From: Gimesia aquarii
GTDB lineage: Bacteria; Planctomycetota; Planctomycetia; Planctomycetales; Planctomycetaceae
Assembly: GCF_007748175.1 (NCBI RefSeq)
Contig: NZ_CP037422.1
Span: 5,658,334 to 5,722,333 of the forward strand
DNA: 64,000 bases
Reading direction: 5' to 3'
Shown here: positions 1 to 64,000 of the stretch, piece by piece
How positions within the stretch are numbered: the first letter of the stretch is position 1
Layout of the letters: every line of letters starts with the position of its first letter
Notes under the pieces: generated by a model
What the model was told of the DNA's origin: nothing
What the model saw: only the letters and a program-made list of their open reading frames with translations
The model's database searches: none
Translations under genes and position numbers: made by a program

Positions 1-2
1 AG

Positions 3-842
3 GCAAAAATACAAAAACTGCTCAAATCAAATGGGCAGAGTTCGCATAATGACAAAATCCTCCCGACTTCAGAATCTTCTGAAACCAAACTGACAGCGGT
101 AGTGAAAGATTCCCATTGGTTACTGGCAACATGGACAGTGACTCAGGGAAGCTTAGACCGTGCCAAAGCAGCATTAGGGGCATACTGGTATCAAGCTGTT
201 CCCGTCATTCGCATTTATGATATTACCACGAATGAAAACAGTCGCACTAGTAAAGCGTATGTCAAAGATGTTGAAATCAAGATCGACTCCGGTTTATGGT
301 TCGTGCAAATCGATCAACCAGCTCGGTCGTATAAACTACAGCTTGGTTTTGTGACGCCACAAAATAAGTTTTTCGGCTTAGTTTACTCTCATAAATTAAC
401 TCCTCCGATGCCTGAAGTCTCTGAAAAAGGAGGCAAAACAAAACGGGCACTCGACAGTAATTACTCAGCCACTCGATCCAGACGTTATACGTCGCGGAAC
501 GAGAACGGTGGTAGCGCTGCCGCTAGACTCGCACTGCCTTTGACGCTCGATTCGAATGGTGGTTCCAATGGATCCCTTAGCAAAAAAGCAAAGCGAGAGT
601 TCCATGTGGAAACAGAATTACTCATTCATGGGACCTCAGACCCGCAAGCAGAGGTCACATTATTAGGAGAGAAAATCCCGGTTAGCAAAGAAGGGCGGTT
701 TGCCCTGCGTCTCAGCCTTCCCAATGGTAGGCAGGTGATCCCAGCCGTTAATACCTCTTCGAATAAACGTAAGCAACAAACGATTGTGCTTGCGATTGAA
801 CGCAATACCAAAGATCTCGAGCCCGTTCAGCTCGACGAGTAA
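3..842 (+). CDS. DUF4912 domain protein, 5' end outside the window
   Basis: The reading frame is open from the first bases of the window, so the N-terminus is missing; the GTG at 102 is only an internal codon. The segment around 102-420 (reading DSHWLLATWTVTQ and onward) has the pattern of DUF4912, a domain of unknown function that often occurs with Ig-like partners. A charged, Ser/Gly-rich linker follows at about 430-600. The C-terminal 75 residues (LLIHGTSDPQAEVTLLGEKI) look like a small beta-sandwich often attached to DUF4912. The gene converges with the radical SAM gene, and the two share a hairpin terminator. The family is recognised; the role is unknown. Confidence 0.75.
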   Translation, partial: AKIQKLLKSNGQSSHNDKILPTSESSETKLTAVVKDSHWLLATWTVTQGSLDRAKAALGAYWYQAVPVIRIYDITTNENSRTSKAYVKDVEIKIDSGLWFVQIDQPARSYKLQLGFVTPQNKFFGLVYSHKLTPPMPEVSEKGGKTKRALDSNYSATRSRRYTSRNENGGSAAARLALPLTLDSNGGSNGSLSKKAKREFHVETELLIHGTSDPQAEVTLLGEKIPVSKEGRFALRLSLPNGRQVIPAVNTSSNKRKQQTIVLAIERNTKDLEPVQLDE

Positions 843-867
843 GGAAATCGCGCTCGCAACGCCAAAT

Positions 868-896
868 GACTGACAGAGAGCGCTTCTCTGTCAGTC
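868..896. terminator. bidirectional hairpin between convergent genes
   Basis: A perfect 12-bp stem (868-879 with 885-896, arm GACTGACAGAGA) encloses a 5-nt loop. It lies 26 nt after the DUF4912 stop and overlaps the stop codon of the opposing radical SAM gene, so it can end transcripts from both sides. There is no long T-tract, so efficiency is uncertain. Confidence 0.6.
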
Positions 897-1763
897 GGCG
901 TTTCCGTAATAGACTTCAGTGGTGAGCCCCGTTTTTTCCTTCACCTTTTCCGCAATCTCATCAACCTGCGCAGAACTAAGCGAAGTCACATAATCTTCAG
1001 TTGTACGACGCGCAATCGTATAAACCTGAACCAGCTTAATCTCGCCTCCTGACTCAATGACTTCGTTGAGCCGATCACAGAACGCTGCGATTTCTGCTGC
1101 ATCAGGTGGTTGCTGATTCACCAGCATAAACAAGCTCTGAATTACAATCGGTCGCTGTTTCGCGACGAGTGCGATGTTATCCAGAATCTGTTGAAATCGA
1201 ATTTTGGTGCGATCGATGATTTTGAAGTAGCTCTCCGTGCCGGCGTCAAGCTTGGCCCAGATCTCTCCTTGATTTTCATCTAATAGTTTGAGTGCGTTTT
1301 GGGTACTTTCCCGATGGAACATACTCGCATTGGTGATCAATACCATTTTGACATCATGCGCTTGATGCTTCTTTTTCAAGTCGGCCACTTCCTTGACAAT
1401 GTTGTCAAAGTTTTTGTAGGTTGTCGGCTCTCCATCGCCCGAAAATGCGATATCGTTCAGCCTTCGCAGCGCTTCAGGCACCGTAGCAAACTTCGGATCC
1501 TGATAAATTTCCCCACTCATGACGAACTTCAGCATGTGATCAAGCTCTGTCAGCAGCTGTTCGAAACCGACAAAGCGGGTTTCCGACTCTTCTCTGCGAT
1601 CAACTTGACAGTAAATACAGTCAAAATTACAGATTTTGTCGGGGTTGAGATTAACGCCGATCGAAATTCCCTTACTCCGCCGGGATAAAACCGGGTAGAC
1701 AAACTTATTCTCGTGATAAGTTCGTTGATGCTGCGAATGCAGGGGAAGTGATGATGACGGCAT
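891..1763 (-). CDS. radical SAM protein
   Basis: This 290-residue protein carries the radical SAM cluster motif CNFDCIYC (Cys45, Cys49, Cys52; CX3CX2C), which binds the 4Fe-4S cluster that cleaves S-adenosylmethionine. The residues around it (VNLNPDKICNFDCIYCQVDR) match the COG0731-like group related to wybutosine-type tRNA-modifying enzymes. A GDGEPTTY segment near residue 117 corresponds to the SAM-contacting GGEP motif. The length is normal and no extra iron-sulfur domain is visible. It stands alone, convergent with the upstream gene. Substrate unknown; a tRNA or protein modification role is only inferred. Confidence 0.85.
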   Translation of the reverse strand: MPSSSLPLHSQHQRTYHENKFVYPVLSRRSKGISIGVNLNPDKICNFDCIYCQVDRREESETRFVGFEQLLTELDHMLKFVMSGEIYQDPKFATVPEALRRLNDIAFSGDGEPTTYKNFDNIVKEVADLKKKHQAHDVKMVLITNASMFHRESTQNALKLLDENQGEIWAKLDAGTESYFKIIDRTKIRFQQILDNIALVAKQRPIVIQSLFMLVNQQPPDAAEIAAFCDRLNEVIESGGEIKLVQVYTIARRTTEDYVTSLSSAQVDEIAEKVKEKTGLTTEVYYGNAD

Positions 1764-1890
1764 AGTTCAATTTCCAGAACGAGGTAGTCGACTTACTCTT
1801 TTTATATGACTGATATCTCAGAAAGACAAGTGGAACTTGATTAGTTATCACCCGAGGCAAACAATCTGTACATATTACTGCAATTTACCA

Positions 1891-1932
1891 TAAAAAATGC
1901 GGTAACGACCATGCTAAGTCGCTACCGCATTT
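1891..1932 (-). terminator. rho-independent terminator of ilvC
   Basis: Arms 1895-1909 and 1918-1932 pair over 15 bp with one G-T mismatch and an 8-nt loop. Read on the minus strand, the hairpin is followed by a run of T (complement of AAAAAA at 1892-1897). It lies about 30 nt downstream of the ilvC stop codon, as expected for an intrinsic terminator ending an ilvH-ilvC transcript. Confidence 0.8.
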
Positions 1933-1960
1933 AAATTTTCAATTTGTATCGCAGATCGGA

Positions 1961-2965
1961 TTAGACTTCTTTCGAATCAATCCAGCTCATCATGCGGCGA
2001 AGCTCTTTACCGACCGCTTCGATGGGATGCTGTCGATTCAAGCGTCGAATCGCTTTGAATGAAGCCTGGTTCGCTTTGTTTTCCAGCAACCAGTTCTTGG
2101 CGAATTCACCATTTTGGATCTCAGCCAGGATTTGCTTCATTTCTTTGCGGGTTTCCTCAGTGACGATGCGGGGACCACTGGAATAGTCGCCATACTCGGC
2201 TGTATTGGAAACGCTGTATCGCATGTAGTTCAAACCACCCTGGTAGAACAGGTCAACGATCAGCTTCAATTCATGCATGCACTCAAAGTATGCCATTTCA
2301 GGCTGATAGCCTGCTTCAACCAGTGTGTCATAACCGGCTTTGACCAATTCACTGACACCGCCACAGAGGACAACTTGCTCGCCAAACAGGTCGGTTTCTG
2401 TTTCTTCAGCAAAACTGGTCTCGATCACACCACCACGAGTTCCGCCGATTCCCTTCGCGTAAGCCAGAGCCAGTTGGCGGGCACTATCAGAGGCACCTTC
2501 AACCAAAGCAATCAATGAGGGAACGCCACCGCCTTGAACATATTCGCTACGAACCAGATGCCCCGGACCTTTCGGAGCGACCAGAGCAGCATCAACACCG
2601 GTAGGTGGCACGACCTGGTTAAAGTGGATATTAAACCCATGCGAGCAGAGCAGCAGATTTCCTTTGCTCAGATTAGGAAGAATTTCGCTTTTGTAGAGAT
2701 CGCCCTGAACTTCATCAGGCAAGAGGATATTGACTAAGTCACCCGCTTTGGTGGCTTCAGCAAGAGGCACGGGATCAAAGCCATGGCTGACAGCCAAATC
2801 GTAATTTTCGCTCCCTTTGCGTTGTCCAATAATGACATTGCAGCCACTGTCGCGAAGGTTTTGAGCTTGTGCATGTCCCTGGCTTCCATAGCCGAGAATC
2901 GCGATCGTCTTGTCTTTGAGCAGCGACAAGTCTGCGTCATCATCGTAATAAATTGTAACTGCCAT
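1961..2965 (-). CDS. ilvC: ketol-acid reductoisomerase (class I)
   Basis: IlvC converts acetolactate or acetohydroxybutyrate to the dihydroxy acid in isoleucine/valine/leucine synthesis, using NADPH and magnesium. The 334-residue length is typical of the short class I form. Visible motifs are the Rossmann GYGSQGHA at 25-32, Arg49/Ser52 of the NADPH-phosphate loop, His109 in [13 protein letters not shown] at 131-139, and metal ligands Asp192 and Glu196 in [10 protein letters not shown]. ilvH lies 170 nt upstream on the same strand, so both are probably co-transcribed. No ilvB or ilvD is in the window. Cytoplasmic. Confidence 0.97.
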
Positions 2966-3135
2966 AATCCTGATCTCTTGTATTGATGTAATGCTGAAAG
3001 AAGCAGAACCGGTTCCACTTCGATTAGAACTTCTTTAGTCAAATCGCTGCCATCAAACATTCTTTTAGGCAACGCTCTGCGTTGTGGGACAAAACAGCCG
3101 TGAATAGTTAGTCTGCTGTTTGTCTGGTGGAATGA

Positions 3136-3651
3136 TTAAACAGTTTCCACTGCCTTTGAACCAGAGTCTGCTTTGACTGTTTCGGAACGTAACAGTGCGA
3201 TTCGTCCTGTACGCACGATCTCCAGAATTCCAAAAGGCCTCATCACATCGATGAATGCATTGATCTTGGATTCCTGACCTGAGATTTCGATCATCACGTT
3301 TTCAGAGCTCACGTCAACGATTTTCGCACGGAAAATGTCGACTAATTCACGAATTTCTGATCGTGACGTTCCCGAGGTCGAGACTTTCATCAGCATCAGG
3401 TCACGCTCTACATAGTCCTGGCCGGAAAAATCGACCACTTTGACTACGGTTACCAGCTTTTCCAGTTGCTTACGGACCTGATCCAGTTTGTTGTAATCCC
3501 CTACGACAAAGGTAATTCGGGAAAATTCGGGTTCTTCCGTTTCACCGACAGCCAGGCTCTCGATGTTAAACGCACGCGAAGCGAGCATGCCTGAAATATG
3601 GGCCAAGACACCCGGTTGGTTCATGACTAATGCAGAAAGAACGTGTTTCAT
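3136..3651 (-). CDS. ilvH: acetolactate synthase small (regulatory) subunit
   Basis: This 171-residue protein is the regulatory subunit of acetolactate synthase, which sets feedback inhibition by valine. The N-terminal ACT domain is clear (residues 2-75, beginning KHVLSALVMNQPGVLAHISG), followed by the C-terminal domain of the ALS_ss_C type. It precedes ilvC on the same strand. The catalytic subunit gene ilvB, often adjacent in other bacteria, is absent here and must be encoded elsewhere. The start ATG is supported by the conserved N-terminus. Confidence 0.95.
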   Translation of the reverse strand: MKHVLSALVMNQPGVLAHISGMLASRAFNIESLAVGETEEPEFSRITFVVGDYNKLDQVRKQLEKLVTVVKVVDFSGQDYVERDLMLMKVSTSGTSRSEIRELVDIFRAKIVDVSSENVMIEISGQESKINAFIDVMRPFGILEIVRTGRIALLRSETVKADSGSKAVETV

Positions 3652-3990
3652 CCCAAAACCTTAATGTGTAATTCAATCAAAAACAGGGGTAACGTGAAAA
3701 TCACCGAAGCGTTTAGTTTAGTCTTGTCCCAGAGCACGAGCAAGTCCCGACGTTGATATCTCAGTGCACTCGGTTGAGGATCAGGCGGGTTAGACCGATT
3801 ATGTGCCTCTCTCACCAGTGGACTGGACAGGGGAAAGCCGAAATGGGTTCGTTTTGACTTCCCGGCGGGAGGAGTCTTTCATTTTGTACATTCAGCCAAT
3901 ACCATGGTTTTGACAGTCGAATGCGACTCTGTTTTAATGGTCAATCAGTTTACCGCTGATTTTTTCTCCTATATCTGATCGAGAGCACGG
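3652..3990. other. divergent intergenic region ilvH / recJ
   Basis: About 340 nt separate the divergent ilvH and recJ starts. I looked for a leader peptide rich in Leu/Val/Ile codons with an attenuator upstream of ilvH and saw none. No tRNA or clear riboswitch is visible. Promoters for both genes must lie here, but none stands out. Confidence 0.5.
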
Positions 3991-5754
3991 ATGACTCAAA
4001 ACTGGCGATTTGCTCCTCACGATGAATCTCAGGTCCGCCGTCTCAGTGGGGAAATGCGGATCTCTCCACTTCTTGCCCAGGTCTTAATTGCAAGAGGACT
4101 TCACGACGCAGCTTCGGCGCGGAGCTTCATTGACGCCAAAATGAACGACCTGCTGGAACCCAGTTCCATGCCGGGCATCGAAGACGCAGCCGAGCGAATC
4201 ATTGCCGCGCTAAATGACAAACGTCGCATCACCATTTATGGCGACTACGATGTGGATGGCATGACCTCCACCAGCATTCTGCTCCAGTGCTTAACATTAG
4301 CAAACGGAGAGTGCGACTATTACATTCCCAACCGTCTGGAAGATGGATATGGATTAAGCTGTGACTCGATTCAAACATTGCACGAGGAAGATCCTCAGCG
4401 GCTCGTCATTACTGTCGATTGTGGAATCACCAGTGTGAAAGAGGCGGCGCTCGCCAAAGAACTGGGGCTGGAGCTGATCATCACCGATCATCACCAAATG
4501 AGCGATGAACTTCCCGAGGCGGCGTGTCTGGTTCATCCCCGTTTGCCCGGCAGTACATATGCATTTCCTCATCTCTGCGGGGCAGGGGTTGCTTTAAAGT
4601 TAGCCTGGGCCGTATGTCAAAAGCTGGGCGATGGCCAGAAAGCATCGCCTCACATGCGCGAGTATCTTAAATGCGCAGTCGGGCTCGCAGCGATTGGAAC
4701 CGTCGCGGACGTCGTTCCCCTACTCGGGGAAAACCGAGTCCTCGTCAAATACGGATTGAGCGCCTTCACAGAAAGAGCGCCGTTAGGTTTGCTGGAACTC
4801 TTGAAAGTCGCGGAAATCAAGCCCGACCAGAAACTCGATACCGAAGATATCGGCTTTGCCATCGCGCCGCGCTTGAATGCCGCAGGTCGACTGGGGCAGG
4901 CAAGGCTGGCTGTCGAACTCTTAACCACCACAAATCAGGATCGTGCGATTCAGTTAGCGGCTTACCTCGACGAGTTGAATAAAAATCGCAGAACCGTGGA
5001 ACGGCGGATTCTCAAACAGGCCAAAGAAATGGTGGATGAGAATGAAGATTGGGCCGACCATGCGACACTGGTTTTAGCGCATGCAGACTGGCATCCCGGC
5101 GTGATCGGCATCGTCGCCAATCGAGTCGCCGAGCATTATGAAAAGCCAACCGTCATGATTGCCCTCGATGCGAATTCACAAACCGGCCAGGGTTCGGCGC
5201 GGTCGTTCGCAGGATTTGATTTGCATGCCGGATTCACCGGCTGTTCCGAACACCTGATCCGCTACGGTGGTCATCAGGCCGCCGCCGGACTCAAAATCGC
5301 GGAAGACAAAATCGAAGACTTCCGTCTCGCGTTTGCTGAATTTGCCGCCTCTGCGCCCCAGCCCTCTGATGAAGAGTTACAGATGCGGATCGACGCCGAA
5401 GTCTGTTTAAACGAAATCACAAAACAGTCAGTGCAGGAGCTGGACCGCCTTGGACCATTCGGCCAGGAAAACCCACGGCCCCAATTTGTAGCCACCCGCG
5501 TCGATCTCGCAGAGCCGCCGCGCACGATGGGAGAAGGGGGGCGGCATCTCTCATTGGTTTTCCAGCAGCACAAAACCAAGATCCGCGCGATCGCCTTTGG
5601 CAAAGGCGAATGGGCCAGCCAGATGCAGGAAGACGGCGGTCCGTTCTCTATCAGCTTCGCTCCCAGCATCAATAAATTTCGCGGTTTCGAAAATGTGCAG
5701 TTGCATTTGAAAGATTGGATCTCAGAAAAAACAACCGCGTCAATACCCTCCTGA
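3991..5754 (+). CDS. recJ: single-stranded-DNA-specific 5'-3' exonuclease RecJ
   Basis: RecJ degrades single-stranded DNA 5' to 3' in recombinational repair, mismatch repair and base excision repair. The 587-residue length is standard. The DHH phosphoesterase motifs are present: [10 protein letters not shown] at 84-93 (motif I), VDCGIT at 142-147, TDHH at 165-168 (motif III), and RLNAAGR at 294-300. The DHHA1 part has [10 protein letters not shown] at 367-376 and GGHQAAAG at 426-433. The C-terminal OB-fold part follows ([13 protein letters not shown]). All metal-binding residues are intact. It is divergent from ilvH and monocistronic. Confidence 0.97.
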
Positions 5755-6311
5755 TTTTCAGTGCTCATTTTGAACTTGACGCCGTCGAGCAGAGAGTGAA
5801 ACTCCTGATTTATGTCTCGCGCGCGCGAGGGAAAAAATTCGGAATGCTGAAGACTTCTGCTCCTGTGGATGCTATCACTATAAAACCTCCTCGTTTGAGC
5901 AAGCTTTCAAAAATCGCCAGCAAAACCGGTTCCCGGACTTCACTACTTTGAGTACTGATTTGCACCCTGGATGAGCCCAAATCGTGTTTCCACTCGTCAC
6001 GAATTAACCAACTCTCAGACAAAACTGCGCAAATATCAAACTTGACCACCCCCCGCCATTCGCGATGATAGTCGAAGCTCAAACAACGAATCTTCCACCA
6101 ACAAAAAAGCAAAGGGAACAAATGAAAAACCAAACACGACATGCCTATCCTCCTTGAAAGGAATCAAATCAAACACACCAGGCAGCAGCAAAAAGGCACA
6201 GCAACTGAAGCAGCACAAAGACCGCCCAACAGATTCTATCCAATAGACACGAACTCATCGTACGTGAAAATAAAGCAGGTGTTATAAGAGCAGCATGTTA
6301 AAGTCATGACT

Positions 6312-6370
6312 TCCAGAATTCGTTTTCGTGTATTTCGTGGTTGCACTAACTCATCTTTTATAAAGGGAAT
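6312..6370 (+). repeat. TTCGTG-type dispersed repeat, copy 1
   Basis: The sequence from TCCAGAATTCGTTTTCGTG to the end of the element recurs at 10607-10672. The two copies are almost identical apart from a 9-nt insertion (AGGTTCGTG) in the second, which looks like slippage of an internal TTCGTG unit. It contains no gene. Confidence 0.7.
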
Positions 6371-6576
6371 GAAACTGAAAAGAGTAGGGAGGAAGAGTTA
6401 CATGGAACCGAAAAAACTATTTTGTTTTCTGTTGTGAAGAAATGGTGCTTTGTCATCGGATTATTAGCTCTTTCAACGCCAATAAGATCGTTTCACCTGC
6501 GAAAAGGTTCCGGACACCTTAAATTAATTCGTGAATGGTTTATTAAACCACTTTGTAAAAAACACCGTCTAAACTA

Positions 6577-6606
6577 GTGACCGGGTAACTCTTATTACCC
6601 CGACAT
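6577..6606. repeat. palindromic repeat, GGGTAA family, copy 1
   Basis: GTGACCGGGTAA faces TTACCCCGACAT across a 6-nt spacer, giving an imperfect hairpin. It is one of at least eight copies between 6.5 and 9.3 kb, with one more at 26.5 kb. Confidence 0.65.
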
Positions 6607-7046
6607 TTATATTCTTCATTTACTCATCTCAATCATATTAAAAACGACTGAATATATAAGTTAAGCTAATTTTGATTTTCGAGATAAGTTTATCAGACAC
6701 ATTAGTCCCAAGTTCGAGTAAAAATTAGAGTAGGTGTAAGCTTTTCGAAAATCGAACGTTATCTGTTTTAGTTGCTCAATGAGATTCAAGTTATTTTCGT
6801 ACCTTGTTGCGTTTCTGTTTTTTCATATCAGCAGCTACTGACTATAACTGTCTAATGTAAATGAATTTATAACTTGTAAAGCGAATTCCCTGAGGTATCA
6901 TATACAGCATGTTGGCTTCATATCCAGCATCTATGTGTGATATGAAGCCCCTGGGGCGTCATATTAAAACAAAAACCGTTTATTTTGCGCGTATTTGTTT
7001 CATATCAGCGTCATATCAGAACAAGGCCGTGCAGGTTAATAACAAG

Positions 7047-7847
7047 TTAGCTGCAGAATTACATAGGAGCATCAAATGAGAAACATATCGCTTATCGCCG
7101 CCTTGGCCTGCATGGTTCTCGTTAGTCTTCCTCGGCACGTTGTGACCGCTGAAGAGCCGAAGGAGTTCAAGTACGCTGGCGTGATTGCATACTCCGTTGA
7201 CCCAGACACACGGCAGTTAGTTGTTTTGCTCGGAAAGGAACACCGCGGGAGGCGTGAACTCAAGTTCTGCCCCGGATTGAAATGGAAAGGGATTGGCGGC
7301 ACACGTGATGGCAATGAAACTACAGTCGAGACTGCCTCACGTGAGTTTGACCAAGAAACTGGGGTTGACGCCAAAACTGGTAAAGGTGCCTATGGCAGGG
7401 GCTTTCTCTTAAAACCGGGGCAACTCAACCCAGAACTTCGGATAAAGCACCCACGTCACAAGAGCTACATCTATCTGGTAGAAGTCCCATACAAGAAGAT
7501 CGGTGACTTTCCGGACGAACGCGACGAGGTCAAGCAGTTGGCGTGGGTTCCCGCAAGCGAACTATATGCGGCTATTGATGCAGTAAAGAAACAACATCCC
7601 GGGCGATTTCCTGACGGGATGATTAAAGGTCGGTGTTTTGCTCAAATCCCAAAGAACTACGTCGGAGAAGATCGCGATTTGTACCCTCCGCTCGTGGATG
7701 AGCTTGAAGGCGATACACTGTTCCGCAAGAAACTAAAGGTTCCACCGCCAAAACCGTAGTGCAGCTAACAAATCGCTCAACCGGAGCGGCGGTTGGGTGC
7801 GGAATCTGAAGTCAAAGTCGCTAGCCGCCGCCCGGTTAGCTAAAGCG
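7047..7847 (+). mobile_element. integron gene cassette carrying a Nudix gene
   Basis: The unit runs from the TTAGCTGC after G7046 to G7847 of the attC simple site GTTAGCC, 801 bp in all. It has the canonical layout: a short 5' leader, one gene filling the unit, and an attC at the 3' end. Its first bases (GTTAGCTGC with the preceding G) are the exact complement of the attC left core GCAGCTAAC at 7761-7769. This is expected if the circular cassette rejoins G7847 to T7047. No integron integrase or attI is in the window, so the cassette is either in a distant array or stranded outside one. Confidence 0.8.
7076..7759 (+). CDS. exported Nudix hydrolase, cassette gene
   Basis: Nudix enzymes hydrolyse nucleoside diphosphates linked to another moiety. 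The Nudix box lies at residues 75-97: Gly75, Glu81 and REFDQETGV at 89-97. The general pattern GX5EX7REUXEEXGU is kept except for Gln in place of the first Glu of the EE pair; the catalytic second Glu (Glu94) is present. The N-terminus has a signal peptide (hydrophobic 5-18, likely cleavage near VVTA-E at 24-26), so the product is probably exported, which is unusual for the family. The gene is the only one in an integron cassette and ends two nt before the attC site. Substrate unknown. Confidence 0.85.
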   Translation: MRNISLIAALACMVLVSLPRHVVTAEEPKEFKYAGVIAYSVDPDTRQLVVLLGKEHRGRRELKFCPGLKWKGIGGTRDGNETTVETASREFDQETGVDAKTGKGAYGRGFLLKPGQLNPELRIKHPRHKSYIYLVEVPYKKIGDFPDERDEVKQLAWVPASELYAAIDAVKKQHPGRFPDGMIKGRCFAQIPKNYVGEDRDLYPPLVDELEGDTLFRKKLKVPPPKP

Positions 7848-7853
7848 TTAGCC
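7761..7853 (+). other. attC recombination site
   Basis: The site folds as attC sites do. Core GCTAAC (7764-7769) pairs with GTTAGC (7847-7852). AACCGG (7779-7784) pairs with CCGGTT (7832-7837), and GCGGCGG (7786-7792) with CCGCCGC (7825-7831), leaving A7785 as an extrahelical base. A variable terminal loop of about 30 nt lies between. The arrangement R''-L''-loop-L'-R' with one bulged base and about 90 nt length is the hallmark of integron attC. It starts two nt after the Nudix stop codon. Confidence 0.85.
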
Positions 7854-8140
7854 GATCTTAGGTCGCATCAACTCATACCTATTCTGGAATTGCAAAAACC
7901 CACTGTTTTTAAAAGACACTCTTTAAAATAAGTGACCTGGTAACGCACGTTACCAAGACATTGTTCGATTTAGGCATTGATAACTAATGACCGGGTAATA
8001 GCTGTCACTTGGACTCTGCTCTTTTGGATAAGCTTGTTAACGTTTAAAGTGTCCGGTAAATACCTATTAACCGGACATTTATTGCTACGGTTCCGCAGTG
8101 CCTGCGTTTGTTCTTCGGACTAATTATTCAGGATAGACTA
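7854..8140. repeat. gene-free stretch with palindromic repeats, copies 2-4
   Basis: No gene is visible. Three members of the GGGTAA palindrome family lie here: 7932-7961 (TGGTAA facing TTACCA), a degenerate copy at about 7988-8014, and 8050-8077 (TGTCCGGT facing ACCGGACA, perfect 8-bp arms). The stem bases differ between copies in a matched way, for example GGGTAA/TTACCC elsewhere but TGGTAA/TTACCA here, so pairing rather than sequence is kept. Confidence 0.65.
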
Positions 8141-8515
8141 TCAATTGCCAGTCGGCATCACAGTCTTTTTTGCGATTGCAGTAACAGTCAATTCGGCGGG
8201 CCAAAGCGAAAAATGGCCACAACCATTAAAACTTTTTTCTGGCGCAGCCAGTATACCGTCGACCTGTACATGGCGTCCGTCGAATTGATCCAACCATTGC
8301 TCGCATTGATTGATCGCCACGAAATCAAAGTTCACCCAAATGCTGGATTGATATGTGCCTACCACATTAGAACGGCATTCGGATTTTGGGATGTGGTTTA
8401 TAGATGTTCCTTCAAAGTCTAATGATAGAACGCCGACCAGACTCACATCTTGCCCTGCAAGTTCTGCCAAACGATCAATCGCATCATTCACCGATATCGG
8501 GTTAAGCACTTTCAC
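8141..8515 (-). CDS. small protein of unknown function, possible cassette gene
   Basis: A 124-residue protein with a GTG start at 8515. The pattern of alternating short strands (VSLVGVLSLDFEG, SSIWVNFDF, GRHVQVDGILAAP and GHFSLWPAELTVTAI) suggests a small beta-barrel, perhaps OB-like, but I cannot name a family with certainty. No signal peptide or membrane segment. Twelve nt upstream of the start lies TGCAGGTGAATAACAAGTT, nearly identical (18 of 19) to the sequence at the 5' boundary of the Nudix cassette, so this may also be a cassette gene, pointing the other way. Its 3' side runs into a palindromic repeat rather than a clear attC. Confidence 0.55.
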   Translation of the reverse strand: MKVLNPISVNDAIDRLAELAGQDVSLVGVLSLDFEGTSINHIPKSECRSNVVGTYQSSIWVNFDFVAINQCEQWLDQFDGRHVQVDGILAAPEKSFNGCGHFSLWPAELTVTAIAKKTVMPTGN

Positions 8516-8608
8516 AATTGTCCCCGAACTTGTTATTCACCTGCATGTCGTTGTATATGATATCTACGAGGCATTCAAAACATGCTCAAACTACTTATTG
8601 TTTAAAAG

Positions 8609-8676
8609 TGACCGGGTAACAATAATTTCCCGGACATAATTTCTGCGATGTCTGGGTAACATGCACTACCCAGACA
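8609..8676. repeat. palindromic repeats, GGGTAA family, copies 5 and 6
   Basis: Two adjacent copies: 8609-8636 (GTGACCGGGTAA facing TTTCCCGGACAT) and 8649-8676, where TGTCTGGGTA pairs perfectly with TACCCAGACA over 10 bp with an 8-nt loop. They lie just downstream (minus strand) of the DUF4304 gene. Confidence 0.7.
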
Positions 8677-8706
8677 TTCTATCAGATCTTCTCTGCCAGT
8701 TGCGCA

Positions 8707-9114
8707 TCAGTTCTCTCTATTCCAGTATGTTTCTGCTTCGGTCTGTATGTGAGTGTTGAGAAGCTCAGCAAGTTCATGCATTGGTCTTGCATTGGCTCCC
8801 TCGTAAATAAACCAGAAATCGTTCTCACCATCGACCTTGGGACCAAGGCGAAGTCGGTTATTGAGGTCGTGGGCAGTTAGTTTCTTGCGTTCAATGATTT
8901 TGCCCCAAGATGTTTCGAACGGACCTGCGGAGGCAAAAGCAACCTCCACAACGAATTTACCACCGGAAGTACTGAACTGAAACGTCAGAAGGTCAGTTTG
9001 CTCGTCTCTCAGGCGGCGAAAATGTGGCATGCTCCCACGAAATCCTATACCTCTCAACTTCGGAATCACAAGTTCCTTCAGGACTTGATTCATTTCTTTC
9101 CGTTTATCATTCAT
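8707..9114 (-). CDS. DUF4304 domain protein
   Basis: From the ATG at 9114 this is a 135-residue protein with the DUF4304 pattern: an N-terminal helix (MNQVLKELVIPKLRGIGFRG), then HFRRL and LLTFQFSTSGGKFVVEVAF. DUF4304 proteins are small, of unknown role, and common among toxin-immunity and accessory gene clusters. A longer open frame starts at 9165, but its extra 17 residues do not fit the family. They would be encoded by a sequence (GGCGTTATATATTTGAG just before ATG) that resembles the right end of an integron attC, so I chose the inner start. Cytoplasmic. Confidence 0.7.
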   Translation of the reverse strand: MNDKRKEMNQVLKELVIPKLRGIGFRGSMPHFRRLRDEQTDLLTFQFSTSGGKFVVEVAFASAGPFETSWGKIIERKKLTAHDLNNRLRLGPKVDGENDFWFIYEGANARPMHELAELLNTHIQTEAETYWNREN

Positions 9115-9202
9115 CTCAAATATATAACGCCGGAATTCAATGGCGCTCCATAGATCAGTGAGCAATAGTTTGTTAGGGAGTTGGTTGTCAGAGGATCAAC
9201 AA

Positions 9203-9261
9203 TGTCTGGGTAATACGTGTTACCCGGTCACTTGTTTGGGTATACATCGTTTCCCAGACAC
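9203..9261. repeat. palindromic repeats, GGGTAA family, copies 7 and 8
   Basis: Two copies lie head to tail: 9203-9230 (TGTCTGGGTAA facing TTACCCGGTCA) and 9233-9261 (TGTTTGGGTA facing TTTCCCAGACA). Each can form a hairpin with a 6-nt loop. Confidence 0.7.
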
Positions 9262-9377
9262 TTTTAGCATTGTTGTAAAATCATTTCATTTTTTAAATAA
9301 TCAAACAATAGAAAAAATATCTAAGTTGTAAAATCAATAAACCTTAATTGTTCTTACATTGCTAAAGTATAATTAAT

Positions 9378-9701
9378 ATGACAAAAAACAAAGCGTATAA
9401 ACTAGCTGAGTTGATAATTCAAGGAGCCATTGGAAACAAGGAAGATTTTCTTTCACTGCATGGGATGGACATTGATGAACTCCCAGAATCGATAGGACAA
9501 CTTTCTCAGCTAACAGATTTAGATCTTGGTGGAAATATACTTACATCGTTGCCTGAATCATTAGGAGAACTTACTCAATTAACAGAGTTAGACCTTTCTT
9601 TAAATGATTTAGAATTGCTTCCAGAATCAATTGGCCAGCTTACTCAATTAAAAAGTTTGGTAATTGATGCCAAAACAATAATGGACCAGGTCTCTTTTTG
9701 A
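9378..9701 (+). CDS. leucine-rich repeat protein, probably 3'-truncated
   Basis: A 107-residue protein with three 23-residue leucine-rich repeats of the bacterial type (LPESIGQLSQLTDLDLGGN, LPESLGELTQLTELDLSLN and LPESIGQLTQLKSL) at about 35-100, after a 30-residue helical N-terminus. LRR proteins bind other proteins. The last eight codons (IMDQVSF and stop) are read from a copy of the dispersed CAGGTCTCTTTT repeat, so the gene was most likely cut off by recombination at that element and has lost further repeats. The DNA is more AT-rich than core genes nearby. No signal peptide. Probably a remnant. Confidence 0.65.
   Translation: MTKNKAYKLAELIIQGAIGNKEDFLSLHGMDIDELPESIGQLSQLTDLDLGGNILTSLPESLGELTQLTELDLSLNDLELLPESIGQLTQLKSLVIDAKTIMDQVSF
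9677..9700 (+). repeat. CAGGTCTCTTTT element, copy a
   Basis: AATAATGGACCAGGTCTCTT followed by TTTG. It overlaps the 3' end of the LRR frame and lies 23 nt beyond the stop codon of the minus-strand gene at 9724-10122. One of seven clear copies, all in this orientation. Confidence 0.8.
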
Positions 9702-9723
9702 CGCTCCGATTTGCAAACTAAGA

Positions 9724-10122
9724 TCATTCGATTTCATTTTCAATCCACTGCTTAAGATATTTTCTGATCTTGTGTTCGTCTTTTACGCTAGTGGTATATC
9801 CAGGGCGAAAGTTTAAATGTGTCACAACTTCGGAACGACACCAGACTTCATTTTCACAAAATCCATATGCATCGATCATTCTCTCACACTTGCACCCATC
9901 TGTGTAAATCTCAAAATGAGAAGGTAAAACGAAGGACTCAAGAAAGACTTTATTATTGTCAATATCCTCCTCTGGCAACTTATGCGCGACTGGAACTTTA
10001 TCCCCTTGCTGCCATATTAAAAGCATGCAAGGTCCATCTTTACCTTGCCAACCTTCGAGAACTGAATTGCAGGCAGGGCAATGAAGAGGTGGATCAGGAA
10101 TGTAATAATCGAACATGCCCAT
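9724..10122 (-). CDS. small cysteine-containing protein of unknown function
   Basis: A 132-residue protein starting MGMFDYYIPDPPLHCPACNS. The Cys15-X2-Cys18 knuckle, with further cysteines at 32, 77, 79, 89 and 95, suggests a zinc ribbon split along the chain. The N-terminal pattern (MGMFD, CPxC, then WQGKDGPC) is one I associate with small orphan proteins often found beside polymorphic toxins, but the function is unknown. It stands alone and is followed by a copy of the CAGGTCTCTTTT element. Cytoplasmic, no signal peptide. Confidence 0.65.
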   Translation of the reverse strand: MGMFDYYIPDPPLHCPACNSVLEGWQGKDGPCMLLIWQQGDKVPVAHKLPEEDIDNNKVFLESFVLPSHFEIYTDGCKCERMIDAYGFCENEVWCRSEVVTHLNFRPGYTTSVKDEHKIRKYLKQWIENEIE

Positions 10123-10176
10123 GAATCATATAGCCTAAACAAGAATCCTTAGATAATGAAGTCTTTTAACAGAAAC

Positions 10177-10200
10177 AATAATAGACTAGGTTTTTTTGGT
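10177..10200 (+). repeat. CAGGTCTCTTTT element, copy b
   Basis: AATAATAGACTAGGTTTTTT and TGGT; a diverged copy. Together with the gene fragment next to it, it forms one half of a direct repeat of about 260 bp with 14255-14520. Confidence 0.75.
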
Positions 10201-10210
10201 ATTCCATATC

Positions 10211-10440
10211 TCATTTCATATTGAAATCCAACGCATTACACCCATTGAATTTGGCGAATGCCAACAATTTTGATTTCATTTTTTTCTGTAATAAGCTCGG
10301 GTCCACATTTTTTTCGTAGTGAATGGATAGAATCATCAGCCTATGATTGCTTCGATCTGCTTTGCAATCGATCCGGACGACAAATCGGCTGCCCTGGAGG
10401 ACAGGCAGCGAAAAATAGCCATACTTTCGTTTGGGGCGGG
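10211..10440 (-). pseudogene. 3' fragment of a YcaQ-type DNA glycosylase gene
   Basis: This stretch matches the 3' end of the complete gene at 14291-15421. I judge the nucleotide match at roughly 85-90 percent by eye. The minus-strand frame is intact for about 75 codons (YGYFSLPVLQGSRFVVRIDC and onward) up to the stop at 10211, with mostly conservative changes. Nothing upstream encodes the rest of the enzyme, so it cannot be functional. The open frame means the copy comes from a gene that was under selection until recently, for example an allele of another strain. A short stretch reading like a membrane protein tail abuts it at 10442. Confidence 0.8.
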
Positions 10441-10441
10441 G

Positions 10442-10558
10442 TCAGCCATTGTTCTCCATCCGCTTGTTCGGTGTCCCCGCGAGAAGCCAGAAGGCGATTC
10501 CGAAGCTGAAATACTCGATGAGCAAAATAAGCCAGTTGATATCGAAGAAAAACGAGAG
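10442..10558 (-). pseudogene. possible membrane-protein gene fragment
   Basis: On the minus strand one frame reads a hydrophobic segment (NWLILLIEYFSFGIAFWLLA) followed by a short polar tail and a stop. This resembles the C-terminal transmembrane end of a lost membrane protein. It abuts the glycosylase fragment on one side and a GGGGTCAGACCC sequence on the other. The evidence is composition only. Confidence 0.3.
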
Positions 10559-10606
10559 GGGTGGAGAAAAGGGGTCAGACCCAAAAGTGTTCCCAAAGCA
10601 TTGAGA

Positions 10607-10672
10607 TCCAGAATTCGTTTTCGTGAGGTTCGTGTATTTCGTGGTTACACTAACTCATCTTTTATAAGGGAA
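10607..10672 (+). repeat. TTCGTG-type dispersed repeat, copy 2
   Basis: Second copy of the element at 6312-6370, with the additional 9-nt unit AGGTTCGTG. Same orientation. It lies in the gene-free stretch (10123-10910) before the Cys-rich operon. Confidence 0.7.
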
Positions 10673-10910
10673 ATAAATTTGACAATTCCTTGAAACCTGC
10701 GCCTGAGATTTGCAACTTCAAAAGCACTCTTTAAACCCAATACGAATAGATCAGGCCTCCTAAAGTTAACTTTAAATTAATTGTATATTAATGTTTCGTG
10801 ATAATGTGAATTTTGTACATAATGGAATTGAAATAACTGTACTGAATAAGTACATAAGATCATTTTCTGAGGCATTTGATAACCAAAATCAGAGAAAGGG
10901 TATTTTAATT

Positions 10911-11432
10911 ATGTATACATTTAAAATAGGTGGTTTTTGTTTACTGTTAACAAGCTTTATAGCAGTCACTGTTTATTGGAGCTTGGGTGTTTTGGATATT
11001 AGGACATTATATGGAGCTGGTTTGACAGCAGCAGAAAATTGTAAAGAACCATGCAGTGATACTGGTTTAACTAGTGTCATTGAGTGTGCAGACTACAAAG
11101 GTGAAGTCGGTCAATGCGAATTAGATAAGTGTTTTTTAAACACCGTACGATTGCTAAAGTGTACGCCACCACCAGGACCGGCAGGTTCAGGAAACCAAGC
11201 TTGTCAGTGGGGAGAAGACCCATTAGATTGGCAACGATGGATTATAGAGAGAGAAGATGATTGCACAGATGGTGGTCCGAATACAGATACGTTTGGAGTG
11301 TGTGAGGGATCGCCATATTCTGCTGCATACACTCCATGTACGACTAGTTCTTGTACAGGAACTCTTATTGCAGATCAAGCGTGGGAGTTAGATCGTCCTA
11401 TTTGCGGTACTCCTGGGACACCCATCCCTTAG
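10911..11432 (+). CDS. secreted or membrane-anchored cysteine-rich protein
   Basis: I place the start at the ATG at 10911, where a hydrophobic segment of about 20 residues (GGFCLLLTSFIAVTVYWSLG) begins within eight residues. A longer frame from 10791 adds 40 hydrophilic residues ahead of it. The 173-residue product has 12 cysteines after that segment, spread over 130 residues and often next to Pro, Asp or Ser, plus a PPPGP stretch. This suggests a disulfide-bonded extracytoplasmic protein. The family is not recognised. It is the first of three plus-strand genes (with 11583 and 12691) in an AT-rich module bounded by two CAGGTCTCTTTT elements. A link to the C39-like gene of the module, such as processing by it, is conjecture. 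Confidence 0.6.
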   Translation: MYTFKIGGFCLLLTSFIAVTVYWSLGVLDIRTLYGAGLTAAENCKEPCSDTGLTSVIECADYKGEVGQCELDKCFLNTVRLLKCTPPPGPAGSGNQACQWGEDPLDWQRWIIEREDDCTDGGPNTDTFGVCEGSPYSAAYTPCTTSSCTGTLIADQAWELDRPICGTPGTPIP

Positions 11433-11582
11433 AAGCATGCAATCAATAATGATGCTCTTATTATTCAAAAGAAAATCCCAATGGGACCTCGTAGTTACTA
11501 GTTAATCATAATGGAATTGTTTTAGAGAAATTGCTACTCATTTGGTCGGTCAAAATTTTTCTAGAGTTTAAGGTTACTATAA

Positions 11583-12689
11583 ATGAGATCTTTTTTCTTG
11601 TGTGTATGTATTCTAAATTTCTTTTTAGTCCCGTTAAACGCATATGAAATAGATGAATCTAATACGTTGGAGAATCTTAAAAATTATGACTCAATTTATA
11701 TGTCTGGTTTTACTGTTTCGGGAACTCGACAAAGCAAAGACCGGCACCGTCGTAGTCGTTCAGTGTTTGAAGTGAGTCGCAGCTGGAGACTGACCTTTGG
11801 TGGTGATCGTGTTGGATATTTAATGGAGGTGATCGATTACGAGAAACCAAAGTACCAAAATCCTAAATCCAGACCTAAACGCCCTAAGAAACTATCGAAT
11901 TCTGATGAAGTTTTACGAATTCCACTGAGAACCAAGCAATGGGGATATTGGGGACATGATCTCTCAGGAAATCACTATGAAGATACAGTTATTACAGTAA
12001 CTCCCAGCGGCAAAGTGACTGATACGGGAAAAATGCACAATTCATCCTTATTTGCACCTAGAGGTGAGGGACCACTTGCTCCGAGACGAGCTGTTTTGTG
12101 GTCTTTGGGCCGTTTCTTTTCAAAACATATTGATAAAGTTACTCAAGTCGAACATTCTGCAGACGGCCTTATTCGTGTATCAGCACTGGGAAAGAAAAAT
12201 GAACTGCAAGTTGGCCGGTGGGAGTTTGAGATTGAGCCTAACGCATCTTGGATGATTAGGAAAGCGCGGTTTTATCGAGATCGATATCCCGACCGCATCA
12301 ATGTAGAGATGAAAAATGAAGGAACTGTGTGGAGTGGAGCCTACTGCATTCCTAAAACAGCTACTATTAATCATTGGGGCCCAATTGGGAATGTTGAGAC
12401 AGAGTATTTCACATTTGAGCCAGTGGTCGAAAGTTTCGACGAGCAGTTATATTCTGATACTCAGCAAGCTGTTGTAGGTAACCAAATCTCAACATTAACA
12501 GTCCATGATTATCGTGTTTCACCGCCAATAGTCACTCAGCCATTCCGGCCATCCAAACAGACACCAATTACCTTAAAGAAATCTAATAGAATGTGGTGGC
12601 TAATTATTGTGAATTTGGTTGTGTTTGGTGCCATGCTAGTCTACTACATATTGTGGAAACGTCAGCAAACAAATATTAAGGATCCTTAA
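11583..12689 (+). CDS. exported single-pass membrane protein of unknown function
   Basis: A 368-residue protein with an N-terminal signal sequence (FFLCVCILNFFLVPLNA, cleavage likely near residue 20) and one C-terminal transmembrane helix (LIIVNLVVFGAMLVYYIL, about 340-358) followed by a short basic tail. The bulk is therefore extracytoplasmic and membrane-anchored. The middle has beta-rich sequence with aromatic residues and a RRSRSVFEVSRSW region. I recognise no family, though its overall form resembles planctomycete proteins of LolA/outer-membrane-sorting type. It lies 150 nt after the Cys-rich gene and 1 nt before the C39-DUF1573 gene, so the last two are almost certainly co-translated. 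Confidence 0.65.
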   Translation: MRSFFLCVCILNFFLVPLNAYEIDESNTLENLKNYDSIYMSGFTVSGTRQSKDRHRRSRSVFEVSRSWRLTFGGDRVGYLMEVIDYEKPKYQNPKSRPKRPKKLSNSDEVLRIPLRTKQWGYWGHDLSGNHYEDTVITVTPSGKVTDTGKMHNSSLFAPRGEGPLAPRRAVLWSLGRFFSKHIDKVTQVEHSADGLIRVSALGKKNELQVGRWEFEIEPNASWMIRKARFYRDRYPDRINVEMKNEGTVWSGAYCIPKTATINHWGPIGNVETEYFTFEPVVESFDEQLYSDTQQAVVGNQISTLTVHDYRVSPPIVTQPFRPSKQTPITLKKSNRMWWLIIVNLVVFGAMLVYYILWKRQQTNIKDP

Positions 12690-12690
12690 T

Positions 12691-14256
12691 ATGAAACACT
12701 TACACCTTTGGGTAATCGTGTGTGCGTGTGTTTTCATTGGTGTTTCTTCTGGCATTATATTGAGACTATTTACTACCGTTACAGATTTACCACACACAGA
12801 ACTAACATCTCAGCTTAATCCATCTGACCCCAAATATCAGGATGTGATGTGTGGTCCCGTGAGCCTGTTTGTTGCTTTGGGACTTCTTGGTATTAGTAGC
12901 TCTCAGTCGGATATTGCCTCTAAATGCAAAGTGACGCACCGAGGTGTAACTTTTGCAGAGCTAGAAAGCATTGCTAATAGTGACAGTCGGGTTAGGGCCA
13001 GGATCCAACGACTTAACTGGGATGAATTGAGCCTATTAGACGGCGTAGCAGTATTATTTGTAAAGGGGGACCATTTTATAACAGTGGACCCGCGTGAGAA
13101 ACGGTACGACATTATTAAGAGTGTTGGGTTGCGGGTTTATGAACCTAAACGCCCGGCACAGTGGTGGTCACGTGAAAAATTGGAAGGAGTATGGGATGGG
13201 GAGACTTTAGTAATTTCTTCCCAAATAATTCCTGACCACGAGATTCCTTTAGGATCATTAATCGATTGGGACAAGTGTTTTCTTGACCAAGGAATCGTAA
13301 AAGATACTCCTGTTGTTAATTATCGGTTTTCATTTTGTAATATTGGCAATAAAGACCTCATTGTTTATGAAGTTCAAACGAGTTGTGGCTGCCTAGACTA
13401 TAACCTAAGTAAAAAGCAGCTTAGTCCTGGTGAGTCTGCCCACATCGAAGTGAGACTAGACACTAAGAATAAAGAAGGATATGTAGAGCAATATGTGACT
13501 GTAAAGACAAACGAATTGAGAAATCCGATATCTATGCTGACGATGGCAGGAGGGATACCAAGAGCCCGTGTAATCTCCAGTGATGCAATTAGTTTTGAGG
13601 ATTTACCTCGGGGAAATAATACATCCAAAAAGTTTTACGTAGCCGATCCTGGATTCAACGGTGCTAAGATACTTGATACTCGTTTTGTGCCTAACCCTGA
13701 TTCAAATGTAGGAGAACATTTGAACTGTTCGATTTCCTACGAGTTGATAGGAAAGGACACCGGCCGTGTTGCATCACTCGCTGGATTCCATACTAAATCT
13801 GATGATTATGAGGTACAGGTTTCGTTTGAAGCGAATAAGATGTGTCCATTAGGTGCTTATCAAGGAGTGGTCTATATAACTCTCGAAGTTAATGGCGTCC
13901 TCAAAACACATAAAGTGTTTGTAGAAGGTGTAGTTGTGCAAGATGTACGCCCAGTCCCGCGCGTAGCATTGATTACACTTGATCCAGAAGGTACTGGTAG
14001 CGTATCTATTCAATTGCATAGCTATTCGAAACAGGAAATTCGAGTCGTAAAAATGTGGTCGGATGGCAAGAACTCATTGAAGGTTAGGCCGGAAGATGAA
14101 TCGGAATCTGCAAACAAAAAGTATGTAATTACGGCGCAGACCTCCGACATTGTTGCTGGTACTGCTCCCGTAAATCAAACTGTCGTATTTATGCTCGAGG
14201 GGGGGGCTGAGGTTTCTGTGCCTGTAGCTTTATTTATGCCACCAAAAACAAATTAA
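12691..14256 (+). CDS. membrane-anchored C39-like peptidase fused to DUF1573
   Basis: A 521-residue protein. An N-terminal membrane anchor (residues 6-27) is followed by a papain-like C39 domain: Gln50, Cys54 in MCGPVSLF, His128 in GDHFITVDP and Asp133, so the catalytic triad looks complete. From about residue 207 comes DUF1573 (NIGNKDLIVYEVQTSCGC at 217-234), an immunoglobulin-like domain common in planctomycete and Bacteroidetes surface proteins. A second beta-rich region fills the rest. C39 domains normally cut double-glycine leaders inside ABC transporters; here no ATPase or transporter is attached, and the peptidase faces outward. Last gene of the three-gene module; its stop overlaps the next repeat element. 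Confidence 0.75.
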   Translation: MKHLHLWVIVCACVFIGVSSGIILRLFTTVTDLPHTELTSQLNPSDPKYQDVMCGPVSLFVALGLLGISSSQSDIASKCKVTHRGVTFAELESIANSDSRVRARIQRLNWDELSLLDGVAVLFVKGDHFITVDPREKRYDIIKSVGLRVYEPKRPAQWWSREKLEGVWDGETLVISSQIIPDHEIPLGSLIDWDKCFLDQGIVKDTPVVNYRFSFCNIGNKDLIVYEVQTSCGCLDYNLSKKQLSPGESAHIEVRLDTKNKEGYVEQYVTVKTNELRNPISMLTMAGGIPRARVISSDAISFEDLPRGNNTSKKFYVADPGFNGAKILDTRFVPNPDSNVGEHLNCSISYELIGKDTGRVASLAGFHTKSDDYEVQVSFEANKMCPLGAYQGVVYITLEVNGVLKTHKVFVEGVVVQDVRPVPRVALITLDPEGTGSVSIQLHSYSKQEIRVVKMWSDGKNSLKVRPEDESESANKKYVITAQTSDIVAGTAPVNQTVVFMLEGGAEVSVPVALFMPPKTN

Positions 14257-14280
14257 TAATAGACCAGGTCTCTTTTTGGT
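14255..14280 (+). repeat. CAGGTCTCTTTT element, copy c
   Basis: AATAATAGACCAGGTCTCTT then TTTGGT. It begins in the stop codon of the C39-DUF1573 gene and ends 10 nt before the stop codon of the opposing glycosylase gene. The flanks AATA(GA)CC and GGTATT can pair around the conserved loop. Confidence 0.85.
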
Positions 14281-14290
14281 ATTCCATATC

Positions 14291-15421
14291 TCATTTCACG
14301 TTGAATTCCACTGCGTTGCATCCATTGAATTTGGCGAATGCCAATAATTTTGATTTCATTTTTTTCTGTAATAAACTCTGATCTACATTTTTTTCGTAGT
14401 GAATGGATTGAACGATCAGCTTGTGCTTGCTTCGATCTGCTTTGCAATCGATCCGGGCAACAAAGCGGCTGCCCTGGAGGACCGGTAGCGAAAAATAGCC
14501 ATACTTTCTTTTGGGTGCAGGAACGTAGCATTCAATCTTATAATCAAAATCAAACAAGGTGATCAGCTTATTTCTTTGAATGATCAAATTGTCAAACGGG
14601 GATAGAATGTGAATTTTAGGGCCGACTCTGGGGATGTTCTCTAATGCTTGTCTGAGAGCAAAATAAGGCTCGTCAACTCCTTCTACGGCGACTTGTGATA
14701 TCTCTCCCGCGGCCACCATTTCGTTGAGGGTCGTCAAAACGGTTTTCTTGGTTTGCGCTTTGCGCATGTAGGCAATTTCGCTTACAGAGGCTAATCCATG
14801 ATGCTGCAGCGTTCTTTGAATCAGAAATCGGGCATAGTCGGTTTCGCTGGGTAGTGTCGTGTCTACAGAACCGGGAATCACATTCTCGGGGAGATCGTAT
14901 ACTTTCTGAAACCCTTCTCGGCGGGTAATTTCCAGCTTGCCTTCAAGAAACAGTCTCTCTAACGCTTTTTTGGCTGGTTTCCAATCCCACCATCCCGATT
15001 TGCCTTTCTTTGTCATCTCAAAGTCTTTGGATCGCAGCGGACCTTCTTTGCGGATCCTGGTTAAAACCTGTTTCATCATTTTCAGGTCTTTGGGGTACCA
15101 GGAAGCCTCGCGTTTTTGAAATTCTTTCTTCAGTGGTAAAGAATACCGGTAGTCTTTCATCGGCAGGTAAGAGGCGGCATGACTCCAATACTCAAACGCA
15201 TCTCGTGATTCAATGAGATTGTCCAGGTCGGTTGGACTGTATTTTGGGTTTCGACTCCAGAACACATGGTGATGAGCACGTTCCACGACAGAGATGGTAT
15301 CAATCTGAACGTACCCCAGATGCTCAATGATTTGCACGGGATCTAAAGCGGGTCCTGTCAGCTTCTGACTAGCCACCATCAAACGCTGTGCGGATTTCAA
15401 TGGCAACTTGATGGTTTTCAT
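14291..15421 (-). CDS. ycaQ: YcaQ/AlkZ-type DNA glycosylase, winged-helix family
   Basis: This 376-residue protein belongs to the HTH_42 family of winged-helix DNA glycosylases; E. coli YcaQ unhooks interstrand crosslinks and N7-alkylated guanine. The catalytic Q-hydrophobic-D motif is present as Gln39-Ile40-Asp41 in GYVQIDTISVVERAHHHVFW. Other family segments are visible, including AFEYWSHAASYLP near residue 97 and ILSPFDNLIIQR near 270. The length is close to that of E. coli YcaQ. It sits alone on the minus strand within the mosaic region. Its 3' end plus the adjacent repeat element is duplicated, in diverged form, at 10177-10440. Self-resistance to a natural genotoxin is known for relatives, but no biosynthetic cluster is seen here. 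Confidence 0.88.
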   Translation of the reverse strand: MKTIKLPLKSAQRLMVASQKLTGPALDPVQIIEHLGYVQIDTISVVERAHHHVFWSRNPKYSPTDLDNLIESRDAFEYWSHAASYLPMKDYRYSLPLKKEFQKREASWYPKDLKMMKQVLTRIRKEGPLRSKDFEMTKKGKSGWWDWKPAKKALERLFLEGKLEITRREGFQKVYDLPENVIPGSVDTTLPSETDYARFLIQRTLQHHGLASVSEIAYMRKAQTKKTVLTTLNEMVAAGEISQVAVEGVDEPYFALRQALENIPRVGPKIHILSPFDNLIIQRNKLITLFDFDYKIECYVPAPKRKYGYFSLPVLQGSRFVARIDCKADRSKHKLIVQSIHYEKNVDQSLLQKKMKSKLLAFAKFNGCNAVEFNVK

Positions 15422-15650
15422 CTCGGGGATTTTTTAGAGAACCTAAAAGAATAATTGATCGACACAATCAGGCATCGTTCATTCTGCACCTGCCTGAGAA
15501 TGATAAAGTTGCGTAGAACACGTCAACGAGAGCGTAGAAAACGAAGTGTGAAACCTCAAGTAAGAACTTGACTTCGATTCTCTTTTTCCTAAAAACAATT
15601 TCTTTATTGTTAAGATGGAAAAAAGAAACCAGGATTCTTTAATTCAGAAA

Positions 15651-15686
15651 AAATTATTGGATCAGGTCTCTTTTAGGTATCCGCAA
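15651..15686 (+). repeat. CAGGTCTCTTTT element, copy d
   Basis: AAATTATTGGATCAGGTCTC, then TTTTAGGTATCC. Here GGAT pairs with ATCC across the conserved loop. It is 22-28 nt beyond the stop codon of the VOC gene, in the same orientation as the other copies. The rest of 15422-15707 shows no gene. Confidence 0.75.
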
Positions 15687-15707
15687 AGCATCGAACCACT
15701 ATTGGGG

Positions 15708-16079
15708 CTACTTTCGGAAGGGTTCACCGAATAGAATCTCGTTGCCGTCGGGATCAGAGAGATTAAAGTCCCGCAGACCATATGGTGAGTCTTCGATCTT
15801 TCGTGTAATCTTCGCACTCGCAGCAATACAGGCCTCGTACAGAGCGTCCACATTGGTGACAAATACACAACATCTATTCGACCCCGCCTTATCGCCATCA
15901 CGATCAAGAGCGAGGTGGATGGTGACATCGTCTCGATGAAGCGTTGCATACACAGGGGGATCGGCTTCCAGGTAGCCAGGTTCACAGCCCAGAACACATT
16001 TGTAGAATTCAAGCGAGCGAAGTATGTCTCGGACTAACAGGCATGGCGCGGCACTGTTGAATCTCGCTGTGTCAGGCAT
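15708..16079 (-). CDS. VOC (glyoxalase/bleomycin resistance) family protein
   Basis: A 123-residue single VOC domain: the N-terminal strand-helix FNSAAPCLLVRDILRSLEFY, a middle strand pair, and the C-terminal DFNLSDPDGNEILFGEP with the usual metal-binding Glu. VOC proteins bind a metal and either act on small substrates (glyoxalase, dioxygenase) or sequester drugs. The specific substrate cannot be told. It is a single-gene module between two repeat elements. Confidence 0.85.
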   Translation of the reverse strand: MPDTARFNSAAPCLLVRDILRSLEFYKCVLGCEPGYLEADPPVYATLHRDDVTIHLALDRDGDKAGSNRCCVFVTNVDALYEACIAASAKITRKIEDSPYGLRDFNLSDPDGNEILFGEPFRK

Positions 16080-16345
16080 GTCGTGCTCCTGTACGAAAGG
16101 GAAAACAAAACCAACTCTGTAAAGATTTTGGCGGCGTACTGATTTTCATGCCTTCTACTCAGAACGCGCAAAGAGAGAACTCATTTTAGAGGCATCAATT
16201 TACAACGTCAATTGACAACTGTAGCGCCCTTTTAAATGAACGACTTCGAGTTACAAGGTATCTTTATCCTCACCAATTACTGCAGAATAATTATGAAATA
16301 ATAAGAGACAAAGTTTTTTGTAGAACTTTGATTAGTGGCCCGATA

Positions 16346-16500
16346 TCAGCAATCGCCGGTATCACAAGATGGGTTGCCTTCTGCCTTGCACTTGAGTATG
16401 TTTCCCTGTCTGTCGAACAGGAACTGGCAGCACTCTTTCGGCATCGTTTCAAGAGTTTTGCGGCCGCGTTGGACTTGGGATTTTGTTCCGAAGAGAAATA
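16346..16500 (-). pseudogene. 3' fragment of a SigZ-like sigma factor gene
   Basis: The minus strand encodes an open C-terminal piece ending in KAEGNPSCDTGDC and stop. It matches the last 45-50 codons of the complete sigma factor gene at 24666-25244, with substitutions such as MPKECCQFLFDRQGN for MLKECCQFQFDKQGN. Upstream of about 16487 the similarity continues with a frameshift and then stops. It lacks the core-binding and DNA-binding regions and must be inactive. The rest of 16080-16712 holds no gene that I can support. Confidence 0.8.
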
Positions 16501-16712
16501 AGGGACAGCCTCCCTTAAATTGAACTGAGGCGCGTCTGAATTGATAAAATTACAAAAGTGACCGAGATGGGAAAACCAGAACATGTTTCAGGGCCTATTC
16601 GTTCTGTAAATATGGCTTGGCTGATTTTTTGACGTTAGTGATTCGCCACTCCGCTCTATGGACCTGTTGGGCCACATTTGCGCGGTGACGAACAGCTTTG
16701 AGTACCCTCTTG

Positions 16713-17540
16713 CTAATCCTTTTCAAGTTCTCGCGAATCAAGTGGCCCGTAGTCAACGAGTCGGTATCCAGGCCACTTTTCTTTGAACGAGCGATCGAAC
16801 TTGCGAATACGGGAGTGCTCGAAACCGTCTGCAATCGGTTCCATCATGTTGAAGGAGAAAGAAGGGCCGTCCCATTTCTCGTACTCCAGTCTCCCTATCT
16901 TGAAACGATCTTCGTTGAGTTCGACCTGTCGATTTGCTGATTTCACACCGACGTCGCTCGTCTCAGGATTCATCCAGTCCGAATCGATCTCTCTAAACTG
17001 CCCCAACGATGCCAGCAGTTGCGTCAACTCGTCATAAGAAATTCCATTGAAAGAGAACTGAACCGACCATACTTTGTGTTCGTTCGGGATACGTCGCCGG
17101 ATGCCCCGCTTCACCTTGACGACAACCGATTGAAGCCAGTCGCCAAAGTCCTTGCGTTTCGAGAGCTTGCGGGTTTCGTGATCCAGGAAGTGGATCCGGC
17201 ATGGAACATCCGCGGCCGTCGGCAGGCAAAACACGTTTCCTGCGCCGTCGTCACCGAAAGGAAAGAAATCCTGTTTCTCGGGCGGAAGAATCTTGCAGAG
17301 GTACTGGTAGGTGTTAATGAATTGCGAAGGTCGGTCATAGACCTCAATGGACGAAGTATTCCAATTGGTCAAATCCTGAAAGAGTCCGACCGCCATCAAG
17401 TAGTCTCTCAATGGGGCCGGCATCGGGTGACCAACCTGCTGTTCCAAGTCGTCAACCGCTTCGCTTGACATCGGTTGACGAATGATGCGATCCCAATAAG
17501 GATCAAGAGGGGACAAAATGTCTTGCACAGAAATGGTCAT
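16713..17540 (-). CDS. SMI1/KNR4 (SUKH) family protein
   Basis: A 275-residue protein. Residues 20-110 show the SUKH pattern: VDDLEQQVGHPMPAPLRDYL, then hydrophobic strands and FPFGDDGAGNVFCL. SUKH proteins commonly act as immunity proteins against nuclease-type polymorphic toxins. The C-terminal half (about 140-275) is a separate region without a recognisable family. No toxin gene adjoins it, so it is an orphan immunity candidate or a cytoplasmic protein of other function. The 286 nt between it and the next gene hold no supported gene. Confidence 0.75.
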   Translation of the reverse strand: MTISVQDILSPLDPYWDRIIRQPMSSEAVDDLEQQVGHPMPAPLRDYLMAVGLFQDLTNWNTSSIEVYDRPSQFINTYQYLCKILPPEKQDFFPFGDDGAGNVFCLPTAADVPCRIHFLDHETRKLSKRKDFGDWLQSVVVKVKRGIRRRIPNEHKVWSVQFSFNGISYDELTQLLASLGQFREIDSDWMNPETSDVGVKSANRQVELNEDRFKIGRLEYEKWDGPSFSFNMMEPIADGFEHSRIRKFDRSFKEKWPGYRLVDYGPLDSRELEKD

Positions 17541-17825
17541 CTTTAGTGGCCCAACTTGAATGAGACTGAATGATTTCTTACAACCCAGTAAGAGTAGGGT
17601 TAGTGGAATTTTGTTTAATCAAGATTGGATTGTCAAGAAAATATTGAGGGAGCAGATCTTACAACGCTCATATTTTCTGAATCCAGAAATACAGCTAAGT
17701 TGACATGACAGGGCGACAAGTTAGCAAAGACTGACGATCGGGATCATTGGGCAGCGAGAGTTGACGTTGATTTAATAAAGTCACGCACCACTGTCGTTCC
17801 GTGTGCTTCCAATCGCTCGCCATCT

Positions 17826-18494
17826 CTAGCTCGACTTCTTATTCTCGTTTTGGCCACTTTTCTTCTCTGGCGGAAACGTCAGAATACTCCCCCGAACATT
17901 GACTGTCTTTGACCGCCAGATCTTCTCAAACTGATTGTATGTGTATTTTCGCTGCCCTGGCGCAGGTCGGTTCGGATCGATCACCGAAATCAGTCGTCGT
18001 CGTGGATCGATTCCGTTGACAAGCATTGTATGCCCATTCGGCGCCAGATTTGTGTCAATGAGGACGGGGCAACCTGCAAACAAGCTTTCACGAATCGTTT
18101 TTAATCCCGTTCGAAATCCCTTCGAGGTTGTCGGATGTGGATTCCGTTTCCAGTGAATCCCTTTCTTTGCCAACCCGTTAACCAAATCGACGTAATACGT
18201 CCCGACAAATTGTGGATTCTTGCTCACAGACGCCGCCAGTTGCTTAATCAACACTTGATCCATCTCAACGCCATAGTGTGATAATGCCATCGATGCGGAA
18301 GCCGTTGCGCAAAGCTTCTCTTTTTGGCGAATATGTTTAATCTTCAGGAACACATCACTTTTAACGGGTTTCACAGTTTGCCTGTTCCCTGGAGCCACAG
18401 CATGATCCACGGCAACTTCCTGTTGAGCGAATGACCGTTCAACGAGCGGGTTGAGTACGACAAAAGCAATTACCATGACAAAGCGTACGAACAT
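17826..18494 (-). CDS. exported C39-like cysteine peptidase
   Basis: I take the ATG at 18494 as the start because it puts a signal peptide (MFVRFVMVIAFVVLNPLVER, cleavage near SFAQ-Q) at the N-terminus; a TTG 16 codons earlier also keeps the frame open. The 222-residue product has the C39_2 / papain-like fold signature: Gln57, Cys62 in LCATASASMAL, His155 in NGHTMLVNGID and Asp173 in VIDPN. These give a full catalytic set, so an active exported cysteine peptidase is likely. It has no attached transporter. It is the second exported C39-type protein within 6 kb. A monocistronic gene. Substrate unknown. Confidence 0.8.
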   Translation of the reverse strand: MFVRFVMVIAFVVLNPLVERSFAQQEVAVDHAVAPGNRQTVKPVKSDVFLKIKHIRQKEKLCATASASMALSHYGVEMDQVLIKQLAASVSKNPQFVGTYYVDLVNGLAKKGIHWKRNPHPTTSKGFRTGLKTIRESLFAGCPVLIDTNLAPNGHTMLVNGIDPRRRLISVIDPNRPAPGQRKYTYNQFEKIWRSKTVNVRGSILTFPPEKKSGQNENKKSS

Positions 18495-18916
18495 ATCTGG
18501 GTCCCTTTGATCCGAACGACTGCTGAGACACAAACAGGACAAAAAAGAGGCGAATTTTAAAGAAATGACTCTTCGATTTACAAAGATCTTGCCTCAGTCC
18601 TATTTTATACCTGAATTTGAATCTCATGTGTCTGAAAAACTCATCCTGAACATCAAATTTCACTTAACTTATTTAGCCAGTTGGTATCTAAAAGACTGAA
18701 ACCGAGAAAACATCAATATCCAGGAGAGTAAAAAGAGGGAGGCCCCCCTCAATGTTTCTCCGTAAAGTCCAAATCGAAAACTGTGACTCAACTGTATCAG
18801 AAAATTCTGATATATTCTTCTGAAAGTTGAAAATGGATGTCCACAAATTTCATGAGTAGAGCGGCTGTTATATTAAAGAGAGTTCGATCTCTGTCTGATT
18901 ATGCTGTGAGGTTCAT
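18495..18916. other. divergent intergenic region
   Basis: About 420 nt between the exported peptidase and the ECF sigma gene. A short GAGGG/CCCTC inverted repeat at 18735-18750 is the only structure I see. It is not followed by a T-tract. No gene. Confidence 0.4.
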
Positions 18917-19444
18917 GTGGATCGACCAACAAGCTACGACAACTTAATTCGTCCTATCGAAGACAAGATGCTGGCAACGGTTTGGCGTGTACTTCGCTCG
19001 ACTCAAGATGCTGAAGATACGCTCCAGGATGTGCTCACGACAGTCTGGCAAAAATGGTCGAAAATCGAACGACATCCTAATCCGCGTGCTTTCATCTTAA
19101 AAATTTGTGCCAATGCTGCCATCGACCAACTTCGGAAACAGATTCGTCTTAAAAACAGAGAATCCGTCTCTGAGTTATCTCATCTGTTGCCATCGCCACA
19201 TATCCCTCCGCAGGACGAAGCGATCGGACAAGAGACGTTGAAAGAGATCATGGGGGCTGTCGCTCAGCTCTCAGAAAACCAGGCAACCGCATTCGTCATG
19301 CGATTTGTCCAGGTAGAACCGTACGAGAACATCGCTATGGCCCTTGAGTGTGAAGAGGCAACCGCCCGCAAACATGTGGCTCGCGGAAAGAAGAAACTCG
19401 CTGAAATTCTTAGTCACCTCAATCCCAATTTCACTGAAATATGA
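18917..19444 (+). CDS. ECF-family RNA polymerase sigma factor
   Basis: A 175-residue sigma-70 factor of the extracytoplasmic-function type: region 2 at about 10-75 (STQDAEDTLQDVLTTVWQKW) binds core RNA polymerase and the -10 element, and region 4 at 115-165 (YENIAMALECEEATARKHVA) is the helix-turn-helix for the -35 element. The start is a GTG at 18917 preceded by GAGG at a good distance. The next gene follows 13 nt later and encodes a membrane protein that probably regulates or is regulated by it. Confidence 0.92.
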   Translation: MDRPTSYDNLIRPIEDKMLATVWRVLRSTQDAEDTLQDVLTTVWQKWSKIERHPNPRAFILKICANAAIDQLRKQIRLKNRESVSELSHLLPSPHIPPQDEAIGQETLKEIMGAVAQLSENQATAFVMRFVQVEPYENIAMALECEEATARKHVARGKKKLAEILSHLNPNFTEI

Positions 19445-19457
19445 ATCGGAGAGTCTC

Positions 19458-21053
19458 ATGACATCTGACAATGGCAGACCGACCCCCCTCAATTCAATCC
19501 TTGACCAAATATCGAACGACCCCGTACCGGCTCATGTGGAATCTCGGCTTCGGCCACAGTTTGATGTCCTTCGTCGCCGATTGAGTTCCCAGCCTGATGT
19601 AACTTCTCCCTCTGTCATTCCTGCAAATTGGTCTCGTCTGCCAGTTCTGGTGAGTGGAATCGTAGTCGCTTCACTGTTGATTGTTTCTCTGTTCTTCACG
19701 CTGGGTAATAAAGATGCCTGGGCACAGGTCGTCAAAGCTGTGCAAGCTAAGCCCTGGATGCGGGGTATCATCAAAGATTCCCAAGGGCAGAAGCGAGTCG
19801 AACTCTGGTTCTCCCCAAACAGTGATGTTGTCGCATTAAAATCCGGGCAGACCGCCCGGTATGCTGATTTACGAAAACAGCATACCTATGAGTACAAACC
19901 GAAAGAGAACCTCATCTATCTTGTCGGCACCCGGAAAGACGATCGCGAACGTTTGGCTTTTCAGAACACCTTGTTTCAGGCATTTTCGCATTTGAATCAA
20001 CAGATTGTGCAACCCAAATCTCAGATAAAGATTGTCAAACAATCACAGCAGGAAGTTCAGGAGGGGAACCATCGCTGGATCGATTATAGGTTTGAAATCA
20101 ATGACCCTGCTCGTACTCCCAATGAATATCGCGTCACATTTCGTGTTGATGCGAAATCGAGTCTCCCGCGTTCCATGGAAGAGGAGTTTTTTGTCGAAGG
20201 AAAAAACAGGATACGGAAGATCGAATTTGATTATCCCAATACTGGCCCTGCCGACATCTATGCACTGGGCGTACCCAGAACAGCCAAACTGGTAGATCGT
20301 CTACCATCGGGGAACCTGGTCAAAATTCTCACAAATGTTGAGGAAATGCGTCGGAGGCCGATGGAGTCTTATTCTGCTGTCGTCTTGCAATCAATCACGC
20401 GAAATAATGGTCAGAGACAACTTGTTAATGCCTATCGAGTTCTTAGAAATGGATTGGACCTTGAGATTAAGCAGGTTGATCCCGAGGAACTGCTTGCATT
20501 CCAAATGAAAGTCTATTCCACCAAACATATCGATCCACCCGACGACGTCGATTTGACCTTGTGGTGGAAAGAGCAGGTGGCAAATCTGACTTTTTCTGAT
20601 GTCCCAACATCTGATTCAACCTTAGAATCGTTGGTTGCGTCTTATAAGTACATATTACCCGAATTCGCTGGCTATCCTGCTATGGGAGGAGAACCAAATG
20701 CGAATCGGAAAGTCTCGGTCACTAATGGGTCTGATTTGGTTACGGTACGAGTTCAAACAAATTATGAAACGCCTGTAGAATATGCCTACTGGATCGACCG
20801 GACGCGAGGTCACACGGTCATTCGCTCAGAACAGGAAGATACCGCAAACAAGGAACAGAATGGATGGATACATACGACAGTGATCGACAAACTGAAGAAA
20901 TCTCCCAAGGGACGCTGGTATGCCACCCAGGCACGCCGCGGAATGGTCGAAAATACCGGTGACGAATTATCTGACGGAATAGGAGTCGCTCCTGTCTCTA
21001 CAACCACCAGCCACTACTTTGTGGAGTTCCAAGACGATCCCGATGCAAAATGA
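19458..21053 (+). CDS. membrane protein co-encoded with ECF sigma factor
   Basis: Starting at the ATG at 19458 (an open frame reaches back into the sigma gene but has no role), the protein has 531 residues. A cytoplasmic segment of 60 residues precedes one transmembrane helix (61-83, LPVLVSGIVVASLLIVSLFF), and a large outer part follows, beginning AWAQVVKAVQAKPWMRG. This WA-V-A-W pattern is common in planctomycete proteins next to ECF sigma genes, some of which resemble LolA-like lipoprotein carriers. No zinc-type anti-sigma motif is seen. An anti-sigma role is inferred from topology and position only. Confidence 0.75.
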   Translation: MTSDNGRPTPLNSILDQISNDPVPAHVESRLRPQFDVLRRRLSSQPDVTSPSVIPANWSRLPVLVSGIVVASLLIVSLFFTLGNKDAWAQVVKAVQAKPWMRGIIKDSQGQKRVELWFSPNSDVVALKSGQTARYADLRKQHTYEYKPKENLIYLVGTRKDDRERLAFQNTLFQAFSHLNQQIVQPKSQIKIVKQSQQEVQEGNHRWIDYRFEINDPARTPNEYRVTFRVDAKSSLPRSMEEEFFVEGKNRIRKIEFDYPNTGPADIYALGVPRTAKLVDRLPSGNLVKILTNVEEMRRRPMESYSAVVLQSITRNNGQRQLVNAYRVLRNGLDLEIKQVDPEELLAFQMKVYSTKHIDPPDDVDLTLWWKEQVANLTFSDVPTSDSTLESLVASYKYILPEFAGYPAMGGEPNANRKVSVTNGSDLVTVRVQTNYETPVEYAYWIDRTRGHTVIRSEQEDTANKEQNGWIHTTVIDKLKKSPKGRWYATQARRGMVENTGDELSDGIGVAPVSTTTSHYFVEFQDDPDAK

Positions 21054-21074
21054 ACGGTGTCGCAAAGCAAAAAT

Positions 21075-21100
21075 AATAATGAACCAGGTCTCTTTTGGGG
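21075..21100 (+). repeat. CAGGTCTCTTTT element, copy e
   Basis: AATAATGAACCAGGTCTCTT then TTGGGG. Flanks GAACC and GGTTT can pair around the loop. It lies 22 nt after the preceding plus-strand gene and before the BlaI operator region; there is no minus-strand gene here. Confidence 0.8.
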
Positions 21101-21170
21101 TTTTGTTTACACGACACGGATGCAGACAGTGTCTCGGCTGTCGTTGTTGTTCGATCAATAAGCTGATAAT

Positions 21171-21221
21171 ACGACATTTGTCGTTTTTAGTGTTGACATA
21201 AAGACATTTGTCGTTATTAAT
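21171..21221 (+). promoter_or_regulatory. promoter with two BlaI/MecI-type operators
   Basis: Two near-identical partial palindromes, ACGACATTTGTCGT (21171-21184) and AGACATTTGTCGTT (21202-21215), lie 30 bp apart, about three helical turns. They resemble the TACA-n2-TGTA operator of BlaI/MecI. A TTGACA box (21193-21198) and a TATTAA box (21215-21220) are spaced by 16 bp, so the second operator covers the spacer. Repression by the adjacent BlaI-like protein is the simple reading. The predicted transcription start falls at or just before the ATG at 21228. Confidence 0.75.
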
Positions 21222-21227
21222 GGAAGA

Positions 21228-21644
21228 ATGAATCATCAAAAAGAAAAAATTCCGGATGCCGAACGCGATGTTCTAGTCTGTCTCAATCAGTTGAAAGAAG
21301 CCACTGTCAAAGAGATCTGTGAAGCGCTGAGGACAGTTCGGAAGATGGAACCCTCTTCCGTCATGACGTTATTGAAACGGTTGGAGTCCAGAAAACTCGT
21401 CACTAAACGCAAGGCTGATAAAGGCAAGGCGTTTCTCTTCCGCTCGACTCCAGAGTCAACTCAAGCATACAGGCATCTGATGAACGACTTGTTTCAAGGC
21501 GTTTTTGGTGGTGATACGCTCTCGTTTATGGCTTCGTTCTTCGAAACACGTAAGCCGACAGAAGAAGAAATCGAACAGCTGCATCAACTCCTTGACGATG
21601 TTCGGACCAAAAAGCAAAAGTCGAAAAAGAAGGGGAACCAGTGA
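21228..21644 (+). CDS. BlaI/MecI/CopY-type transcriptional repressor
   Basis: A 138-residue winged-helix repressor: residues 8-80 match the penicillinase-repressor domain (ERDVLVCLNQLKEATVKEIC, VMTLLKRLESRKLVTKRK), followed by a C-terminal dimerisation part (LMNDLFQGVFGGDTLSFMAS) and a Lys-rich tail. It overlaps the M56 gene by 4 nt and lies directly behind two palindromic operators, so autoregulation of the pair is likely. In the beta-lactam systems the M56 partner triggers cleavage of the repressor; the signal here is unknown. Confidence 0.92.
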   Translation: MNHQKEKIPDAERDVLVCLNQLKEATVKEICEALRTVRKMEPSSVMTLLKRLESRKLVTKRKADKGKAFLFRSTPESTQAYRHLMNDLFQGVFGGDTLSFMASFFETRKPTEEEIEQLHQLLDDVRTKKQKSKKKGNQ

Positions 21645-24595
21645 TGAACGTTCTCAATAAAACTGCCAATGAATTGAGCCATATCATCCTGCACGCCAGT
21701 TGGCAGGCAGCGCTCATCGCAGGATTCGTGTTCGTTTTATTAATTTTGACACGTCGGATCATGAGCTCACAACTTCGATATGCACTTTTGCTCGTAGTCC
21801 TGGTAAAATTCGTGACACCACCATTCTTGGATCTCCCCACCGGTGTCATCTCGCACTACTCGCCCATTCGTTCCACAGTAGTCAGCTCTGAAACGATCTA
21901 TTTGGTTGACTCAGCAACGACGAATGCTTCAGCAACTTCACAACACAGCAATCACACCGAAAATAAATTCCCCCTGGTCGCAGTGAAGCCTGATATCACA
22001 ATCACCGAACCTGGTTCAAATCGTTCAACTATGCTTGAAGTCTCAAAGCCAAAGACAGAATTCCCATGGTCAACTCTGTTGATGTCCATCTACTTGTTCG
22101 GTACAGCAGTCTTTGTAGCATTACTAATTCATCGCTATCGATTAGTACGACAAATTATGCGAGAAAGTGACATCCAGAGCGACGGAGTTTTGTGGTCTGA
22201 ACTAAAAAGAATCTCGAAACAATTAAAAATGAAATCGCTTCCGGAATTGCGCATCTCAGACAAAACAGACGCGCCATTCGCGATGGGAGCGTTCCGACCG
22301 GTCATTGTCATGCCGCGTCTCATTGCAGAAGAATTGCAACCGGATCAACTTACCATTGTGATGGCACATGAACTGGCTCATATCCATCGGCGTGATCTAT
22401 TAATTGGCTGGTTCGAAACTCTGGTGAATATTCTCTGGTGGTTTCATCCAGCGATGTGGTGGCTCAGAAAATCTCTGCGAGAGACCCGCGAAGATTGCTG
22501 TGATGATATCCTGCTAGCCAATCAACTTGCCAACCCAGATCGCTACTGTGAAACGTTGATCGATGCCGCAAGCCGACAATCAACCAAATTGGCGGAACCG
22601 CTGGTTCTAGGGTTTGTACACCGAGAACATCCCATCGCCCGACGGATTCGCCGCCTGATGGATGGTTCTCTCTTCAGAGCAGATCGCTTGCGTTTTCCAG
22701 CCATCATCCTGACTCTACTTTTGGCTCTCATCATGCTACCCGGTATGCGGCCCGAGCGTCAGTCTGTAACTAAAACAACACTGGAAGGACTATTCGGTTG
22801 GACGAATCTTTCGTTTCAGATCGATGCCAGCGAAGAAGCGACCATTAACGAATGCCGAAAGATAGCCCAGACATACTTCAGCATGAGTAGTTACAAAAGA
22901 ATATTCTCTCAATTGGAAACACGTGTGAGATTAGAGGCAATTTTGGATGAGCACCCGAAATGTTTTTACGCACAGTATCTGCTTGGAACCTGGTACCGTC
23001 TGAACGGCGATCTCGAACTTTCGACCCAACTTTTGAATGAGTCGCTAGCCAATGCTCCGGTTGTTCTTTCACAAAGATATAGACTCGGCAATGGTAAGCC
23101 AATTCGAGGAGTCGAAATTTCTGAGATAGAAATTGAGTGCAATCGAGTTCAGAATCACTCTTTGGATCCCAGTCTGAATTTGAAGTTTGTGGGCTTGATC
23201 ACTGATTCAAAAGGCATGGTCCACCTGCCAGTCTACGACACCGTATATCGCATCAGCACTCAGTCATATCCCGAAGGTTATTATGCAGAATTCAAAAATC
23301 TCGGCTGGTTTAAGTCGAACTCACTGAATGGCGAATTACCAGATGTCATGGTCTGGCGGCCCTGGTCACAACCCCGAAATTTCACAGGCACGGCCGCCGA
23401 GTCTAAGTGGCTTAACAACGCGAGAGGAACAGACACACGCGAACTCACATCAGGGCCTAATTCGTACAAGCTGGGAGGAATCGCACGCAGTCAGGCTGAC
23501 GGCACATTCACAATTGAAAACGGAAAAGGAAAAAGCCTGCCTTCGCTCCAGACAGAATTACCAGATATCAAAAATGCGAAATTTATGGATCACGCCTTGG
23601 TCAATCTTTCAGAACCGGCGCCATCACGTTTTGAGATTGCAGAGGTGCAATTTCTTGATTCACAGACAAAGATTCCTCTGCAATCGTTTCAGAGCGGCGC
23701 AGGCTTTACCTGGACAGACAAATCGAACATTCACTTATTCTCAATCTGGGATACGTTGCCCAATATTGTCGACCTTGTTCTGAAAGTCTATAACTATGAC
23801 GAAAATATCTTCCGCTACAAAATTCAGCCAAAAGTCGGCGCAACCGCGCAACATGCAGGAGCTTCATTCAAAATCACACATCTGACCGCGGGAAACCATA
23901 GCGGCTGGAGTTCAAGAGATGGGTTTTATGGAGAAGCGCAGAGTCTCAGTAGCACATCTGAGATGATCGTTGACATCACGGGAAGCAAGCAGTCGCGTTT
24001 TTCGCTATGGGTTGTGTCGAAGGACGGACGCAGGCAGAATCTAAAGGAAGGTTGGTTCTCTATCAGTGTTGGCAGCTCACCAATTCGTATCATGATGCCA
24101 CTGCATGAAATCGACCACTTTGAACTGCTGCCTTACGTCAAGCCAGTGTCGATCTACTTTGAAAAGATCCAGTTGCCTGCTCGTAAAACCCCTTTGGAAC
24201 AACAATTGCCTGTAATCGAGTTTCCCATCGGAGGCACCGCTCGCAACATGACATCAGATCTGTTTAGCCCGTTGCTCGTGAATTTCGAAAGTCAGCGAGG
24301 AAATGTCTTCTCTGGTTGTGGTAGCAGAATGAGAGGCTTTGAGCTGAGAGAGCGTCCGGAAGAGGAACGCTCTCCAGAAACCAAATCAACAGTGATGTGG
24401 AATTACTGGGCTAACATTAAAATGAATCACCAGTTGGACTTCACTTTCAAGTCTGGCACAGCAAAGAAGGGCGGACGCAGTTCCTATAACTGTAGCGGAG
24501 CTTGGGGTGTGGTTAACGTAGCTTCGTTGAACAAACCTTTAGAATCGATTGATACCGTTCGTTTACAATTCCTGCCGAAGACAGCCGACGACTAG
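21641..24595 (+). CDS. BlaR1/MecR1-like M56 membrane metallopeptidase
   Basis: A 984-residue protein. Four hydrophobic segments (about 20-38, 45-62, 145-164, 355-373) surround a cytoplasmic M56 peptidase with the zinc motif HELAH at 243-247 and the downstream Glu in RETREDCCDD near 284. The pair with a BlaI-like repressor is the usual signal-responsive unit. Unlike BlaR1, the large C-terminal region (about 380-984) shows no penicillin-binding domain. It has a TPR-like stretch near 440 and then beta-rich sequence of unknown type, so the inducer need not be a beta-lactam. Confidence 0.88.
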   Translation: MMNVLNKTANELSHIILHASWQAALIAGFVFVLLILTRRIMSSQLRYALLLVVLVKFVTPPFLDLPTGVISHYSPIRSTVVSSETIYLVDSATTNASATSQHSNHTENKFPLVAVKPDITITEPGSNRSTMLEVSKPKTEFPWSTLLMSIYLFGTAVFVALLIHRYRLVRQIMRESDIQSDGVLWSELKRISKQLKMKSLPELRISDKTDAPFAMGAFRPVIVMPRLIAEELQPDQLTIVMAHELAHIHRRDLLIGWFETLVNILWWFHPAMWWLRKSLRETREDCCDDILLANQLANPDRYCETLIDAASRQSTKLAEPLVLGFVHREHPIARRIRRLMDGSLFRADRLRFPAIILTLLLALIMLPGMRPERQSVTKTTLEGLFGWTNLSFQIDASEEATINECRKIAQTYFSMSSYKRIFSQLETRVRLEAILDEHPKCFYAQYLLGTWYRLNGDLELSTQLLNESLANAPVVLSQRYRLGNGKPIRGVEISEIEIECNRVQNHSLDPSLNLKFVGLITDSKGMVHLPVYDTVYRISTQSYPEGYYAEFKNLGWFKSNSLNGELPDVMVWRPWSQPRNFTGTAAESKWLNNARGTDTRELTSGPNSYKLGGIARSQADGTFTIENGKGKSLPSLQTELPDIKNAKFMDHALVNLSEPAPSRFEIAEVQFLDSQTKIPLQSFQSGAGFTWTDKSNIHLFSIWDTLPNIVDLVLKVYNYDENIFRYKIQPKVGATAQHAGASFKITHLTAGNHSGWSSRDGFYGEAQSLSSTSEMIVDITGSKQSRFSLWVVSKDGRRQNLKEGWFSISVGSSPIRIMMPLHEIDHFELLPYVKPVSIYFEKIQLPARKTPLEQQLPVIEFPIGGTARNMTSDLFSPLLVNFESQRGNVFSGCGSRMRGFELRERPEEERSPETKSTVMWNYWANIKMNHQLDFTFKSGTAKKGGRSSYNCSGAWGVVNVASLNKPLESIDTVRLQFLPKTADD

Positions 24596-24615
24596 TATCC
24601 TAGATGATAGAGTAG

Positions 24616-24652
24616 ATCATAATGGACCAGGTCTCTTTTGGGTTCCATAATG
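24616..24652 (+). repeat. CAGGTCTCTTTT element, copy f
   Basis: CATAATGGACC, loop AGGTCTCTTTTG, then GGTTCCATAATG. The arms pair over about 11 bp with one mismatch and one bulge, the best hairpin of the family. It sits 14-24 nt beyond the stop of the SigZ-like gene and after the M56 gene. Confidence 0.85.
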
Positions 24653-24665
24653 CGTCTCCCCCATA

Positions 24666-25244
24666 TCAGCAATCGCCGGTATCACAAGATGGGTTACCTT
24701 CTGCTTTGCATTTGAGAATGTTTCCCTGTTTGTCGAACTGGAACTGACAGCACTCTTTCAGCATCGTTTCAAGAGATTTACGGCCACGTTGAATTCGGGA
24801 TTTTGCGCCGGAAAGGGAAATCGATTCGCGCTCGGCGATCTCTTTTTGTGAAATGCCTTCCAGTTCATACATCGAGACGGCCCGCTTTTGATCTTCAGGT
24901 AAATGGTCAATCAAAGCGGTCAGGCAACCGGCAACTTCTGTGTTCAGATTCTCGACGCTTTTCATTTCGGCAACTACGTTCTGCGCGAGGTCATCATTTG
25001 GCACATCTCGTTTTTTGCGAAAATGATCAATCACGGCATTACGTGTGATTTGAAAGACCCAGGCTTCCAGCCGCTCGATTTGGTGGAGGTCCTCGATCTT
25101 TTGATGAATGCGGAGGAACACCGTTTGTAAAATGTCATCCACATCCGTTGCTGAATTCACGCGTGACCTGACAAACTGGCGCAGCCGATCACTCAGCTCG
25201 CGCCAGATTTGTTCGGTTGTGATGTGGGAGCTCTGGTCTTTCAT
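24666..25244 (-). CDS. sigZ: SigZ-like ECF sigma factor with Cys-rich tail
   Basis: From the ATG at 25244 the protein has 192 residues. Region 2 (TDVDDILQTVFLRIHQKIED and LEAWVFQITRNAVIDHFRKK) and region 4 (EISQKEIAERESISLSGAKSR-like helix-turn-helix) are clear. The C-terminal tail holds six cysteines (CCQFQFD, LKC, PSC, GDC), a feature of the SigZ group. It may bind metal or sense redox state, which is an inference. The start is 2 nt after the stop of the 49-residue Cys-rich protein, so the two are translationally coupled. A fragment of a second copy lies at 16346-16500. Confidence 0.88.
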   Translation of the reverse strand: MKDQSSHITTEQIWRELSDRLRQFVRSRVNSATDVDDILQTVFLRIHQKIEDLHQIERLEAWVFQITRNAVIDHFRKKRDVPNDDLAQNVVAEMKSVENLNTEVAGCLTALIDHLPEDQKRAVSMYELEGISQKEIAERESISLSGAKSRIQRGRKSLETMLKECCQFQFDKQGNILKCKAEGNPSCDTGDC

Positions 25245-25246
25245 TG

Positions 25247-25396
25247 CTAGCAGCAACCCGATTGATCAGATTGAGAATGCACTTTGTTTGGGCAACAACA
25301 TTGTGCAGCACAACAACAAATACAGCAACAGTGGATTGTACAACACGCGCTGTTTTCATCACACTTAGAACTGTCTTCATTCGTTTGGTCAGTCAT
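25247..25396 (-). CDS. 49-residue protein with 14 cysteines
   Basis: The ATG at 25396 is preceded by a strong ribosome binding site (AAGGAG, 5 nt spacing), so this very small gene is probably real. Fourteen of 49 residues are cysteine, in runs CC, CCC, CCC, CCC and CC, with an acidic N-terminus (MTDQTNEDSSKCDENSACC) and a Pro-Asn-Lys linker. The stop lies 2 nt before the SigZ-like start, so both form an operon. Likely roles are metal or thiol buffering or sensing for the sigma factor, but this is inferred from composition alone. Not a known metallothionein pattern (no regular CxC spacing). Confidence 0.7.
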   Translation of the reverse strand: MTDQTNEDSSKCDENSACCTIHCCCICCCAAQCCCPNKVHSQSDQSGCC

Positions 25397-25611
25397 TTTT
25401 TCTCCTTTTCGAATTCGTGAAAATGGGACAGTTATTCGTCCCGTCACACATAGAGACGTACTAAATTCGAAAAAGACGCAACTCTGACCAGTTTTTTTGT
25501 CAAAGTTCTTCTTGTTGAAGGGAACGATTTAATCTTCGTTTAACAAGATAATAATGAGACGGATCTCTAGTAAGTATCTTACGATTACCGCGCGCGATCC
25601 ACTGCATCGTT

Positions 25612-26187
25612 TCACGCGCCGGGTATCTCTTTTTTTCGGGAGAATGGCCACCAGGATCGCTTTGGACCGATGCGGTTAAGAACTTGCCAGGGTTCAGGGA
25701 CAGTATCTGGAATGTCTTCATTATAGCGAACCCCTCCCAGTGTAACGAACAATTCGATGGGAATATCAAAAATGTAATCTGTGTCTGTCACGCCATTCTG
25801 TTCCGCAAACAGGCGATCGCGTATTGCGGTGAGTTGATCGGGAACTGCTCCCGTCGTTTCAAGATGAGTAAGCCCCTGCTGGGCATCATGCCAGACGGAC
25901 CATTGCTCTGTACCATTGAACCACGATGAAACATAGCAGTCCATTATGGTCTCGTTCGCGTAGCAGGCGAGCAGCGCTGCATTTTCTGACAAACGAGCGA
26001 ATACTTTTTCATTTGGAGTAATATCATCGTTGACATACAAGAGATACGCGCCATTCGGAAGAAACGCGCCCGTAACAGGGGATTCCGCAATCTCTTCATA
26101 TTGTCCCGTGGGGGTGACACGATATTCTGAATGAATCGTTTCTTCGTCCTTTCCAGTGACAGCAATGAGGAGAACACGATAGCCCAT
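25612..26187 (-). CDS. protein of unknown function, 191 residues
   Basis: Soluble, acidic protein without signal peptide or membrane segment. Segments SPVTGAFLPNGAYLLYVND and FDIPIELFVTLGGVRY are well ordered and codon use is gene-like. The last 20 residues are basic (KRSWWPFSRKKE). I do not recognise the family. It is alone on the minus strand in the mosaic region. A degenerate trace of the repeat element may lie 40-60 nt downstream of its stop. Confidence 0.65.
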   Translation of the reverse strand: MGYRVLLIAVTGKDEETIHSEYRVTPTGQYEEIAESPVTGAFLPNGAYLLYVNDDITPNEKVFARLSENAALLACYANETIMDCYVSSWFNGTEQWSVWHDAQQGLTHLETTGAVPDQLTAIRDRLFAEQNGVTDTDYIFDIPIELFVTLGGVRYNEDIPDTVPEPWQVLNRIGPKRSWWPFSRKKEIPGA

Positions 26188-26586
26188 TTGAAGAGATCTC
26201 TTTGAGGAATGACTTATAGTTCACTTCTACGTAGTAGTTTATGATGTCCACATGTTATTAAAATATGCAATACTTTTTAGTGATTAAATTAGACGCCTAT
26301 TCGAATTAATAATGAATCAGGTCTAATTTTAATTACGCGATACTTCGGCTTCTTTCTTACTCCTGGAATTATAACCGGAGTTCACGGCACAACAGAGGTC
26401 ATTTGAAAAAAGAGCGAGGTATTACTCGACATGGAAGCGAAATATGAGATCAAAATTGTCGGCGGCGTTTATGACATGTACACCAGCGAAGTCACATTGC
26501 TCGAAGAAGACTCGAAGAGTTGAAATGAAAAGTGTTCGGGTAACCTGAGTCGCCCGAACACTTCACTCGTGCCACGCTTGGTGGTC
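26188..26586. other. intergenic stretch with repeat copy g and a tiny frame
   Basis: About 400 nt without a supported gene. Copy g of the CAGGTCTCTTTT element (AATAATGAATCAGGTCTAAT, 26307-26330) lies here, with a weaker loop match. A 30-codon plus-strand frame (26431-26523, MEAKYEIKIVGGVYDMYTSE) reads like a small protein fragment but has no clear ribosome binding site. A hairpin at 26531-26562 closes the stretch. Confidence 0.45.
26531..26562 (-). terminator. hairpin terminator of the receiver gene; ninth GGGTAA palindrome
   Basis: AGTGTTCGGG pairs perfectly with CCCGAACACT (10 bp, 12-nt loop). On the minus strand it is followed by TTTTC and lies 25 nt after the receiver gene stop, so it can act as a terminator. 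Its inner bases (GGGTAA) mark it as a member of the palindrome family of 6.5-9.3 kb. Confidence 0.7.
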
Positions 26587-27042
26587 TTAAATTATGGCCT
26601 GTTCGTCAATACATTTTTTCTTTTTTTGTAGCGAGGCATAATGAGCCACTAACTCGATGAGTTTATCTCGATCAACCGGTTTGGTTGTGTAATTGTCACA
26701 GCCAGCCGCCACACAGGTATCTCGATCATGGCGATCCGTATGAGAGGTGATGGCAATAATCGGACTGGTATAACCTGCATCACGTAGTTTTTTTGTGGCT
26801 TCATTTCCATCGATTGACGGCATCTGAATATCCATGAGAATGACATCAAAGGGGAATCCGTGGTCCCGCGCTTCCAGAGCAAGATCGTACGCAATCTGCC
26901 CGTCTTCCGCGATGAACACTTCAGCGCCTGCCTGTTTCAAGTAATATGAGACCAGCCTTTGGTTATCGGGCATATCTTCCGCTAGTAGAACTCGGCATTC
27001 GAGTTGATTTTCCTGATCTGTGGATTTGTCTTGATCGTTCAT
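26587..27042 (-). CDS. stand-alone receiver (CheY-like) response regulator
   Basis: A 151-residue single receiver domain. The acidic pocket is Glu22-Asp23, the phosphoacceptor Asp71 in VILMDIQMP, the switch Thr99 in AITS, and Lys121 in TTKPVD. The protein ends in a short Lys-rich tail with no output domain, so it would work through protein contacts or phosphotransfer. The QMPSIDGNEAT form is that of receivers partnering hybrid histidine kinases. No kinase gene is near. Confidence 0.92.
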   Translation of the reverse strand: MNDQDKSTDQENQLECRVLLAEDMPDNQRLVSYYLKQAGAEVFIAEDGQIAYDLALEARDHGFPFDVILMDIQMPSIDGNEATKKLRDAGYTSPIIAITSHTDRHDRDTCVAAGCDNYTTKPVDRDKLIELVAHYASLQKKKKCIDEQAII

Positions 27043-27373
27043 GACGAGGTATGGCCTTTCTTCCGATACAAATGAAATTTTCCATCTGTTGAGCGTATCA
27101 ACTCACGATTTCCGTATGTTCAGACACTGGGTATCAAACTATAGAACACAATCGATGTCCGTGTGGGGAGGTAATCATCTGCATTTGCTCGGAAAAAGAG
27201 AGGGTTTAGTTCCTTTGAATTCCATAAGAGATTTACCTCCATTCTGAGGTCCGGAATTCGAAAAGTCTTGAGAAACGATGATCCCGTTCTCTTCAGGTGC
27301 CGTTGGATTGCTATTGAGAAAAAGACTGAATCTTCAATGCTTCCTGATCTTCAATGCTTCCTGGTGGCTATCA

Positions 27374-27868
27374 TTAGGAAACGGCAATCGACTCCAGCTC
27401 AGCAAGATGGCTGTCGGTATGGTGAAACATTTCTGTGAGGTGTTGACCAATCTGACCGTCGCCTTCTTCATCAGTCACAGAACCAGTGACATTCATTAAC
27501 AGTTGTCTGGCGTGATGCAATCGATCCAGGACCTCAGTGTGTGTATGGCTGCGTGCCCATCTTGCTTCGCGTTCATTATGCGTATCAGCATCGGGCCACG
27601 GGGCGTCTGGTGCGATCTCAAGATCGGTGCCCCCATACCACTCTTCCACAGGGATTTCCGGACCGCCACGAAACAGACCTTGAATGACAGGCAGGCTTGT
27701 TTCTTCCCAGAACGCAAGATGAGCCAACATCTCCTTCACAGTCCAGCCATCACGGATACGTCGGTCAAGGCCTTCAGTTCCTAAACGATTAATAACACCT
27801 GCCAGACGTTCCCGACTGGATTCAAGAAGTTTCAGTTTTTCGCTCGCCCACTGACCCTGCGCGCTCAT
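27374..27868 (-). CDS. DinB-superfamily protein
   Basis: A 164-residue four-helix DinB-like protein. The metal triad is probably His50 (LAHLAFWEE) with His150 and His154 (HHTDSHLAEL) at the C-terminus. The WTVKEMLAHLAFWEE segment is typical of the ClbS/DfsB and mycothiol-dependent groups. Substrate or thiol partner unknown. Alone in position, followed by an unrelated gene. Confidence 0.82.
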   Translation of the reverse strand: MSAQGQWASEKLKLLESSRERLAGVINRLGTEGLDRRIRDGWTVKEMLAHLAFWEETSLPVIQGLFRGGPEIPVEEWYGGTDLEIAPDAPWPDADTHNEREARWARSHTHTEVLDRLHHARQLLMNVTGSVTDEEGDGQIGQHLTEMFHHTDSHLAELESIAVS

Positions 27869-27932
27869 AAGTTAATTCCTTGGGAATGAAAGAAAAAGAA
27901 TTATCTCTTAGTCTGGATAGCAATGAGCAATG

Positions 27933-28403
27933 TTAAGCCTGCTTTTGTCGATAACGTTCTAGCACGGCTTCAGCCATCTCCTCTGGAGTTTGTTCACGTG
28001 AGTTGTCCCCATCACCAAAATATTCTCCCGGCCAGAACACAAGATCTGATATTTGGTGATCGCCAAATGTTTTCTTGATGGTGGAAAACATAAATTGAAG
28101 GTACGCATCATCCGTGGGGTTTTCACATACTCGCTTGAACATCTCTGTTAAGTCGTCTCGTGTGAGTGAAGAATCAGCGTTTGTCAATTTGTCAGTGAGC
28201 ACGCGGCGTACGTAATCGATATGATCCTCAGCACCATAGATTCCCTGAAACTCTGCAAATGGAATGGAAGTACCCGCGAGTTCATTAAATTCCTCTAGTA
28301 ACGGCTTTGCGTCATGCTCGTCTGCCCCATCTAACTCATTGGCGAGTTCTGCAAGCCTTTGAACGAGGGCTTCGTCGAGATGAGGTGGTGTTTCATTCGT
28401 CAT
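27933..28403 (-). CDS. protein of unknown function, 156 residues
   Basis: Start chosen at the ATG at 28403 (MTNETPPHLDEALVQRLAEL); another ATG lies six codons upstream. An acidic, helical, soluble protein with no membrane segment. FGDHQISDLVFWPGEYFGDG near the C-terminus is its most distinctive part and is followed by an acidic helix. Not assigned to a family. Lies 64 nt upstream of the DinB-like gene on the same strand, so the two could be co-transcribed. Confidence 0.6.
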   Translation of the reverse strand: MTNETPPHLDEALVQRLAELANELDGADEHDAKPLLEEFNELAGTSIPFAEFQGIYGAEDHIDYVRRVLTDKLTNADSSLTRDDLTEMFKRVCENPTDDAYLQFMFSTIKKTFGDHQISDLVFWPGEYFGDGDNSREQTPEEMAEAVLERYRQKQA

Positions 28404-28649
28404 GATGCTGGATCCTATCATAACATAAGGGGAATTTCATGCCCTGCAAGTTCTAAAAATCGTATCAAACTCAGGTGGGCTGTCAACAGATGGTTATAAT
28501 CAAATGCTGTGATTAAGAATGAGTTGTTGATGTTAACCCGAACCTCGCGACTCTTAGCGATGTCAGAAGATTCGAGTAAGCCAGTATGCTGGTCTGTTCA
28601 ATCTCCTGTTGTATGCCTCCTTTGCCTCGTAATAATGAAAGCCCATCTT

Positions 28650-29243
28650 ATGACCTGGTTAGAACCGATGACTCTTAACGGCCCTGGTGTCCGACTGGAA
28701 CTGCTTGATCAGAGACATCATGACGATCTTGTTGAGGCAACGAGGGATGGCGCACTGTGGAAGCTCTGGTATACCTCCGTGCCTGGACCCGATGGTGTGG
28801 CAGCAGAAATTCAAAGACGACTTGATTTGTTCGAACAGCAGCAAATGCTGCCCTTTGCAATCATTGCAGAATCATCGAACAAGGCCGTCGGTATGACCAC
28901 TTTCATGAATGTCGATGCAGCGAATCGGCGGGTTGAGATTGGATCAACGTGGCTCCGCAAATCGGTGCAGAGGACAGGACTTAACACGCAATGCAAGCTG
29001 CTCTTACTGACACATGCGTTTGAAGTGTTGGATTGTATTGCCGTCGAGCTCCGAACGCATTTTTTTAATCGACAGAGTCGCGCTGGTATCGAACGTCTGG
29101 GAGCGAAGCTCGACGGAATCTTGCGAAACCATCAGATCTCACCGAACGGCACACTGCGTGACACGTGTGTTTATTCCATTATCGCCGGCGAATGGCCTAC
29201 GGTGAAAGCACATCTGACATTTCAGGCAACACGTCCGAGTTGA
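28650..29243 (+). CDS. GNAT acetyltransferase, RimJ/RimL type
   Basis: The likely start is the ATG at 28650 (MTWLEPMTLNGPGVRLELLD); the frame is open upstream from 28509 but that part is unlike the family. The 197-residue protein has the GNAT fold of the RimJ/RimL branch: LDQRHHDDLVEATRDG, then VGMTTFMNVDAANRRVEIGS, where the acetyl-CoA-binding motif A follows. The acceptor is unknown. Single gene, divergent from its upstream neighbour. Confidence 0.82.
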   Translation: MTWLEPMTLNGPGVRLELLDQRHHDDLVEATRDGALWKLWYTSVPGPDGVAAEIQRRLDLFEQQQMLPFAIIAESSNKAVGMTTFMNVDAANRRVEIGSTWLRKSVQRTGLNTQCKLLLLTHAFEVLDCIAVELRTHFFNRQSRAGIERLGAKLDGILRNHQISPNGTLRDTCVYSIIAGEWPTVKAHLTFQATRPS

Positions 29244-29308
29244 ACGAGATTCGTAATACGCACTTGACTCGCTGTATGTGTTTCTGGTGATTCTTTCAAA
29301 TGCTAGCG

Positions 29309-29749
29309 TTATTTTATGCGTCGAACAGAACCGTTTTGTGTCAATGACTTATTACGGTCTTTGGGGGGAATCTGATCTGCGTAAGCTACTGCATCTTCAA
29401 TCGCGGTGTCGTGAATTGTAACGAAATCGACAGTCGTAAGTGGATCATACTCAGTCATGAGGTCCACGAAACCGTCGTTAAATGGTTCCGGATCGTGACC
29501 GCTTAATTTGTTATGTACTGCTGAGAGGAAAACGTACGCGTAAACTCGGCATTCCGCGATTCGTTCTGGTGATGGATTTTCGCCCAACGCGTCTTGAGGA
29601 CGATGTGTTAACAGCGCATACACATGCAATAGCGGCCCCATGGTTGGATGAGTCCATGAAGATTCAGCGTAGTTATCAGTTTTTACGAGCGCCTCAGATT
29701 GCGATTCAGCAATCTTGGAGAGTTCGGGTAAATCGTAGGGTGCAGTCAT
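29309..29749 (-). CDS. protein of unknown function, 146 residues
   Basis: Start taken at the ATG at 29749 (MTAPYDLPELSKIAESQSEA); the open frame continues 30 codons upstream without gene-like composition. A soluble, acidic, mainly helical protein with no recognisable motif. The 29488-29660 segment (YAYVFLSAVHNKLSGHDPEP) is gene-like. Confidence 0.5.
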   Translation of the reverse strand: MTAPYDLPELSKIAESQSEALVKTDNYAESSWTHPTMGPLLHVYALLTHRPQDALGENPSPERIAECRVYAYVFLSAVHNKLSGHDPEPFNDGFVDLMTEYDPLTTVDFVTIHDTAIEDAVAYADQIPPKDRNKSLTQNGSVRRIK

Positions 29750-30018
29750 ATCTCCTCCCGAATCGTATCTATGTTGGCAAATTTGTGATGATCCAGCAAT
29801 GTTTACAGAGGTTGCTGCAGGAAATTCGTAGACAGCCAATTCTCAAGATCGTACCAAATTAAAGCCGTGTTTCAATCTCTTTTCTGATAAGCTCGATACT
29901 CAAACTAGTTCGTGATTGATCATTCCCGGGAGTAGAAAGGTAAAATTAGCCAATTGCATTTCTTTTGAAATCACAAATTCATGAACAGGTCAAACAAAGA
30001 AGAACTAACGGTTTCTGA

Positions 30019-30240
30019 TTAATCTTCATGTGGTAAGTGTTGCAGAACAGGCCATTCCGCAAAAGCCAGGAAGTACAATAGTATTACATTTACTATTGGG
30101 ATTAAGATACCGAGGCTGATCCAGCCGGGGAACCCCGCTTTGGAACAGATCATCCAAAAAGGAGTCACTAGGAAAATCAAAATGATTCCGATGGTAATCA
30201 CTTCTAAAATTCCGGGCATGAGAATGAATACGGTAGGCAT
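30019..30240 (-). CDS. small two-helix membrane protein
   Basis: A 73-residue protein with two hydrophobic segments (about 8-28 and 42-62) joined by CSKAGFPGWISLGILIPIVN. This AGFPGW linker is typical of a common group of small inner-membrane proteins of unknown role. It ends in a short His/Asp-rich tail. Monocistronic. Confidence 0.75.
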   Translation of the reverse strand: MPTVFILMPGILEVITIGIILIFLVTPFWMICSKAGFPGWISLGILIPIVNVILLYFLAFAEWPVLQHLPHED

Positions 30241-30435
30241 AGAAAGAGTTTCCTTTGAGTTTCGTACAGAAGCAACTTGATGAAGATGGTTCGTTGCTTT
30301 GCTTAGACTTTATTAATGATTGTCAAAGCGATTTTGATCAAGAGTCAATCAAAAAATAATTAGTCATGCCATTTTGAATCATGGTAATGTCCTGGTAGTA
30401 AACGCTAGCCGCATTGTATATTTTTTACTGGCTTA

Positions 30436-31170
30436 TTAAGCGTCCCTGTGATCAGTCCAACCCCAGGGAATTCGTTTCTGTTCGGCCACAAGTTTTTGAT
30501 ACAATTCCGTTTCAGGGAATTCCTGGTTCCAGATTTGTTGCATTTCTAACGGTCCCGTAATACGATCGCGTTCTATGTCGCTTTGAACAAGACGTGCGAT
30601 TAGCGACCGGCGAATCTGAGAAGCTTCTTGATGATACTCATCGAGCATTTTCTTACGATCTATCCAGTTGTCGCGATGTAATCTGATTTCACGGCAAATT
30701 TCATCATTCCAGGGTTTGCTTTCGATGACATTTATTGCCGATTCACGTAACCATGCTGTAAAGGATGGGACAGAATGAGTTGGTTCTGAATCTTCCTCAA
30801 GGTAATGCCAAACGCTTGGATCATTGCCGTCATCGGTATAGAAGAACAGGAATTGATATCCCTGATGTTCTTGAAAGGGAATGACATTCTCCGGTAGTTG
30901 CCAAGGTGAATCTTGTTTTTTGGTCAGTTCAAGTGCGACTTCTCGTGCAACGTCAAATCCTGCAATGCCAAATGCATCACCATCCATCAGATGTCCACAT
31001 TTATGACCGAATTCATGTAAACACGCGATAAAAGCCAGCGGAAGGTTTTGTGATATGCGACGTTGGAAATGATCGATTTCTGATTCAGTGCATCCTCGTA
31101 TGTTGTCGGCCGTAGAAATGCCCGTGTCAATCAAGTACTGGCTGATTGTTGACATAAATTCTACATACAT
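30436..31170 (-). CDS. SMI1/KNR4 (SUKH) family protein
   Basis: The start is uncertain (ATG at 31188, 31170 or 31155); I use 31170, which has a GGA about 10 nt upstream. The N-terminal 160 residues follow the SUKH pattern: LPLAFIACLHEFGHKCGHLM, GDAFGIAGFDVA, ENVIPFQEHQGYQFLFFYTD and DPSVWHYLEED. Thus an immunity-type protein or a cytoplasmic regulator. The HEFGH string lies in the conserved SUKH helix and is not evidence of a metallopeptidase. A basic, helical C-terminal region follows. No toxin gene adjoins. Confidence 0.78.
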   Translation of the reverse strand: MYVEFMSTISQYLIDTGISTADNIRGCTESEIDHFQRRISQNLPLAFIACLHEFGHKCGHLMDGDAFGIAGFDVAREVALELTKKQDSPWQLPENVIPFQEHQGYQFLFFYTDDGNDPSVWHYLEEDSEPTHSVPSFTAWLRESAINVIESKPWNDEICREIRLHRDNWIDRKKMLDEYHQEASQIRRSLIARLVQSDIERDRITGPLEMQQIWNQEFPETELYQKLVAEQKRIPWGWTDHRDA

Positions 31171-31326
31171 GACACTAGTTCCATGCAACCGCTTGTGACG
31201 CTTAAGCTGCCATTTTTTAGAAACTAAAAATCACTTTTACTTTTCTTTTTCAGTCTCTTTTATTTTTACCAGATTGGTTGAAGCCAATCAAAGATCTCTT
31301 AAGGCATAGATCCGATGAACTGGTTG

Positions 31327-31683
31327 TTAGCTTGATTTTTTATACAGCGTCTTCCAATTTGTTTCGAAGGGTTTTTCAATCGCATCGAGATACCATGATT
31401 CTCTAACATCAAAATAGTGATGCAGTTCACTTATTAATTCTTGGAACGCAGAATGACCTTCTAAAATTTCATGTTTTGCATTTTCGGTTTTAAAAAGGAG
31501 AGCAACCTCATCATAGATCATCAAATCTACTTTATAGACTTCGATTTGATCTACATCAGACCAGTGAAAGCCTTCTACAACCGTTCCGTCTCTTTTTTTA
31601 CAAAAAACACCTGAATCAACCACAACATAATCTATTACGTCATTTTTTCGCATAAACAATTTAGCGAATATTTTGGCCAACAT
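31327..31683 (-). CDS. small protein of unknown function, 118 residues
   Basis: A soluble protein with strand-rich sequence (WSDVDQIEVYKVDLMIYDEV, ALLFKTENAKHEILEG) and a C-terminal helix ending in FETNWKTLYKKSS. This W-x-x-I-x-x-I-x-x-Y-K-x-D pattern is found in small orphan proteins near toxin-immunity genes, so an immunity role is possible but not shown. It follows the SUKH gene region on the same strand. Confidence 0.55.
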   Translation of the reverse strand: MLAKIFAKLFMRKNDVIDYVVVDSGVFCKKRDGTVVEGFHWSDVDQIEVYKVDLMIYDEVALLFKTENAKHEILEGHSAFQELISELHHYFDVRESWYLDAIEKPFETNWKTLYKKSS

Positions 31684-31724
31684 TTAATTACGCTCATATC
31701 TATTAATACCAGAATAAAAAAGTG

Positions 31725-32372
31725 TCATGAACCGCCTTCATTTTCTTCCAGCACAACCTTGACTTTGACGGGAGGCGTCTTGACTTCGTATTTCTGTGGC
31801 TTGCTTTTCTGCTTTTTGTCATTCGGAAAGGGAAACGCCGGTAACCCTGTGTAAACCGTGTACGTGGCGGTGATCGTGTATTCTCCCGATTCACTCCAAT
31901 AGAACCAGGGTGTGCCGCCGTTTGGGTTGAGTGAGTCAATTGAGAGACGATAACTTTTACCCGGCGCGATAGTCGGCTGGATGCTGCTGCCTGAAGACGC
32001 TCCTGATATTGATTTCAAATTATCCGGTTGCATGACTCCCGGTCCCTTAACGCTCAAGTCAGGGTAGCTAATCGCCCCTTTGGGCCAGATCATTACGTTC
32101 TTTTTACTGATATTCTTGAGTTCCAAAACAAGATCGACTTGCGGTGCAGCGGGTAGCTTGTCGCTGTCGGTTTCGGCTTTGATTCGCTTACGAAAGGCTT
32201 TTCCGCGGCGTTTTGGGGGCAGGATGTATTTCGATTGATTCACGATTAATCTGGCTTCCACAGGCGAAGCCTTCGATTTTTTTATCGGTTCCTCTGCCAA
32301 CAGGGGGACTGAGGTCGATATGAGGCAAACGATGACAGACAGTGATATGAAGCGGTTTGGATACAAAATCAT
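31725..32372 (-). CDS. exported protein of unknown function
   Basis: A 215-residue protein with a signal peptide (FISLSVIVCLISTSVPLLA, cleavage near residue 26). The rest has the form of an Ig-like beta-sandwich (VDLVLELKNISKKNVMIWPK, then YTITATYTVYTGLP), a type found in many planctomycete exported proteins. No enzymatic motif. Lies 41 nt after the previous gene on the same strand. Confidence 0.7.
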   Translation of the reverse strand: MILYPNRFISLSVIVCLISTSVPLLAEEPIKKSKASPVEARLIVNQSKYILPPKRRGKAFRKRIKAETDSDKLPAAPQVDLVLELKNISKKNVMIWPKGAISYPDLSVKGPGVMQPDNLKSISGASSGSSIQPTIAPGKSYRLSIDSLNPNGGTPWFYWSESGEYTITATYTVYTGLPAFPFPNDKKQKSKPQKYEVKTPPVKVKVVLEENEGGS

Positions 32373-32636
32373 GATCCCTGTTAGAATATTGACCGACGAC
32401 TACACGCAAATGAAATAAAACGCATGCTTTCGTTCTTCAATTTACGCTATCTGATTATAGATGAGCCGTCAAGAAAATTATCCTCCAGATCACAGGCGAT
32501 GAACTGTTGAGCGGACATGAAGAGATGATTTCGCTTTAAGATGCCGTCACACACAAAAGTCGTTATAATCCTGGACTGAAAGAATGAAGTTGATTTCATT
32601 TCAAGTAACAAATGAGTTGATCAGGGAGGACGACCA

Positions 32637-33140
32637 ATTCCGTTTACACCATTTCACTTTTGTCCGGGATTGCTCGCCAAAGCGTTTAGCCCTCGTTATT
32701 TCTGGCTCACATCGTTTGTGTTGGCAAATGTCCTCATTGATTTAGAAGTTCTTTACTATCTCAGCAAAAATGATCCACCAATTCATCGATACCTGCACAC
32801 CTATCTTGGTGGCATTTTCATGGGGGTATTCGCCGGTCTGCTGATGTTTGGTGTCATTCAGATAGCATGTCGGGTTTTACCAGCACATTCGCGCTGGAGA
32901 GCAAGAGTAATACAGGCACCAAAATTACAACTGCTTTGGCAATCGCTAATTGCCGGTCTCATCGGTGGGGTGACTCATATTTTTCTGGACAGTCTGATGC
33001 ATGAAGAGATGAATCCGTTTTGGCCAATTGCGGATGGAAATGGATTGGCTGGGATGCTCAGCGTCGGCACGCTTCATATCGGGCTGGCAGCGGCTGGCCT
33101 CTTCAGCCTGATATTCTGGCTTCTGCTTCGCGAATCGTAA
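32637..33140 (+). CDS. membrane protein of metal-dependent hydrolase type, ATT start
   Basis: The first ATG/GTG/TTG codon is the TTG at 32670, but the frame upstream encodes PFTPFHFCPGLLAKAFSP. This matches the conserved beginning MPFTPFHFGPG of this family. The residue before PFTPFHF is an ATT codon (32637-32639), preceded by GGGAGGA at 7 nt. The protein therefore very likely starts at ATT, as infC does. It would have 167 residues, with four hydrophobic segments and the motifs HRYLHTY and GGVTHIFLDSLMHEEMNPFW, which hold the His/Asp metal-ligand set of YdjM/DUF457-like membrane hydrolases. Function unknown. Confidence 0.72.
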   Translation: MPFTPFHFCPGLLAKAFSPRYFWLTSFVLANVLIDLEVLYYLSKNDPPIHRYLHTYLGGIFMGVFAGLLMFGVIQIACRVLPAHSRWRARVIQAPKLQLLWQSLIAGLIGGVTHIFLDSLMHEEMNPFWPIADGNGLAGMLSVGTLHIGLAAAGLFSLIFWLLLRES

Positions 33141-33253
33141 GAATTCCGTTTTCTTCGCTGCCTTTTACAGCTATAAACGGAGTTTCAGAAAGTTTGATCT
33201 ACTGCATCTTGCAGCCTGTGAAACTGAGGCAGTATTATGCACTCGTATTCTGT

Positions 33254-33790
33254 ATGATCAGGGATTTTGAGTCGGGGGACATCCAACTGATACGCGAAGT
33301 GAAGGAAGAAGATGCGGCAGGGATTTGTGAAATCTATAATCACTATGTCACAAATTCCATAATCACATTTGAAGAGAACGTGGTGACTGCTGCCGAAATG
33401 GAACGACGCATTCGGGATATCACTGCAACCTTGCCCTGGCTCATCCATGAAAATCAGCAAAGGATTCAGGGCTATGCTTATGCCAGTCAATGGAAGAGCC
33501 GCTGCGCTTATCAATACTCGGCAGAAATTACGGTCTATCTGGCCCATGATTCAGTTGGAAACGGTATAGGTAGTTTACTTTACCAGGCGTTAATAGATCG
33601 TTTACGAAATCTTTCTTTTCATAGTCTGATCGCAGGAATTGCACTCCCCAATCCAGCCAGCATTGCGTTGCATGAGAAAATGGGATTTGAAAAAGTGGCA
33701 CATTTCAAAGAAGTTGGCTGGAAAATGAATCGATGGATTGATGTGGGTTACTGGGAATTAATCATGCCGAATACCAATCCAGTACAATAA
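33254..33790 (+). CDS. phosphinothricin-type N-acetyltransferase (GNAT)
   Basis: Starting at the ATG at 33254 the protein has 178 residues. It matches the Pat/Bar/MnaT branch of GNAT: REVKEEDAAGICEIYNHYVT, then ITFEE, the acetyl-CoA pyrophosphate loop HDSVGNGIGSLLY, and the C-terminal GFEKVAHFKEVGWKMNRWID. Relatives acetylate phosphinothricin or methionine sulfoximine. The natural substrate here is unknown. The longer open frame upstream overlaps the previous gene and is not coding. Confidence 0.88.
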   Translation: MIRDFESGDIQLIREVKEEDAAGICEIYNHYVTNSIITFEENVVTAAEMERRIRDITATLPWLIHENQQRIQGYAYASQWKSRCAYQYSAEITVYLAHDSVGNGIGSLLYQALIDRLRNLSFHSLIAGIALPNPASIALHEKMGFEKVAHFKEVGWKMNRWIDVGYWELIMPNTNPVQ

Positions 33791-34017
33791 CTCTTTGACG
33801 TCAATCAAATACTCAGTCAGCAGGTGCCTGCATATATAGCGCGACGAAACCAACGACTCCTTCAGATAACTCCCTCCAATCATGTTTGTTAGAGCGTTGA
33901 AACTAAAAAATAAATTCAAGTTGAGTAATCCTCATCATCGATAAATTAACAGACGTGTACCTGTGTTAAAAGTTGGTGATGCAAACTGGTGGTTTTTGTG
34001 ATCTGGGGGGGATTGCT

Positions 34018-34857
34018 ATGAATATTGACTCAATTAACTCTAGTAGTTTATTGACTCAATCACAAAAACGAGAGCAGGATCATCAAATTCAAAATCTCTT
34101 TAGTGCGCTGCTGACCGAAGCAGGACGTAAAGGATATGCCTCGGCTGAGCCTGTAGATAACCAGCAGACGCTCACGAAAAATATTCAAAAAACCTGGGAC
34201 AGTTGGTTTACAGGGGAATTGGGGGGTCGTTACACGCAGGTTCAAAATCCTGACGAACTGAAGCACACCTATGGCGAAATCCTTGTGCGGGCACACAACG
34301 AGGGGGGATACGTTGATCCCAAAGGGTTCTTGCAAAGTCTGTCTCACGACGAATTGGCGGTGATTCAAAAAGTTCAAGCGTTAGCCAGTGGAATCAAGGT
34401 TGAGTCTTTAACGGAAGAAGGTGCATTGAATTTGCTTTTGCCACCGGCAGCGCAAGTCGACTTGAACCAAGATGGATTGACACGCAGTGGTTTGGCATAC
34501 GGAATGAAGTTTCCCGATAGCAACACTCCTGCTGCAGTTGTCAACGCCTGGGAAGATGCAACTGAGGATATGAGTTTTCGCGAGCTTGCTTTCGCTCAGC
34601 TACAGGTGATGTTACCAAAGCTTACCTCAAATATAGTACTCGATGAGAATGGCTCATTTTTGCACCGGTATGAACCTGGAGATGCCGGGTTCAAAAATCC
34701 GATGGCAGCCTCTGATTATTCATATATAGCAGCGGCAAAAGATCAATTAGCAGCGCTCGAATATATGAAAAACGAACTGCCCGCTGAACAATATGAGCGT
34801 CAAAAATCGTTTTGGAGCAAGTTCCAGCAGTCACTGATTGAGAATGGTGCCTCTTAA
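34018..34857 (+). CDS. protein of unknown function, 279 residues
   Basis: Start taken at the ATG at 34018, behind a G-rich ribosome binding site. A hydrophilic protein, helical throughout; the N-terminus is Ser/Gln-rich (NSSSLLTQSQKREQDHQIQN). A DLNQDGLTRSGLAYG stretch near 152 resembles a single EF-hand loop but stands alone. No signal peptide or transmembrane segment. The pattern of a Ser/Asn-rich N-terminus with helical body recalls flagellar or secreted scaffold proteins, but I cannot assign it. Confidence 0.55.
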   Translation: MNIDSINSSSLLTQSQKREQDHQIQNLFSALLTEAGRKGYASAEPVDNQQTLTKNIQKTWDSWFTGELGGRYTQVQNPDELKHTYGEILVRAHNEGGYVDPKGFLQSLSHDELAVIQKVQALASGIKVESLTEEGALNLLLPPAAQVDLNQDGLTRSGLAYGMKFPDSNTPAAVVNAWEDATEDMSFRELAFAQLQVMLPKLTSNIVLDENGSFLHRYEPGDAGFKNPMAASDYSYIAAAKDQLAALEYMKNELPAEQYERQKSFWSKFQQSLIENGAS

Positions 34858-35298
34858 TCAGTTCATGTAAGAGTTGTTGCTCTTTTCCTTTCTCTTTTTG
34901 AGATAACCATACAAAAACAATCCGGGCAGACTTAAGAGGGTAAGCGGCAGGAACCAGCGATCCATAAACGAATTGACGACTCCTTTCTGTTTGTTTTCAG
35001 GATTGATCAGGACGGCAACCGTTTTCCCCTTTTGCTGCTCACAATGGGATTTGCTGCCATACCAGCGTCCGGTAATACGTGCGCCCTTTTTTGTTTCGAC
35101 CACATAAGCATACTTCGATTTGTGTTTGAACCGTTTTCCCGTACATCCCACCACGGTCCCAGTGTCATGTTCGAATTGAGTCAGGTACCAGGTTGTTTTT
35201 CCCAGTTCATAAATGCCAAAAACGGGGACAGCGCAGACCATCAGAATGATCACGGCACTGAACATGTAACCAAAAATAGATAAAAGCACTTTTTTCAT
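34858..35298 (-). CDS. DUF3592-like membrane protein
   Basis: A 146-residue protein with an N-terminal membrane helix (8-30), an outer beta domain (HDTGTVVGCTGKRF, KYAYVVETKKGARITGRWYG, KTVAVLINPENKQKGVVN) and a C-terminal helix (115-133). This order is that of DUF3592. Two or three cysteines in the outer part may form a disulfide. It converges end to end with the preceding plus-strand gene. Function unknown. Confidence 0.7.
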   Translation of the reverse strand: MKKVLLSIFGYMFSAVIILMVCAVPVFGIYELGKTTWYLTQFEHDTGTVVGCTGKRFKHKSKYAYVVETKKGARITGRWYGSKSHCEQQKGKTVAVLINPENKQKGVVNSFMDRWFLPLTLLSLPGLFLYGYLKKRKEKSNNSYMN

Positions 35299-35332
35299 GT
35301 TGTTATGTCGAGTCGTCCGTGAAGATGCAGGG

Positions 35333-35581
35333 CTACTCAGGATTATAGTCGAGTATGAATTTGGTTACGAAAACAGATCGCCCATGCTCATCATAGCTCC
35401 AGGCAAACATTTCTTGAATACATTCCATCACACGTTCATATTCGCCAACGACTACAGTTGATGTGGGGCCGGGCATGACGCGCAGGTCATCATACTCCTT
35501 CAATTTTTGGATAAAGGCTTGAATCAATTCCCGATAGCCTTCTTGAAAGGGATACATGCTGATTTCGACTGTGGTTATCAT
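35333..35581 (-). CDS. YkoF/MTH1187-like thiamine-binding family protein
   Basis: An 82-residue ferredoxin-like protein: TTVEISMYPFQEGYRELIQA, then STVVVGEYERVMECIQ and EHGRSVFVTKFILDY. The pattern matches the small YkoF/DUF77 group, whose larger member YkoF binds thiamine or hydroxymethylpyrimidine. Alone in position, so the ligand is not supported by context. Confidence 0.75.
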   Translation of the reverse strand: MITTVEISMYPFQEGYRELIQAFIQKLKEYDDLRVMPGPTSTVVVGEYERVMECIQEMFAWSYDEHGRSVFVTKFILDYNPE

Positions 35582-35642
35582 AGTAGCTTTTTCATCCTTT
35601 GCGATTGTATGTTAGTTGGAAACATTCCATGAAGTCGGCATC

Positions 35643-36014
35643 TTAGACCCACCTTTTGACAGCTTCGACAGAATCAAAAGGATTGCTGTTGAATGCGATC
35701 TTCGCATTCGGAGCTTCTGCATGTATCGTATTAATGATCTTCTCAAAGAGCAGGAAGTGATCGGGATCAGTGCGTACGCCGGCACCGACTAATACAATAT
35801 CAGGGGTAAACTCTTTGAGATCTGTGGTCAGTTGTTGCTCTGCGGTTTCTCCGGTATCCGTCAAACACCATTTCGCCTCATAGCCGAGTTCGATTAGATT
35901 TGTGTGAACATCAGAAAAGGCGGCTTCTAATTTTTCCACTGATAATTCTGGCCATTTCTCGAAATTTACGACCGATGATTTTAGGCCGACTAAAAGCACA
36001 GATGTTTTCTGCAT
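35643..36014 (-). CDS. protein of unknown function, 123 residues
   Basis: Start chosen at the ATG at 36014 (MQKTSVLLVGLKSSVVNFEK); an upstream ATG at 36062 adds 16 residues unlike it. The alternation of hydrophobic strand and helix (VLLVGL, DIVLVGAGVRTDPDHFLLFE, AKIAFNSNPFD) suggests a small Rossmann-like or flavodoxin-like domain without a clear nucleotide motif. Follows the giant PQQ gene on the same strand. Confidence 0.6.
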   Translation of the reverse strand: MQKTSVLLVGLKSSVVNFEKWPELSVEKLEAAFSDVHTNLIELGYEAKWCLTDTGETAEQQLTTDLKEFTPDIVLVGAGVRTDPDHFLLFEKIINTIHAEAPNAKIAFNSNPFDSVEAVKRWV

Positions 36015-36132
36015 GAGGGCATCCTTTCGGTTACTTGCAGGGTACGATACAATTCCAAGCACAAAAATTGTATAACGAATGTCACTGAGTGAAATGATTC
36101 AGAACGTTTCAGTGAGTTGATGCATCGAGGAA

Positions 36133-39100
36133 TTAAATTTCACTGATCAACTCAATTCCCGAGATAACAGGTGGATGTGCTGAATCATTTACTGGAATCA
36201 ATTCAATCTCAATTTTGTCTGATGCGGGAATATTTTTAAACTCTTTGACCAGACTGTGCATTGCCTGACCGGTTTCTCTGAGAATATCCAAATTTTCAAT
36301 GGCAGGTATTCCCTGTAAGCGAACCTGGAATTGTCGGTTTCCCGGTTTCATGTTCTCATCAGGCTCGGTAAACGTCAGTCGGACAGTATAACGATTTGCT
36401 GGAGGAGTGGCTTTCGTTTTTGCGACTGTTTTTTGCTGCTGACTTGTCATTTTGGTTTTGAGAACAAGCCGTGCGGAGCCTGATTTCGCCCCCTTGTACG
36501 ATTTGGCGATGCGTGTGCCCGTTCCCGTAAAGAGAAACGAAATCGCATTTCCTGGTTTCCAGTTTTTATTTGACAGGACACTTTTGATAATGGAAGTCAA
36601 ATCAGGTGTGGCTTGTGCTGTGCCCACGGCGCCGACTTTTGACCATGCAGGGGGAGTCCATTCCACATAAGCTCTGGATCGTTTTCGAGAGGAAAGATTC
36701 CGTTTCGTTTCCACGTACGCTTTGGAATTGGCAACATCTTCTGTTTGAATTTTTAGTTGACAGCGCGAATCGCCTCTTTCATCAACGGTAAACTGGATGT
36801 AGGCAGATTCTAAATCGTCAGCCGATAACAGTGGAATGTCTGTAAAACGGAGTGCGACCACTTGCGGGTCCCCGGCATCGAGACCGAGTTCCAAATCGCT
36901 ACTATGCAGTTTGACTTCCCCTTTCGAATCCTCTTCTGCATCATCTTCGACACCGGCGATTGGGATTCCCTCAGGTGTCATCGTGTCCTTGTTCTGATTG
37001 ATGGCGATGGTGATTTTTTGGGGGTTTTCAATACCAGAAGCAGCGACCCAGTTCAAACTGCCAGAGGGAGCCGGTTCTCTCATTTTGAGAGTATGGTGCC
37101 GAAATGGGACATACTTTTTATTGGAAATGCTGACTTTAAGGTCTGGAGATTGTCCACCCACGCTTGGATAATCGAGCCAAAGGGTACCATTTTTTGCCCG
37201 ACGATCACCGGGAGCACCAAAGTTAATGCCTGCCTGTTTGACCAATGAAGTAGAATTGGAACCGGTGCCTAATTCACTATTAGTCCAGATTTCAATTTCC
37301 GGCATGTGAATCAACGCCAGAGAAGTCTGGTTCTGGTAAGAGCAGCTACAAGTGCGGGTGTAGTCCGGCGCGTTTAAGACTCCATTGGCGACGACCAGAT
37401 TGGACGTGCAGCTGGATTTGAAACCACCAAAATTTCCGGTGCCGCTTTTTGATTCCAGATCATAAAATCCGGCGGCTCCCGAGCGAAACGTGAGCAGGTT
37501 TTCGCTGGCAATGACGTAATTACAACCATAGGTTCGTGAAAACTTAAGCGACTCCTTTTGCTTCGTAATCGGATTGATAATCGAATATGGCGTTCCATCT
37601 AGAATATTGAACGCCCCGCCTGAGACTTCGTAAGAATTAGCTGAGGTAATGATGAGGTCGTTATGCAATACACAAGGTCCTGTATAACGTTGGTCTTTAT
37701 TCTGCCAGATGATTGATCCGTCTTTACCCTGGTAGGCTGTCATGCCTTGTCCGACTTCATCACTCAAACGGTCTTTGGCACGCGCGCCCGCCTGAAGTAG
37801 CAGGTCATGTTTTTTCGAATAGCCCAACCACGAACCGAAGATACTTTTATTGGTCGACCACAGTTCTCTTCCAGTGTGGATATCAAAACAGACAATGCGA
37901 TATTTTGTGGGATCTGCCATTCCGCGACGCGAAAGTTTTTTCTCAGCACTGGCAGGGAGCTTATCCAGGCAATAAACTCGATCACTTCCCACGACGATTC
38001 CATTATGTAAAAAAGAATGGATCGCGTCGGTTTCCCAAAGTTTCTTGCCAGAATGACGGTCATAGGCAATGAGCCCGTTGCTGGCGGAAAGATCGGCTGC
38101 CGCAGGTCCATCTTTCCCTGGTTTCTCATCGATTTTCTTGCCAAAATGTGCAAATCCATTACCGGCGAATAAAATGTCTTCATAGACGGCGATGAAGGCC
38201 CAGTCATTTTTGGGATTTGGTAGTTTGATGATCCGCCACGTTTTTCCATCCGTTGCGTTCAACACATGGCATTCCGATCCAATCGCCAGATAGACTTCAT
38301 TGGATGTCGCAATATAATTAGTGCCGCGGGCATTGGCACCTGGAATATGTTTCTGATTATATTGTGTGCTGAGTGGAGTATCTGCATAGGTCGTATTAAA
38401 ATAAATTCCGAACGTTCCCAGATCGTCAAATTCTCTTCGCCAGAGAACTTCTCCCGTATAAACATCGCGTGCGCTGAGACTGTTCATCCCTTCCAGAAAC
38501 GTCCGACCGCCGACAACCTGCTCGGGAGGGCCATGTCCATGCCGGGGCAGAATATCATCGTGTGTGTTTCCGCCAAACCAGAGAACTCCCAGGGGAAGCT
38601 TCACTCGTTTGTCGTTTGACTTGACGGTGTTGGCGATATCACCATATTGGTGGGTCCAGTCGGCTGAGTCAGGTAACGCTCCCTTGCGCTCGATGAGAAA
38701 CTGTTCTGCACGTCCGGTATAAATTGCCTTCGGCAGTGCAGCCTTGTGAAAGATTGCGACGGTTTCACGCGTGGACCTTTTCTCATTCTGCGGCATCCAG
38801 ATCAAGCCGCCATAAGGTCGAACGGAGCGGTAGATTTGTTTGAGTAGTCTGGCATTGAGGGATTCCATGAACGCCTCGCTCAATAATGTCAGCCGTGCGA
38901 TATGTTGTGGTGCCTGGAATGATTCAGGGGTTCCTTCGTGAACGGTAATTCGGGAGCCGTACAATCCGAGTGAATTATATTTGGTTCGTAACCTCTGGAC
39001 TTTGGCTGGATCCTGTCCGATGACGATGAAACGTAATTGAGACTGATCCAGAAAGGCATCGAGTAGCGATTCTTGATCTGCGCCATAGCAAATTGCGTAA

Positions 39101-40470
39101 CCTTTTTTTGTTCTCGCTTTTTCCAGCAGGGTGTTTGCCGTTTCAATAGATTGAGGATCAGAGAGTAATGATTCTGGTTTTGGTTGCGTTTGTGGCGACA
39201 GTTTCGCTGGTTTACCAAATGCTTTGATGTCTCCATTTAATGTCACGGCAAACAATTTCTCATCGGCTGCCAGCAACCGTAAAACCTGACTCTTTAAAGG
39301 GAGTTGCCAGGCGATGTGTGGCTTTTGTTCTGGTGTGGTCGGGAGAGTAATCGCGGAAAGTGTTTTTTCCCCTGCCGCATACAGTCGATTTCCTGCGCGA
39401 ATCAGATCGCCCTGACCATCAGCGGCGAGAGACCATAATGGTTGATGGTTCTTCTTGTAGGCCTGAATTAAAGGTTGTTTGTTTTTCAGAATGGCAGAGT
39501 AGAGCATTTTGTCATCAAGCACCGGCTCATTATGCACATACAGACTGGGTAGTCCCGTTTTGAGATTGTAGGTTCGCACACCGCGATAACGAGTGTGGAC
39601 AAAGAACTCACTATCGTTACTAATGACAAAAGAGCCACCATTTCCTTTACCACCGAGGTGAAAATATTTGAGTTTCCCCGTTTTACGATCAAGTGCCGCG
39701 GGAACAGATCGACCACCGGGAACTAACAAAAGCGCTTCTGTTGCAACTAAAGTTCCCTGTGGTGCAACACCCGCAAACGAAGGGGCACTGTGTGGCTGTT
39801 TGATATAGCTGGCACTGGTCGAGTCATTGACCCAGACGACATTCCCTGTTTCCGCATCAAGGGCATAGATGAAAGTGCCCATGAATGGCCAGATGCTGGC
39901 GGCAAAATAAATCGTATCATCATACAGTACGGGACCACCTCGGGCAGGCCATGCAGAAATCACACGTTTATTCCCCAATGCCTTTTGCGCAGCCGGAGCA
40001 CCACGGAATTTCCAGACCAATTTTCCCGTCTTTGAGTTCAGACAATATAAATAGCCATCATCACTGACCGTATAAACGCGGTCTTTTGTGGCAACAGGGG
40101 AAAATCGAATGGGGCCATCGGCGTAAAATGTCCAGAGTGTGTTGCCATCTTCGGTATTAATGGCGATTAACTTATCGGAATCATTGAAGCCAACAAACAT
40201 GCGTTTGCCATAGACGACGGGTTCGAACACTTTGTCGTAGGTCATCAAATCGTTATTGAGGGGATCATCCCAGACCTGCTCACGTTGACCGAAAGAACGC
40301 GTCCACAGTGGTGTTAATTGATCGGGTAAACCATCTGGGGATGCAGCGGTGTGCCCCGCGTCGTAACGCCACATCGGCCAGTTACCGGCTACTGCTGATG
40401 TCGGTAACAACGAGAGTGTCAACATCAGGAGACTGAGGACTCGGATGGTATTTAATGAATTTCGCATCAA
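36133..40470 (-). CDS. giant exported PQQ-propeller protein with methyltransferase-like insert
   Basis: A 1445-residue protein. Signal peptide at 1-28 (RVLSLLMLTLSLLPTSAVAG). A first PQQ-type beta-propeller (about 30-430) shows repeated blades such as INTEDGNTLWTFYADGPIRF and LNSKTGKLVWKFRGAP. Residues about 440-600 form an S-adenosylmethionine methyltransferase-like fold (CYGADQESLLDAF, FIVIGQDPAKVQRLR, LTLLSEAFMESLNA). A second propeller follows (about 605-1110), and the C-terminus (1110-1445) is beta-sandwich. Blades bind PQQ only in true quinoproteins; here they are probably protein-binding. Such chimeras are known to me from planctomycetes. Role unknown. Confidence 0.78.
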   Translation of the reverse strand: MMRNSLNTIRVLSLLMLTLSLLPTSAVAGNWPMWRYDAGHTAASPDGLPDQLTPLWTRSFGQREQVWDDPLNNDLMTYDKVFEPVVYGKRMFVGFNDSDKLIAINTEDGNTLWTFYADGPIRFSPVATKDRVYTVSDDGYLYCLNSKTGKLVWKFRGAPAAQKALGNKRVISAWPARGGPVLYDDTIYFAASIWPFMGTFIYALDAETGNVVWVNDSTSASYIKQPHSAPSFAGVAPQGTLVATEALLLVPGGRSVPAALDRKTGKLKYFHLGGKGNGGSFVISNDSEFFVHTRYRGVRTYNLKTGLPSLYVHNEPVLDDKMLYSAILKNKQPLIQAYKKNHQPLWSLAADGQGDLIRAGNRLYAAGEKTLSAITLPTTPEQKPHIAWQLPLKSQVLRLLAADEKLFAVTLNGDIKAFGKPAKLSPQTQPKPESLLSDPQSIETANTLLEKARTKKGYAICYGADQESLLDAFLDQSQLRFIVIGQDPAKVQRLRTKYNSLGLYGSRITVHEGTPESFQAPQHIARLTLLSEAFMESLNARLLKQIYRSVRPYGGLIWMPQNEKRSTRETVAIFHKAALPKAIYTGRAEQFLIERKGALPDSADWTHQYGDIANTVKSNDKRVKLPLGVLWFGGNTHDDILPRHGHGPPEQVVGGRTFLEGMNSLSARDVYTGEVLWRREFDDLGTFGIYFNTTYADTPLSTQYNQKHIPGANARGTNYIATSNEVYLAIGSECHVLNATDGKTWRIIKLPNPKNDWAFIAVYEDILFAGNGFAHFGKKIDEKPGKDGPAAADLSASNGLIAYDRHSGKKLWETDAIHSFLHNGIVVGSDRVYCLDKLPASAEKKLSRRGMADPTKYRIVCFDIHTGRELWSTNKSIFGSWLGYSKKHDLLLQAGARAKDRLSDEVGQGMTAYQGKDGSIIWQNKDQRYTGPCVLHNDLIITSANSYEVSGGAFNILDGTPYSIINPITKQKESLKFSRTYGCNYVIASENLLTFRSGAAGFYDLESKSGTGNFGGFKSSCTSNLVVANGVLNAPDYTRTCSCSYQNQTSLALIHMPEIEIWTNSELGTGSNSTSLVKQAGINFGAPGDRRAKNGTLWLDYPSVGGQSPDLKVSISNKKYVPFRHHTLKMREPAPSGSLNWVAASGIENPQKITIAINQNKDTMTPEGIPIAGVEDDAEEDSKGEVKLHSSDLELGLDAGDPQVVALRFTDIPLLSADDLESAYIQFTVDERGDSRCQLKIQTEDVANSKAYVETKRNLSSRKRSRAYVEWTPPAWSKVGAVGTAQATPDLTSIIKSVLSNKNWKPGNAISFLFTGTGTRIAKSYKGAKSGSARLVLKTKMTSQQQKTVAKTKATPPANRYTVRLTFTEPDENMKPGNRQFQVRLQGIPAIENLDILRETGQAMHSLVKEFKNIPASDKIEIELIPVNDSAHPPVISGIELISEI

Positions 40471-40518
40471 TTCTTCCTATGAGTCTATTTACGCGAGCAA
40501 CTTTTTCAGAGCCGTTGT

Positions 40519-40689
40519 TTATGGTTTTTTACCGGATTTGAGGTGGATACAGACCGTCAGGATTCCCCAGATGAGTAACAAAAACCCTGTAATTTTCCAG
40601 AACAGGGCCCATTCTTTGTCCAAAGTCGAAAAGTAGAGAAAGCTGCCACCGGCCACGATTGCAAACAGATCATCCTTATACTTTTTCAT
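40519..40689 (-). CDS. 56-residue membrane protein
   Basis: A short gene starting MKKYKDDLFAIVAGGSFLYF with the stop at 40519-40521. Two hydrophobic segments (about 8-21 and 31-48) separated by STLDKEWALFWK, then a Lys-rich tail. The frame, strong codon bias and typical membrane topology support it. It lies 48 nt upstream of the giant PQQ gene on the same strand. No family recognised. Confidence 0.6.
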   Translation of the reverse strand: MKKYKDDLFAIVAGGSFLYFSTLDKEWALFWKITGFLLLIWGILTVCIHLKSGKKP

Positions 40690-41018
40690 GTACGCTTTCT
40701 GATTTTAACAAGGGAAGTCCCTCACTATGGTTAATTTATGAATAATTTGAAAGTTGCTAAGCAAAAACAAGGAAGTAGATCATCTAAACTGATAGTTTTT
40801 TGACAGAAAATGGGAGGTCAGTCTCAAAAGTAGCTAAGATTAAGGGTTTCTTGGCGATTTTAGTATTAGGGAGCTGGAGGGCGGATCAATGAGATCACTC
40901 TTGTATTGCTCCAAGTTGATTGTACAATTGAATATACAACAAATGTAAGTGATCACAGTCTTCTCTTTTCTGATCGATCTGATCATATTTTGCGGCCAAT
41001 CTAAAGGACTGTATTAAA
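40690..41018. other. intergenic region before the long operon
   Basis: About 330 nt of AT-rich sequence between the minus-strand small membrane gene and the long plus-strand block. It should contain the promoter of the block (41019-64000) and of the divergent gene; I cannot pick out convincing boxes. Confidence 0.4.
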
Positions 41019-42683
41019 GTGTTGAGTGTTTCAATACATCATCACAGGCGACGTTTCAGGACAGCGACTGCCCATCTCTTTGTACTCCTGTTGGTTCTGC
41101 TTGCGTTGGCGATTTTCCCATACGGCTCCATTTTTGCGTCCGAACCAAAACCCAATGTTCCCAGTGAGAGTCTCTCAGGCCAGATTGACCAGCTCATCGA
41201 TCAAGCGAAACAACGTGAAGGAGTCGTTTCCGCACCTCGCTCGACCGATGCAGAATTTATGCGACGGGTCTCGCTCGACCTTTCCGGGAAAATTCCGCCT
41301 GTTTCCGAATTACGTCTTTTTCTCGCGGATCCGGATCCCAAGAAACGCGAAAAACTGATCAATCGCTTGTTAGACACTCCCGGTTTTGTCGTTCACTTTA
41401 CTAATATCTGGCGTTCCATCCTTTTGCCGGAAGCGGGAACCGACCTGCAGGCACGGATACAGATACCCGAATTTGAAGCCTGGTTGCGATCTCAGTTGAG
41501 AGAGAATACCCATTATGATGAGATCGTTCGGCAAATTATCAATGCTCCTCTTGCTGTTAATCGTAATCAAGCAGAATCAGACACGTCACAGGGGTTAACG
41601 CCGCGGGCGTATTATATTGCGAAACAATTCAAGCCAGAAAGTCTGGCGGCCAGCACTTCACGCGCGTTTTTAGGCGTGCGAATTGAATGTGCGCAGTGCC
41701 ACGATCATCCGTTTGATAAATGGAAACAAGAGCAGTTCTGGCAATATGCGGCTTTCTTTTCAAACGTGACCCCTGCGCAACAGGGAGGTGTGGGCGCTGT
41801 TTTGAACGTCACAGAAGTGGTTGGAAAACCGCAAATCAAAATTCCCGATACAAATCGGCTCGTTGAAGCCAGTTTTCTTGATGGAGTCCAGCCTGATTGG
41901 GAACAAGAACAACTCAATCCACGTCTGCGACTCTCCGAGTGGGTCACCTCACATGAAAATCCGTATTTTGCGAAAGCAACAGTCAATCGCGTTTGGAGTC
42001 TCTTTTTTGGCCGTGGTCTGATTGATCCCGTTGATGATTTTTCAGCATCGAATCTTGCCACTCATCCCAAACTGCTAGATCTATTGGCAAAGAAGTTTCA
42101 GGAACATGATTACGATTTGAAATATCTGATTCGTGAAATTACAAACAGCCAAACGTACCAGCTGACCAGTCGCCAAACGGATCCGAGTCAGTCTCGTACG
42201 GAATGGTATGGAAAGATGCCAACACGCGGATTAACGGCCGGACAAATCTTTGCCAATCTGATTCAAGCGACAGGCTTTTTTCAACAAACGACAGAGGCGA
42301 ATGGAAATCTGTTTGGCCCTGGAATGAATGACCCCCAGACCGAAATCTTTGAGTTATTTAAGTCTGACTCTGAGAGTCGACTGGAACCCAGGGCAACTAT
42401 TTTACAAGCACTGGCACTGATGAATGGTAGCTTTGTGACGAATGCGACCAGTCTGGAACAATCAGACGTATTTACGGCCATTGTTGATTTTCCAGGACTT
42501 TCTGTCGAACAAAAAATTGAAGCTTTTTTCCTGTCTGCTTTAAGTCGTAAGCCTACGGACGCGGAATCGCAGCGTCTTGCAGATTATGTGAAGTCACAGG
42601 CTTCGGAAGAGGACAGAACACACGCTTATGCAGATTTATTTTGGGCGTTATTAAATAGTAGTGAGTTTTTGTTGAACCATTAA
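41019..42683 (+). CDS. DUF1549/DUF1553 exported protein
   Basis: A 554-residue protein. The GTG at 41019 is the likely start. A basic stretch (HHHRRRFRTA) and hydrophobic signal (LFVLLLVLLALAIFP) precede the mature part. DUF1549 (about 50-260) includes ECAQCHDHPFDKW at 224-236, whose CxxCH can bind haem. DUF1553 (about 300-540) has RLSEWVTSHENPYFAKATVN and NRVWSLFFGRGLIDPVDDFS. These planctomycete proteins usually sit beside a DUF1501 gene and cytochrome domains. Here neither is present, and it heads a block of regulators and transporters. Confidence 0.88.
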   Translation: MLSVSIHHHRRRFRTATAHLFVLLLVLLALAIFPYGSIFASEPKPNVPSESLSGQIDQLIDQAKQREGVVSAPRSTDAEFMRRVSLDLSGKIPPVSELRLFLADPDPKKREKLINRLLDTPGFVVHFTNIWRSILLPEAGTDLQARIQIPEFEAWLRSQLRENTHYDEIVRQIINAPLAVNRNQAESDTSQGLTPRAYYIAKQFKPESLAASTSRAFLGVRIECAQCHDHPFDKWKQEQFWQYAAFFSNVTPAQQGGVGAVLNVTEVVGKPQIKIPDTNRLVEASFLDGVQPDWEQEQLNPRLRLSEWVTSHENPYFAKATVNRVWSLFFGRGLIDPVDDFSASNLATHPKLLDLLAKKFQEHDYDLKYLIREITNSQTYQLTSRQTDPSQSRTEWYGKMPTRGLTAGQIFANLIQATGFFQQTTEANGNLFGPGMNDPQTEIFELFKSDSESRLEPRATILQALALMNGSFVTNATSLEQSDVFTAIVDFPGLSVEQKIEAFFLSALSRKPTDAESQRLADYVKSQASEEDRTHAYADLFWALLNSSEFLLNH

Positions 42684-42684
42684 A

Positions 42685-44391
42685 ATGCAACACATTTCCA
42701 GAAAAATTTGTTGGACATTGGTTGTATGTCTGTGGGGAATGATTGGAAATTCCCACATGCTGGCAGGTGAAGTACGACCTGAAGTTGTTGATGATCAGCA
42801 TAAACATGCAGCACAAAGAATTGTGTTACTTGCGCCTTCTGCACCCTTTATCATTGAATTAAGTGTGCTGGTTGACAAAGAAACTTTTCGTACAACGACG
42901 ACCGATTACATTGACAGACTGTTTCGCTCACTGGATCGTGATCAAAACAATTACATCGATCTCAAGGAAATGGAAAACGTTCCGGCCTTTGGCATTAAAC
43001 AATATGACCAGGGGACTCCTGCCCAGCGCATGAAAAAACTTGAGTTTCCGCCAATGGATAATCGACTCAGTCTGGCTGAATTTGCTTCGTACCTGCACAG
43101 CGCCCAGGGAACTGCGTTTCGAATTACAGGCACTCCGTCACGTACTTCTCAAGCGATCGAATTGTTTCGCAAGTTAGATCAGAATGGCGATGGTTCGATT
43201 AGCGATGCGGAATTCATGGCAAGTTCGAAAACACTTTTCATGTATGATCGCGATGAAGATGAAGTCTTTAATGTTGCCGAGCTACAGCCGTTTGGAAGTG
43301 ATCCCAATAGAGTCGGTGCGCAACCGGTTGTCCGTCAGGTTGTGGAAACACCATTTCGCCGCTTAGACAATGATCAATCGATTAAAGATTCGATCTCTGA
43401 GTTATTCAAGAAATATGTTGAGCACGCGAATGCTGAGAAAACTGCACTCTCAGTGAATTGTTTCAAATCGGGAGATCCTGATGCCATGGCGCGCGTGCAA
43501 AGTTTTGATCGTGACAGTGATGGTTTTTTAAGTCACGATGAACTGTTTGTCTACCTCCAAAATCCCGTTATCGATGTCCAGTTACAAATTACACTCCCAC
43601 GGAAGCAGAGATTTCGTCCCCAACTGAAATTACTTAAAAAACAGTCGAATCGGATGAGTGAGATTGAACCCGTCTCGAATTCTAAGTTAAAATTACGGGT
43701 AGATGGTCTTCTTTTGGAACTGAGAGCGAAAAGTTCGCGTCACATGTTTGCGGACAACGTCCGTTTTTATCAGACACGATTTCGTGTCGTCGATGCTGAC
43801 AAGAATGGATATTTGAACCAATCTGAATTTATGCAGCTCAATATACCAAAGCTGGATTATAAGAATGTGGATCAGAATAAGGATGATATGTTGACCGTGA
43901 AGGAGCTAACAGATTCTCTCATCAAAGATACCTCAGCTGTACAGAATCAGGTTGTCATGACCGTGCAAAATGATGGGAAATCGTTATTTGAAATACTGGA
44001 TACCGATCTGGATCGGCGTTTAAGTCCACGTGAATTACAAAAAAGTGTACAACGTGTGCGAGAATACGATGGAAATCGTGATCGTTCGCTGGATGTGTCT
44101 GAACTCCGCGGGCATTTCAAATTAACATTTGAGTTAGGAAAACCTGAGTTATTTGTATTTGATCCACGAATGAATTCGATGGCTATGGGGCAGGGCAGAG
44201 CGGTGCAGCGCACATCAAGCGGACCACGCTGGTTTCAACGTATGGATCGAAATCGCGATGGTGATATTTCTCCCAGGGAATTTCTGTTTGATCCTTCTTT
44301 ATTTATAAAACTCGATACGAATCACGATTCACTGATCAGCCCTGCGGAAGCAGAGGCGCTAAAAGATAATCAACAAGACACCACTAATTGA
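42685..44391 (+). CDS. exported ten-EF-hand calcium-binding protein
   Basis: A 568-residue protein with a signal peptide (ICWTLVVCLWGMIGNSHMLA) and about ten EF-hand-like loops across the chain: DRDQNNYIDLKE, DQNGDGSISDAEF, DRDEDEVFNVAEL, DRDSDGFLSHDEL, DADKNGYLNQSEF, DQNKDDMLTVKEL, DTDLDRRLSPREL, DGNRDRSLDVSEL, DRNRDGDISPREF and DTNHDSLISPAEA. Calcium binding is expected. It starts 2 nt after the DUF1549 gene stop, so the two are co-translated. The link to the rest of the operon is not known. Confidence 0.85.
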   Translation: MQHISRKICWTLVVCLWGMIGNSHMLAGEVRPEVVDDQHKHAAQRIVLLAPSAPFIIELSVLVDKETFRTTTTDYIDRLFRSLDRDQNNYIDLKEMENVPAFGIKQYDQGTPAQRMKKLEFPPMDNRLSLAEFASYLHSAQGTAFRITGTPSRTSQAIELFRKLDQNGDGSISDAEFMASSKTLFMYDRDEDEVFNVAELQPFGSDPNRVGAQPVVRQVVETPFRRLDNDQSIKDSISELFKKYVEHANAEKTALSVNCFKSGDPDAMARVQSFDRDSDGFLSHDELFVYLQNPVIDVQLQITLPRKQRFRPQLKLLKKQSNRMSEIEPVSNSKLKLRVDGLLLELRAKSSRHMFADNVRFYQTRFRVVDADKNGYLNQSEFMQLNIPKLDYKNVDQNKDDMLTVKELTDSLIKDTSAVQNQVVMTVQNDGKSLFEILDTDLDRRLSPRELQKSVQRVREYDGNRDRSLDVSELRGHFKLTFELGKPELFVFDPRMNSMAMGQGRAVQRTSSGPRWFQRMDRNRDGDISPREFLFDPSLFIKLDTNHDSLISPAEAEALKDNQQDTTN

Positions 44392-44429
44392 TAGCAGGTC
44401 ATCCTTCTACCAGATGAGGGGAAGCGAAA

Positions 44430-46058
44430 ATGGAATCTATGGATAAATCAAATCATCTCATTCAACAGGTGCAACGACGTCTGGCCATCGCGAGTTGGGG
44501 GCGCAGCCTGTTTGTTGCATTCGTTTGCTCTTTATCTGCTTACCTGGCAGTCTTGTTGTATAGTCGTTTTTCGGGCTATCTCAGAGACTGGTTTACTTTG
44601 GAGTCGGCTGGTAGTGTCTTAGTCGGAACAATCTTGTTGGCCTGTCTGTTCTATCGCAAGCCAGGCAAAGAGCAGGCCGCACGGCTCATTGATCAGAGCC
44701 AAGGAACAAAAGATCTGTTTTTGACCATGACAATGTTGGAAAGTGCCGTCGGCAACTACAAGCCGCTGGTTGTGAAGGACGCAGAACAGAAAGCGGGAAA
44801 AATCAGGCCTGCTCAGATTGTCAGTTTTGAGTGGGGCAAGCGTTTAGCCGTTTCATGCGCGGGAGCCGTTTGTCTGTTTTTAGTATTACAATATGCACCG
44901 CAGTTTGATCCATTTGGCAAAGTTGAAGCCGCGGAAATTGAAAAAGAAAAAGTAAAAGAATTTGTGAGCTCCAAAAAGGCAACCAAAGCAAGGATGGCTG
45001 ACTTAAAGAATAAAGATAACGGAGAAGGGGATGAAGAGTCTAAAGATGTCAAAATGGCTGTGGAAAATTTGAAATCCGATTTTCGAAAAATGAAGCCTGG
45101 AAAAAAACAACAGAATTCGAAGACTCTCGCCGGGCATCAGAAATCTCTGGGTGGTAAGTGGCGGAAGATCGCTGAAGAGAAAATGAAAGGTCTGATGATG
45201 AAAAGCGATCAGGCTCAGAAATTTGGGGGAATGTCGAAAAATGAAGGCATGAAGAAGTGGAATAAGGAACTACAGGAAGGTTCGACGCAATCTCTCACAA
45301 AAGAAATGGATGAATTAAAAGAACAGCTGAAGCGATTGATGAAAGAGACTGATCCTGTGAAACGGGAGCAGTTGAAAAACGAAATCCAGAAAAAACTAAA
45401 AGAAATGGAATCTTTCGCACGCGAACAAACAAACTCCAAAGCGATGGCCGCGGCATTGAAACGCGCTATGAAACAAATGCAAATGGCACAATCCAAAGGA
45501 ATGAATCCGGATGAAGCATTCAAAGAAGCAATGCAATCTATGGATCTGGCCAAAATGGAACTGAAAGAAATCGCACAGTCTGCCAAAGATATGAAAAAGC
45601 TCGAAGAAGCACTGAAAGTGTTACAAATGGCCAAAAAGGCAAATGATAAATCTGGTCTGGATGGGGAAGCATGTGAAAACTGCATGACTCTTGAAGATTA
45701 TGAAGAACTGTACGCAGAGATGATGGGAGAAATGGCGGGCGAAGGGGAAGGAACCGGTGGCGAAGGCCAGGGAGGCGGAGCCAAAGTTGATGAAGATGAT
45801 ACTGGCGACAAGGGATTCAAAACTGAAAAATCGAAATCGGCTATCACCGCTGGTAAAGTTCTGCTCTCATTCAAAACTAAGGGGCTCAGCGACCGGGGAG
45901 AGGCCAAAAAGAGCTATAACAAATTGATGACCGATCTTAAACAGGGCATGAGTGAAGCAATCATACAGGAGCAGATTCCCCCTGGTTATCATGAAGGAAT
46001 CAAAAAATACTTCAATTCACTTGAGAAACAACCTAAAGAAACAACATCCAAGAAATGA
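44430..46058 (+). CDS. membrane-anchored coiled-coil protein of unknown function
   Basis: A 542-residue protein. Three hydrophobic segments near the N-terminus (about 20-45, 60-76 and 134-152) are followed by a long charged, Lys/Glu/Met-rich helical region (about 165-440) that is likely coiled coil, then a Gly-rich acidic stretch (about 432-460) and a basic C-terminus. A CENCM pair of cysteines lies near 415. The layout resembles the N-terminal membrane protein often found before MoxR-type operons. It overlaps the next gene (ATGA). Family not recognised. Confidence 0.65.
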   Translation: MESMDKSNHLIQQVQRRLAIASWGRSLFVAFVCSLSAYLAVLLYSRFSGYLRDWFTLESAGSVLVGTILLACLFYRKPGKEQAARLIDQSQGTKDLFLTMTMLESAVGNYKPLVVKDAEQKAGKIRPAQIVSFEWGKRLAVSCAGAVCLFLVLQYAPQFDPFGKVEAAEIEKEKVKEFVSSKKATKARMADLKNKDNGEGDEESKDVKMAVENLKSDFRKMKPGKKQQNSKTLAGHQKSLGGKWRKIAEEKMKGLMMKSDQAQKFGGMSKNEGMKKWNKELQEGSTQSLTKEMDELKEQLKRLMKETDPVKREQLKNEIQKKLKEMESFAREQTNSKAMAAALKRAMKQMQMAQSKGMNPDEAFKEAMQSMDLAKMELKEIAQSAKDMKKLEEALKVLQMAKKANDKSGLDGEACENCMTLEDYEELYAEMMGEMAGEGEGTGGEGQGGGAKVDEDDTGDKGFKTEKSKSAITAGKVLLSFKTKGLSDRGEAKKSYNKLMTDLKQGMSEAIIQEQIPPGYHEGIKKYFNSLEKQPKETTSKK

Positions 46059-47098
46059 ATCAAAATGTAGGGGGGCGACCTGTTTCCGGATGGCGCATTC
46101 TGGCAATCGTCGAGTTTGTTGCCATATTAGCAATCGGATTGGTCTTTTTTTATCGCCAGCAGGACGAGGCTCTCGTTGTCTATTGCGCGCATGATGCCGT
46201 ATTCTCCGAAGAGATACTCAATGCGTTTGAACAAAAAACCGGAATCAAAGTCGAACCGCGCTTCGATACCGAAGCGACAAAATCATTGGGTTTGACAAAT
46301 TTAATCATCCGGGAGCAAAATCATCCGCGCTGTGATGTCTTCTGGAATAATCAAACATTGGGGACAGCAACTCTGAAAGAACAGGGACTTTTGGAAACGT
46401 ATCAAGGCGATGGGTATCAGAGAATTCCCGCAAAGTTTAAAGACCCTGATGGAACCTGGACAGGCTTTGCCGCACGATTGCGAGTGTATATTACCAACAC
46501 TGAAAAGCTGACAGCGACCAGGGAGAGCATCGAGCAGAAACTCTCTGGTCCGTTAAATGACGTTGCTATTGCCAAGCCACTCTATGGCACCACATTAACT
46601 CACTTTACTGTTCTCTGTGATGCGTGGGGATTGGATCGACTAAAAACGTGGTATCAGTCCCTTCAGGAAAGAAACATTCAGGAGACTTCGGGCAATGCCG
46701 GTGTAAAGAATCTGGTGGCCAGTGGTTCTTGTGCCTTGGGGTTTACCGATACAGATGATTTTTTTGTTGCCGTCGATGACGGAAAACCAGTCGCTTCATT
46801 ACCGATTACGGTCGACGAACATACAATTCTCATTCCCAATAGCGTGGCCATTATCAAAGGCACAAAAAGACGAAAGCAGGCGGAAACTTTAGTCAATTAT
46901 CTTCTGTCTGAAGAAGTGGAACTCAAATTAGCTCAGTCACAATCACGACAGATACCTTTAGGAGATGTGAATTGGGATCAAGTTCCGGCTGAAGTCAGAG
47001 AATTACAACCTTATGTTAAGAATGCCTATCCTTTAGCGAATTTAGTCAAAGAACGAGAAAAAGTATTGGCCTGGCTCGAATCGGAGTATTTGAAATGA
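46055..47098 (+). CDS. substrate-binding protein of an ABC importer, iron(III) type
   Basis: A 347-residue protein with an N-terminal membrane anchor or uncleaved signal (13-32). It has the periplasmic binding-protein fold of the Fbp/Afu family: LVVYCAHDAVFSEEILNAFE, VEPRFDTEA, RCDVFWNNQ, and a C-terminal EVELKLAQSQSRQIPLGD. The next two genes encode the permease and the ATPase. Iron is likely by family, but other ferric or metal-like ligands cannot be excluded. It overlaps both neighbours by 4 nt. Confidence 0.85.
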   Translation: MNQNVGGRPVSGWRILAIVEFVAILAIGLVFFYRQQDEALVVYCAHDAVFSEEILNAFEQKTGIKVEPRFDTEATKSLGLTNLIIREQNHPRCDVFWNNQTLGTATLKEQGLLETYQGDGYQRIPAKFKDPDGTWTGFAARLRVYITNTEKLTATRESIEQKLSGPLNDVAIAKPLYGTTLTHFTVLCDAWGLDRLKTWYQSLQERNIQETSGNAGVKNLVASGSCALGFTDTDDFFVAVDDGKPVASLPITVDEHTILIPNSVAIIKGTKRRKQAETLVNYLLSEEVELKLAQSQSRQIPLGDVNWDQVPAEVRELQPYVKNAYPLANLVKEREKVLAWLESEYLK

Positions 47099-48570
47099 GC
47101 TTGGCCACAATATGTGGCGTGACCGTGTTACGCAGTCTGGTGATTTCGATTCTAGCAGTCTTCGTCTCCAGGCATTTGTCAAAACTTGTTGAAGCGAGGC
47201 ATTCAAAACGTTCGTTTTTGTTGTTTGCCTTAATATTGGCTCCCTTATTGGTGCCTGATTTGATTGTGGGTTATGTCTGGTCGTTGATGGTTTTAAAACT
47301 GTCACAGTATCCTTTTTTAATCGAGTTGGTGTATTCAAGTCTTGTGTTCCTGAAAGTGGTTCCTGTGGGAATTATTTGTTTCTGTTTTGCTGCTCCACCT
47401 CTGGTGACTTCAGAGGCCGACTTCATCCGGAAATCGGTCCGGTCCGCCTCTGCTCAGATTTCGGGAGTCGCTGCGCAATGGAGTTTCTTCTTCTGGAAAA
47501 ATGTGTTACGTTCTTTTCCCATCTGGGCACTCCTGTTTCTCCTCGCCTTTCAAGAATTTGAAATGGCGTCTCTTATTTACCGGGATTCATGGACTGTATC
47601 GATCTTTGATGCACAGGCAAGAGGCGTTCCTCTTCACGAAGCACTTTCCTTTCTGACGGTTCCCCTCTGTGTTGAACTATTGCTCGTTACCGGAGTCGCA
47701 CTTTTATTAAGTCGTATGCAAAAACAACCGCAATTCAAGCAGCACCCCGATTCCAGAAGCAATTCGGTCTTTTCGCAAATGAGTTCGTTAATCTATTTGC
47801 TGATTGCATTCTCAGTGATCGTGCTGATTCCCTTCAGCTTGACAGGGGGAGGTGGCTTGCGTGCGATCGGTAGTTTGTTCCGAAACCAATTGCAGTTGCT
47901 GGGCATCCTGCAGGAGAGTGGTTGGGGGCTGCTGTATGGAATCACCGCTGGAATTGCAGCCTGGGGGCTTGCTTCATTTTTCTTTTCGGAAAATCGATCT
48001 CGTCAATTAAAAATGCTCGGCTTGATATGCTGCCTGCCGGGGTTGTGTGGTTCACTGACACTGGCACTGATCATGGCGTCACTCTTTTTAACAGACTATG
48101 GCCACTGGTTATACGATACCCCAGCGCCACTTTTTATCACGCTCGTATTGTTTCTGTTTCCCAGAGCTGCGTTCTTGAAGTTGATATTTCGATCGCAATG
48201 GCAGCGCGAACCTCTTTTTTTAGCTCGTGTATTAAGTCACTCCCCAAATCAGAGTCAGATGAAAAACGGAGGGCGTTTACAATGGATTGTGAGTGGGCGG
48301 ATGCAATATTGGGCGGTGGTGTTGCTCGCATTCTGGGCCTATTGGGATGTAACGATTAGCTCTATTCTGGCCCCCAATAATGCAATGACATCTTCTGTTC
48401 GATTATATAACTTAATGCATTATGGCCAGAATTCTATTCTGTCGGCGATGACCTTTCTGAGTTTTTGCATCCCCGTGTTAGTCAGTCTTTTACTGTTACC
48501 CATTGTCAAAAAGCTGTGGATGCTTACTTTAGATCAAAAGCATGTCACTAAAACTGTGTCAACTTCATGA
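47095..48570 (+). CDS. ABC importer permease, two fused domains
   Basis: A 491-residue membrane protein with about 12 hydrophobic segments. The two halves carry the inner-membrane domain of the Fbp/Afu family (first half about 1-235, second about 236-490). Each half should carry the loop that contacts the ATPase, but I cannot read the EAA motif clearly. Fused permeases are common in iron(III) importers. It overlaps the binding-protein and ATPase genes by 4 nt. Confidence 0.85.
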   Translation: MSLATICGVTVLRSLVISILAVFVSRHLSKLVEARHSKRSFLLFALILAPLLVPDLIVGYVWSLMVLKLSQYPFLIELVYSSLVFLKVVPVGIICFCFAAPPLVTSEADFIRKSVRSASAQISGVAAQWSFFFWKNVLRSFPIWALLFLLAFQEFEMASLIYRDSWTVSIFDAQARGVPLHEALSFLTVPLCVELLLVTGVALLLSRMQKQPQFKQHPDSRSNSVFSQMSSLIYLLIAFSVIVLIPFSLTGGGGLRAIGSLFRNQLQLLGILQESGWGLLYGITAGIAAWGLASFFFSENRSRQLKMLGLICCLPGLCGSLTLALIMASLFLTDYGHWLYDTPAPLFITLVLFLFPRAAFLKLIFRSQWQREPLFLARVLSHSPNQSQMKNGGRLQWIVSGRMQYWAVVLLAFWAYWDVTISSILAPNNAMTSSVRLYNLMHYGQNSILSAMTFLSFCIPVLVSLLLLPIVKKLWMLTLDQKHVTKTVSTS

Positions 48571-50426
48571 ATATGAGAACTCAACAATCTGAATCTTCTA
48601 TATGGTCGCTGAAGAATGTCAGTCTGCGCGGGGTATCCGGTGACCGTTTAGTTGATGTTGATCTTGAGATCCCTCAGGGCATCACTGCCATTATGGGGTA
48701 TTCGGGAGCAGGAAAAACATCTTTGCTGAACCTGTTGGTCGAGTATGAGTGTCCCCATCAGGGAAGTGTAGTACGTAGGGACCACTCTTTTCCGTCAGAC
48801 TCTACGGTCGAAACTTTTTGGGTGCCGCATTCATTGGGTTTATGGCCCCAATATGATGTTCAAGAACATCTGGCGCTGGTTCATCCTGACCCCGAGACAC
48901 TTGATGAAACCGTAGAAGAATTGTTGAATGCATTTCGTCTGACATCAGTCAGGAAAAAATATCCGGGTCAACTCTCTCAAGGAGAAGCGTCCCGTTTATC
49001 GGTGGCCCGTGCATTGGCCAGTCAGGCGAAGGTATTAGTCATGGACGAACCTTTAGTGCATGTGGACCAGGCACATTGGCCTTTATATTGGGATGCCATT
49101 CGTCACTATTGTGAAAAAAACAAAACTTCGCTGGTATTCTCAACACACATGCCAGAGTTAGTATTGAAAGAAGCACAGCATGTTGTCTGTTTAGATGAAG
49201 GAGCCGTGGTCTATGCAGGGGCAGTGTATGATCTTTATTATGCGCCCCCATCGTATCAAATCGGGATGTATTTAGGACCGGTGAACGATCTTTCTGATGT
49301 GAAGGCAAAATCAAGTCAAAATCAATCAGAAACGATCACACTCGTCCGTCCGGAACAGCTAACGCTGATAAAAGAGGAGTCCAGTGAATGGGAAGTGCGC
49401 CAGACAACATTCAGTGGCGCGCTTGAGAAAGTCGAAATGGTTCATCGACAAACTCAATCAAATCAAACCTTTTACCATCGACCTCCACGTGCAACGTTGA
49501 AACCGGGGGATCGCATATCGATTCATTTGTTACTGCTCCTTTTTTGTTTGTTGACCTGCTTTGGTTGTCATTCGGATTCTGCTCCCGAACTCTCTTTTCC
49601 AAAGATTGTTCAATGGTCCCTTCCTTCTGAGGGAACTAAGGTTCCTGCGCCGCGCAGTGTGAATGTCGGACCGAAGGAAGAACTTTATGTACTTGATAAC
49701 GCCGGACGTGTCTTAGTTTATAATCCTGAGAATGAACTTGTCAGGAAATGGATGATGCCTGACTATGATGTTGGCAAACCGGAGGGAATTTGCTTCTTGA
49801 AGAATGGTCAAATCGCAGTCGCTGATACCCATTATCACCGGGTTGTGTTTTTTGATGATCAGGGAAATGTCCAAAAAATGCTGGGGGAACAGGGAGAAGG
49901 GCCTTCGCAATTTATTTACCCGGTTTCCATTGTTCAAGACCCCTCTGGTAACATTTATGTCGGCGAATATGGAGGCAATGATCGAGTTCAGAAATTCTCA
50001 GAAGAGGGCGAGTTTTTGTTAGAATTTGGAGAACATGGGACTGAACCGGGGCAGTTTGAACGGGCTTCCGGGATGGTCTGGCACCAGGGAAAAATCTACG
50101 TGGCAGATGCCAGTAATAATTGCATACAGGTATTTTCAGATGAAGGTGCCTTTTTAGAAGTTTTAGGCACGAAAACTGGGGGAATTCCGCTCTATTACCC
50201 ATATGACATTGCCATTGATCGTTCCAAAGAGGAATTTTACATCGTGGAATACGGAGCAGGCCGTATTACAAAAACAGATTTAGAAGGCAGAGTTTTAGGC
50301 AGATTCGGGAAGACAGGCAGTAAACAAGGCGAATTCGTCACTCCTTGGGGAGTTACAGTAAATTCAAAAGATCAGGTGTTCGTGGCTGACACTGGTAATC
50401 GTTTAATCGTAAAATTAATACCATGA
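48567..50426 (+). CDS. ABC ATPase fused to an exported-looking NHL beta-propeller
   Basis: A 619-residue protein of two parts. Residues 10-320 are an ABC ATPase: Walker A GYSGAGKT at 44-51, signature LSQGE at 136-140, Walker B VLVMDEP at 156-162, with the usual His switch in STHMPE. Then comes a hydrophobic segment (320-334, LLLLLFCLLTCFGC) that looks like a lipoprotein signal with Cys334. A six-blade NHL propeller follows (about 345-619; blades GEQGEGPSQFIYPVSIVQDP, GTEPGQFERASG). The frame is continuous with no ATG at the junction, so one fused protein is predicted: a cytoplasmic ATPase with an outer propeller. Confidence 0.8.
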   Translation: MNMRTQQSESSIWSLKNVSLRGVSGDRLVDVDLEIPQGITAIMGYSGAGKTSLLNLLVEYECPHQGSVVRRDHSFPSDSTVETFWVPHSLGLWPQYDVQEHLALVHPDPETLDETVEELLNAFRLTSVRKKYPGQLSQGEASRLSVARALASQAKVLVMDEPLVHVDQAHWPLYWDAIRHYCEKNKTSLVFSTHMPELVLKEAQHVVCLDEGAVVYAGAVYDLYYAPPSYQIGMYLGPVNDLSDVKAKSSQNQSETITLVRPEQLTLIKEESSEWEVRQTTFSGALEKVEMVHRQTQSNQTFYHRPPRATLKPGDRISIHLLLLLFCLLTCFGCHSDSAPELSFPKIVQWSLPSEGTKVPAPRSVNVGPKEELYVLDNAGRVLVYNPENELVRKWMMPDYDVGKPEGICFLKNGQIAVADTHYHRVVFFDDQGNVQKMLGEQGEGPSQFIYPVSIVQDPSGNIYVGEYGGNDRVQKFSEEGEFLLEFGEHGTEPGQFERASGMVWHQGKIYVADASNNCIQVFSDEGAFLEVLGTKTGGIPLYYPYDIAIDRSKEEFYIVEYGAGRITKTDLEGRVLGRFGKTGSKQGEFVTPWGVTVNSKDQVFVADTGNRLIVKLIP

Positions 50427-53400
50427 AGATCAAAGAACTCTATCATCAATTGGTTCCGAAACCACGTATCGCCGTGACCTGGATGCGTGCGCTACCTTTG
50501 ATCTTTTTTCTTGTCTTTTATGCCGCTCTTTGCATCAGCCTCGAATTGTCTGGTGTTTTATTATTTGCCCGCCCCTGGGCCTTTGGTTTGATTCTGTTTT
50601 CAATCTGGATCTGGTGGCTTTCGGTTGCCGGTTATGGAGGCTTGAGTAAAGGTAGAGCGCTGGCTGCTCTAGTCTCTCGGCTAGTAATGTTGGGCCTCTT
50701 TGTGATGCTGATCGCCGAACCTCGCTCGGTTCGTGTGCGGGATGTCATCTCTGTCGTCTATGCCGTTGATCTTTCTGATTCGATTGGTGAATCATCGGTG
50801 GATTCTGCTTTAGAATTTGTCACAAAGACAGTTACTGAAAAACCACAGACCGATGAAGCAGGTTTAGTTGTATTCGGGCGCAATTCTGCCGTGGAGCTTC
50901 CACCTCGTGTCTCTTTTCCGTTTGAAGCACTGAATTCGCGAATTGACCGCGACGCGACAAATTTGCAGCAGACGCTTTCCTTGGCAGCAGCGATGTTACC
51001 CGAAGAAAATCGCGGACGTATCGTTTTAATCAGCGATGGAACGGAAACCGAAGGTTCCATCTCACAAATCCTGGATGAGCTGAAGTCGCGCGGCGTTGCC
51101 GTTGATGTCCTTCCCATCCAGTATGAATACGATAAAGAGGTCTGGCTCGAAAATCTGGAACTGCCGCGGTTTGTCAAACTGGGTGAAAATTATGAAGCCG
51201 CTGTTGTGCTGTCTTCTTTGAAAGATGGCACTGGCAAACTCGTGCTTCGTGAAAATGGCGAGCCGATATATGAAGAGGATGTGACTTTCAAGGCAGGTAA
51301 GAATCGTTTTGTAGTTCCCATTTATTTACGGTCTGCCGGCTACTATGAATATTCGGCAACGATTGAAACAAAACGCGATGAAGATCAGATTCGCGAAAAC
51401 AACACAGTGATCAACTACCTCTTTGTAGAGGGAGAAGGCAAGGTTCTGGTTGTGACGGATCCCGCTGGAGATGATCGCGACTGGGAACCTTTAGTCAAAG
51501 CGATTCGTGAAGGTGAACGCAATGTGGAGACCATTTCCGCCTATGAATTTCCCGGTGATTCGCTGTCTTTAATGCCCTACGATGCGATTCTGTTTGTCAA
51601 TGTCCCCGCCGATGCCTTTAATGTGATTCAATTAAAAGCCGTGCATGATTCCATCTTCAATCAGGGAATCGGATTCATGATGGTGGGGGGTGAGAATAGT
51701 TATGGTCCGGGGGGATATCATCGGACGGTCATCGAAGATGCGCTCCCAGTAACGATGGACATCACAAAAAAGAAAGTGCTTCCCAAAGGCGCCCTTGCCA
51801 TCATCTTACATACCTGTGAATTCCCGGAAGGGAATACCTGGGGAAAACGGATCACAAAACAGGCCATTAAAGTGTTGGGAGCACAAGATGAAGTCGGCGT
51901 GTTGGTCTATGATTACATGAATGGCGAAAAGTGGCTCTTTGAACTGATGCCCGCCGGTGACTACGAAAAAATGGTGCCCAAAATCAATGGCGCTCAAATT
52001 GGCGATATGCCGAGCTTTGTAAACACCATGGAGTTAGGGTTGGAAGGGCTCATCAAAAGTGATGCGGCCACAAAGCACATGATTATTATTTCAGATGGCG
52101 ATCCACAACCACCCTCTCCCAAGTTAATCGGCCGATTTATCAAAAATAAAGTCAGCGTCTCAATGGTGGCGGTCTTTCCGCATGGAGGCCGTGATATCTC
52201 AACCATGCGAGGAATCGCAAGTGCGACAGGGGGGCGATATTACTTTCCTTCAGATCCCAATCAACTGCCGTCGATTTTCATCAAGGAATCAAAAACGCTG
52301 AAACGGAGTATGATTCAAAACGAAACCATTACACCTGAAGTCGGAATGATCTCCTCCGTTCTCAAAGGAATTGAAGCGATTCCACCTCTGCACGGTTATG
52401 TGTTAACAACAATCAAACCCAGGGCAGAAGGTGTTTTGAACGCACCCGAAAAGAAAGAAGCAGAAGGTGATATTGATCCCGTCCTGGCGTTCTGGCGTTA
52501 TGGACTTGGTACAACCGCCGCATTCACTTCTGATTTATCCCCGAACTGGGGAGCGGATTGGGTGAATTGGGATCATTACAGTGCGTTTATTAAGCAATTA
52601 ATGATAAAAATCTCGCGTGTTCAAAAGCAAGCCCATCTCAAAATGTGGAGCCACACCAATGGGAACAACGCGACGATCATGGTCGAAGATTTTCATCCTG
52701 AAGAATCGTTTTTGAATGTGGCGGCTCGCATTTCAGGTCCTCATGATAAAAAAGAAACGGTAGTGCTCAAGCAAGTCAGCCCCCGTCGATATCAGGCTTC
52801 AGTTCCTCTTTGGGGCAAGGGGCGTTATCAAGTGATGGCGATTGGAAAATCAGGAGACCGTGAAGATCATGCCAATGGTGGTTTTATCGTTCCTTATTCT
52901 CCGGAATTTCTGCGGTTTCGTTCGAATCCCATTGTGTTGGAAGAAATTGCAGAAAAGACAGGCGGGCAAAGGCTGAATCCAGACAAGGCAGCAGAAGTGA
53001 TCTATGGGCGTCGCGCGCCCAAACAAAGTTCCAATCCTATATTCGATTGGTTTCTGATTGCCTTGGCCATATTAGTGCCATTGGATGTTGGCATCAGACG
53101 CGTTCAACTCGATTGGTATGTGATCAAAAGCTGGTTTGGGTTTGGTTCAGAACAAAAAGCAAGTACGGTAACGATGGGAGCGTTACTGCAACGTAAGCAA
53201 GGCGTTGTGGAAGAATTAGATTTACGCAAAGGGAAGACATCGGGTGCAGTAGAACAGATGACTTCGCAATCCACGATTTCCCAATTGCAAGCACAAAAGC
53301 AAAAAACGACCAGACCAAATTCGCAAGTGGAAACTAGTCAGAAGAAAAAGACAGAGAAGACGACAAATCCTCCGGGTACGAAACCCGCGACTGATCCGGG

Positions 53401-53470
53401 TGATAAAACAACCACAACTGGTCGGTTGCTGGATCTCAAACGAAGACGACAATCGGAAGATGAAAAGTAA
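50423..53470 (+). CDS. large VWA membrane protein with GATase-like domain
   Basis: A 1015-residue protein. Three transmembrane segments (about 22-44, 47-66, 76-97) are followed by a VWA domain with MIDAS DLSDS near residue 115, then a beta-rich region. A GATase1-like domain (about 330-480, MMVGGENSYGPGGYHR) comes next, then a second VWA-like part (ISDGDPQPPSP near 555). A final hydrophobic segment lies near 872, before a long low-complexity tail rich in Lys, Thr and Gln (about 925-1010). This domain order is common in planctomycete MoxR operons. Ligand unknown. Overlaps the ATPase gene by 4 nt. Confidence 0.82.
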   Translation: MKIKELYHQLVPKPRIAVTWMRALPLIFFLVFYAALCISLELSGVLLFARPWAFGLILFSIWIWWLSVAGYGGLSKGRALAALVSRLVMLGLFVMLIAEPRSVRVRDVISVVYAVDLSDSIGESSVDSALEFVTKTVTEKPQTDEAGLVVFGRNSAVELPPRVSFPFEALNSRIDRDATNLQQTLSLAAAMLPEENRGRIVLISDGTETEGSISQILDELKSRGVAVDVLPIQYEYDKEVWLENLELPRFVKLGENYEAAVVLSSLKDGTGKLVLRENGEPIYEEDVTFKAGKNRFVVPIYLRSAGYYEYSATIETKRDEDQIRENNTVINYLFVEGEGKVLVVTDPAGDDRDWEPLVKAIREGERNVETISAYEFPGDSLSLMPYDAILFVNVPADAFNVIQLKAVHDSIFNQGIGFMMVGGENSYGPGGYHRTVIEDALPVTMDITKKKVLPKGALAIILHTCEFPEGNTWGKRITKQAIKVLGAQDEVGVLVYDYMNGEKWLFELMPAGDYEKMVPKINGAQIGDMPSFVNTMELGLEGLIKSDAATKHMIIISDGDPQPPSPKLIGRFIKNKVSVSMVAVFPHGGRDISTMRGIASATGGRYYFPSDPNQLPSIFIKESKTLKRSMIQNETITPEVGMISSVLKGIEAIPPLHGYVLTTIKPRAEGVLNAPEKKEAEGDIDPVLAFWRYGLGTTAAFTSDLSPNWGADWVNWDHYSAFIKQLMIKISRVQKQAHLKMWSHTNGNNATIMVEDFHPEESFLNVAARISGPHDKKETVVLKQVSPRRYQASVPLWGKGRYQVMAIGKSGDREDHANGGFIVPYSPEFLRFRSNPIVLEEIAEKTGGQRLNPDKAAEVIYGRRAPKQSSNPIFDWFLIALAILVPLDVGIRRVQLDWYVIKSWFGFGSEQKASTVTMGALLQRKQGVVEELDLRKGKTSGAVEQMTSQSTISQLQAQKQKTTRPNSQVETSQKKKTEKTTNPPGTKPATDPGDKTTTTGRLLDLKRRRQSEDEK

Positions 53471-53499
53471 TACAAAAATTATTCTGCGGAGAGAGCAAT

Positions 53500-54516
53500 A
53501 TGAATCAGCCAGAAGTCACTGAAGAGCCTACAGTTTTGCAGGCTGAAGCCGACCATTTTAAAAAGGTCTTTACCGAAGTTCGTTCTGAAGTCGGCCGTAT
53601 GATTATTGGCCAGGAACGGGTTGTCGAATCAACATTATATGCGTTGTTCTGTGGTGGGAACGTTTTACTGGAAGGAGTTCCCGGACTGGGAAAAACAGAA
53701 CTCGTCAAAGCACTTTCCAAGGTATTGGAATTAGAATTTCAACGGATTCAATTTACACCTGACTTAATGCCGGCGGACATTATCGGTACCAATATCATGA
53801 ACACCGATGAGACGGGAACTTATCGGTTTGAATTCCGTAAAGGTCCGATTTTCACTCAACTGTTGCTGGCTGATGAAATTAACCGTGCGTCTCCCAAAAC
53901 ACAGTCTGCTTTATTGGAAACAATGCAGGAGGGGACTGTCACAGCCGCAGGAACCCAATATCGGCTTGACCAGCCCTTTTTTGTGCTGGCAACCCAGAAT
54001 CCCATTGAGCAGGAGGGGACCTATCCACTACCCGAAGCACAATTGGACCGCTTTTTGTTTAAGGTCAATGTGCCTTTTCCCAACCGGGCTGAGTTGAACA
54101 CAATTGTGCAGCAAACGATTCTGAGGCAGCCTGTAGAGTTGAAGAAATTACTGGATAGTAAGCAAATTCTTGAATTAAGAAATCTCCTGGAGAAAGTCGT
54201 TGTTGTCGAACCAATTCGCGACTATGCCATTCGGCTGGTGCTCTCGACACATCCCGGAACCGACTTTGCCACCGAAGAGGTCCGTCGTTTTATTCATTGG
54301 GGAGCCAGTCCGCGAGCTGCACAATCTTTGATAAAATCTGCACGCGTTCGTGCACTCAGTGAAGGGCGGGCACATGTCGCCTTTGAAGACATTCGTTATT
54401 TTGCCAACGAAGTACTCCAGCACCGGGTGCTCTTGAACTACGATGGCCAGGCAGAAAATATCAATGTGACTGACTTAATTGAGCAGAACTGTAAAGAACT
54501 ACCAGAGAAGGAATAA
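53500..54516 (+). CDS. MoxR-family AAA ATPase
   Basis: A 338-residue AAA+ chaperone-like ATPase of the MoxR branch: Walker A GVPGLGKTE at 59-67, Walker B LLLADEINRA at 121-130, and sensor region FFVLATQNPIEQEGTYPLPE near 157-176. MoxR proteins assist assembly of VWA-domain partners, here the DUF58 protein and the BatA-like protein directly downstream. It follows the large VWA gene after 29 nt. Confidence 0.95.
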   Translation: MNQPEVTEEPTVLQAEADHFKKVFTEVRSEVGRMIIGQERVVESTLYALFCGGNVLLEGVPGLGKTELVKALSKVLELEFQRIQFTPDLMPADIIGTNIMNTDETGTYRFEFRKGPIFTQLLLADEINRASPKTQSALLETMQEGTVTAAGTQYRLDQPFFVLATQNPIEQEGTYPLPEAQLDRFLFKVNVPFPNRAELNTIVQQTILRQPVELKKLLDSKQILELRNLLEKVVVVEPIRDYAIRLVLSTHPGTDFATEEVRRFIHWGASPRAAQSLIKSARVRALSEGRAHVAFEDIRYFANEVLQHRVLLNYDGQAENINVTDLIEQNCKELPEKE

Positions 54517-54522
54517 TCAGAA

Positions 54523-55428
54523 GTGTCGGAGGGAACTCAAGCGAATCAATATACTTCTTTGTTTGATAATAAAACATTATCAAAGTTGGAGAGGTTGCGT
54601 TTAAATCCAACGCGGCGCCTAACAAATCGAAGTCGTGGTGAGCATCTTTCCGGCAAAGGGGGAACGAGTACAGAATTTTCGGATTATCGGAATTACGTTC
54701 CCGGTGATGATGTGCGCTATATTGACTGGAATATCTTTTCCAGGCTGAATCGTCCCTTCATGAAACAATATCAGCATGAAGAAGAAATGCATGTGGTGCT
54801 GATTCTCGATGCCTCTTCTTCCATGGACTACGAAGATAAGTTTTTGCGCTGTAAGCAACTGGCTGCTGCGTTTGGTGTGATGGGGCTGATGAATTTTGAA
54901 AAGGTCAGTGCCTATTCCTGCAATCACAAAGGAGGACGCCCCGTAAGTTTGTCGCCTTGCACCGGTCGCATCAGTATGAAGCGTTTATTTGATTTTCTCT
55001 CTTCGATTGAAGCCGGTGGTGATTCTCCGATTGAAGCAGCAGTCGAAGATGTTTTACGTTCACATCGCGGGCGTGGCGTGGCCATCGTGCTTTCTGATTA
55101 TGAATCATTTGGTGATTTACAACGGCCTTTTAACATGCTTTTCAGTGCGGGTTTGGAAATCTTTGGGGTGCAAATATTAGCACCTTCTGAAATCGATCCC
55201 GAAATTAATGGTGATTTACGTTTAGTTGATAGCGAATCCGGGCAGACTCTGGATATTTCTTCAGCCGGAGATTTGTTGGGATTGTACCATGAACATCGTG
55301 CCTTGTTAGAGGATCATCTGGCGATGCTCTGTCGCCAACGTTCCGGACGATTTTTGACGACCAACAGCGGTGATGCTTTGGAGCATGTTCTCTTTGATGT
55401 ATTGCGTCGGAAAGGGTGGGTCAGATGA
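54523..55428 (+). CDS. DUF58 protein
   Basis: A 301-residue protein with the DUF58 pattern: GEHLSGKGGTSTEFSDYRNY, then DVRYIDWNIFSRLNRPFMKQ and a VWA-like MIDAS LILDASSSMDY. DUF58 proteins are the usual partner of MoxR. The start is a GTG 6 nt after the MoxR stop, and the 3' end overlaps the next gene. No transmembrane segment. Confidence 0.93.
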   Translation: MSEGTQANQYTSLFDNKTLSKLERLRLNPTRRLTNRSRGEHLSGKGGTSTEFSDYRNYVPGDDVRYIDWNIFSRLNRPFMKQYQHEEEMHVVLILDASSSMDYEDKFLRCKQLAAAFGVMGLMNFEKVSAYSCNHKGGRPVSLSPCTGRISMKRLFDFLSSIEAGGDSPIEAAVEDVLRSHRGRGVAIVLSDYESFGDLQRPFNMLFSAGLEIFGVQILAPSEIDPEINGDLRLVDSESGQTLDISSAGDLLGLYHEHRALLEDHLAMLCRQRSGRFLTTNSGDALEHVLFDVLRRKGWVR

Positions 55429-57308
55429 ACTTTTGGCCTGGCTTTTACTCACTACCAGGAGCCTGGTACCTGTTATTGCTGATACCATTGGTGGTCTTTT
55501 ATTTTTTGAAATTAAAGCGCCCCCATAAAAGTGTTCCCTCGTTGGCCCTTTGGAGCCAGGTGATCAACGACCGTCGCGTCAATTCGCCATTTCAAAAATT
55601 CAAACGTAGTATCTTACTGTTGCTGCAAATTCTTTTATTGCTGTTTCTGGTTCTGGCTCTGATGCAACCCTATATTCAAAGTGGAGCAGAGCGGGCGGAA
55701 TATTTACCAATTCTGATTGATTGTTCTGCCAGTATGGCGGCAACAGATCCGGAAACAAAAAAATCACGCTTGGAACTTACGAAGGAACGTGTTGGCGAAA
55801 TTGTCGATAACTTACTGCCAGATCAACGTGTTTCCTTAGTCGCTGTTAGCTCGACAGCACGCCGATTGACCGACTTCACGGATAATCAACGCATACTGAA
55901 ACAATCGCTGGCTGGACTAACCGTTGATGATGTCCCCAGTAATCTGGAAGATGCCTTGCGGATGACACAAGCCCTCTCTAGGACCGTGCCTATTAATACG
56001 GTGCTTTTTTATTCAGACGGAAATTTCCCTCAGGAAGTCAATTTTGATCTACCTTTTGATCTCAATTACCAGTTGCTTCCCTCAGCAGGATCCAATGTGG
56101 GAATTACTTCATTCAATGCACGAAAAAACCAGACGGGAAACTGGGATGTTTTTATTCGGGTTGAGAATTCAGAAAAAAATGATAGTCCTGCCACGGTCGA
56201 GTTATTGCAAGATGGAGAGAGCATTGCCAAAGAGGAGATCGTCTTAGGGAAAGGGGATTCACAACGCCTGGAATTTTCCGTGAATGCCGATAAAAAATCG
56301 TCTCTGGAAGCGATTTTGACTCCTGGTAGCTACGATAGTTTAGCTGCTGATAATCGCGCCTTTCTCAATATTCCTCAATCACGCTCATTATTAGTGTTCG
56401 TTGATCCGGATCTCGCCAGTTATCGTTATGCGTTAGACGAGAACAAAGATCTGGTGTTATATCCCGAGCAGGATGGCTCTGCGGGCCCTCCGGAATATGA
56501 TCTGGTCATTTCTTCTTCTGAAAAAAATATGGATAAACAGGCATTGATCAAGCTGGGCGTCGGTTTTGTGCCTGAGGATTTAAAAAATTATGTTTTGCTC
56601 GAAACAAATTTAACAGATGTTGTTGACTGGAACCGTAGTTCGGCATTATTGCGGCATGTGGAATTGGGTGATGTGCAAATTACGGAGCAGCCCGTTTGGG
56701 CAGAGAATGCCAAAGTAGAAAACCTGGAAGAACTGGGTTATGAAGTCTTAATTCATGGTCGATTAGGGCCACTCTTATTACAAAAACGTAACTCGGACGG
56801 GCTGGAGTTTTACTTTCTGTTCAATACAGATCGTTCCACTATGCCTTACCGAGTTGGTTTCCCGATTATGGTTTCGAATCTGATACAGCTGACATTACAG
56901 GAAGCCGGTATTGCAGAAGTGCAGGCCTCAGCAACCCCACTCTTACCTGCCGTCGAGTATGTGCCAGAACAAAAATACAACATTAAAACGCCGGGTGGGA
57001 AACAGCTGACTGCCGAAAGTAACAAGAATGGCATTGTTTCCGGAGTCGCCGCTTTGCAAGTGGGGAAATACACAATCAGTGGTGAAGGTGCAAAATCAGA
57101 TGAAATTAGTGTAAGTTTATTGAACCCTATGGAGACATCCCTCGTTTCCGTTGACGAAATTCAGTTTAGTGAAGTTCCGGTTTCTGCAGCACAAACGCAA
57201 ATCGACAGCGATAAACCACTTTGGAGCGAATTTGCATTGATTGCCTTTGTATTACTTTTGTTAGAGTGGTGGTATTTTCAGCGTCGACCAGGTGGGATTC
57301 CTGCATAG
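55425..57308 (+). CDS. BatA-like VWA membrane protein
   Basis: The ATG at 55425 overlaps the DUF58 stop (ATGA), so I prefer it to the GTG at 55416. The protein has 627 residues: N-terminal BatA domain (FWPGFYSLPGAWYLLLLIPL, two transmembrane helices to about 85), then a VWA domain with MIDAS IDCSASMAATD near 103, then a long beta-rich region and a C-terminal helix near 605-622. Such proteins are grouped with the Bacteroides aerotolerance (Bat) proteins; the function is not settled. Confidence 0.88.
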   Translation: MNFWPGFYSLPGAWYLLLLIPLVVFYFLKLKRPHKSVPSLALWSQVINDRRVNSPFQKFKRSILLLLQILLLLFLVLALMQPYIQSGAERAEYLPILIDCSASMAATDPETKKSRLELTKERVGEIVDNLLPDQRVSLVAVSSTARRLTDFTDNQRILKQSLAGLTVDDVPSNLEDALRMTQALSRTVPINTVLFYSDGNFPQEVNFDLPFDLNYQLLPSAGSNVGITSFNARKNQTGNWDVFIRVENSEKNDSPATVELLQDGESIAKEEIVLGKGDSQRLEFSVNADKKSSLEAILTPGSYDSLAADNRAFLNIPQSRSLLVFVDPDLASYRYALDENKDLVLYPEQDGSAGPPEYDLVISSSEKNMDKQALIKLGVGFVPEDLKNYVLLETNLTDVVDWNRSSALLRHVELGDVQITEQPVWAENAKVENLEELGYEVLIHGRLGPLLLQKRNSDGLEFYFLFNTDRSTMPYRVGFPIMVSNLIQLTLQEAGIAEVQASATPLLPAVEYVPEQKYNIKTPGGKQLTAESNKNGIVSGVAALQVGKYTISGEGAKSDEISVSLLNPMETSLVSVDEIQFSEVPVSAAQTQIDSDKPLWSEFALIAFVLLLLEWWYFQRRPGGIPA

Positions 57309-57338
57309 ATAACGTAAGGAAAGAGAGAACTTACCTTT

Positions 57339-59519
57339 ATGATTCAGAAACGTCTGTTTTATTTATGGTTGTTTTTCTTTTTAACGCCCGGGGTTTTGCC
57401 TGCGCAGTCCTTTCCATTAGTGGTCGATATTCGGCAATTATCACAATTTCCCAAAGGTAATGGCCCGGTTTCGTTTGTCTGGCAATGTCAAGTGTCAGCG
57501 ACAGGACTTCTTGAGGGGTATTTTCTGGTTACCGTACATGACGGCGTCGAAAAATTTGGAACATTCAGATCACATGATGTTGCCATGCATGCGGGCTTCC
57601 ATGAAATCCCGATGATGCTGCCTCCCATGAAAGTGGATAATCCCTATTCGGAGGTGAAACTGAAGCTCAGCTTCGTCACTCCGAATCAACAGTATGACTT
57701 TAAAGATGAATATTCATTGCGAGTTGGTCAGCGTTTTCAAAGAACGTTTGCAGTGGGAGTCTGTGATCCATTTGATATGAGCATGTCGAAAGACCTGAAG
57801 GAATTTTTGGAACGACTGGATTTTGAGTCAATCAGTCCTAAAGAACCAATTAAGATAGACTTTCAGAAGCTCAGGCGATCAATTCCTAATGTGGGCATGT
57901 TGAGAAATCAGCCGTTGTCTTTAAATGTCAAAACCGTTTCCATTCATCTGCCTCCTCCTGATTACCCTCAGCTACCGATTGATTGCCACCAGTATGATAT
58001 TCTGGTGATTACAGCACGTGGTTTTGCGCAACTGGAATCAAGAAATCTGAAAGCCATTCATCAGTGGGTGCGGTCGGGAGGCAGCTTGTGTTTACTTGCT
58101 GGTCCTGTTTTAGAACAACGACAGGTTCAGTTTATGAATAGCCTTGTCGAAACTAAGAATGCGACACCCTTTCTGATTGACTCAGAAGGTAAGCTCGTAA
58201 TGGAAAATTCAGAGCAGGTCTGGTTGCAACGAACCGGATGGGGCAGGAGTGTGATTGTGCTGTCCGAAGCGCTGAAAGAAAAGCGTCTTACCGCTTCTGA
58301 GCTGAAACAGATTCCCTTCTTCTTGTGGAAGTTGCGCGAATCACAACGAGACTATTTTGATAAACAGGAAAAATGGGATTATGAAGAACTGGTCGATGCG
58401 TTCATAAAGACACAAAAGAGAACAAACTATCGCAACATGAATGCGTATTCTGCCAATCAGGTATTTAATTTGAATTATCGACCGATCTCTACAGGAGGGG
58501 CGGTTGTCACTGACCTAATGCCGGCTGAATTACGGATTGTTCCCTCCTGGGTGATTGCATCAATTCTCCTGGGGTATGTGCTCATTATTGGTCCGGGTGA
58601 ATATTTTATTCTTGGAAAATTTCAGTTGCGGCGCTTTACCTGGATCACATTCCCCATCATTTCCATTTGTATTGCCTGTCTCGCATTTATCGTATCTGAT
58701 CATTATATGCAGACATCCTATGAACGAAAATTACTGACAATTCATGATTTGGACAGACAGGGAAAGCCTGTCAAAGAAAATCAAGTCGAATTGTTGTTCA
58801 CAGGTTCCTATCAAAAAATCGAAACAAACATCAAGTCCGGACTCTTCACTCCCTTGAATCATACAGAATTAGGGATGGCGCAGAATTACAACATGTATGC
58901 TCGGAACAGAGTTCAATCACTGGTTGGGCCGCCGCTTTATGCAGGATCGATTCCCACTCAATACTCGGTTTATCAGTTGATGCCGCAATGGACACCTCAA
59001 CTGAATCGCATCATCAAGAATTATCCAGATGAATTGCAGACAAAATTTGACTGGTCATCGATTCAATTGAATCAGCTTCGTTCGAATCAAGGGCGTGTCA
59101 AGATACGGAAACAAATCAAAACTGCTTTTGGGAATCGGGCTAAAGTCATGGTTTATCAAGGGCAGAAGAATGGAGAAGTCAAAAAACATCCACTCTTTAC
59201 ACAAACAAATAATCCACGAAATCGAAATAATTACCGGTCCGAACAAGACTATGCCTTATTCAATGAGTATTACCAGAATTATCCACACTATTATGGAAAT
59301 AATAGACTACGGCGTAATAGTTTCATGGATGATTTGTGCGTGCGAAGTCAAAACGGTCTTTTTCAAATTGTTTCACAAACATCACCCTCAGGTGGTCAAA
59401 ATTATGAAGACTTGAGTATTCTGGATCCTTCTGATCCCAGTCAATGGTTAGTTGTCGTTTATGTTCCCGGTAATGAGCAGGACACGATTTATCGGCAACT
59501 TATTGTGGCAGAAAAATAA
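57339..59519 (+). CDS. exported membrane protein with GATase-like domain
   Basis: A 726-residue protein. Signal peptide at 1-23 (LWLFFFLTPGVLPAQS). A beta-rich region is followed by a GATase1-like fold (about 205-325, YDILVITARGFAQLESRNLK, WVRSGGSLCLLAG), then two transmembrane helices (about 403-425 and 436-456), then a 270-residue outer or cytoplasmic part rich in Asn, Arg and Tyr. Such proteins are regularly found as the last VWA-operon member in planctomycetes. Role unknown. The final gene of the window resembles it in layout. Confidence 0.72.
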   Translation: MIQKRLFYLWLFFFLTPGVLPAQSFPLVVDIRQLSQFPKGNGPVSFVWQCQVSATGLLEGYFLVTVHDGVEKFGTFRSHDVAMHAGFHEIPMMLPPMKVDNPYSEVKLKLSFVTPNQQYDFKDEYSLRVGQRFQRTFAVGVCDPFDMSMSKDLKEFLERLDFESISPKEPIKIDFQKLRRSIPNVGMLRNQPLSLNVKTVSIHLPPPDYPQLPIDCHQYDILVITARGFAQLESRNLKAIHQWVRSGGSLCLLAGPVLEQRQVQFMNSLVETKNATPFLIDSEGKLVMENSEQVWLQRTGWGRSVIVLSEALKEKRLTASELKQIPFFLWKLRESQRDYFDKQEKWDYEELVDAFIKTQKRTNYRNMNAYSANQVFNLNYRPISTGGAVVTDLMPAELRIVPSWVIASILLGYVLIIGPGEYFILGKFQLRRFTWITFPIISICIACLAFIVSDHYMQTSYERKLLTIHDLDRQGKPVKENQVELLFTGSYQKIETNIKSGLFTPLNHTELGMAQNYNMYARNRVQSLVGPPLYAGSIPTQYSVYQLMPQWTPQLNRIIKNYPDELQTKFDWSSIQLNQLRSNQGRVKIRKQIKTAFGNRAKVMVYQGQKNGEVKKHPLFTQTNNPRNRNNYRSEQDYALFNEYYQNYPHYYGNNRLRRNSFMDDLCVRSQNGLFQIVSQTSPSGGQNYEDLSILDPSDPSQWLVVVYVPGNEQDTIYRQLIVAEK

Positions 59520-59563
59520 AACAGCACTTCTAACGATTAATTTAAAGAAGAATTTACATCCCA

Positions 59564-60511
59564 ATGAGCATACAACCTCCCATGGTGGAAGTGAAAGATT
59601 TGTGGGTCCGTTACGGAACGTATGAAGCCGTAAAAGGTATCTCTTTTTCCATTCCGAAAGGAGAAGTCTTTGGTTTTATTGGTCCTAACGGTGCCGGCAA
59701 GTCATCGACAATCAAAGTCCTGGCCACATTACAACGTGATTATGACTGTCAGTCAGTCAAAATTAATGGAATTTCTGTTGGAAAAGCACCACATTTAATT
59801 CGAGAGATGATCGGCTATATGCCCGATTTTTTTGGCGTTTATGAAGATTTGACTGCCAGGGAATATCTTCATTTTTTTGCAGCCGCCTACCGTATCGCTC
59901 GCAGTAGAAGAAAAGCGATCGTCAACGATGTGCTGGAATTGACAGATTTAACAGAAAAAATCGACGCACCCGTTGATTCCTTGTCACGTGGAATGAAACA
60001 GCGTCTCGCTTTAGCACGAGTCTTGCTTCATGATCCTGATTTGTTGTTGCTCGATGAACCAGCTAGTGGACTGGATCCCCGTGCCCGTATTGAAGTTCGG
60101 GAACTTCTGGTCGCGTTAAAAGAAATGGGGAAGACCATTATTATTTCGAGCCATATTCTCCATGAGTTATCGCAGCTTTGTACCAGTATCGGAATTATCG
60201 AAGCCGGTCAATTTGTGACGCAAGGGTCTCTAGATCATATATATAAACGTTTGGAATTGAGCCGTATCATCCATGTGCAGATTGTGGGTGAGATGAATGG
60301 TATTTGCCAGACCATTGAAGAAATCGATGGTGTGAAATCTGTCAGTGCGCAAGCAGATCGTCTGGCGATTCAGTTACAGGAAGACCAATTGGCGGTTGAG
60401 GAACTGCATGCCAAGATCGCTGAGACTGGTGCTAAAATTCGCATGTTTCAGGCGGAAGCCATGGATATGGAGACGGTATTCATGAAGCTGACGGAAGGGA
60501 AGACCGCATGA
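59564..60511 (+). CDS. ABC-2 type transporter ATPase
   Basis: A 315-residue ATP-binding protein: Walker A GPNGAGKSS near 47, Q-loop region, signature LSRGMKQRLALARVLLHDPD, Walker B LLLLDEPASGLDP and the H-switch SSHILHEL. This is the CcmA/DrrA type. The downstream gene encodes its permease and overlaps it by 4 nt. Substrate unknown. Confidence 0.95.
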   Translation: MSIQPPMVEVKDLWVRYGTYEAVKGISFSIPKGEVFGFIGPNGAGKSSTIKVLATLQRDYDCQSVKINGISVGKAPHLIREMIGYMPDFFGVYEDLTAREYLHFFAAAYRIARSRRKAIVNDVLELTDLTEKIDAPVDSLSRGMKQRLALARVLLHDPDLLLLDEPASGLDPRARIEVRELLVALKEMGKTIIISSHILHELSQLCTSIGIIEAGQFVTQGSLDHIYKRLELSRIIHVQIVGEMNGICQTIEEIDGVKSVSAQADRLAIQLQEDQLAVEELHAKIAETGAKIRMFQAEAMDMETVFMKLTEGKTA

Positions 60512-62376
60512 AATTGAGGAAATTCCAGGTCAGCCTTCCACTGTTGTCTAAAGAATTAGTCGAAATGGCGAATCGTCGGCGAACCTATATCGTCAGGACG
60601 ATCTATGCGCTCTTATTTCTGGGATTTGTCGGTTTTATTTATCTCGAGTCAATTTCCGGTCTACAAAATAATCCCATGGCCATTCTCGGTCGAGGGCGCG
60701 AAATATTTGAAGCCATGATTTATTTGCAATTTACGGCAATCTACCTTTTTCTACCCGCGATCACTTGTAGCGTGATCACTCAGGAAAAAGAACGGAATAG
60801 TCTGGGATTGTTATTAATCACCCGGTTAAGCCCTTCCACAATCATTCTGGAAAAATATCTGGGGCGTTTAATCACGATGATTACGTTTCTCATGTTAGGG
60901 CTTCCGATTTTAGCATTTGCCTATTCACTGGGTGGCGTTTCGCTGGCCATGTTTATCAACGCACTCTGGCTCTTATTGATCACCATGCTTCAAGTGGCCG
61001 CACTCGGAGTCATGTGTTCCAGTTTTTGTCGCACAACGGTATCTGCCTTTATTGCGACTTACATTCTTGGTTTTATCATGCTGTTTGGCCTGATTATCAT
61101 ATACGAGCTCAATTTGTTCTATCTGGGTGACGTAATACGATCGTTCACTCGCTCACTCCAAAACACTCCATTATTATCCAATTATATTCGTCGAGGTGGT
61201 GAAGAGCTTTGTGCGATTATGTTTGCACCTTATTGGTTTGATCGTTTTTCCAGGACCGGAGGAATTGCTTCTGTAGTCGGTACATTTATATTAAGTATTC
61301 CCATCATCATCAGCACTTTTATGTTTCTGATTTTTGCACATTATTTTCTGATCCGTCGTGCTTTTCTTCCCGCGCGAAATTATTTATTGAATGCGTTCAA
61401 ATCGTTGGATCGAGTGTATAATAAAATTAATCACAATCGCATCACGCGCGGAATTGTACTCGTAAAAGAACAGATAAAATTACCGGAATATGCCCCGATT
61501 GCCTGGCGTGAAACATCGAAGAAGTCGCTGGGTACATTTCGTTATCTGTTTCGAATTCTCGTCACACTTGAAGTTCCGATACTTTTCATCTGTATTATTA
61601 TTGCGACTGGTAGCCCCAACCCCGTGGTTGATGGGGCAGTCATTCTATTGTGGTTGCTATGGGGCTTGACTGTCTTGCTGTTGGCGGTATCAGCAACGAG
61701 TCTGATTTCCGGGGAACGCTCACATGAGACACTGGATGTGCTCTTGACGGTACCCATTTCGGGAAAAGAGTTAATGCGTCAGAAAATTGCGGGTGTAAAA
61801 CGATTGTGTCTGGTGCTGTTGATTCCTCTGTTAACGATTGTGCTCTTTGAGGCCTGGTGGAAATGGGAGTATTCCTATATTACCTCGGGATATCGAAATC
61901 GATATGAGACTCAATGGTTTGCCTATCTCGTTGGATCCTTAATCACACTGAGTATCTATTTGCCGATGCTGATTTGGTTCTTCTGCTGGATCGGAATGAA
62001 GGTGAAATCACAAACGAAAGCCATTTTGACTGCATTAGGCTTGATCATCGTCTGGTGCATATTACCATTTATTTTAGCGTTTCCTATTTTTATGCTGAAT
62101 CCCTCATTTGACGAAGATTCGATCATCTATGGTCTATTTCTCAGCCCGGCTTCATTTGTGGTGATCAATGAAATCGCCGAATTTCATGAGTTTGGAACTC
62201 CCTGGATTCCACTACTTGTGAACACCATCATTTATGCTGGCTGCTTAATGCTTTTTCGATCTCAATGTCTGAATCACATCGATGAGAATTTAGGCCGCTT
62301 GAGTGACCAGGATTACCATATTGATCGTTCTGCGAAAATTCCAGTCAGTGATCAACCTATTTTTAGTTCAGAATAA
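60508..62376 (+). CDS. ABC-2 type permease
   Basis: A 622-residue membrane protein with about a dozen hydrophobic segments in two halves, the second of which contains an ABC-2 permease signature (SGERSHETLDVLLTVPISGK near 408). TQEKERNSLGLLLITRLSPS near 92 is the matching part in the first half. It pairs with the ATPase just upstream. Probably exports or moves a component of the envelope complex encoded by this operon, which is inference. Confidence 0.88.
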   Translation: MKLRKFQVSLPLLSKELVEMANRRRTYIVRTIYALLFLGFVGFIYLESISGLQNNPMAILGRGREIFEAMIYLQFTAIYLFLPAITCSVITQEKERNSLGLLLITRLSPSTIILEKYLGRLITMITFLMLGLPILAFAYSLGGVSLAMFINALWLLLITMLQVAALGVMCSSFCRTTVSAFIATYILGFIMLFGLIIIYELNLFYLGDVIRSFTRSLQNTPLLSNYIRRGGEELCAIMFAPYWFDRFSRTGGIASVVGTFILSIPIIISTFMFLIFAHYFLIRRAFLPARNYLLNAFKSLDRVYNKINHNRITRGIVLVKEQIKLPEYAPIAWRETSKKSLGTFRYLFRILVTLEVPILFICIIIATGSPNPVVDGAVILLWLLWGLTVLLLAVSATSLISGERSHETLDVLLTVPISGKELMRQKIAGVKRLCLVLLIPLLTIVLFEAWWKWEYSYITSGYRNRYETQWFAYLVGSLITLSIYLPMLIWFFCWIGMKVKSQTKAILTALGLIIVWCILPFILAFPIFMLNPSFDEDSIIYGLFLSPASFVVINEIAEFHEFGTPWIPLLVNTIIYAGCLMLFRSQCLNHIDENLGRLSDQDYHIDRSAKIPVSDQPIFSSE

Positions 62377-64000
62377 TGATTCCCCATCTATTCATAAAAA
62401 ATCTGAATCGACTAATCAAACGCCAATTATTCAGCGTTGGATGCCTTGGTTTATTACTATGCTTCCCATCATTCACTTTTGCACTTGAAATCGAAGAAGT
62501 GATTTGGGGGTTTAATAACCAGTCAACTCAAGGGAAGTGTATTCCGCTTTCTTTGCTATTAAGCAATAATACTCCCGAAGTATTTGATGAGTTGATGCAA
62601 TTAAATCGGCAACAATACAATGGGTCTAAAGTTGGCGCACCACTTTTTCGTGCAGTCTACCTGGCGCCCTTCAGTTCAAAATGGGTTCAGTTTTATCCCT
62701 ATATTATCGACCAGGGTCAGAATAACTGGTCTCTCAACTGGGGACCACGTTTTATTTACAGCCGAAAAATATCCAGTAGAAGTAACGCCTCAACTATGGA
62801 TGAGAATGGAGGCCGTGACTCTTCACGTATTATCTTAACTGGTATGGATGCACTCTCAAGAAGTGGAAGGCATTTCAAGCAATTTCCAGAAGAACTCTTT
62901 CCTCCGTTTGTCACTGCGGCAGATTCTTTGGATGAAGTGATTTTGGATCATGTTCCTAAACGCTGGGAAGCTGCGCGGAGAGGGGCATTTATGGATTGGC
63001 TCTATCAGGGAGGCGTTCTCCATTTGCTCCCGGACTCTTCGGGAGATAATCTGGTATTTTCAGATACGATGAATGAGTTGAATGCTCCATTTGAGCATTT
63101 CCGAATTGGTTCGGGGCTTGTCATTCGTCATCAAGGTGATCTGAAACAGATTGATAAAGAAAAAATCAAATTAGAAATTGAAAAAGTCCGTGCGACTCAA
63201 TTATCGAGCATTGATATTCCCGAATCATTACAGAAAAGAAAGAAAAAACCGAACACAAATAATCAGACGAATGATGACTATCGGTATGGCGACACCAACG
63301 CAGGATTTCTTCAGAAGCTCTCTGATATTACCCGTCCTGAACACAACTGGGAATTGATTTACGTAATGACGATATTGTACATATTCATGATTTATCCTGG
63401 GTGTTATCTCTACAATAAGAGACAAAAAGGATATCGAAGTTCTTTGCTGTTTCTGCTCATCTCAGTAGCGCTGTTCAGCACCATCTTTTGGACGATTGGG
63501 AAACGTGGTTACGGTGAAACGACTACGATGAACAGTTTAATCATCGCTCAGCCTTTGCAAGACGGTCAATATGACTTGACGGGGTGGGTCAATTCGTTTG
63601 TAACAGATGGTGCTGAATATCAGTTTTCGCTCACCGGTGATGGCCCCATCTATTCAACCGCTCAAGAAACGGAAAAAATAAAGGGAGGAATTATTAATGG
63701 GGTGGAAGGAAAATTTATTGCAGATATTCCTCCATTTTCTGATCGACGATTTATGTATCGCATAAAATCAAAATATAAGTTACAAGATTTCGAACTGATC
63801 GACCAGAAGATTGGAACAAATTCAATTCTTGAGATTATCAAAATTCGGGTGAATTCTGCGTTACCAGAAAATACAAAACGAATTCAAGCATTGTATGGTC
63901 GTGCATTGTATGATCTGAAACAGAGTCAAGAAGCAGGCAGCCTGTTCCTGGTACTTGGCAATCAACGCACTCCTCTTTCCGCCTGGAATTCAAAGTTAGA
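62376..64000 (+). CDS. exported membrane protein, 3' end outside the window
   Basis: A frame without a stop starts at the ATG at 62376, which overlaps the permease stop (TAATG). 541 codons lie in the window. A signal peptide (LFSVGCLGLLLCFPSFTFA) is followed by a soluble part (ALEIEEVIWGFNNQSTQGKC) and two transmembrane helices (about 333-350 and 358-375), then a beta-rich part. It is similar in layout to the protein of 57339-59519. Function unknown. Confidence 0.75.
   Translation, partial: MIPHLFIKNLNRLIKRQLFSVGCLGLLLCFPSFTFALEIEEVIWGFNNQSTQGKCIPLSLLLSNNTPEVFDELMQLNRQQYNGSKVGAPLFRAVYLAPFSSKWVQFYPYIIDQGQNNWSLNWGPRFIYSRKISSRSNASTMDENGGRDSSRIILTGMDALSRSGRHFKQFPEELFPPFVTAADSLDEVILDHVPKRWEAARRGAFMDWLYQGGVLHLLPDSSGDNLVFSDTMNELNAPFEHFRIGSGLVIRHQGDLKQIDKEKIKLEIEKVRATQLSSIDIPESLQKRKKKPNTNNQTNDDYRYGDTNAGFLQKLSDITRPEHNWELIYVMTILYIFMIYPGCYLYNKRQKGYRSSLLFLLISVALFSTIFWTIGKRGYGETTTMNSLIIAQPLQDGQYDLTGWVNSFVTDGAEYQFSLTGDGPIYSTAQETEKIKGGIINGVEGKFIADIPPFSDRRFMYRIKSKYKLQDFELIDQKIGTNSILEIIKIRVNSALPENTKRIQALYGRALYDLKQSQEAGSLFLVLGNQRTPLSAWNSKL

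Follow-up and report, generated by a model that had tools for sequence, protein, structure and literature searches.

A clustered palindromic element at accessory-module borders in Gimesia, possibly the border site of an integron-like cassette array

Between recJ (3991-5754) and a gene at 36133-40470, the 7.2 Mb chromosome of Gimesia aquarii carries an accessory island (5757-36132). Positions follow the numbering of the window, which is the whole 64,000-nt stretch analysed here (GCF_007748175.1, NZ_CP037422.1, 5,658,334-5,722,333 of the forward strand). In 12 of the 12 other Gimesia loci compared, homology across recJ stops at 5726-5766 and resumes at 36129-36140, the two being separated by no more than 50 nt; the genome designated G002 is collinear with the window as far as 6331. 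The island holds accessory, partly immunity-like genes (SUKH, DUF4304, LRR) and an array of seven copies of an element, all on the plus strand between 9677 and 26329. The element spans about 35-45 nt and comprises a left arm, a conserved centre (TAATGGACCAGGTCTCTTTT) and a right arm, with the conservation at the centre of the palindrome and not at its ends.

Measured against a 22-mer consensus, the first copy (9677-9698) is exact and doubles as coding sequence for the final residues of an LRR ORF (9378-9701). The second (10177-10198) is degenerate, with five mismatches, and precedes a remnant of a glycosylase 3' end that reaches ~10441. The third (14255-14276, one mismatch) belongs to a candidate glycosylase cassette (14250-15647, minus strand) that consists of the site and an AlkZ-like DNA glycosylase gene (14291-15421, minus strand) and stops 6 nt ahead of the fourth site (15653-15674, three mismatches). 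A glyoxalase/VOC gene (15708-16079, minus strand) lies beyond the fourth site, and a weak trace of a site at 16298-16319 (plus strand) precedes what is left of a sigma-factor 3' end, extending to ~16500. The fifth site (21075-21096), again exact, precedes BlaI-like (21228-21644) and M56 (21641-24595) genes, both on the plus strand. The sixth (24618-24639, one mismatch) forms a candidate sigma-factor cassette (24609-25497, minus strand) with the gene at 24666-25256 (minus strand). A further weak trace (25548-25569, plus strand) falls within a 1-kb segment (~25498-26523) absent from G002. The seventh site (26308-26329) has three mismatches. An earlier note on this DNA had reported seven same-strand copies, and all seven were confirmed; four of its start positions were retained, while 15651, 24616 and 26307 were corrected to 15653, 24618 and 26308. 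The two traces it listed are weak.

Of 34 sites counted in the window and in related genomes together, 24 have on their right an ORF whose 3' end points toward the site, 10 have a right-hand gene that runs in the opposite direction, and 14 have plus-strand genes on the left. Some modules comprise several genes, and no motif was seen at the opposite end of units. In the window, a minus-strand ORF ends beyond site 9677 (by 26 nt), site 14255 (15 nt), site 15653 (34 nt) and site 24618 (27 nt), and the match of the glycosylase remnant that comes after 10177 reaches 10214. The proposal that five copies lie 10-28 nt beyond a minus-strand stop is thus roughly right; no minus-strand stop is near 21075 or 26308. 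A copy on contig 55 of G003 falls within an ORF of 230 aa and is possibly not a border, and copies in loci L049 (13748) and L060 lie within small ORFs.

The 12-base core of the element, CAGGTCTCTTTT, occurs exactly five times in the window, always on the plus strand, between 9687 and 24639. Allowing up to two mismatches, 16 matches were found in the window against 6.97 expected, a number reached in 0 of 100 shuffles. Genome-wide, the pattern AATAATGRACCAGGTCTCTTTT with up to three mismatches matched seven places, of which six lie in the array (all plus; the more degenerate copy at 10177 falls outside this set) and one elsewhere (minus), and the reversed pattern gave no match. Clear copies are thus not spread across the genome, an outcome that the earlier note would have counted as refuting, and the clustering speaks against a dispersed mobile element. 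The core itself occurs 18 times genome-wide: five times in the array, 11 times in a different repeat, GGGGTCAGGTCTCTTTT (one of these as a variant, and eight arranged as four inverted pairs), and twice in isolation.

The element was present in 11 of 397 genomes of the class and in one of 185 genera, Gimesia. Scans with model R1, which was trained on 26 copies and then re-finds the same copies, test absence elsewhere and not presence here. Clustering and single orientation recur in G002, G010 and G003, each genome having one main cluster. Among public species genomes, a search with an exact 20-base pattern yielded one record, also from Gimesia (records near the genome of the window were possibly excluded); viral contigs yielded none. 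The open-licence literature searched held no title on such arrays in Gimesia.

The earlier note had suggested that matched changes in the flanks preserve a fold, and this held in part. The two flanks of a copy pair better with each other than flanks do after permutation (0 of 3000, z = -3.54), whereas 19 shifted controls gave z between -1.3 and +2.1. Subsets gave weaker results: 7 of 2000 without G014 and G007, 62 of 2000 for the window, G002, G010 and G003, and 36 of 2000 for the outer flanks only. The glycosylase series gave 264 of 5040. A simple stem score was marginal (222 of 5000 for 30 copies, the 34 sites minus four near-identical glycosylase copies; 444 of 5000 for 24 copies), and one of its three shifted controls (802, 71 and 417 of 2000) was as low as the real sites. 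Folded singly as DNA, copies did no better than shuffles (z above -1.5 in 18 of 20, at or below it in two). The standard test found no significant covariation, an outcome the earlier note had itself named as refuting its reading: in an ungapped alignment 76.3% of cells were paired, shuffles averaged 75.7% and 161 of 500 matched or exceeded the real value, and RNAalifold predicted no pairs. We therefore dropped the plain covariation claim.

In comparisons between species, homology frequently breaks at the element. Species of Gimesia differ in which gene packages they hold, and glycosylase, sigma-factor and DPP-IV-like units begin or stop beside the element between species while their neighbours vary. 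The glycosylase block (14255-15647) corresponds to G002 13801-15193, the sigma-factor block (24609-25497) to G002 15899-16786, and G010 3287-5551 to G003 11394-13659; G002 also holds a remnant at 12894 (an 87-base match, 76% identity). Of 271 raw homology endpoints, 87 lay near a site; once collapsed, 30 of 149 fell in the interval from -25 to +30 around a site start, where 2.35 were expected (maximum of 9 in 5000 draws), an excess that is overstated because the comparisons overlap and the null is uniform. Several module borders in relatives thus coincide with a site, as had been anticipated, but the DPP-IV-like and glycosylase blocks of G003 start just right of the expected site position without one.

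At one orthologous locus with shared left and right flanks, G007 has a single site and G014 has five, together with ~3.5 kb of extra genes; this is a single case, in which gain and loss look alike. The G014 sites (6635, 7426, 8733, 9444 and 10127 on the reverse complement of L059) comprise one clear and four degenerate copies, the latter with 6-7 mismatches to the 22-mer; these four and two G003 sites came from a looser scan (up to seven mismatches) of loci already chosen, which gave one stray match in 20 kb of G007. Across the G014 genome, six matches with up to two mismatches were found, three of them within 2.7 kb of the array on one strand. Another match, at 482841, is contained in a transposase-like ORF (L059:16446-17000), and we lowered our estimate for a cassette array because one of the four supporting G014 matches falls there. 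With up to three mismatches, an 18-base pattern gave 55 matches in G014 against 31 for its reverse. The G007 site and its left arm match the right-hand G014 site (GATCATTGAAAT versus GATTATTGAAAT), and the switch away from the left flank occurs ~8 nt before AAATGGACC, which, judging by 12 bases, would put the junction outside the shared core.

Taken together, these results lead us to propose, at about even odds, that the element is the border site of an integron-like cassette array with a short novel site. A unit would consist of one border site and the gene or small operon on its right, most often with the 3' end abutting the site. Units would be gained and lost through a putative enzyme acting in trans, which may cut close to where the left arm ends on its outer side and recognise the site as a single-stranded hairpin, in the manner of IntI at attC or of a Y1 HUH transposase at its end hairpins. 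The block ends, the G007/G014 locus and the lack of fixed-position attC boxes all support the earlier suggestion of a cassette-type boundary distinct from attC, and leave the earlier interpretation as a whole partly supported.

Integrons are the best-known system storing single-gene cassettes behind a folded single-strand site, and attC is defined by RYYYAAC and GTTRRRY boxes at the site ends. The Gimesia arrays resemble them in having direct-oriented inverted-repeat border sites between unrelated accessory genes or small operons (G014 included), with a gene 3' end often at the site, an array length that varies at one locus, and no integrase seen nearby. A decayed integron array (CALIN), in which the attC consensus boxes and the integrase have been lost, would account for this layout, but we consider it improbable. 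No offset of GTTRRRY or RYYYAAC was shared by more than two of 30 sites on either strand, and it is the palindrome centre of the ~35-45 nt site that is conserved rather than its ends. No integron integrase (TIGR02249) exceeded the cut-off in the 17 Gimesia genomes, though a CALIN needs none of its own, and weaker tyrosine-recombinase matches occurred in all 17. Multi-gene modules and the reversed right-hand genes also set the array apart from integrons. Planctomycetes are among the taxa for which an attC model exists (PMC8352920), a point in favour of the CALIN reading. Two further systems bear comparison. The ATAA and TTAT halves of the element are 13 nt apart, against 6 nt for the halves of dif, and Xer/dif-type sites were put aside on that spacing. 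Recombinase-associated interbacterial defence (rAID) clusters of Bacteroidales share the rows of accessory, partly immunity-like genes but lie beside a tyrosine recombinase, and none was seen by the Gimesia array.

The serious rival is that the copies are REP/TIR-type repeats, Gimesia relatives of the ends of RAYT/TIRYT units, inserted beside gene 3' ends in a recombining island; borders would then match repeats because homologous or illegitimate recombination joins foreign DNA at them. We regard this as the less likely account, with an appreciable chance of being right. Y1 (RAYT/TIRYT-like) transposase units in Gimesia have inverted ends, AAAGGGGTCAGGTCTCTTTT, that match CAGGTCTCTTTT of the array sites over 12 nt and have similar arms, and the two G003 modules without a site fit this reading. 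So does placement: PMC3733652 reports that REPs, in Planctomycetes too, usually follow coding regions and occupy the gaps between ORFs that are unidirectional or convergent. The same paper describes REPs as high-copy, many families having close neighbours in opposite orientation, and reports a GTAG or CGTC tag in REPs and a GGGGWSAS motif in some TIRs. The element is likewise a short palindrome often downstream of genes, but it differs from REP/RAYT and TIRtron (Y1 HUH) elements in its few copies (seven in one array, all plus), one main cluster per genome, single orientation and lack of a transposase seen inside; GTAG, CGTC and GGGGWSAS are all absent from its majority consensus. Moreover, homologous recombination between repeats would not place the G007/G014 switch outside the shared core, where it seems to lie. 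Ordinary transcription terminators at gene ends are very unlikely. A rho-independent terminator combines a G+C-rich stem with a T run behind it, on the strand of the gene that it closes. The right part of the element is T-rich and gene 3' ends are close on one or both sides, but the 25 terminator-like matches in 9400-27000 include none of the seven sites, the inner stem has four pairs, and a genome-wide spread would be expected rather than one array. A plus-strand T run could serve the left-hand plus genes but not the right-hand minus genes found at most sites.

If units do move as cassettes, the best lead for the enzyme is a Y1 transposase, because its inverted ends in Gimesia carry CAGGTCTCTTTT, often with an AATAA arm. 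We treat this only as a tentative lead, because no Y1 gene turned up in the array-bearing genome G003 and no Y1-type end in G002, G010, G016, G014 or G007. In G000 the GGGGTCAGGTCTCTTTT ends flank Y1 genes by their coordinates, whereas array sites do not. No site-specific recombinase appeared among the 50 array-region proteins scanned with Pfam. At a distance of ~3 kb from the array of G014 there is a pair of DDE-type transposase ORFs.

Looking forward, it is conceivable, if doubtful, that Gimesia holds a second, independent cassette-array platform built on ~40-nt non-attC hairpins and handled in trans by a single-strand recombinase, either a HUH Y1 (RAYT/TIRYT-type) transposase or some other, so far unrecognised enzyme. 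Should the element belong to a REP/TIR family instead, such repeats would be tied directly to the borders of exchanged modules. If the platform is real, its use of the same array logic with unrelated sites would hint at more than one evolutionary origin of cassette storage. It would also provide a small site-enzyme pair amenable to testing and indicate that a route by which planctomycetes exchange genes has been overlooked.

All seven same-strand copies of the border element described in the earlier note are present in the window, at slightly corrected coordinates. When the whole Gimesia aquarii genome (7,218,541 bases) was searched with the 22-base consensus, allowing up to 3 mismatches, seven places matched; six of them lie within window positions 9677-26329, all on the + strand, and a reversed-pattern control in the same search gave no matches. 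The shorter core alone occurs in 18 exact copies, a count that is misleading as a measure of the site because 11 of these are parts of a second repeat, GGGGTCAGGTCTCTTTT (one as a variant), and eight of the 11 form four inverted pairs with a spacing of 705-717 bases. An exact match to the site in public species genomes fell on an uncultured Gimesia contig (contig 232 of genome G010). A sequence-only model of the site, built from 26 copies and applied at E values up to 0.01 to genomes of the class, found it in 11 of 397 genomes and 1 of 185 genera, Gimesia only. Per genome, clear copies are mostly confined to one locus and share one direction; the draft genomes G003 and G010 have one extra copy apiece on a different contig, that of G003 within an ORF. 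A hairpin repeat of about 100 bases, unrelated to the border site, was also seen in G001, G004 and G012 (locus L053, 2622-2724: GTGAGCGG...GGCGCTAGCC...GGTGGCTAGCGCC...CCGCTCAC; similar in L051 and L055), and one copy of it stops shortly before a border site.

The region from 5757 to 36132 is an accessory island, since recJ directly adjoins the gene found at 36133 in all 12 other Gimesia loci compared. The window is collinear with G002 as far as 6331, and the G002 array occupies the same place with partly different content. Island G+C is 0.444, with 0.491 on the left side and 0.450 on the right, so the island and its right side are not separable by composition. Proteins encoded left of the first site include NUDIX and DUF4304; further island proteins include LRR, DUF1573 with C39 peptidase, AlkZ-like glycosylase, glyoxalase/VOC, SUKH, C39_2, ECF-type sigma factors, BlaI-like with M56, a response regulator, DinB and proteins with no match. 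In relatives, DUF4274, a GIY-YIG protein matching PD-T4-3, a DPP-IV/S9 peptidase and a Clp_N protein are also present. Among 17 Gimesia genomes the glycosylase gene (14291-15421) was detected in 8, each of which belongs to the 11 that bear the site. The right-hand ORF has its 3' end toward the site at 24 of 34 sites, and the left-hand ORF at 14 of 34. The LRR ORF at 9378-9701 runs into a border site, which codes its last residues (TIMDQVSF) and stop, and may have been cut by the border. The BlaI-like gene at 21228 is closely preceded by two 29-base direct copies (21164-21222) that are 79% alike; in both, a short inverted repeat encloses GACATTTGTC, and they are possibly the operator of that gene.

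Homology between arrays frequently ends at the site. The glycosylase block shared by the window and G002 runs from the 14255 site to 15647, 6 bases short of the next site, and is followed by different DNA in G002. In both genomes the sigma-factor block begins 9 bases ahead of its site, and the DPP-IV-like gene block shared by G010 and G003 ends 6 bases before the next G010 site. Across 13 loci, 30 of 149 collapsed endpoints fell near the start of a site (from -25 to +30), where 2.35 were expected and 5000 draws of uniform placement gave a maximum of 9. This uniform null takes no account of the preference of endpoints for intergenic DNA, of overlap among the comparisons, or of the many endpoints among the 30 that the glycosylase unit supplies. 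Five remnants consist of a border site and the 3' end of a gene only: a glycosylase remnant (10177-10441) and a sigma-factor remnant (16298-16500) in the window, a weak match at 12894 in G002 (L048), one at 5751 in G003 (L050), and a glycosylase remnant at 10596 in G012 (L051), a genome with no full copy. In four of the five cases the gene concerned also occurs in full further right within that region.

G007 has a single site between two blocks that lie about 3.5 kb apart in G014, a comparison of one locus that is compatible with gain or loss alike. The G014 array (locus L059, reverse complement) has sites at 6635, 7426, 8733, 9444 and 10127. They share one direction, and a single ORF separates each from the next. 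Compared with the 22-mer, the site at 10127 is clear, with 3 mismatches, and the other four have 6-7. Scanning the whole G014 genome with the 18-base core gave six matches with at most 2 mismatches, three of them inside the array, on the same strand and within 2.7 kb. Another match, 4.3 kb further along and inside a transposase-like ORF, is chance-like and was excluded from the support. Because G007 tracks the G014 left flank to GAGCACTG and then the G014 right-hand site with its left arm (GATCATTGAAAT versus GATTATTGAAAT), the change-over seems to fall some 8 bases ahead of AAATGGACC and hence outside the conserved core, as judged from 12 bases at this one locus. If two sites underwent plain homologous recombination, the change-over would be expected within the core that they share.

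The earlier note had also proposed that a fold is kept among the copies. Standard structure tests of this were negative; a comparison of own with permuted flanks gave partial support. The latter was chosen because arm spacing differs among copies, and pairs each left flank with its own right flank or with those of other copies. For 30 non-redundant copies the mean duplex energy was -6.89 (own) versus -5.50 (permuted; sd 0.39; 0 of 3000 permutations), and the 19 control combinations, in which one arm or both had been moved outward, gave z from -1.31 to +2.10. A separate run gave 0/2000 for all 34 copies, 1/2000 for 30, 7/2000 without G014 and G007, 62/2000 for the four arrays that together have 18 copies, and 36/2000 for outer flanks only. 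A cruder stem score was marginal, and pairing in the glycosylase series alone was weak (264/5040). Pairing arms are seen at G010 3263 (AAGCAATAA/TTGTTGCTT), G002 12894 (AAGTAATAA/TTGTTACTT) and in G013 (AACAATAA/TTATTGTT). Flank pairing within the copies is likely but not proven.

An integron-integrase model gave no matches over the cut-off in 17 Gimesia genomes, none of the weaker tyrosine-recombinase matches listed lies in an array region, and a Pfam scan of 50 array-region proteins found no tyrosine or serine recombinase. The scan returned one DDE-type transposase ORF some 3 kb away from the G014 array, part of a pair of adjoining HTH_32 and rve_3 ORFs (L059 15918-17000) that is likely an insertion-sequence transposase and has the chance-like site match inside it. 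Y1 transposases occur in 14 of the 17 genomes and were not found in G003, despite its array. Y1 matches lie inside the inverted pairs of the GGGGTCAGGTCTCTTTT repeat. RAYT/TIRYT-like Y1 units stand at G000:C1 816168-816900, 823661-824393, 6752022-6752755 and near 387134 and 3018053 (loci L001-L009 and L016-L018). The units have inverted AAAGGGGTCAGGTCTCTTTT-type ends, with matches at up to 1 mismatch in 9 of 17 genomes, many being CAGGACTC. The CAGGTCTCTTTT that unit ends and site have in common is the sole sequence lead to a candidate enzyme.

The array layout is like that of an integron, but the attC box and integrase tests were negative, and by those two tests the array is not an integron. 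Nor is the site a normal REP family, from which it differs in copy number and orientation. The main rival, a recombining island with REP-like repeats, we consider serious, though less likely than the cassette reading. The majority of collapsed endpoints (119 of 149) lie away from any site, and counting against a cassette reading are the G003 DPP-IV-like and glycosylase blocks, which are without a site and start 24-34 bases past the site start of other genomes. The independent support from G014 is limited and holds our estimate at an even chance, not higher; at that strength, the layout and the one-versus-five locus suggest that the arrangement works like an integron cassette array.
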